Part shown: piece by piece, positions 1 to 22,749 of the stretch | Layout: every line of letters begins with the position of its first letter | Numbering within the stretch: the stretch's first letter is position 1 | Virus record (IMG/VR): IMGVR_UViG_3300025086_000268 | Coordinates: 1 to 22,749 of that record | Source: a virus | Direction: 5' to 3' (one strand) | DNA: 22,749 bases | Notes under the pieces: generated by a model | Told to the model about the DNA's origin: nothing | The model's database searches: none | The model's input: the letters and a program-made list of their open reading frames with translations, nothing else | Translations under genes and position numbers: made by a program

Positions 1-118
1 CGCCGTTTTCGTCAATGTTACGCCCCACGCCTACAGTGATCATGTTTTCTGAACACTTATATGCATGACTACGCACACCTTCATGGCGCTTCAACATTCC
101 TATTAACTGAATACCCAT
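1..118 (-). CDS. Endolysin, T4-type lysozyme (GH24), 5' part only
   Basis: This is the N-terminal 39 codons of a phage lysozyme that continues past the left edge. Such enzymes cut the MurNAc-GlcNAc bond of peptidoglycan at the end of infection. The visible part aligns by eye with T4 lysozyme: MLKRHEGVR corresponds to MLRIDEGLR, so Glu13 is the catalytic acid (T4 Glu11), and MITVGVGRN corresponds to YYTIGIGH, with Thr28 at T4 Thr26. T4 Asp20 is replaced by Cys22, a substitution I know from other phage lysozymes. No signal peptide or SAR helix is seen at the N-terminus, so export would depend on the holin encoded just upstream. The ATG at 118 overlaps the holin stop (TAATG) and has a GGGAG ribosome site five bases upstream. 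Family assignment is secure, although most of the protein is missing. Confidence 0.88.
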   Translation of the reverse strand, partial: MGIQLIGMLKRHEGVRSHAYKCSENMITVGVGRNIDENG

Positions 119-501
119 TACTTCTCCCGGCTTACGCCCTGTACCTTTTCGTATGATCTCATCGCGCCTAAGCCCAACATTCCCATCATAACGGGTACAA
201 GTAGTGTGGTGTCTATCTCCGGCACTTCGACCCAAATGCCAAGTATGTTTGAAAGAATCGTATTGTATAAAAGACCCAGCGCACACACCCAACCGATACA
301 GGGTCTCCATCCGCTAACAAATATACTATGGTGCGCAGCCTCAACCTTGTTTACTTCTAACTGGCCTTTAGCCAGTTCCTGCGCATGTCGCTCTGCCATT
401 GTCGCAATCTCGTGCGCCAACGCATTCTTCTGGTCTTTGTCCTCAATTACTTTATCTAGTAGTGAGGTAGCTGGGCCTATGAGTGATCCTAGTATGCTCA
501 T
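118..501 (-). CDS. Holin, three-TM type (GTA/Holin_3TM-like)
   Basis: This 127-aa membrane protein is the likely holin: it would permeabilise the inner membrane to release the lysozyme encoded immediately downstream. The N-terminal ~55 residues are amphipathic and charged (LLDKVIEDKDQKNALAHEI, then MAERHAQELAKGQLEV). A GWRPCIGW motif follows at about residues 64-71, then hydrophobic segments near 66-90 and 98-114 and a short charged tail. The (F)xxGWRPxxGW motif before the membrane part is characteristic of the Holin_3TM family described for gene-transfer-agent release. The ATG at 501 overlaps the stop of the giant gene (ATGA) and is preceded by a strong GGGAGG at 506-511, spacing four. The stop overlaps the endolysin ATG. 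Position and motif agree, so I am fairly sure of the role. Confidence 0.85.
   Translation of the reverse strand: MSILGSLIGPATSLLDKVIEDKDQKNALAHEIATMAERHAQELAKGQLEVNKVEAAHHSIFVSGWRPCIGWVCALGLLYNTILSNILGIWVEVPEIDTTLLVPVMMGMLGLGAMRSYEKVQGVSREK
124..128 (-). promoter_or_regulatory. Ribosome binding site of the endolysin
   Basis: GGGAG on the minus strand, five bases before the ATG at 118. It lies inside the last codons of the holin gene and supports translation starting at the TAATG junction. Confidence 0.6.
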
Positions 502-3500
502 TCTGCCTCCCTGTCTTCTCTACGAAGACGCTCAGTAATCAGCCGTGTTGTCCTGCCAGCCTCTACAAGCGCTGCATATTTCTGCCTATAGTCCTCAAGC
601 TTAGAGTTGTAATTCTTAACTCTGCGCTGACGCTCGGCGCGTGACAGTGTTTGGTCTTTCAGAACCCGACGCCTTGCTGCGAGTACATCATTACGCTCTT
701 TCTCCAAATACGTTAACGACAATCTTATTTGTCTAGGATCTACATTGGTTACGTTTAAACCAATCATACGCATCAATGCTTGACCCATAGTGTCGCCATC
801 AACACCGCTAGCTTTTTTACCGCCGCGCAATGCGGTGTTTAGTTTAGATACTGCACCGTATTCTGTGTTCAAAAATCCCGGCAAGACATATTGATTAGCC
901 GCCCAAAACATAGCGTCGGTAAGCTTCCCACGCTTATAGAATGGGCGCTCCATAGCGTTTTCTATGTACATAGGATCTGATGGATTGACTATCGGACGCT
1001 GTGTAAACGGATCAAGATTCTGTGATGCGCCAAACAACGACCACGCAGGGCCACCAAACATGCCCACTAATGAGGTTACATCTTTAACGCTGAAGCCCTG
1101 ATCTTCTGCTGCCTTTGTGCCTGTTGCAGTCTTAACACCAGCGGCTAGGTTTGCTCCTAGGCCAGACAGCGAACCCCAAGGATACAGATAGCTTGTGTCC
1201 ATAAACTGCAAGCGACCTTGCGCATCTCTAGCTGGCAACGGTATGAGGCCGGGATTGTTCCTTAAATAATCAGGCAACGCCTTTTTAACTTGATCGTACT
1301 CATCATCGTCTATATCAAACATCGACATAAACAATGACGGCAGTGCATAGCTAAGGGCGACATATGGCGCAAACTTAGTTGGGTTGCGCAATGCAGTCTT
1401 TGCCAATACTGGTAGAACTTTGTACTGGAACGTAAGGAATGGGATACCCAAGGGGCTTTGTCGCAATCCACGCACAACCTGTGGGACATCAGAGTAATCA
1501 AACAGATACTCTTGAGCCTTCAAGAATGCATCGTCTGCCGAGCCGCCCTGTCGCTCCATTACATCTATAGCTATTGCAGTCTTACCTACAACCTCAATGC
1601 CTTGATATATGTTGCTGGCTTTATTTGCCAATCGCGTCCATGTGTTCAGCTTGAGCCAACCCAACAGCCCAATATCTTTTGCATCAACTGACTTCAAGAA
1701 TTCAAGCATGTCATCGGACATCTGCATAAGCTCTTGATCAGTAAATGATGACTGCTGTACTCCCCGCTTCAACATCTCTGCGAAGTGCTTAGAGTTTTCA
1801 AAGTCATTGTTTCTGTACGCAACGATCTCTCTCGCAGCCTCAATCATGCGAGGAAGAACGCGATGGAATGGTACACCTGACAGGTGAATCAGTATGGCGT
1901 TACTGAAAGTGTTACGCGCAATAGTCGGCGGGTTGAGCGGAACCTTAATGGTTTTCCAAACAGCCGTAAATTTGCGGCCCTTAGACATGAGATTAACGTA
2001 TGCCTCATCGCCCACGTTGAGCATTGCGCCTGATGAAACGACATCATCATAGATCTCTGTTCGCACTAACCGTCCAGCAAGCAGACCATATTCTCTCGTT
2101 TTAGGAACGCGCTTGTATTGATTGCCGTACTGCTGGAGGGCAACCGATATATCCTTATTAGGATCAGTCAAGTATTCCGATAGGCCGCGCTCTTCAAACG
2201 TGGTTATTACAGCCTGTTCCATTTGATCTGCATCATTGCGGAGTCTTGCTGCTCGCTCTGGTTCTGCTGATTCTAGCGCCGTTGCTATGTCACGCAGCGT
2301 CTGCACTTCGTTTATAAGATAAAAGCCGCTGACATTAGATGGCTGTCCGTTCTCATCTGGCGGGCCATACGGAACCAGAAACTGATCGTCATTAGTAGTC
2401 CAGTTCTTGTTCTCAGATACAGAGTTCATCCACTCTATAAACTGCAAGTCCCTTACTGGTCGCTGTATGGCGCGAGAAACTAGGAACGCAGGATCAAGCT
2501 CATTGATTGCGCCCAACGCCTCTTGTGCTTCTGGATCTAAATCTTTTCTTTGTTTGAGATAGCTGAACTTAGCGTCCCGCTTATCCTCAAGTACATGCTT
2601 CAAGTACATACGCGGCAAGTATGACCGCTTGTTCTCAAAGTATGTCTTGGCTGGTAGCAACCCAGCATTCATAAGCTCACCACCAAGACGCTCAATCATG
2701 TCTTTAGCTTTAAACGCTGCTGAAGCTGCCCGGTTGTCTAGCGCTTGAAGCTGTTTAAACAGTGCATCTTCTTGAGAAGGCTCACCTGTAGTCATGTACT
2801 GGTAGATAGTGCTACGCAAAAGCTCCGTAGATTGTCGGTTCTTTGAACCCTTACGGGTCAGGAACTTGTTGCCAATCTCATCTCTAAGGTATTCAGCGAT
2901 CTTAGAGGATCGCGCCACAACGCCAAGGTACTCTGCTCGTGACAGGTAAAACTCTTTCTTATCTGGCATCGCCCTTAGTGTATTGAAGAAGGGCAAGTTG
3001 TTGATGAAGTCTATTCCGTTCTGACGGGCGTTCTTGAATACGCCTCGCAAGTCATCGGTGCCTTTGTTTGTAGCCTCTACGCGATCATTCTCTTTACGGG
3101 CATAGTATATTTCTGATGCTTCTTGCAATTGATCTGATGAGCGCATGTCATCAGTGATCTCAAATGTGCGTAACTGGTTTCTCTGGGGAGATGTGGCAAT
3201 TGCATATCGTTGTGTTACTTCACCAAAGTCTTCTGCTGAAAACTCTGGATCTCTATCCCTATAGTAATCTTGTGTCGCATCGCCTTCGATCAGCGCTGCT
3301 TGTAGGGCTTTTGCTTCTGCCGTGTCTTGCCCTATTGGTCGGCTACGGCTACCAGCAGAGGCAGCAGGATCATCGGTAATGTCAACAATTGTTGCTTCTT
3401 CAAAAGGAATAACATCGCCCATCCCTGTAAGCTCAGTATTTCCTGTTCCGACGTATAAACGCTTATTTTTATTTGTGCGCTTTATCTCATCTTTAGCATT

Positions 3501-6500
3501 CTTAACTTGCTTTCTTGACGTTCCAAGCAGTCGAGCCATTGCATCCTGCAAAAACTCTGGCATTTTTTGGTCGTAAATATTTTCAAACCCACCACCCACA
3601 GGCAAATCAATAGCGCCTGTGGTTCTGTCTTTGGCTTGCCGTATAGCAGGAACATCAAGCAAGCTTTCCGATTGAGCCTCTTGCGGGGTGAGCTGCTCTC
3701 CTCGCTCCTTCTTTGCTTTGAGTTGCTCTAGTTGAGTAATCTTTTCTTGTACGAAGGACACCAAGTTTGAAGCATAAAATCCTGAACTCGTACCCATCTC
3801 ATCCAATACAAGTTTGGATATGTTTTCTCCAAGCCAATCGTTTACGTTGAGATTGATTGCGTTATCAAACGATAACCTAGAATCCTTATCGCCTAACTCA
3901 ATAGTGCCTCTGTAAAAACTGCCAGAAAAATACTCGCCTTCATTACTCACGCCCTCTACTGGCTGCGTATATGAAGCAAGAATCTTCTTTGGTATTAGCG
4001 GGTTTCGCTCTATAAGCGCTTGCGCCATTGACAGCGCAACAACATCATCAGATAGGGCTTCTGAAGACTCGTCAAATTCTGACTTAATAGCTCTCTCTGC
4101 TGCTTCCAGATCAAGATAAGTAGAACGCGCCAACAAATTTGATGTTTTTTGCTTGGCACGCGGATTAAAAAGATCTTCAACCCGCTCAAAAGCTTGGCTA
4201 ATTGCCTGATCAGCATATTGACTTTTTTCTTCCTGCTCTTGAAATGCGTCTTGACCAAGGGGCATTCCACCTAAAGCCTCTGCTTGAGGAAAGGATAGGT
4301 CTTGATTTATATCTAACTCTACTGGAGTAAGTAACCCTATGTTTTCATTAAGCCGCGCTAAAACGTCTTCTTTGAAAAGAATAATGCCATCCTCTTCCAT
4401 TGCATCAATTTCTTTGTCAGTAAATCCTAGATCCTTAGCGCCACCCAGTTCATCTCGGACAACCCTAAACAACACAGAGCCATCTGGGTTCATGGTTGAA
4501 GGCCGCATCACCTTTTTAGGCAATGCATTTAACACCAACCCATCAATGTGTTCTTTTATACCGTTGCGATAACGCTCTACTTGCATCTCGCTATTTGATA
4601 TTGCTATTTGATCATAGCCATTTTTAACAGCCATCTTTGTAAGCATATCCATAGCAAATGCTAGGCGTTGATTTTCGTTTTTAAGCGGAAGATCAGGGAC
4701 TGTTATGCCATAAACTTTATCTTTGTATCCATCAACAGCTTGTCGTACTAGCTGTTTTTCTTCCCTGTTTAAACGGTCAAAGTTGTCTGATGAAATCTGG
4801 CCATTAAGATACATATCTCTTGCTGCAAGCGCCTTCATCTGGGTTTGGGCGCTTTGGTGGAGATCCGACTGAATCTCCTCAACAACAAGAACCATAGACC
4901 CATCATCTAAAATAATGTCTGACACTCTCATGTGCATAAGAGGGTTTCGTATATCTGGGAAGTGACTGTGATACCAGCCGTCTCCAGCCACTGAAGGCAC
5001 AGCTAAAACAATTTCTCTGTAGTTTTGTTCTTGCTTTGTAATTGGAATAGCTATTTCGTTTTGTGGTATTTCTCTGCCGCCCATCGTTGTATAGGCATAA
5101 TAAAAGTTAGGCTGGTCTACATCTAATGGATCTATGCCGCCTTCAGAACCAAGGCTAATTTCTGTTACTATCGAATCTGGGGTTATTGATACGGCGCGTT
5201 CTTCTGTTTCTCGGAGCTGCTGACCTTTGTAGCTATTTTCTACAAGAATTTGACCAAATAACCTTTTATCAAATCCAGAATTTGGATCTTTAATTTCTAA
5301 AGTCAACGCTTTAACAAGCTCTTTACGCTGACCATCAGTAGGTTCAGCAAATACACTGATTTCATTTAGCGCCGATTGAATACTTTGTGGTAGTGCTGGG
5401 CCATCTACAGACTTATTAGGCACGCTGTCGTTAGTTGACAGGTACATCTTTAGTGGCTCAATAACATTCATTGCAAACTTGTTGAGGCGCAACCCAACCA
5501 TTGCTTGATTGGCTACCTGATTAAATGCTTGGTTGTTTCTATCTTCTTGTAAAGCCGCTCGATACGCAGCCTCAGATCCTGTGCCATCACCGCGATCTAT
5601 TGGCCTTCCATAAACCTGTATTTCAACAATCTGCTCAATGTCAGACACATGATCTAACAACTCCTGACCTGATACAGCCTTATCTTGGGGCAAGGTTGCC
5701 AAGAATGACGCGAGCCTAGAGTCGTTAAACTCCTCTATCTTAGTACCTTGGAGTATTCCTGATAGCTGATCTTCGCCTTTGGCGTTCTTTTTAATAGTAG
5801 CCCACGCTTCTGGCAACGCTTTCTGTGATGCTTTGCCCTGCAATGTGCCAACAAGTCGAGACTTTATCTGTGGCCTAGCTTCTGTTACTGCGGCTGCTGG
5901 CCCCTGCTTTATCATGTAAAGCGGTGTAGATGCAGATAGACCTGTCGCATCAAACTGGCTTGTTGCTTGTGGTAAGCGCCTTCCTACGCGACCTTGGCGT
6001 ATCTCCTCAAAGACTTGCTCAATCTCAGCGGGTCTGCCTTCCCCAGCAAATGAAGCCTTAATCTGTTTAAACAGCTTTGCAATCTTGCTGAATACCCTAC
6101 GGAGTCCGGGGTTGAACTCTTTTGGCACCTTGCCATCTACGTCTAAGCCGCGATTGTATAATGCAGAGCCATACGCTATTAGCTCGTTAAGCTTTCGCTC
6201 CGGTGTAAGCCCATCAAAGGCGCGACCATACTCTGTTGCGCCCAAGTGATTGGATACAATGCCCTGTAACCTATCTATGTTGGCCGCAAGATCTGCCTTA
6301 TCTTTATCTGTAAGGTAGTTGTTGTTGTACAGAAAGTGCGTGGCTTCGTGGTATGCGCGGTTTTGTGGGTCAAGAAACCCATCAGCTAATGACACGGCTA
6401 CTATGTTGCCAGCCTGTAATCCCAATGCTTCTTCCATTGGGTATACAACGCCATCAATCTCTACTTCGTTTTGATTTGCTTCGCCGCCCCTACTAGGCCC

Positions 6501-9500
6501 ATAAAGCTGGCTAGCCACCACCAAGTTAGCTTCTGGGGCAATAGAGTTTACTATCGCCTTAACTCGGTTGAAGTCGTTTATATCTAATGGCGCTTTGCTT
6601 TTAACAATTCCCGGCCCATCAGGAGTTGCAGTGACCTGAGTCCCTTGTACAACACCAGTATCTTGAAGCCCTTCCTTGCGAAGAAAATCAATGTCATCAA
6701 GATCAGACATTTCGTCTTCTTGATTTGCAGCCTCAATAAGATCTTCATTCGTTTCCAAGGCATCCAATGCCCCGTTGTGATCTTTTCCTTGCGCCCTTTG
6801 TTCGTTGTAGGCTGCTAAGGCTAGCCCCTGCAATGATTGAGATGCAGTTTTTTCGCTCAACAATAATGAATTAACAAATACCGCAACGTCATTTTTTTCT
6901 TTAGCGCTTAATGCTTTTTGTTTTTTAGTCTGTAGACGCTTGGCTGGCTTTGCTTCTGGCTCCGCTTCCACTACGACTTCTGGCTCTGCCTCTACTAAAA
7001 CCTCTGGAGTCGCATCAGCTTCTGGCGTAGGCACTGGAAAGCCTTCTAGCCTTTCCTTCATGCCAACAATGTTGACTTCTGGTGTGGCTACTTCGGGTAC
7101 ATCAAATTCGCTTCGGCCATCTTTATTAGCCGCCTCACCTCGCTCTTTGACTGACTGCCGCACCAACTGACCCAAACTACGAATCTCTGAGTCAGAAAAC
7201 TCTCCTTGCCCACGGTCAAGATACTTGCGTAGCTCGCCCATGATCTGATCATCTGCTTTGGATTTGCTTCTTGGGTTGCCGACTATGTACAACGCCTTGT
7301 CTAGTTGCGACTCAAAGACAGGCATTGCGCTTTTATATCGAGGCTTAGAGTCCTCTACTGTCTTAGATTGAAATGGCTCTTGGGTTGTTTGCACCTCTGG
7401 CGCGGCTTCTATTTCAGGAGCGGCCTCTACTTCAGGCGCTACCTCTACCTCTGGAACAGCCTCTGGCTCTGCTGGCGGGATTACGACTTCATCTTGGTCT
7501 TCGTCTAAGGCTTCCTCAAACGCAGGGGCAGAGCCGTCTACGGCCTCTGTAGTCGGCCCTAACGCCTGTTTAATCTCATCGGCTTCTGCTTGCCTTGCTG
7601 CTTCATCAGCCACCCGCTGCTGCTCTGCTGCTTCTGCTTTAGCTTTTTGCGCGTCTTGATAGCCAAACGCTTTATCCATTAACTGCGCTTTTTGCGCATT
7701 ATCTAGGTCAGCTAGTGATGCACCTTCTGCCCCAGCAACTTCATCAATCAGCCCCGCTTGCGCCTTCTTGGGAACCCTACCGCGTTTAAACGCTGCCTTT
7801 ATAGCCTTGTCTTCTATGTTGTCGTAGCGCTCAACATCTTTGTCACCGGCTACTCTGCCAATAACAGTGTCAGTATCGTCACCAAGAATACCGCTAATAA
7901 TTGGATCGCTTGCTTCATCTGCGTTCTCTCCAGAATCAATGACCCCAGCCTCTTCATCAGTAAGTTGCTTGTCATTGTTTGCCGTAGGCATGTTGCGCTC
8001 ACGGCTTGGGTTTCTTCTATCAAGCTCCGCTTCAATTGCTTTTATGTCATAGGCTGTCTTTGCAGTGACTTGAGCGGTGCCATCCTCTGCTATGTTCATT
8101 GCTTCTACAGCTTCCAACACAGACAGCTTGCCAGCATCTACATCAGCTATAAGCTCTGGCGGCAAGAACGCTCGTAGCTTCGCCTCCTCTAGCTCCTGCG
8201 CTGTTAGCGAGCCGACATCACGGCCACCAACTTGATAGCGAGGAGTAATAAGATCGGCATCTTTTGCAAACGAAAGCCCTTGATCTTCTGAGGGAGCTTG
8301 GTTTAGCGGCACATAAACTAGCTCATCATCAATAAGCACCTTGGCATCGTCACCCTCTGTGCCAATAATCTGGCCAGATAACTGATTGCCATCAGCATCG
8401 TATACAGCTACTGCCGTCTCGTTTCTTACTGCGTCTTGTATAAACTCATCATCAAGAGGAGCTAACGGAGTAGAGTCCTGATACTCCTTGGTGATCTCTT
8501 TGTCACTCTTGGGGTAGCGAACTTTGCCGCGTGTAAGCAAATCAAATATGCCACCAGCACCCGCTCCATAACCAAAGTCAGACAGCATACTTTCGCCAAT
8601 AGGCATGTCTGGGTTGTAGTTGAGCTTGGCAGCAGTCTCTTGAAGTATGCTAGAAAACGCTTCCTGTCCACCCTCACCGATGCCTGTGGTTCCAGCCTCG
8701 CCTAAACGACGAAGTATCTGGCTCTTTGTGGCTCCAGCTATACCATTAGGTATGCCTCGCAACACCATTTCAGGGGCAAGCAATTCAAGGAATCCAATAG
8801 GAACACCAAGAGCAACTGCAAGATTACGTTGCCCTACGGTGTAATCATTGCCAGCAGCCTTATATGCCTCAAGCATGGCGCTTGATTGACCGGCACCAGC
8901 AGCGCCAGCAAACGTCCATTTAAGACCGTTTAAACCCTTGGCCAACCCAAGCGCTCTTCTTGATGCGTCAAGATATTGCGGCCCTTTAGCGGCTAATGCG
9001 GCTCCTCTAGCCAAAGCTCCTGCCTGACCCAAGCCGGGAAGGGCGAAAGTAAAGATACTTCCAACACCCTCGGCAAGCTTTCCAACCATGCCCTCTTCAT
9101 TTCCAACGTACCGCTTTGCTTCTTGTATGTTCTGAAATGTCTCAGACGTTTCTGGATCTAATGCGTCTTCATACCCAGCAATGTTACTAACCATGTCTGC
9201 CATCGAAAACAGACCTTCAGCCATGCTAAGACCTGTTTGCATAGCACCACGAGCTACACCACGAGGAACGGCGTACAGGCTATCGTCTGTGCCTTCAAAC
9301 ATACCTGTGCTACTAGGAGGCGGCTGAGTAGCATATGGTGAATCAAACGCTTGGAATAAATCTAAGGCTGTTGTTGGCTCAGGTATGGGCTGTGATGGCT
9401 GCACAGGTTGCTGCACAACAGGTGCTGGCTGCATTGGCGCACCAGACGCTATATCTAAGAAACTTCCTTGCTGTACATCAGGAATGTTTATTTGCTGGGG

Positions 9501-9614
9501 GGCAAGCGACACATTTAGGTCTTGCGGTAGCGCATCGAAACTAGACCGCAAGCCCTGTGGTGGGCCTTGCAGCCTATTGATTAACTGCTGAATCCTTTCT
9601 TCTTGTGTAGCCAT
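498..9614 (-). CDS. Giant multidomain virion/ejection protein with zincin motif and LPD38-like C-terminus (3038 aa)
   Basis: A single uninterrupted 3038-aa frame. Parts in order: Pro/Gln-rich N-terminus (to ~100); Gly/Ala-rich hydrophobic stretches (~180-360) containing a GEGGQEAF motif common in phage giants; charged coiled region (~600-690) with (A)PEVE repeats at ~713-745 and ~868-890; a metallopeptidase-like HEATH at 1089-1093 with a possible third zinc ligand in NELIAY (Glu1144); a phage polyvalent-type domain marked by GWYHSHFP (~1547), VEEIQSDLHQ (~1578-1587), EMQVERY (~1676) and GGGFENIYDQKMPEFL (~2007-2022); and a C-terminal region (~2550-2770) resembling LPD38 (RNTFSNA, FDYSDVPQ, IPFLTFQYK). 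A basic coiled tail ends the protein. Its place between two repeat-rich proteins and the holin matches T7 gene 16, so ejection into the host is inferred. Start: ATG in a TAATG overlap with the preceding gene; no Shine-Dalgarno, so coupling is likely. Confidence 0.8.
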   Translation of the reverse strand: MATQEERIQQLINRLQGPPQGLRSSFDALPQDLNVSLAPQQINIPDVQQGSFLDIASGAPMQPAPVVQQPVQPSQPIPEPTTALDLFQAFDSPYATQPPPSSTGMFEGTDDSLYAVPRGVARGAMQTGLSMAEGLFSMADMVSNIAGYEDALDPETSETFQNIQEAKRYVGNEEGMVGKLAEGVGSIFTFALPGLGQAGALARGAALAAKGPQYLDASRRALGLAKGLNGLKWTFAGAAGAGQSSAMLEAYKAAGNDYTVGQRNLAVALGVPIGFLELLAPEMVLRGIPNGIAGATKSQILRRLGEAGTTGIGEGGQEAFSSILQETAAKLNYNPDMPIGESMLSDFGYGAGAGGIFDLLTRGKVRYPKSDKEITKEYQDSTPLAPLDDEFIQDAVRNETAVAVYDADGNQLSGQIIGTEGDDAKVLIDDELVYVPLNQAPSEDQGLSFAKDADLITPRYQVGGRDVGSLTAQELEEAKLRAFLPPELIADVDAGKLSVLEAVEAMNIAEDGTAQVTAKTAYDIKAIEAELDRRNPSRERNMPTANNDKQLTDEEAGVIDSGENADEASDPIISGILGDDTDTVIGRVAGDKDVERYDNIEDKAIKAAFKRGRVPKKAQAGLIDEVAGAEGASLADLDNAQKAQLMDKAFGYQDAQKAKAEAAEQQRVADEAARQAEADEIKQALGPTTEAVDGSAPAFEEALDEDQDEVVIPPAEPEAVPEVEVAPEVEAAPEIEAAPEVQTTQEPFQSKTVEDSKPRYKSAMPVFESQLDKALYIVGNPRSKSKADDQIMGELRKYLDRGQGEFSDSEIRSLGQLVRQSVKERGEAANKDGRSEFDVPEVATPEVNIVGMKERLEGFPVPTPEADATPEVLVEAEPEVVVEAEPEAKPAKRLQTKKQKALSAKEKNDVAVFVNSLLLSEKTASQSLQGLALAAYNEQRAQGKDHNGALDALETNEDLIEAANQEDEMSDLDDIDFLRKEGLQDTGVVQGTQVTATPDGPGIVKSKAPLDINDFNRVKAIVNSIAPEANLVVASQLYGPSRGGEANQNEVEIDGVVYPMEEALGLQAGNIVAVSLADGFLDPQNRAYHEATHFLYNNNYLTDKDKADLAANIDRLQGIVSNHLGATEYGRAFDGLTPERKLNELIAYGSALYNRGLDVDGKVPKEFNPGLRRVFSKIAKLFKQIKASFAGEGRPAEIEQVFEEIRQGRVGRRLPQATSQFDATGLSASTPLYMIKQGPAAAVTEARPQIKSRLVGTLQGKASQKALPEAWATIKKNAKGEDQLSGILQGTKIEEFNDSRLASFLATLPQDKAVSGQELLDHVSDIEQIVEIQVYGRPIDRGDGTGSEAAYRAALQEDRNNQAFNQVANQAMVGLRLNKFAMNVIEPLKMYLSTNDSVPNKSVDGPALPQSIQSALNEISVFAEPTDGQRKELVKALTLEIKDPNSGFDKRLFGQILVENSYKGQQLRETEERAVSITPDSIVTEISLGSEGGIDPLDVDQPNFYYAYTTMGGREIPQNEIAIPITKQEQNYREIVLAVPSVAGDGWYHSHFPDIRNPLMHMRVSDIILDDGSMVLVVEEIQSDLHQSAQTQMKALAARDMYLNGQISSDNFDRLNREEKQLVRQAVDGYKDKVYGITVPDLPLKNENQRLAFAMDMLTKMAVKNGYDQIAISNSEMQVERYRNGIKEHIDGLVLNALPKKVMRPSTMNPDGSVLFRVVRDELGGAKDLGFTDKEIDAMEEDGIILFKEDVLARLNENIGLLTPVELDINQDLSFPQAEALGGMPLGQDAFQEQEEKSQYADQAISQAFERVEDLFNPRAKQKTSNLLARSTYLDLEAAERAIKSEFDESSEALSDDVVALSMAQALIERNPLIPKKILASYTQPVEGVSNEGEYFSGSFYRGTIELGDKDSRLSFDNAINLNVNDWLGENISKLVLDEMGTSSGFYASNLVSFVQEKITQLEQLKAKKERGEQLTPQEAQSESLLDVPAIRQAKDRTTGAIDLPVGGGFENIYDQKMPEFLQDAMARLLGTSRKQVKNAKDEIKRTNKNKRLYVGTGNTELTGMGDVIPFEEATIVDITDDPAASAGSRSRPIGQDTAEAKALQAALIEGDATQDYYRDRDPEFSAEDFGEVTQRYAIATSPQRNQLRTFEITDDMRSSDQLQEASEIYYARKENDRVEATNKGTDDLRGVFKNARQNGIDFINNLPFFNTLRAMPDKKEFYLSRAEYLGVVARSSKIAEYLRDEIGNKFLTRKGSKNRQSTELLRSTIYQYMTTGEPSQEDALFKQLQALDNRAASAAFKAKDMIERLGGELMNAGLLPAKTYFENKRSYLPRMYLKHVLEDKRDAKFSYLKQRKDLDPEAQEALGAINELDPAFLVSRAIQRPVRDLQFIEWMNSVSENKNWTTNDDQFLVPYGPPDENGQPSNVSGFYLINEVQTLRDIATALESAEPERAARLRNDADQMEQAVITTFEERGLSEYLTDPNKDISVALQQYGNQYKRVPKTREYGLLAGRLVRTEIYDDVVSSGAMLNVGDEAYVNLMSKGRKFTAVWKTIKVPLNPPTIARNTFSNAILIHLSGVPFHRVLPRMIEAAREIVAYRNNDFENSKHFAEMLKRGVQQSSFTDQELMQMSDDMLEFLKSVDAKDIGLLGWLKLNTWTRLANKASNIYQGIEVVGKTAIAIDVMERQGGSADDAFLKAQEYLFDYSDVPQVVRGLRQSPLGIPFLTFQYKVLPVLAKTALRNPTKFAPYVALSYALPSLFMSMFDIDDDEYDQVKKALPDYLRNNPGLIPLPARDAQGRLQFMDTSYLYPWGSLSGLGANLAAGVKTATGTKAAEDQGFSVKDVTSLVGMFGGPAWSLFGASQNLDPFTQRPIVNPSDPMYIENAMERPFYKRGKLTDAMFWAANQYVLPGFLNTEYGAVSKLNTALRGGKKASGVDGDTMGQALMRMIGLNVTNVDPRQIRLSLTYLEKERNDVLAARRRVLKDQTLSRAERQRRVKNYNSKLEDYRQKYAALVEAGRTTRLITERLRREDREAE
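506..511 (-). promoter_or_regulatory. Ribosome binding site of the holin
   Basis: GGGAGG on the minus strand, four bases before the ATG at 501 and inside the 3' end of the giant gene. It is one of the better ribosome sites in the window, so the holin can be translated independently of the 9-kb gene before it. Confidence 0.6.
753..760. repeat. GTTTAAAC palindrome, copy 1
   Basis: Inside the giant gene, read as GGT TTA AAC (Gly-Leu-Asn, near residue 2953). Confidence 0.85.
2753..2760. repeat. GTTTAAAC palindrome, copy 2
   Basis: Inside the giant gene, read as CTG TTT AAA CAG (Leu-Phe-Lys-Gln). Palindromy extends to ctGTTTAAACag. A one-mismatch copy (CTTTAAAC) lies 45 bp away at 2708-2715. Confidence 0.85.
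4767..4774. repeat. GTTTAAAC palindrome, copy 3
   Basis: Inside the giant gene, read as CGT TTA AAC AGG (Arg-Leu-Asn-Arg). Confidence 0.85.
6065..6072. repeat. GTTTAAAC palindrome, copy 4
   Basis: Inside the giant gene, read as CTG TTT AAA CAG (Leu-Phe-Lys-Gln), the same four codons as copy 2 in an unrelated part of the protein. Palindromy extends to ctGTTTAAACag. Confidence 0.85.
6183..6350 (-). other. Gluzincin-like active-site region inside the giant protein
   Basis: This segment encodes residues ~1089-1144. It holds HEATH, an exact HExxH zinc-binding and catalytic motif preceded by NRAY, and 51 residues after the second His a NELIAY segment whose Glu1144 could be the third zinc ligand, as in gluzincins. 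Upstream lies a predicted beta-strand, NIVAVSLADG, as often precedes HExxH in zincins. The motif is seen directly; peptidase activity, perhaps for cutting host wall crosslinks or virion proteins, is inferred. Confidence 0.6.
6945..7013 (-). repeat. EAEPEV acidic-proline repeat, second block
   Basis: Codes for residues ~868-890 of the giant protein (ATPEVLVEAEPEV, then VVEAEPEAKPAK). It is a second low-complexity linker of the same style about 120 residues after the first, bracketing a small globular segment (~750-850). Confidence 0.7.
7380..7478 (-). repeat. (A)PEVE acidic-proline repeat, first block
   Basis: Codes for residues ~713-745 of the giant protein, about five units of the form APE(V/I)E(A/V). 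It is probably a flexible extended linker between the N-terminal coiled part and the rest. Confidence 0.75.
7784..7791. repeat. GTTTAAAC palindrome, copy 5
   Basis: Inside the giant gene, read as GCG TTT AAA CGC (Ala-Phe-Lys-Arg). The palindrome extends to gcGTTTAAACgc. Confidence 0.85.
8928..8935. repeat. GTTTAAAC palindrome, copy 6
   Basis: Inside the giant gene, read as GGT TTA AAC GGT (Gly-Leu-Asn-Gly). Confidence 0.85.
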
Positions 9615-11803
9615 TAAGGAGTAAGGTTATATGCAAGTATTTTCGGATTTAAGAAACTATTTTTTGGTCGTTGATAGAATCGCTTGTATGCGGCACCTTT
9701 ATCTTTAGCCGTTGCTAGATCAAAAAGATCTTCTGCATATTCATCTAACACCGCCATATCACCTATTGCGCCTTCTGCTTGATGCTTGGCTTCTAGCGCT
9801 GCTCGCGCTGCGGCCATTCTTTCTTGCGGATCAGGTATTTGCTTGGCGAGTCTATTGTACTCTTTGCTTAAATCAGAAACGACACGCTTTAATCCTTTAT
9901 TGATATTCGCCTGTGCGCCACGGACATATTGATTTGCGTAACTGTTACCAATGTCATTGGCCAATACCCTTTGCTCTGGGACAATCTTAGAGTCTTGATC
10001 AACCTTGTTTGCAGCTATTCCAAAATCATCTCTATTCTTCGTAGCGGCACGAACATCATCTCTAAACTTGTCGTATTCTTCACGACTGATATTGTTTCTA
10101 GCTAAAACGTCAGCTTGGTTAGCTTTATCAACATCAACATTAAGGCGCATTGCATCGTAGTAACTATCTTGCTGCATCTTCGCCACTTGATTTCTAGCAG
10201 TTCTATTGGCTGACGCAATTGTTGCTTGGAAAGTTTGAGCGTCAGTAATCTTCTTCATTGCGTTTTCTTGTCGTTTAAACGCAGTGTTGGCTTTGCCTTG
10301 CTCTCTTTGATACTCAGCTAGGGCGTGTGCATAAAGTTCTTTCTGCTCTTCGCCTGTCATCTTGTTCATAACGCCAGCAGCACCAGCCAATCCTTGAGAC
10401 ATCGCCGTAATAAAGTCTGGGCTTTTACTTCCAGCCGCTTGAAAGAATGCTTGGGCCATGCCAAGCGACGTTTGTTTCTTCAAGCGATCTTTAATGTTTT
10501 GGCGGGTAGGCAAGTCTTTTTCCAAATCCGCGAGCTTTTGGACAGAAGCGTCTACCTCTTTGTTATATTTCGCCTCTCTTTCTTGGAGAGTTTTCAATAA
10601 ATCACCCTGCAACCCATTAACGGTAACTTGTGAGCTTTGCATTTGCCTTAGAAGCGCAGCATCTTTTGAGTACTGTGGGCTTTGCTCGTATGGAACTACC
10701 TTGCTAATTGGATTGTATAAGGCGTTAAATGGCCGCGTAGCTTGCGCAATAGCGACATCTGGCGACGTAAACGTATCAGCTTGAGTGCCAGACTGCCCAC
10801 CTTGTGGCCCAGAGACAGCGTTCATATATGCTTGAGCGCTTGGTGTTATTTGTTGAGCGCCACCCTGACCAGAAACAGCGTTCATGTATGCTTGAGCGCT
10901 TGGATTAACTGTTGACGCTGTGGTAGTTGCTTGGTTAGGAGGATTGTTAGCAGCAGCGGCTGTATTTGCAATAATGCTAGAAGCATAATTTTGCATCGTT
11001 GGAGAAGACAGCTGTTGCATTGTAATAGGCTGCTGAGTCGCTCGATAGTCAACTGCTTTTTGTTGTGACGCTGAATACGGAGTAAGGTTTGGTTGATCGC
11101 CCGGATCGGCAAAACCAAGCACCCTTCCGGTTCGTCCAGACATAAGGTCTTTTGCTACATTGCCCAAAAGCCGTGGCGCAAACATAACAGCATCAGTTGC
11201 CGCGCCTACCGGAGATCCCAACAAAGCAGAAGCGCCCCTATTAATAGTCCTTCTATCATTAATTGCTTGCAATACATCCTGTTGCTCTACATCCGAAAGC
11301 AAAGCAAAAGTATCGGGTGTGTATCCTTCCTCTTCTAATAGTTGTAATCCTATGGTTCCCTGACTACCAGCTTGGAATCGGCGTATTAAGCCACCGCCCT
11401 GCATTGCAGGAATACCACCTCGCGCTGCAAGCGCAGCCAACTCAGGTGAAATACCTTGAGGCATAGGCGCACTAGGCGCTCCTCTGGCCATTAGAGCCTG
11501 TCTACCGGCAGCAGCACCCTGCGCCATAGGTGCAGCTTGCGGGGCCTGTGGGGGCATAGGTTGGCCCATAGGAGGCATTTGTGGTGCAGCTTGGCGGTTA
11601 GCCATATTGATAAGCTGATCCACTACAGGAGGCATCTGTCCTTGCTGTGGCATCTGCGCATCTTTGCGTATATCGCTACGGGCTTTCATTTCGCTTGCAG
11701 CAATCACACCTTCAATGCCGCCAGCTTTTGCAAGCTGTGCAAGCGCCTGATCAGGCAAGTCCTCAGTCCTGTTAGCAATCCTAAGTAGGTTTTCCATTGC
11801 CAT
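9614..11803 (-). CDS. Internal virion-type protein with long coiled-coil region (729 aa)
   Basis: I do not recognise a named family. Residues 1-130 are Met/Pro/Gln/Ala-rich (repeated MPPQ and APMxQ). A motif found in other proteins here, MQGGGLIRRFQAG, sits at ~133-145. A Gly/Ala/Ser/Gln linker (~240-350) contains a duplicated PSAQAYMNAVSG. From ~385 to the end the protein is mostly helical and charged, consistent with coiled coil. It lies between a repeat-rich coiled-coil protein and the 3038-aa giant, the position of T7 gp15, so an internal virion or ejection role is inferred. Only 11 bases separate it from the previous gene: TAA, GGC, the palindrome GTTTAAAC, then the ATG. TAAGG nine bases before the ATG may act as a weak ribosome site. 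A second ATG lies two codons in. The stop forms TAATG with the giant gene. Confidence 0.75.
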   Translation of the reverse strand: MAMENLLRIANRTEDLPDQALAQLAKAGGIEGVIAASEMKARSDIRKDAQMPQQGQMPPVVDQLINMANRQAAPQMPPMGQPMPPQAPQAAPMAQGAAAGRQALMARGAPSAPMPQGISPELAALAARGGIPAMQGGGLIRRFQAGSQGTIGLQLLEEEGYTPDTFALLSDVEQQDVLQAINDRRTINRGASALLGSPVGAATDAVMFAPRLLGNVAKDLMSGRTGRVLGFADPGDQPNLTPYSASQQKAVDYRATQQPITMQQLSSPTMQNYASSIIANTAAAANNPPNQATTTASTVNPSAQAYMNAVSGQGGAQQITPSAQAYMNAVSGPQGGQSGTQADTFTSPDVAIAQATRPFNALYNPISKVVPYEQSPQYSKDAALLRQMQSSQVTVNGLQGDLLKTLQEREAKYNKEVDASVQKLADLEKDLPTRQNIKDRLKKQTSLGMAQAFFQAAGSKSPDFITAMSQGLAGAAGVMNKMTGEEQKELYAHALAEYQREQGKANTAFKRQENAMKKITDAQTFQATIASANRTARNQVAKMQQDSYYDAMRLNVDVDKANQADVLARNNISREEYDKFRDDVRAATKNRDDFGIAANKVDQDSKIVPEQRVLANDIGNSYANQYVRGAQANINKGLKRVVSDLSKEYNRLAKQIPDPQERMAAARAALEAKHQAEGAIGDMAVLDEYAEDLFDLATAKDKGAAYKRFYQRPKNSFLNPKILAYNLTP
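10273..10280. repeat. GTTTAAAC palindrome, copy 7
   Basis: Inside the 729-aa gene, read as GCG TTT AAA CGA (Ala-Phe-Lys-Arg). Confidence 0.85.
10809..10903 (-). repeat. Duplicated 35-bp unit, 60-bp period
   Basis: Two near-identical copies start at 10809 and 10869, differing at two of 35 bases, and encode PSAQAYMNAVSG twice. They look like a recent in-frame duplication inside the low-complexity linker of the 729-aa protein. Confidence 0.8.
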
Positions 11804-11811
11804 GTTTAAAC
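11804..11811. repeat. GTTTAAAC palindrome, copy 8, at a gene junction
   Basis: Fills eight of the eleven bases between the 690-aa and 729-aa genes. On the minus strand the order is TAA stop, GGC, GTTTAAAC, ATG start with no base between palindrome and start codon. Confidence 0.9.
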
Positions 11812-11814
11812 GCC

Positions 11815-13887
11815 TTACGCAGCTAAGTTAGCAGCGCCCATTAAGAAGTTAAGTAGTTGCGCGTTTTGATTCGGAGCAGGGCCGGACGTTGTTTGTGTCT
11901 GTCCAGCATATGCAGCAGGGTTCATGCCTCTCAACAAGTTAGAGAAGAATGCTAGCTGTTGCTGCGGATAATCACGCTGCGCTGCAAAGTCTGCGTATTG
12001 CTGATCAAGTATTGCTTGCTGATCTGCTCTCTGCTGTGCGCCAAGCGCGTTCAATGCGCCTATTCGCTGTAGATCCAACGCTTGCTCTGCCTTGTCTACG
12101 CCAAGTCCTGCTGCTGCGGCAGCGTCTTGTCTGCGTAACGCCTCGGCATATGCCTTCTGATTTGCCAGCGATGCTCGCAGTGACTGATCACCTGCAACTT
12201 GTGCGGCTTGCTCTGTAAGCCTAAATGCGTCTAATCCTTGCGCTCCCGCTGCTTGTTTGGCGGCTTCAGTCAATCTAAATGCATCAAGTCCTTGCGCCCC
12301 TGCCGCTTGTTTTGCAGCTTCGCTTAGTCTAAATGCATCAAGTCCCTGCGCTCCTGCTGCCCTTGACGCTTGATCTTGTGCAATCTGAGCTTGCAAACTT
12401 TGCGCTCCCGCTGCTCGCAATGCAGCATCACCCATCTGTTGAGCTTGAAGCGTCTGAGCGCCCCCCGCTCTTAGGGCTGCATCTGCTAACTGTTGTGCCT
12501 GAAGCGTTTGCGCACCACCGGCTCGTGCCGCTGCATCTGATGCAATCTGCGCTTGCAAACCTTGCGCTCCAGAAGCTCTTGCTGCTGCGTCTGCTAACTG
12601 TTGCGCTTGCAATGTTTGAGCGCCTCCAGCCCTAGCCGCTGCATCTTGCAACTGCTGTGCTTGTAATGTTTGTGCGCCAGCCGCTCTTTGTGAAGCGTCA
12701 CTTAACTGGGCTGCGGATAAACTTTGTTGACCAGCAGCGCGACGCGCAGCATCTGATGCAATCTGTGCTTGTAGGTCTTGTGCACCAGCAGCCTGACCAA
12801 ATCGTGCGGTTGCTTCTTGCGCAGTAAGACCAAGCCTTGCAGCTTGTAAATCTGATGCATCACTAAGCTGCTGTACACGCAAGTCTCTATCAACATCCGC
12901 TGTAGCAAGACCAACAGCCTTATCAAATGCAGCCGCCCTTTGTTTTGCTTCAAGATCACCAATGGCTCTATTAGCCTGATCTGCGGCTGTTAGCCTAGCC
13001 AATTGACCTCTACTGCCAAATGCTCCAGCGCCACCAGCTTGCGTTCCAGCTAAATCACGTTGAGCTTGCTGTGTATCAAACTGCTCTTGCGCTCTTGCTG
13101 CTGAACGATCTAGTACATCTTCAAGGTATGGATTTTGATATTGATCAACACGATCCATTACCTGTTGCGCCTGAAACTGGCGAGGATCATAGCTTGAGGT
13201 AATGTTGGCACCCTGAAAGCCTGATGTTATTGCAGCAGGATCTGTGTATGAAGACGTTACCTCCCTACCACCATACCCAGAACCAAATGCTTGGCTTGCG
13301 GGATCATACCCTGATGCAAATGTTTGAGCATTTGGATTATATCCCGACGCAATTGTTGACCCAGCATATCCAGATCCAAAATCCGATTTTGCCGGAGCAT
13401 AGCCCCCGCCAAATGTTGATGCCGTTGGGCTATAGCTGCTAGCAATAGTTCCCGCAGTATATCCAGATGCATCAGTTGTAGGGGCCGTATATCCAGCAGC
13501 GCTGGTTGTGGGAGCTGTATAGCCAGCAGCATCAGTCGTAGGCGCAGTATAGCCGCCTGACGCCGATTGATAATCTGGCCCTACAGGTAAGCCTGTTACG
13601 GGGTCTGTTCCTATCTGGCCAGCATAATAGCTTCTAGCACTCGTCATTCCCGGCAAGCTTCTACTAGCTAAACTTGTTATTCCTTGGAATGCAGCTTGTT
13701 GCTCTGGAGTATACGCAGCAGTACGTTGCCCCTCATACGGGATGTACTCTTGCTGCATGAGGGCATCGCCCGACTGCATTACTTTTTGCAGATAGGGGTA
13801 AAACTCTTCAGGTATATTTGTGTTAGTTACTGTAGTCGATACATTTTGATCGACAGTACCTCCGCCGCCACCACTACTACCGCCCAT
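11815..13887 (-). CDS. Repeat-rich virion protein with GY repeats and eleven 18-residue helical repeats (690 aa)
   Basis: No named family recognised. It begins with MGGSSGGGGG and a segment around PEEFYPYLQKVMQSG typical of marine phage virion proteins. Residues ~112-234 are ~12 short units each starting with GY, SY or GF (for example GYTAPTTDAA). Residues ~235-365 are helical and charged. Residues 366-563 are eleven consecutive 18-residue repeats of the form AAGAQxLQAQxLxDAAxR, with a degenerate twelfth. The C-terminus is Gln/Ala-rich helix ending in NFLMGAANLAA. An 18-residue all-helical Ala/Gln repeat suggests a long rod or bundle. It occupies the T7 gene 14 position, so an internal virion role is inferred. 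The start is firm: GGAGGT five bases before the ATG. The first 11 bases overlap the end of the GNAT-like gene. Confidence 0.78.
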   Translation of the reverse strand: MGGSSGGGGGTVDQNVSTTVTNTNIPEEFYPYLQKVMQSGDALMQQEYIPYEGQRTAAYTPEQQAAFQGITSLASRSLPGMTSARSYYAGQIGTDPVTGLPVGPDYQSASGGYTAPTTDAAGYTAPTTSAAGYTAPTTDASGYTAGTIASSYSPTASTFGGGYAPAKSDFGSGYAGSTIASGYNPNAQTFASGYDPASQAFGSGYGGREVTSSYTDPAAITSGFQGANITSSYDPRQFQAQQVMDRVDQYQNPYLEDVLDRSAARAQEQFDTQQAQRDLAGTQAGGAGAFGSRGQLARLTAADQANRAIGDLEAKQRAAAFDKAVGLATADVDRDLRVQQLSDASDLQAARLGLTAQEATARFGQAAGAQDLQAQIASDAARRAAGQQSLSAAQLSDASQRAAGAQTLQAQQLQDAAARAGGAQTLQAQQLADAAARASGAQGLQAQIASDAAARAGGAQTLQAQQLADAALRAGGAQTLQAQQMGDAALRAAGAQSLQAQIAQDQASRAAGAQGLDAFRLSEAAKQAAGAQGLDAFRLTEAAKQAAGAQGLDAFRLTEQAAQVAGDQSLRASLANQKAYAEALRRQDAAAAAGLGVDKAEQALDLQRIGALNALGAQQRADQQAILDQQYADFAAQRDYPQQQLAFFSNLLRGMNPAAYAGQTQTTSGPAPNQNAQLLNFLMGAANLAA
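12199..12792 (-). repeat. Eleven tandem 54-bp units encoding 18-aa helical repeats
   Basis: An in-frame tandem array within the 690-aa gene. Every unit is exactly 18 codons with an invariant or near-invariant G-x-Q core. Units fall into subtypes: three consecutive AGAQGLDAFRL(S/T)E units at the end read by the ribosome last, and AGAQTLQAQQL(A)D or GLQAQIASD units before them. Shared subtypes suggest growth by unequal duplication. There are no spacers, so it is not a CRISPR array. Confidence 0.9.
13186..13554 (-). repeat. Array of ~10-11-residue GY repeats
   Basis: Codes for residues ~112-234 of the 690-aa protein. The first three units (GYTAPTTDAA, GYTAPTTSAA, GYTAPTTDAS) are nearly identical; later ones keep only the aromatic start and a small or polar body (SYSPTASTFGG, GYNPNAQTFAS, GYDPASQAFGS). 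It is low in charge and probably beta or disordered. Confidence 0.85.
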
Positions 13888-14371
13888 ATGCCACCTCCAT
13901 CAGTGGTTCATCAGCTTCATGCAAGTCATCTTCTTCTACTTGCTCTGTCAATTTTCCTATTGGCTTAACCATAACAACATACTCTTTAAAAAAGCCATGT
14001 CGTTTAAACGCTTTTTCCATACCGGGAGCAGTTGATGTTTCTAGTCCATCAAGGCCAAGCGTTTGTGCAAACTTCTCAACCACATCGTATGCTTCCGATG
14101 CCCACTCTTTCAGACGATTGCCACTAAGAGTGTTTAAATCTAAATATGTTTTTCTTGGGTATGTATTTACACCGCAAATAAAAAACCCAAGCGCGTTTCC
14201 GTTCTCTCTTACTATCCACACAAAGTATGGAAGCTCTAGTAGTTGATGAAGTATATCCGCAGTCACATAACGCCCATGACTACGTCGCTCTAAGTTTTCT
14301 GCGTAATGAGCAACCTCACCCCAAACTTTTAAAATATCGTCCTTCTTAATAAGTTCAATATCGAACGCCAT
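13877..14371 (-). CDS. Degenerate GNAT-fold protein, T7 gp13-like (164 aa)
   Basis: The 164-aa product has the layout of a GNAT acetyltransferase: an N-terminal helix pair, strands at FVWIVRENGNALGFFICGVN (~52-71) and TYLDLNTL (~76-83), a central helix (EAYDVVEKFAQTLG), then MEKAFKRHGFFKEYVVMVK (~119-137), the usual GNAT C-terminal helix and strand. The acetyl-CoA pyrophosphate loop (Q/RxxGxG/A) is not visible, so catalysis is doubtful. T7 gp13, an internal virion protein, is of this type (DUF2833 or Phage_T7_Gp13), and the gene sits where gp13 would be, before two ejection-protein candidates. The role is inferred from fold and position. The ATG at 14371 directly abuts the palindrome GTTTAAAC; AAGG ten bases upstream is a weak ribosome site. 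A second GTTTAAAC (14002) lies within the KAFKRHGF codons. Confidence 0.7.
   Translation of the reverse strand: MAFDIELIKKDDILKVWGEVAHYAENLERRSHGRYVTADILHQLLELPYFVWIVRENGNALGFFICGVNTYPRKTYLDLNTLSGNRLKEWASEAYDVVEKFAQTLGLDGLETSTAPGMEKAFKRHGFFKEYVVMVKPIGKLTEQVEEDDLHEADEPLMEVAYGR
13893..13898 (-). promoter_or_regulatory. Ribosome binding site of the 690-aa virion protein
   Basis: GGAGGT on the minus strand, five bases before the ATG at 13887. It is one of the strongest ribosome sites in the window and fixes the start despite the 11-base overlap with the preceding gene. Confidence 0.65.
14002..14009. repeat. GTTTAAAC palindrome, copy 9
   Basis: Inside the GNAT-like gene, read as GCG TTT AAA CGA (Ala-Phe-Lys-Arg), codon-for-codon the same as copy 7 in an unrelated protein. 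A one-mismatch copy (GTTTAAAT) lies at 14132-14139. Confidence 0.85.
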
Positions 14372-14379
14372 GTTTAAAC
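14372..14379. repeat. GTTTAAAC palindrome, copy 10, supplying a stop codon
   Basis: On the minus strand GTT TAA ends the 126-aa gene and the final AC is followed directly by the ATG of the GNAT-like gene. It is the only copy in the third reading frame, the one that creates a stop. Confidence 0.9.
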
Positions 14380-20494: not shown

Positions 20495-20797
20495 CTAGTT
20501 CTGCTTCAGCATTATCTCTATTAATTGCTGAAGTTTCTGATCTGATGCCTTCGCTGTCTCGGACTGCTCCGCCAATGAATCGACGATAGCCTCGATCTTG
20601 CTCGCATTGACTGCTGCTAATTTTCCCGTGGCTTGTGCCTCTTCAACTGTTTTTTCTACTACAGCTTCAATACGATCCACTTCTTCTTGTGTAGCCTGTG
20701 CTTGCGCCTGACTAGCGCCCCATACAACAGCGCCCGACAGTACAGCTAAAAACGCTGGCAATGCCCACGTTGGGACTCGAATTCCTTCTTCTGACAT
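20495..20797 (-). CDS. Single-TM coiled-coil protein, possible i-spanin-like or holin accessory (100 aa)
   Basis: The N-terminus has a short charged start (MSEEGIRVPTW) and one hydrophobic helix (~10-28, ALPAFLAVLSGAVVWGASQ). It is followed by about 65 residues of Ala/Glu/Lys/Gln-rich helix with heptad-like spacing (VDRIEAVVEKTVEEA, KIEAIVDSLAEQ, KLQQLIEIMLK), a probable coiled coil on the outer side of the membrane. Type II membrane proteins of this plan include inner-membrane spanins (Rz-like), but no partner lipoprotein with a clear lipobox is seen nearby, so this is only one option. A very strong AGGAGG (20803-20808) five bases before the ATG indicates high expression. That site also encodes the last Gly codons of the upstream gene. 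Confidence 0.7.
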   Translation of the reverse strand: MSEEGIRVPTWALPAFLAVLSGAVVWGASQAQAQATQEEVDRIEAVVEKTVEEAQATGKLAAVNASKIEAIVDSLAEQSETAKASDQKLQQLIEIMLKQN

Positions 20798-20798
20798 A

Positions 20799-21020
20799 TC
20801 AACCTCCTAAAAACTGCGGGATCAAAATGCTCCCAATAATTAAAATAATAATTCCATAAAGCATGCGGTCTTGTTTATCAAAACGTCTAGAGCCATCGTT
20901 TAAACGCTCCTCAATACGCAGGTAACGCTGCTCACACACTTGCTCGTGAGTAGAGATCTGGTTCAATGCCTTATCACCGTTGTCCAAGCTCCATTCCTCT
21001 GCCATCGCTAGATAGCACAT
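20799..21020 (-). CDS. C-tail-anchored small membrane protein, XhlA-like plan (73 aa)
   Basis: A charged N-terminal ~50 residues (THEQVCEQRYLRIEERLNDG, RRFDKQDR), probably coiled coil, are followed by one hydrophobic C-terminal helix (MLYGIIILIIGSILIPQFLGG, ~53-73). The same plan is seen in XhlA or haemolysin-type phage proteins that work with holins, but sequence similarity cannot be judged here. The start is uncertain: the ATG at 21020 lies two bases after the previous stop (TAACTATG), and a second ATG five codons later (MAEEWSLDNG) is equally plausible; neither has a clear ribosome site. A GTTTAAAC copy falls in the ERLNDG codons. Confidence 0.65.
   Translation of the reverse strand: MCYLAMAEEWSLDNGDKALNQISTHEQVCEQRYLRIEERLNDGSRRFDKQDRMLYGIIILIIGSILIPQFLGG
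20803..20808 (-). promoter_or_regulatory. Strong ribosome binding site of the TM coiled-coil protein
   Basis: AGGAGG on the minus strand, five bases before the ATG at 20797. It is the best Shine-Dalgarno in the window and overlaps the final Gly-Gly codons of the upstream membrane-protein gene. Confidence 0.7.
20898..20905. repeat. GTTTAAAC palindrome, copy 13
   Basis: Inside the 73-aa membrane-protein gene, read as CGT TTA AAC GAT (Arg-Leu-Asn-Asp). No further copy is seen to the right edge. Confidence 0.85.
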
Positions 21021-21022
21021 AG

Positions 21023-21184
21023 TTATTCTTTGGATTTACCCACATTCAAAGCGAGGGCTTCAATCACGGGGTAGATGTACTTCGCCATGAACGCATCATC
21101 TTTTGGGGTGGGCGTGGCAGCGCACACAGCAGATGCAATGACTGACAAGGTAGTCAAAGTAGTCACGATTTCAAGCAAACTCAT
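21023..21184 (-). CDS. Small membrane-associated protein with TPTPKDD / LALNVGK motif (53 aa)
   Basis: A short gene: a hydrophobic N-terminus (SLLEIVTTLTTLSVIASAVCA, ~2-22, given here as IVTTLTTLSVIASAV), then TPTPKDD, then AKYIYPVIEALALNVGKSKE. The TPTxxDD...ALNxGKxK pattern is one I recognise from tiny phage membrane proteins near lysis genes; function is not established to my knowledge. The cysteine after SAV is not in a good lipobox. The start is good: AAGGA lies six bases before the ATG, which forms TAATG with the preceding gene, and the stop lies two bases before the next ATG. Confidence 0.65.
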   Translation of the reverse strand: MSLLEIVTTLTTLSVIASAVCAATPTPKDDAFMAKYIYPVIEALALNVGKSKE

Positions 21185-21429
21185 TAGTGTTCCTTGAAGC
21201 CTTTGGGCAGACCTTGTGCCGTCTCAGGCTCTTCAACAGGCTGTACACCTTCAACGATGCTCTGGGTATACGCTTGCAGCAACACGTTACGCTCTGCGAT
21301 CTGCTGTTGCAGTGCGGCGATTTCACGACGGATCTCTGCAACTCTGGCAATGTGAGCCTGAGTCTCGACCTTCAGATCACCAAAGTTGTATTCTTCGTCG
21401 TTAATTACGACTTTGTTTTCTTCGCTCAT
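21184..21429 (-). CDS. Small coiled-coil protein, DUF6447-like (81 aa)
   Basis: It begins with a short strand pair (KVVINDEEYNFGDL, residues ~6-19) followed by one long helix (ARVAEIRREIAALQQQIAER, NVLLQAYTQSI) and a Pro/Glu tail. The plan 'TIxGxEYxLxxLs...helix with LxxQLAxxxTARxAY' matches what I know as DUF6447, small phage proteins often encoded near tail fibres; function unknown. The ATG at 21429 forms TAATG with the previous stop. AGGAG lies ten bases before it and four before an in-frame GTG at 21435, so a two-codon longer form is possible. The stop overlaps the next start (TAATG). Confidence 0.65.
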   Translation of the reverse strand: MSEENKVVINDEEYNFGDLKVETQAHIARVAEIRREIAALQQQIAERNVLLQAYTQSIVEGVQPVEEPETAQGLPKGFKEH

Positions 21430-21773
21430 TACCACGGTACTCCTGTAGCTTGTGTGGCGTTACGCTCAATTTGAGCCTCAACCTTTGCAGTACGCTCCGC
21501 TTCAATGCGAGCTTTGTACTCAGCAGCGGTTTCGTCGCCTTCTTTGTTGGCTTCCCAGATCCAGCCTAAAACGTCGCTTTCTTTGAGGTCAGCATAGGCA
21601 ATGTATCCGCTTGCAGACGCATCGTAGGTAAAGCGAGCCTTGCCGCTTTCGGTTGCAGTTTCGCCACCAGAGCCATCGCTTACAGCGTTTAGGCTCCAGT
21701 AAGCCAGAATGACGCCACCATCAGCGTCTACATGAGTCATGTTTTTAACTGACCAAGTTGTGTTAATAGCCAC
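21429..21773 (-). CDS. Fibre-adjacent conserved phage protein, DUF7936-like (114 aa)
   Basis: The first ~70 residues are strand-rich (TTWSVKNMTHVDADGGVILA, YWSLNAVSD, GKARFTYDAS) and are followed by YADLKESDVLGWIWEANKEG and a charged helix (YKARIEAERTAKVEAQIER) ending in GVPW. The pattern 'TWxVxxMxxxxxDGxVxxxxW...IPYxxLTExxVxGWV...IEAxLxxQI' is common downstream of tail fibres in marine and cyanobacterial phages and is what I know as DUF7936; a fibre-associated role is plausible. The start is GTG, with AAGGAG six bases upstream (21780-21785). It is one base downstream of the fibre stop. Confidence 0.7.
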   Translation of the reverse strand: MAINTTWSVKNMTHVDADGGVILAYWSLNAVSDGSGGETATESGKARFTYDASASGYIAYADLKESDVLGWIWEANKEGDETAAEYKARIEAERTAKVEAQIERNATQATGVPW

Positions 21774-21774
21774 G

Positions 21775-22749
21775 CTATTCTCCTTTAATTTTTGCTATTT
21801 CAGCTTTTAGTTCTTCAATTTGTTCTTGTTGCTCTTGGATTGCTTTAACCAACAAGGGTGTGATTCTGCCGTAGTCCACCTGTTGAGGTTTAATCTCGCC
21901 TTTATCGTCTACAGCATCTTTTTCTCCAGAAACAGCATCTGGGAATACATCTTCTACCTCATGGGCAATAAAGCCTTCTGAAAAGCTGTCATCTACTTTC
22001 CAAGTAAACTGAACAGGTTTAAGTTGATTTAATCTATCCAGCCCGTCTTTCAGTGTTTCCACATTTTCTTTAAGGCGATAGTCTGAGCTTGTGTTGAACT
22101 CTGTGGCAGTGTTTGTTGCGTTAATCGTACCAACTGTAGAGGCGCCATTATTGCGTACCTCTAAAACCAGATTAGTAAGTCCCGTTGTTAGGTTCTGCGT
22201 TTGGATGCCCGGCGTGCTTCCTGCATAGGTGAAAATGTTGCAAGCTCCAACGGGGGTGCTTGCGCCGAAACATACAGTATCGTTTCCTGCATCAGCAAAT
22301 AAAATATGGCTGTCGCTATCCCCCGCAACGCGGAAGTTTTGGTCGTTGCCATCACTATTAAAAATGATCTCGGTATCAGTGATCCGCATTCTTTCACCAA
22401 TTCCAGAGCCATTGTTGGTGTAAAAGAACAGCATACCTTTATCATCGTCTGCGCTGCCAAAATGACTTCCAGAGATTTGAGCGTTTATGACAGCTTCGCC
22501 GCCTGACCTAAACCCATTGAAGCGAACTGAGCTTTCTCGCCCAGTGTTAACGTCTTCGCTGTCATTGTTGACTAAATTTAAGATTGGAGATGTGCCAGCA
22601 ATACCATTCATGGTCATATTTCCACGAAAAGTAGCCGCTCCCCCCTCTGACATATCAAGGGTCAGGGCTGTGATTACTGAACCGCCATCTACACCCTTGA
22701 ATAAAAGGTCACCATCACTGATTCCTGTTAAAAACTGTACGTTGTTGCT
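21775..22749 (-). CDS. Tail fibre with C-terminal Peptidase_S74 chaperone, 3' part
   Basis: The frame is open to the right window edge, so the 5' end is missing; at least 324 codons are visible and the internal ATG at 22653 is not the start. The visible part begins with beta-repeat fibre sequence (FLTGISDGDLLFKGVDGG, GERMRITDTEIIFN, FRVAGDSDSHILF) typical of phage fibre and host-recognition shafts. From 22089 it is a Peptidase_S74 intramolecular chaperone: SSDYRLKEN with the Ser of the self-cleavage site and a conserved Lys, then PVQFTWK, GFIAHEVEDVFPDAV, and VDYGRITPLLVKAI followed by a C-terminal coiled coil (EQQEQIEELKAEIAKIK). Such domains trimerise the fibre and are then cut off. Family assignment is strong; the receptor is unknown. 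Confidence 0.9.
   Translation of the reverse strand, partial: SNNVQFLTGISDGDLLFKGVDGGSVITALTLDMSEGGAATFRGNMTMNGIAGTSPILNLVNNDSEDVNTGRESSVRFNGFRSGGEAVINAQISGSHFGSADDDKGMLFFYTNNGSGIGERMRITDTEIIFNSDGNDQNFRVAGDSDSHILFADAGNDTVCFGASTPVGACNIFTYAGSTPGIQTQNLTTGLTNLVLEVRNNGASTVGTINATNTATEFNTSSDYRLKENVETLKDGLDRLNQLKPVQFTWKVDDSFSEGFIAHEVEDVFPDAVSGEKDAVDDKGEIKPQQVDYGRITPLLVKAIQEQQEQIEELKAEIAKIKGE
21778..22089 (-). other. Peptidase_S74 intramolecular chaperone domain
   Basis: The last ~104 residues of the tail fibre. SSDYRLKEN marks the N-terminal edge where self-cleavage occurs in this family; HEVEDVFPDAV and the terminal trimeric coiled coil are also present. All elements that can be judged by eye look intact, so cleavage to a mature fibre lacking this part is expected. 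Confidence 0.85.
21780..21785 (-). promoter_or_regulatory. Ribosome binding site supporting a GTG start
   Basis: AAGGAG on the minus strand, six bases before the GTG at 21773. It identifies GTG as the start of the 114-aa gene; the site lies in the last codons of the tail-fibre gene. Confidence 0.6.

Follow-up and report, generated by a model that had tools for sequence, protein, structure and literature searches.

An iterated palindromic octamer of phage genomes is associated with the C-terminal ribbon of SprT-like proteins

A palindromic octamer, GTTTAAAC, is iterated through the window (the whole stretch of DNA analysed, a 22,749-b IMG/VR fragment covering a late region). Together with a one-letter, non-palindromic sister word, GTGTAAAC, it is associated with the C-terminal ribbon of a phage SprT-like protein (phrog_6361). 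The two words combine as GTKTAAAC, with preferred flanks Y...R. On the basis of sequence comparison we consider it probable that the ribbon binds GTKTAAAC and that the protein is an autoregulated repressor with further, dispersed sites acting as stoperator-like roadblocks.

Iteration and conservation of the word

The 13 copies of GTTTAAAC listed in the preliminary description were all present at their coordinates, against 0.41 expected from 100 dinucleotide shuffles (largest count 3) and 0.80 under the third-order Markov model that the description had proposed as a check. Mean spacing was 1,679 b (CV 0.37), in line with the earlier figure of about 1.7 kb. No other palindromic octamer in the window exceeded three copies, and one-mismatch variants of GTTTAAAC were not enriched there (10 observed versus approximately 9.6 expected). 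The window is a fragment and whole-genome counts were therefore made on three relatives, which held 48 copies in 54.4 kb (2.1 expected), 40 in 45.6 kb (1.25 expected) and 38 in 42.5 kb (1.3 expected). The word had been described as running across the late region; sites do occur there, but this was too narrow, as in the relatives GTTTAAAC is spread over the whole genome, with a higher density in early regions.

Loss of the sites at aligned positions in relatives had been named as an outcome that would count against the word; instead, they were conserved beyond background. All aligned sites were kept in G087 (identity 0.91; 10/10) and G001 (0.90; 11/11), compared with 0.57–0.58 for any octamer, whilst G004 kept 10/12 and G005 10/11 (any octamer, 0.43–0.46). 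At an identity of 0.70, the sites kept were 5/8 in G006, 5/10 in G008, 6/8 in G012 and 4/9 in G010, compared with 0.07–0.08 for any octamer. Within ORFs, third codon positions under GTTTAAAC were better conserved than those of the same codons elsewhere, most clearly between G006 and G012 (33/35 versus 19.5 expected), with a small excess for G000–G006 (7/13) and G000–G008 (7/12), each versus 5.7 expected. The iteration in the window is thus confirmed as real, and these comparisons indicate that its sites are under selection.

Conservation varied by site among the eight relatives compared. Within a 3038-aa ORF (498–9614, minus strand), the site at 6065..6072 was kept in all eight and that at 4767..4774 in all but G006, where it was changed. 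Also in this ORF were the sites at 753..760 (kept in G087 and G004, changed in G008 and G010), 2753..2760 (kept in G087, G001, G004 and G005, changed in G006 and G012), 7784..7791 (kept in G087, G001, G004 and G005) and 8928..8935 (kept in G087, G001 and G005, changed in G004, G008 and G010). The neighbouring 729-aa ORF (9614–11803, minus strand) contained a site at 10273..10280, kept in G087, G001, G004 and G005 and changed in G008 and G010; a further site at 11804..11811 abuts the ATG of this gene (GTTTAAACATG on the minus strand) and was kept in all eight relatives. A 164-aa acetyltransferase-like ORF (13877–14371, minus strand) showed the same pairing, with an internal site at 14002..14009 (kept in G087, G001, G004 and G005, changed in G006, G008, G012 and G010) and one abutting its ATG at 14372..14379 (kept in seven, changed in G010). 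The site at 17035..17042 separates a 115-aa gene from a 753-aa gene and follows a minus-strand TAACAT box at a distance of 3 b; it was kept in every relative except G087, in which it was unaligned. Just upstream of a 616-aa stabilization-type gene (17552–19402, minus strand), the site at 19412..19419 was kept in G001, G006 and G012 and changed in G004, G005 and G008. The last, at 20898..20905 within a 73-aa ORF (20799–21020, minus strand), was among neither the kept nor the changed sites of any relative.

Association with the ribbon of an SprT-like protein

The proposed partner of the word is the C-terminal ribbon of the SprT-like protein, with core [KP]Q[GST]TR...C...R...C; the SprT-like protein matched 163 INPHARED records. 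Among loci picked by the ribbon protein, 73/77 were enriched in GTTTAAAC plus GTGTAAAC (P<0.01). A ThyX-based control search returned the R5C genome itself as its sole match, and a terminase-based contig set was used in its place. In that set, contigs with the protein (n=7) carried 5.66 GTTTAAAC per 10 kb and those without it (n=30) carried 0.34 (Mann–Whitney P=5e-5); the exceptions were two contigs with the protein that held two copies each, and the fragments G037 (five copies) and G056 (three copies) without it. Selection by the word gave 28 contigs of at least 20 kb, seven of which showed no ribbon, six of these holding 4–10 copies and the fragment G029 holding 26. The ribbon gene is absent from the window itself; G087, with 91 % DNA identity, carries the gene and the window's late genes on one contig.

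Eighteen named phages with SprT-like proteins gave a similar picture, although they are not independent and the five negatives look, by sequence, like approximately two lineages. All 13 ribbon bearers held 4–41 copies of one of the words, whilst of the five whose SprT protein lacks the ribbon, all with HExxH, four had neither word and CN2 had one GTGTAAAC. Phage 4A has a single GTTTAAAC; its ribbon core reads KPQGTR, and the core pattern was widened to [KP]Q to include this reading. The ribbon rule was checked on six further phages; the narrower pattern scored four of them as ribbon-less, three of which read PKQ, as do ep3 and Mano. A simpler rule equating an SprT gene with GTTTAAAC did not hold for Maureen, Crosby and CN2, and was replaced by GTGTAAAC and the ribbon rule.

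The preliminary description had suggested the site of a phage-encoded DNA-binding protein, a suggestion that the ribbon–word association supports. It had also looked to a helix-turn-helix partner, where the evidence instead favours a ribbon module on an SprT-like protein. No helix-turn-helix family was found in the seven SprT/ribbon proteins scanned. 'Ribbon' is a descriptive name, as no zinc-ribbon family reached its cut-off in the same proteins. For the ribbon, modelled together with the rest of the protein, Foldseek returned nothing clear, the matches being MCM N-terminal domains over approximately 42 columns (E 0.14).

Against PF10263 (SprT-like), the best score of the scanned proteins was 22.9 bits with a cut-off of 25.6. 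Of the 25 rows of A3, 24 keep HExxH, as do the 13 named ribbon phages inspected, and the predicted fold of the N-terminal domain resembles SPRTN (6mdw, Z 7.8, rmsd 4.2 over 104 residues), a likeness within the range of a chance arrangement. Both features, and the spread of sites through genes, would suit a role in self-marking, in which the ribbon tethers an SPRTN-like metalloprotease on phage DNA to clear crosslinked or inhibitory host proteins and gene control is secondary. We regard this as unlikely. The word-rich group B phages G022, G028 and L265 keep the ribbon without HExxH, and in word-rich G026, G034, G074, G076 and G086 the protein match is limited to the ribbon end; these cases show, by sequence, that the ribbon–word association is independent of the protease motif. 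The enrichment of sites outside ORFs and at promoters, described below, also argues against tethering as the main role.

A somewhat smaller chance attaches to another SprT-linked phage protein, for example a helix-turn-helix or replication protein, being the binder, with the ribbon gene linked to it and under its regulation. Clade A has two such candidates, an 87-aa XRE protein and a 134-aa double-HTH protein, and a primase/helicase family is common to groups A–D. The XRE and double-HTH proteins were rejected as binders, homologues being detected in clade A only, and the clade A primase/helicase matched neither group E nor R5C; moreover, the association tracks ribbon residues and not the mere presence of an SprT gene. 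R5C, in which ORF calls were incomplete, carries its own annotated primase and helicase.

Placement of sites and the proposed regulatory role

At least six distinct groups of phages, with GC contents of 0.34–0.62 and some of them distant kin of the window's phage, carry repeated copies of GTTTAAAC. The hosts of phages with the word include Dinoroseobacter, Achromobacter, Pseudomonas, Serratia and E. coli. A flank rule, YGTTTAAACR, is common to the phage groups. The majority of sites are located within genes, where repression is harder to picture; outside ORFs the word is in 1.6- to 5.5-fold excess across phage groups.

Sites also occur at the start of the ribbon gene itself, within −110 to +20 of the SprT start in 10/13 named phages versus 0.52 expected. 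A TANNNT −10-like box precedes this site by 6–8 b in ep3 (TATAAT), MQ-4, Persinger and Mano, and in Maureen a −10-like box immediately precedes the word at four similar promoters; a fixed −10 spacing gave weak signals when tested over all groups. In R5C, R26L and 4A the 250 b upstream of the ribbon gene are free of sites, and the nearest upstream site in G087 was at −483. Ten clade A loci divided evenly: five had their closest upstream site at −109 or −110, and the other five had it between −389 and −724.

We infer that GTKTAAAC would be the DNA site bound by the ribbon, and that the protein would repress its own and other promoters by occupying the transcription start. When bound at the dispersed sites, whether in leaders next to start codons or in the interior of long late genes, it would act as a roadblock in the manner of stoperators. 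R5C, reported to be lytic and without a repressor, counts against the repressor reading.

Sites abutting start codons might alternatively mark an RNA-level signal, either a translational operator or a cleavage site. The commonest distance from word to called start was 8 b, at which the word abuts the start, in groups A (7/29), B (4/31) and D (4/11), and many copies abut start codons or stand between ribosome site and ATG, clade A leaders reading GTTTAAACGCAACAAnGGAG. This explanation is very improbable given a palindrome with largely symmetric flank preference, and given that Maureen, 5 and 12 carry GTGTAAAC in either orientation, despite all but one of their annotated genes being rightward. 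The GTGTAAAC sites just upstream of genes in these three phages share a single orientation.

For the temperate Arthrobacter and Microbacterium phages, sequence evidence makes the ribbon protein a candidate repressor. Powerpuff (Cluster AZ) forms homoimmune lysogens, for which the authors infer 'currently unidentified repressors' (PMC8758107); no repressor gene is reported for Percival and Floof (PMC7302621). A broader proposal is more tentative, and we hold it at somewhat short of even chances: that in a system of tailed phages of Actinobacteria, Alpha-, Beta- and Gammaproteobacteria and uncultured groups, the ribbon on an SprT-like protease binds GTKTAAAC, serving as immunity repressor in the temperate Arthrobacter and Microbacterium phages, whilst in lytic phages it covers the genome, sets the timing of expression and anchors the protease to phage DNA. 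If correct, proteins annotated as 'SprT-like protease', 'transcription elongation protein' or 'hypothetical' would be sequence-specific DNA-binding regulators where they bear the ribbon, and the regulator could be read from a phage genome by one octamer. Phages with widely differing hosts would then share one conserved operator word, and the DNA-binding module could outlast the protease fused to it. Among the matches listed from the open-licence PMC literature, no title or abstract opening concerned GTTTAAAC, GTGTAAAC or GTTTACAC in phages, and the SprT literature there likewise had none on the phage word; we found no description of such a regulatory system in that literature.

Comparison with known systems

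The earlier comparison with phage L5 stoperators holds as a functional likeness. Cluster A mycobacteriophages (L5, TipsytheTRex) and Streptomyces phage R4 are reported to carry many short repressor sites at promoters, in short intergenic gaps and genome-wide, and their repressors are proposed to halt both initiation and elongation (PMC9283540, PMC10276819). The present word is similarly dispersed, enriched outside ORFs and found directly behind −10-like boxes in Maureen. In contrast, L5-type sites are asymmetric, 13 bp long and aligned with transcription, whereas here the site is an octamer palindrome or its one-letter variant, the latter in both orientations. The L5-type repressor is a monomer with HTH and Stoperator domains, in place of the SprT-linked ribbon, and acts in temperate phages; the phages described here infect Actinobacteria and Proteobacteria, and one is the reportedly lytic R5C.

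SPRTN/SprT is reported to be a DNA-dependent protease of DNA–protein crosslinks (PMC5127644). The phage protein resembles it in HExxH and in its predicted N-terminal fold, but differs in that the protease motif is dispensable for word association. We know of no sequence-specific octamer network for SPRTN. The late activators P2 Ogr and P4 Delta, also small phage proteins, have zinc fingers and are believed to recognise inverted repeats in promoters. Unlike theirs, the promoter sites of the present word coincide with the −10 box or follow it, in operator position and not upstream, and others are dispersed genome-wide.

HIP1 is likewise an octamer, and the likeness drawn in the preliminary description extends to form, that of an iterated octamer palindrome, and to nothing beyond it. 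HIP1 (GCGATCGC) is a highly iterated palindrome of cyanobacteria (PMC6604393). It is a word of the host genome, whereas GTTTAAAC is carried by phages and follows the presence of a phage gene. Despite the formal likeness, an origin of the word in the host, whether as a HIP1-like repeat or as the target of a host protein or methylase, is hardly credible: the same word occurs in phages of five host genera and of widely differing GC content, and phages without a detected ribbon are mostly without the word. The suggested methylase gained no support from the 40 PHROGs-scanned proteins (38 of G008, two of G006), among which there was no methyltransferase. A protein search of bacterial genome contigs with the tail protein found no relative. 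Scanning bacterial genomes for triple words gave at least 117 stretches; among the 80 listed, which held 21 isolated words in 558 kb, no locus had four or more isolated words, and 49 were array-like, with three or more words sharing an identical 10-b flank, as in CRISPR arrays.

Iteration and conservation of the palindrome

The 13 exact copies of the 8-bp palindrome GTTTAAAC listed in the preliminary description were confirmed in the window at the same coordinates, against expectations of 0.41 from shuffles and 0.80 from the third-order Markov model that it had proposed for comparison. This IMG/VR virus fragment (22,749 b) carries late genes of a tailed phage, including those for a holin, a 3,038-aa protein, a stabilization-type virion protein and a tail fibre protein, and the word adjoins the start codon at 11804 and 14372. 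The 3,038-aa ORF (498-9614, - strand) had no PHROG match and, among named phages, weak and partial matches in two records only; its product is possibly a giant virion or ejection protein. The word had been described as spread across the late region. Late genes do carry it, but longer contigs of the same clade held 38-48 copies in 42-54 kb, covering the whole genome and denser in early regions.

Comparison of 80 relatives of the 616-aa stabilization-type protein revealed a sharp split, whereby all 32 loci at ≥72 % identity carried GTTTAAAC (154 copies, 8.0 expected), whilst the 48 loci at ≤51 % identity held 7 copies versus 17.8 expected. Conservation at aligned positions, on which the preliminary description had staked the motif, was also evident. 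Two close relatives kept 10 of 10 (G087, DNA identity 0.91 over 16.0 kb) and 11 of 11 (G001) aligned sites, where any octamer was kept at a frequency of 0.57-0.58; relatives at DNA identity 0.70 kept 4 to 6 of 8 to 10, against 0.07-0.08 for any octamer. Where the word falls within an ORF, the third positions of the codons it covers were identical at 33/35 (G006-G012, 19.5 expected), 35/43 (G006-G008, 22.9 expected) and 27/31 (G004-G006, 16.4 expected), with an excess in three further genome pairs and little excess in G000-G006 (7/13) and G000-G008 (7/12; 5.7 expected each).

Other features of the clade were observed in contig G008. Its terminase large subunit is encoded by two overlapping ORFs (locus L091, 15510-16346 and 16343-17062, - strand), both matched at 99-100 % in L131; G003 and G006 have a single 509-aa ORF. 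The head module includes a GroES-like co-chaperonin gene (L091, 12292-12705, - strand), also annotated in DSL-LC04. A 109-aa basic protein (L092, 12970-13299, - strand) shows 84-99 % identity across the clade and has distant relatives in group B phages, with neighbouring small proteins at 56-81 % between subgroups.

Phage groups carrying the word, and its association with a SprT-like protein

A scan of viral contigs for triplets of GTTTAAAC separated by 40-70 b returned at least 120 stretches, and the 80 listed matches examined fell into several groups, most loci having 5-38 copies and a few 3 or 4. Group contigs, with 0.4-4.0 copies expected, contained 29-47 in 20-38 kb (group B, with a terminase 49-50 % identical to those of Streptomyces phages and a WhiB-like protein recognized by eye), 37-54 in 38-63 kb (group C), 26 in 23.5 kb (group D, GC 0.34) and 11 in 67 kb (group E, GC 0.55); Dinoroseobacter phage R5C contained 17 in 77.9 kb (GC 0.62). 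A distant stabilization-type protein is common to groups A, C, D and E and a distant terminase to A, B, C and E, so the groups are not all unrelated. Every group prefers YGTTTAAACR flanks on either side of the word and has it enriched 1.6- to 5.5-fold outside ORFs (D, E and R5C being single genomes), which argues for one common binding specificity and against the earlier suggestion of a motif shared with the host genome. Group C carries both GTTTAAAC and the sister word GTGTAAAC (68 copies, 11.2 expected), and in contigs G023-G025, G027 and G030 ATTTAAAC is likewise over-represented (47 copies against 19.7 expected), which would suit a looser specificity there. Among the bacterial matches listed (L140-L219), 49 of 80 loci displayed GTTTAAAC every ~60-75 b with identical flanks; these look like CRISPR repeats containing the same octamer.

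Gene content was compared between word-rich and word-poor phages. The most widely shared genes included a primase/helicase (groups A-D) and a SprT-like protein (phrog_6361; groups A, B, C and E and, in this GTTTAAAC-based comparison, the word-poor Maureen), detected in R5C by tblastn. The stabilization-type protein and terminase were also widely shared, but word-poor phages have both. We considered the C-terminal module of the SprT-like protein, descriptively termed the ribbon (core [KP]Q[GST]TR), in 18 phages taken from the 163 INPHARED records that match the SprT-like protein. Ribbon-bearing phages carried either GTTTAAAC (R5C 17, R26L 20, ep3 4, Mano 4, Persinger 4, MQ-4 6) or GTGTAAAC (Crosby 41, Honk 33, IAmGroot 18, Caron 17, Maureen 17, Percival 14, 4A 13). 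Where the ribbon was absent and the HExxH protease motif intact, Dismas, Armstrong, Eden and Epa5 had zero copies of both words and CN2 had one GTGTAAAC (0.5 expected); a backward-read control word gave 0-2 copies in the named phages examined. The association gives Fisher P=1.2e-4, a value to be read with caution since the phages are not independent. An initial hypothesis linking the SprT gene to GTTTAAAC failed in Crosby, where GTGTAAAC subsequently emerged from 8-mer ranking. The last six phages were examined after the ribbon rule, whose first letter was later widened for 4A; five had ribbon and word, and Eden neither.

Searching from the protein side with alignment A1 found 495 relatives; 80 were retained, 77 of them new as loci (three in the previously studied contigs G003, G006 and G008). 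For GTTTAAAC plus GTGTAAAC, 73 of the 77 reached P<0.01 and the other four P 0.017-0.056, in a sample of ribbon-bearing forms, since the scan pattern demanded a KQ[GTS]TR-like stretch. From 80 terminase-picked loci, every one whose contig reached 10 kb was tested apart from L546 (G006 itself), 37 in all. Seven with the SprT-like protein held 65 GTTTAAAC in 114.9 kb (2, 24, 2, 4, 11, 8, 14), versus 25 in 738.4 kb for the 30 without (Mann-Whitney P=5e-5), four of which, at 57-59 kb, had 0, 1, 1 and 1. Of the 28 contigs of 20 kb or more among the listed word-selected ones, 21 encode the SprT-like protein, five matching at the ribbon end only; the remaining seven comprise six with 4-10 copies and G029 with 26, a serious exception to the association.

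The window fragment itself yielded no ribbon gene. G087, however, shares the window's genes (91-92 % identical in DNA), and its contig also encodes a 202-aa SprT-like protein containing HEFIH and KKQGTR and has 36 copies of the word over 42.5 kb, against 1.52 expected; the window's sites therefore most likely belong to the SprT-like/ribbon system. The binder of the word is very probably the ribbon. In group B, the SprT-like protein is reduced to the ribbon in G034 and G026, and HExxH is absent from two other copies. A rival reading, in which the ribbon tethers a SprT-like protease to phage DNA, is less likely. AlphaFold2 was run on 25 loci-derived sequences. The SprT-like model (mean pLDDT 85.6) comprised an N-terminal domain, a poor linker (154-159), two strands (162-167, 173-177), a short helix and one final strand. 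Its top VIA-align match was SPRTN 6mdw (Z 7.8, rmsd 4.2, 104 residues; Z <8 may reflect a common arrangement), closely followed by small archaeal metallopeptidases (Z 7.1-7.5), and structure comparison gave no clear match for the ribbon part.

Site placement and proposed mode of action

A site within -110 to +20 of the SprT start was present in 10 of 13 ribbon phages (0.52 expected, P 6e-13 under random scatter): Crosby -106, IAmGroot -60, Caron -57, Maureen -39, ep3 -27, Honk -26, Persinger -26, Mano -25, MQ-4 -25 and Percival +10. R26L had a site at -293, and R5C and 4A had zero within 300 b upstream of the gene. In four phages the site is preceded by a -10-like box, whose end lies 8 b upstream in ep3 (TATAAT), MQ-4 (TATTAT) and Persinger (TACCAT) and 6 b upstream in Mano (TACACT). 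Maureen has four similar promoters, one being the SprT gene's own, consisting of TTGCGT, a spacer, a box (e.g. TAGACT, TACTTT) and GTTTACAC directly after; of its 17 sites, 8 lie at least partly outside genes, although non-coding DNA makes up 7 % of the genome. At the divergent early promoter of clade A, TTGACA is followed by a site. These placements, the boxes being loose matches read by eye, are putative operator positions. Among leader positions in groups A, B and D, the most frequent single one had the word directly adjoining the start codon. Before early genes of clade A (e.g. G008 18755, 20727, 21143) it is often part of a longer leader, GTTTAAACGCAACAAnGGAG, whose 21 exact matches in viral contigs all belong to clade A.

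The most likely mechanism, we propose, is that a dimer of the ribbon protein, seated on the palindrome or, in GTGTAAAC, spanning two unequal half-sites, would occlude the start at its own promoter and at others and would block elongation at dispersed sites. We lean towards a repressive function. Such action would resemble the L5 and R4 repressor-stoperator systems, as described in the published accounts (PMC9283540, PMC10276819), and to that extent bears out the likeness to L5 stoperators drawn previously; those systems, however, have an asymmetric 13-mer site and an HTH plus Stoperator domain binder, and here the sites are octamers and the seven SprT/ribbon proteins scanned gave no HTH family. 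Powerpuff (cluster AZ), one of the phages among the INPHARED matches, shares the SprT-like gene and forms homoimmune lysogens for which 'currently unidentified repressors' were inferred (PMC8758107). Percival and Floof are reported to have integrases and no identified repressor (PMC7302621). R5C is reported to be a lytic phage in which neither an integrase nor a repressor gene was detected (PMC5454422), so the role in lytic phages such as this would be timing or genome coating. R5C (NC_041921) also carries queuosine-type genes (gp079, gp082-gp084, gp086, gp095) for QueC, QueD, QueE, GTP cyclohydrolase and queuine tRNA-ribosyltransferase. From these genes, which we take to be linked to such modification, R5C DNA may carry 7-deazaguanine.
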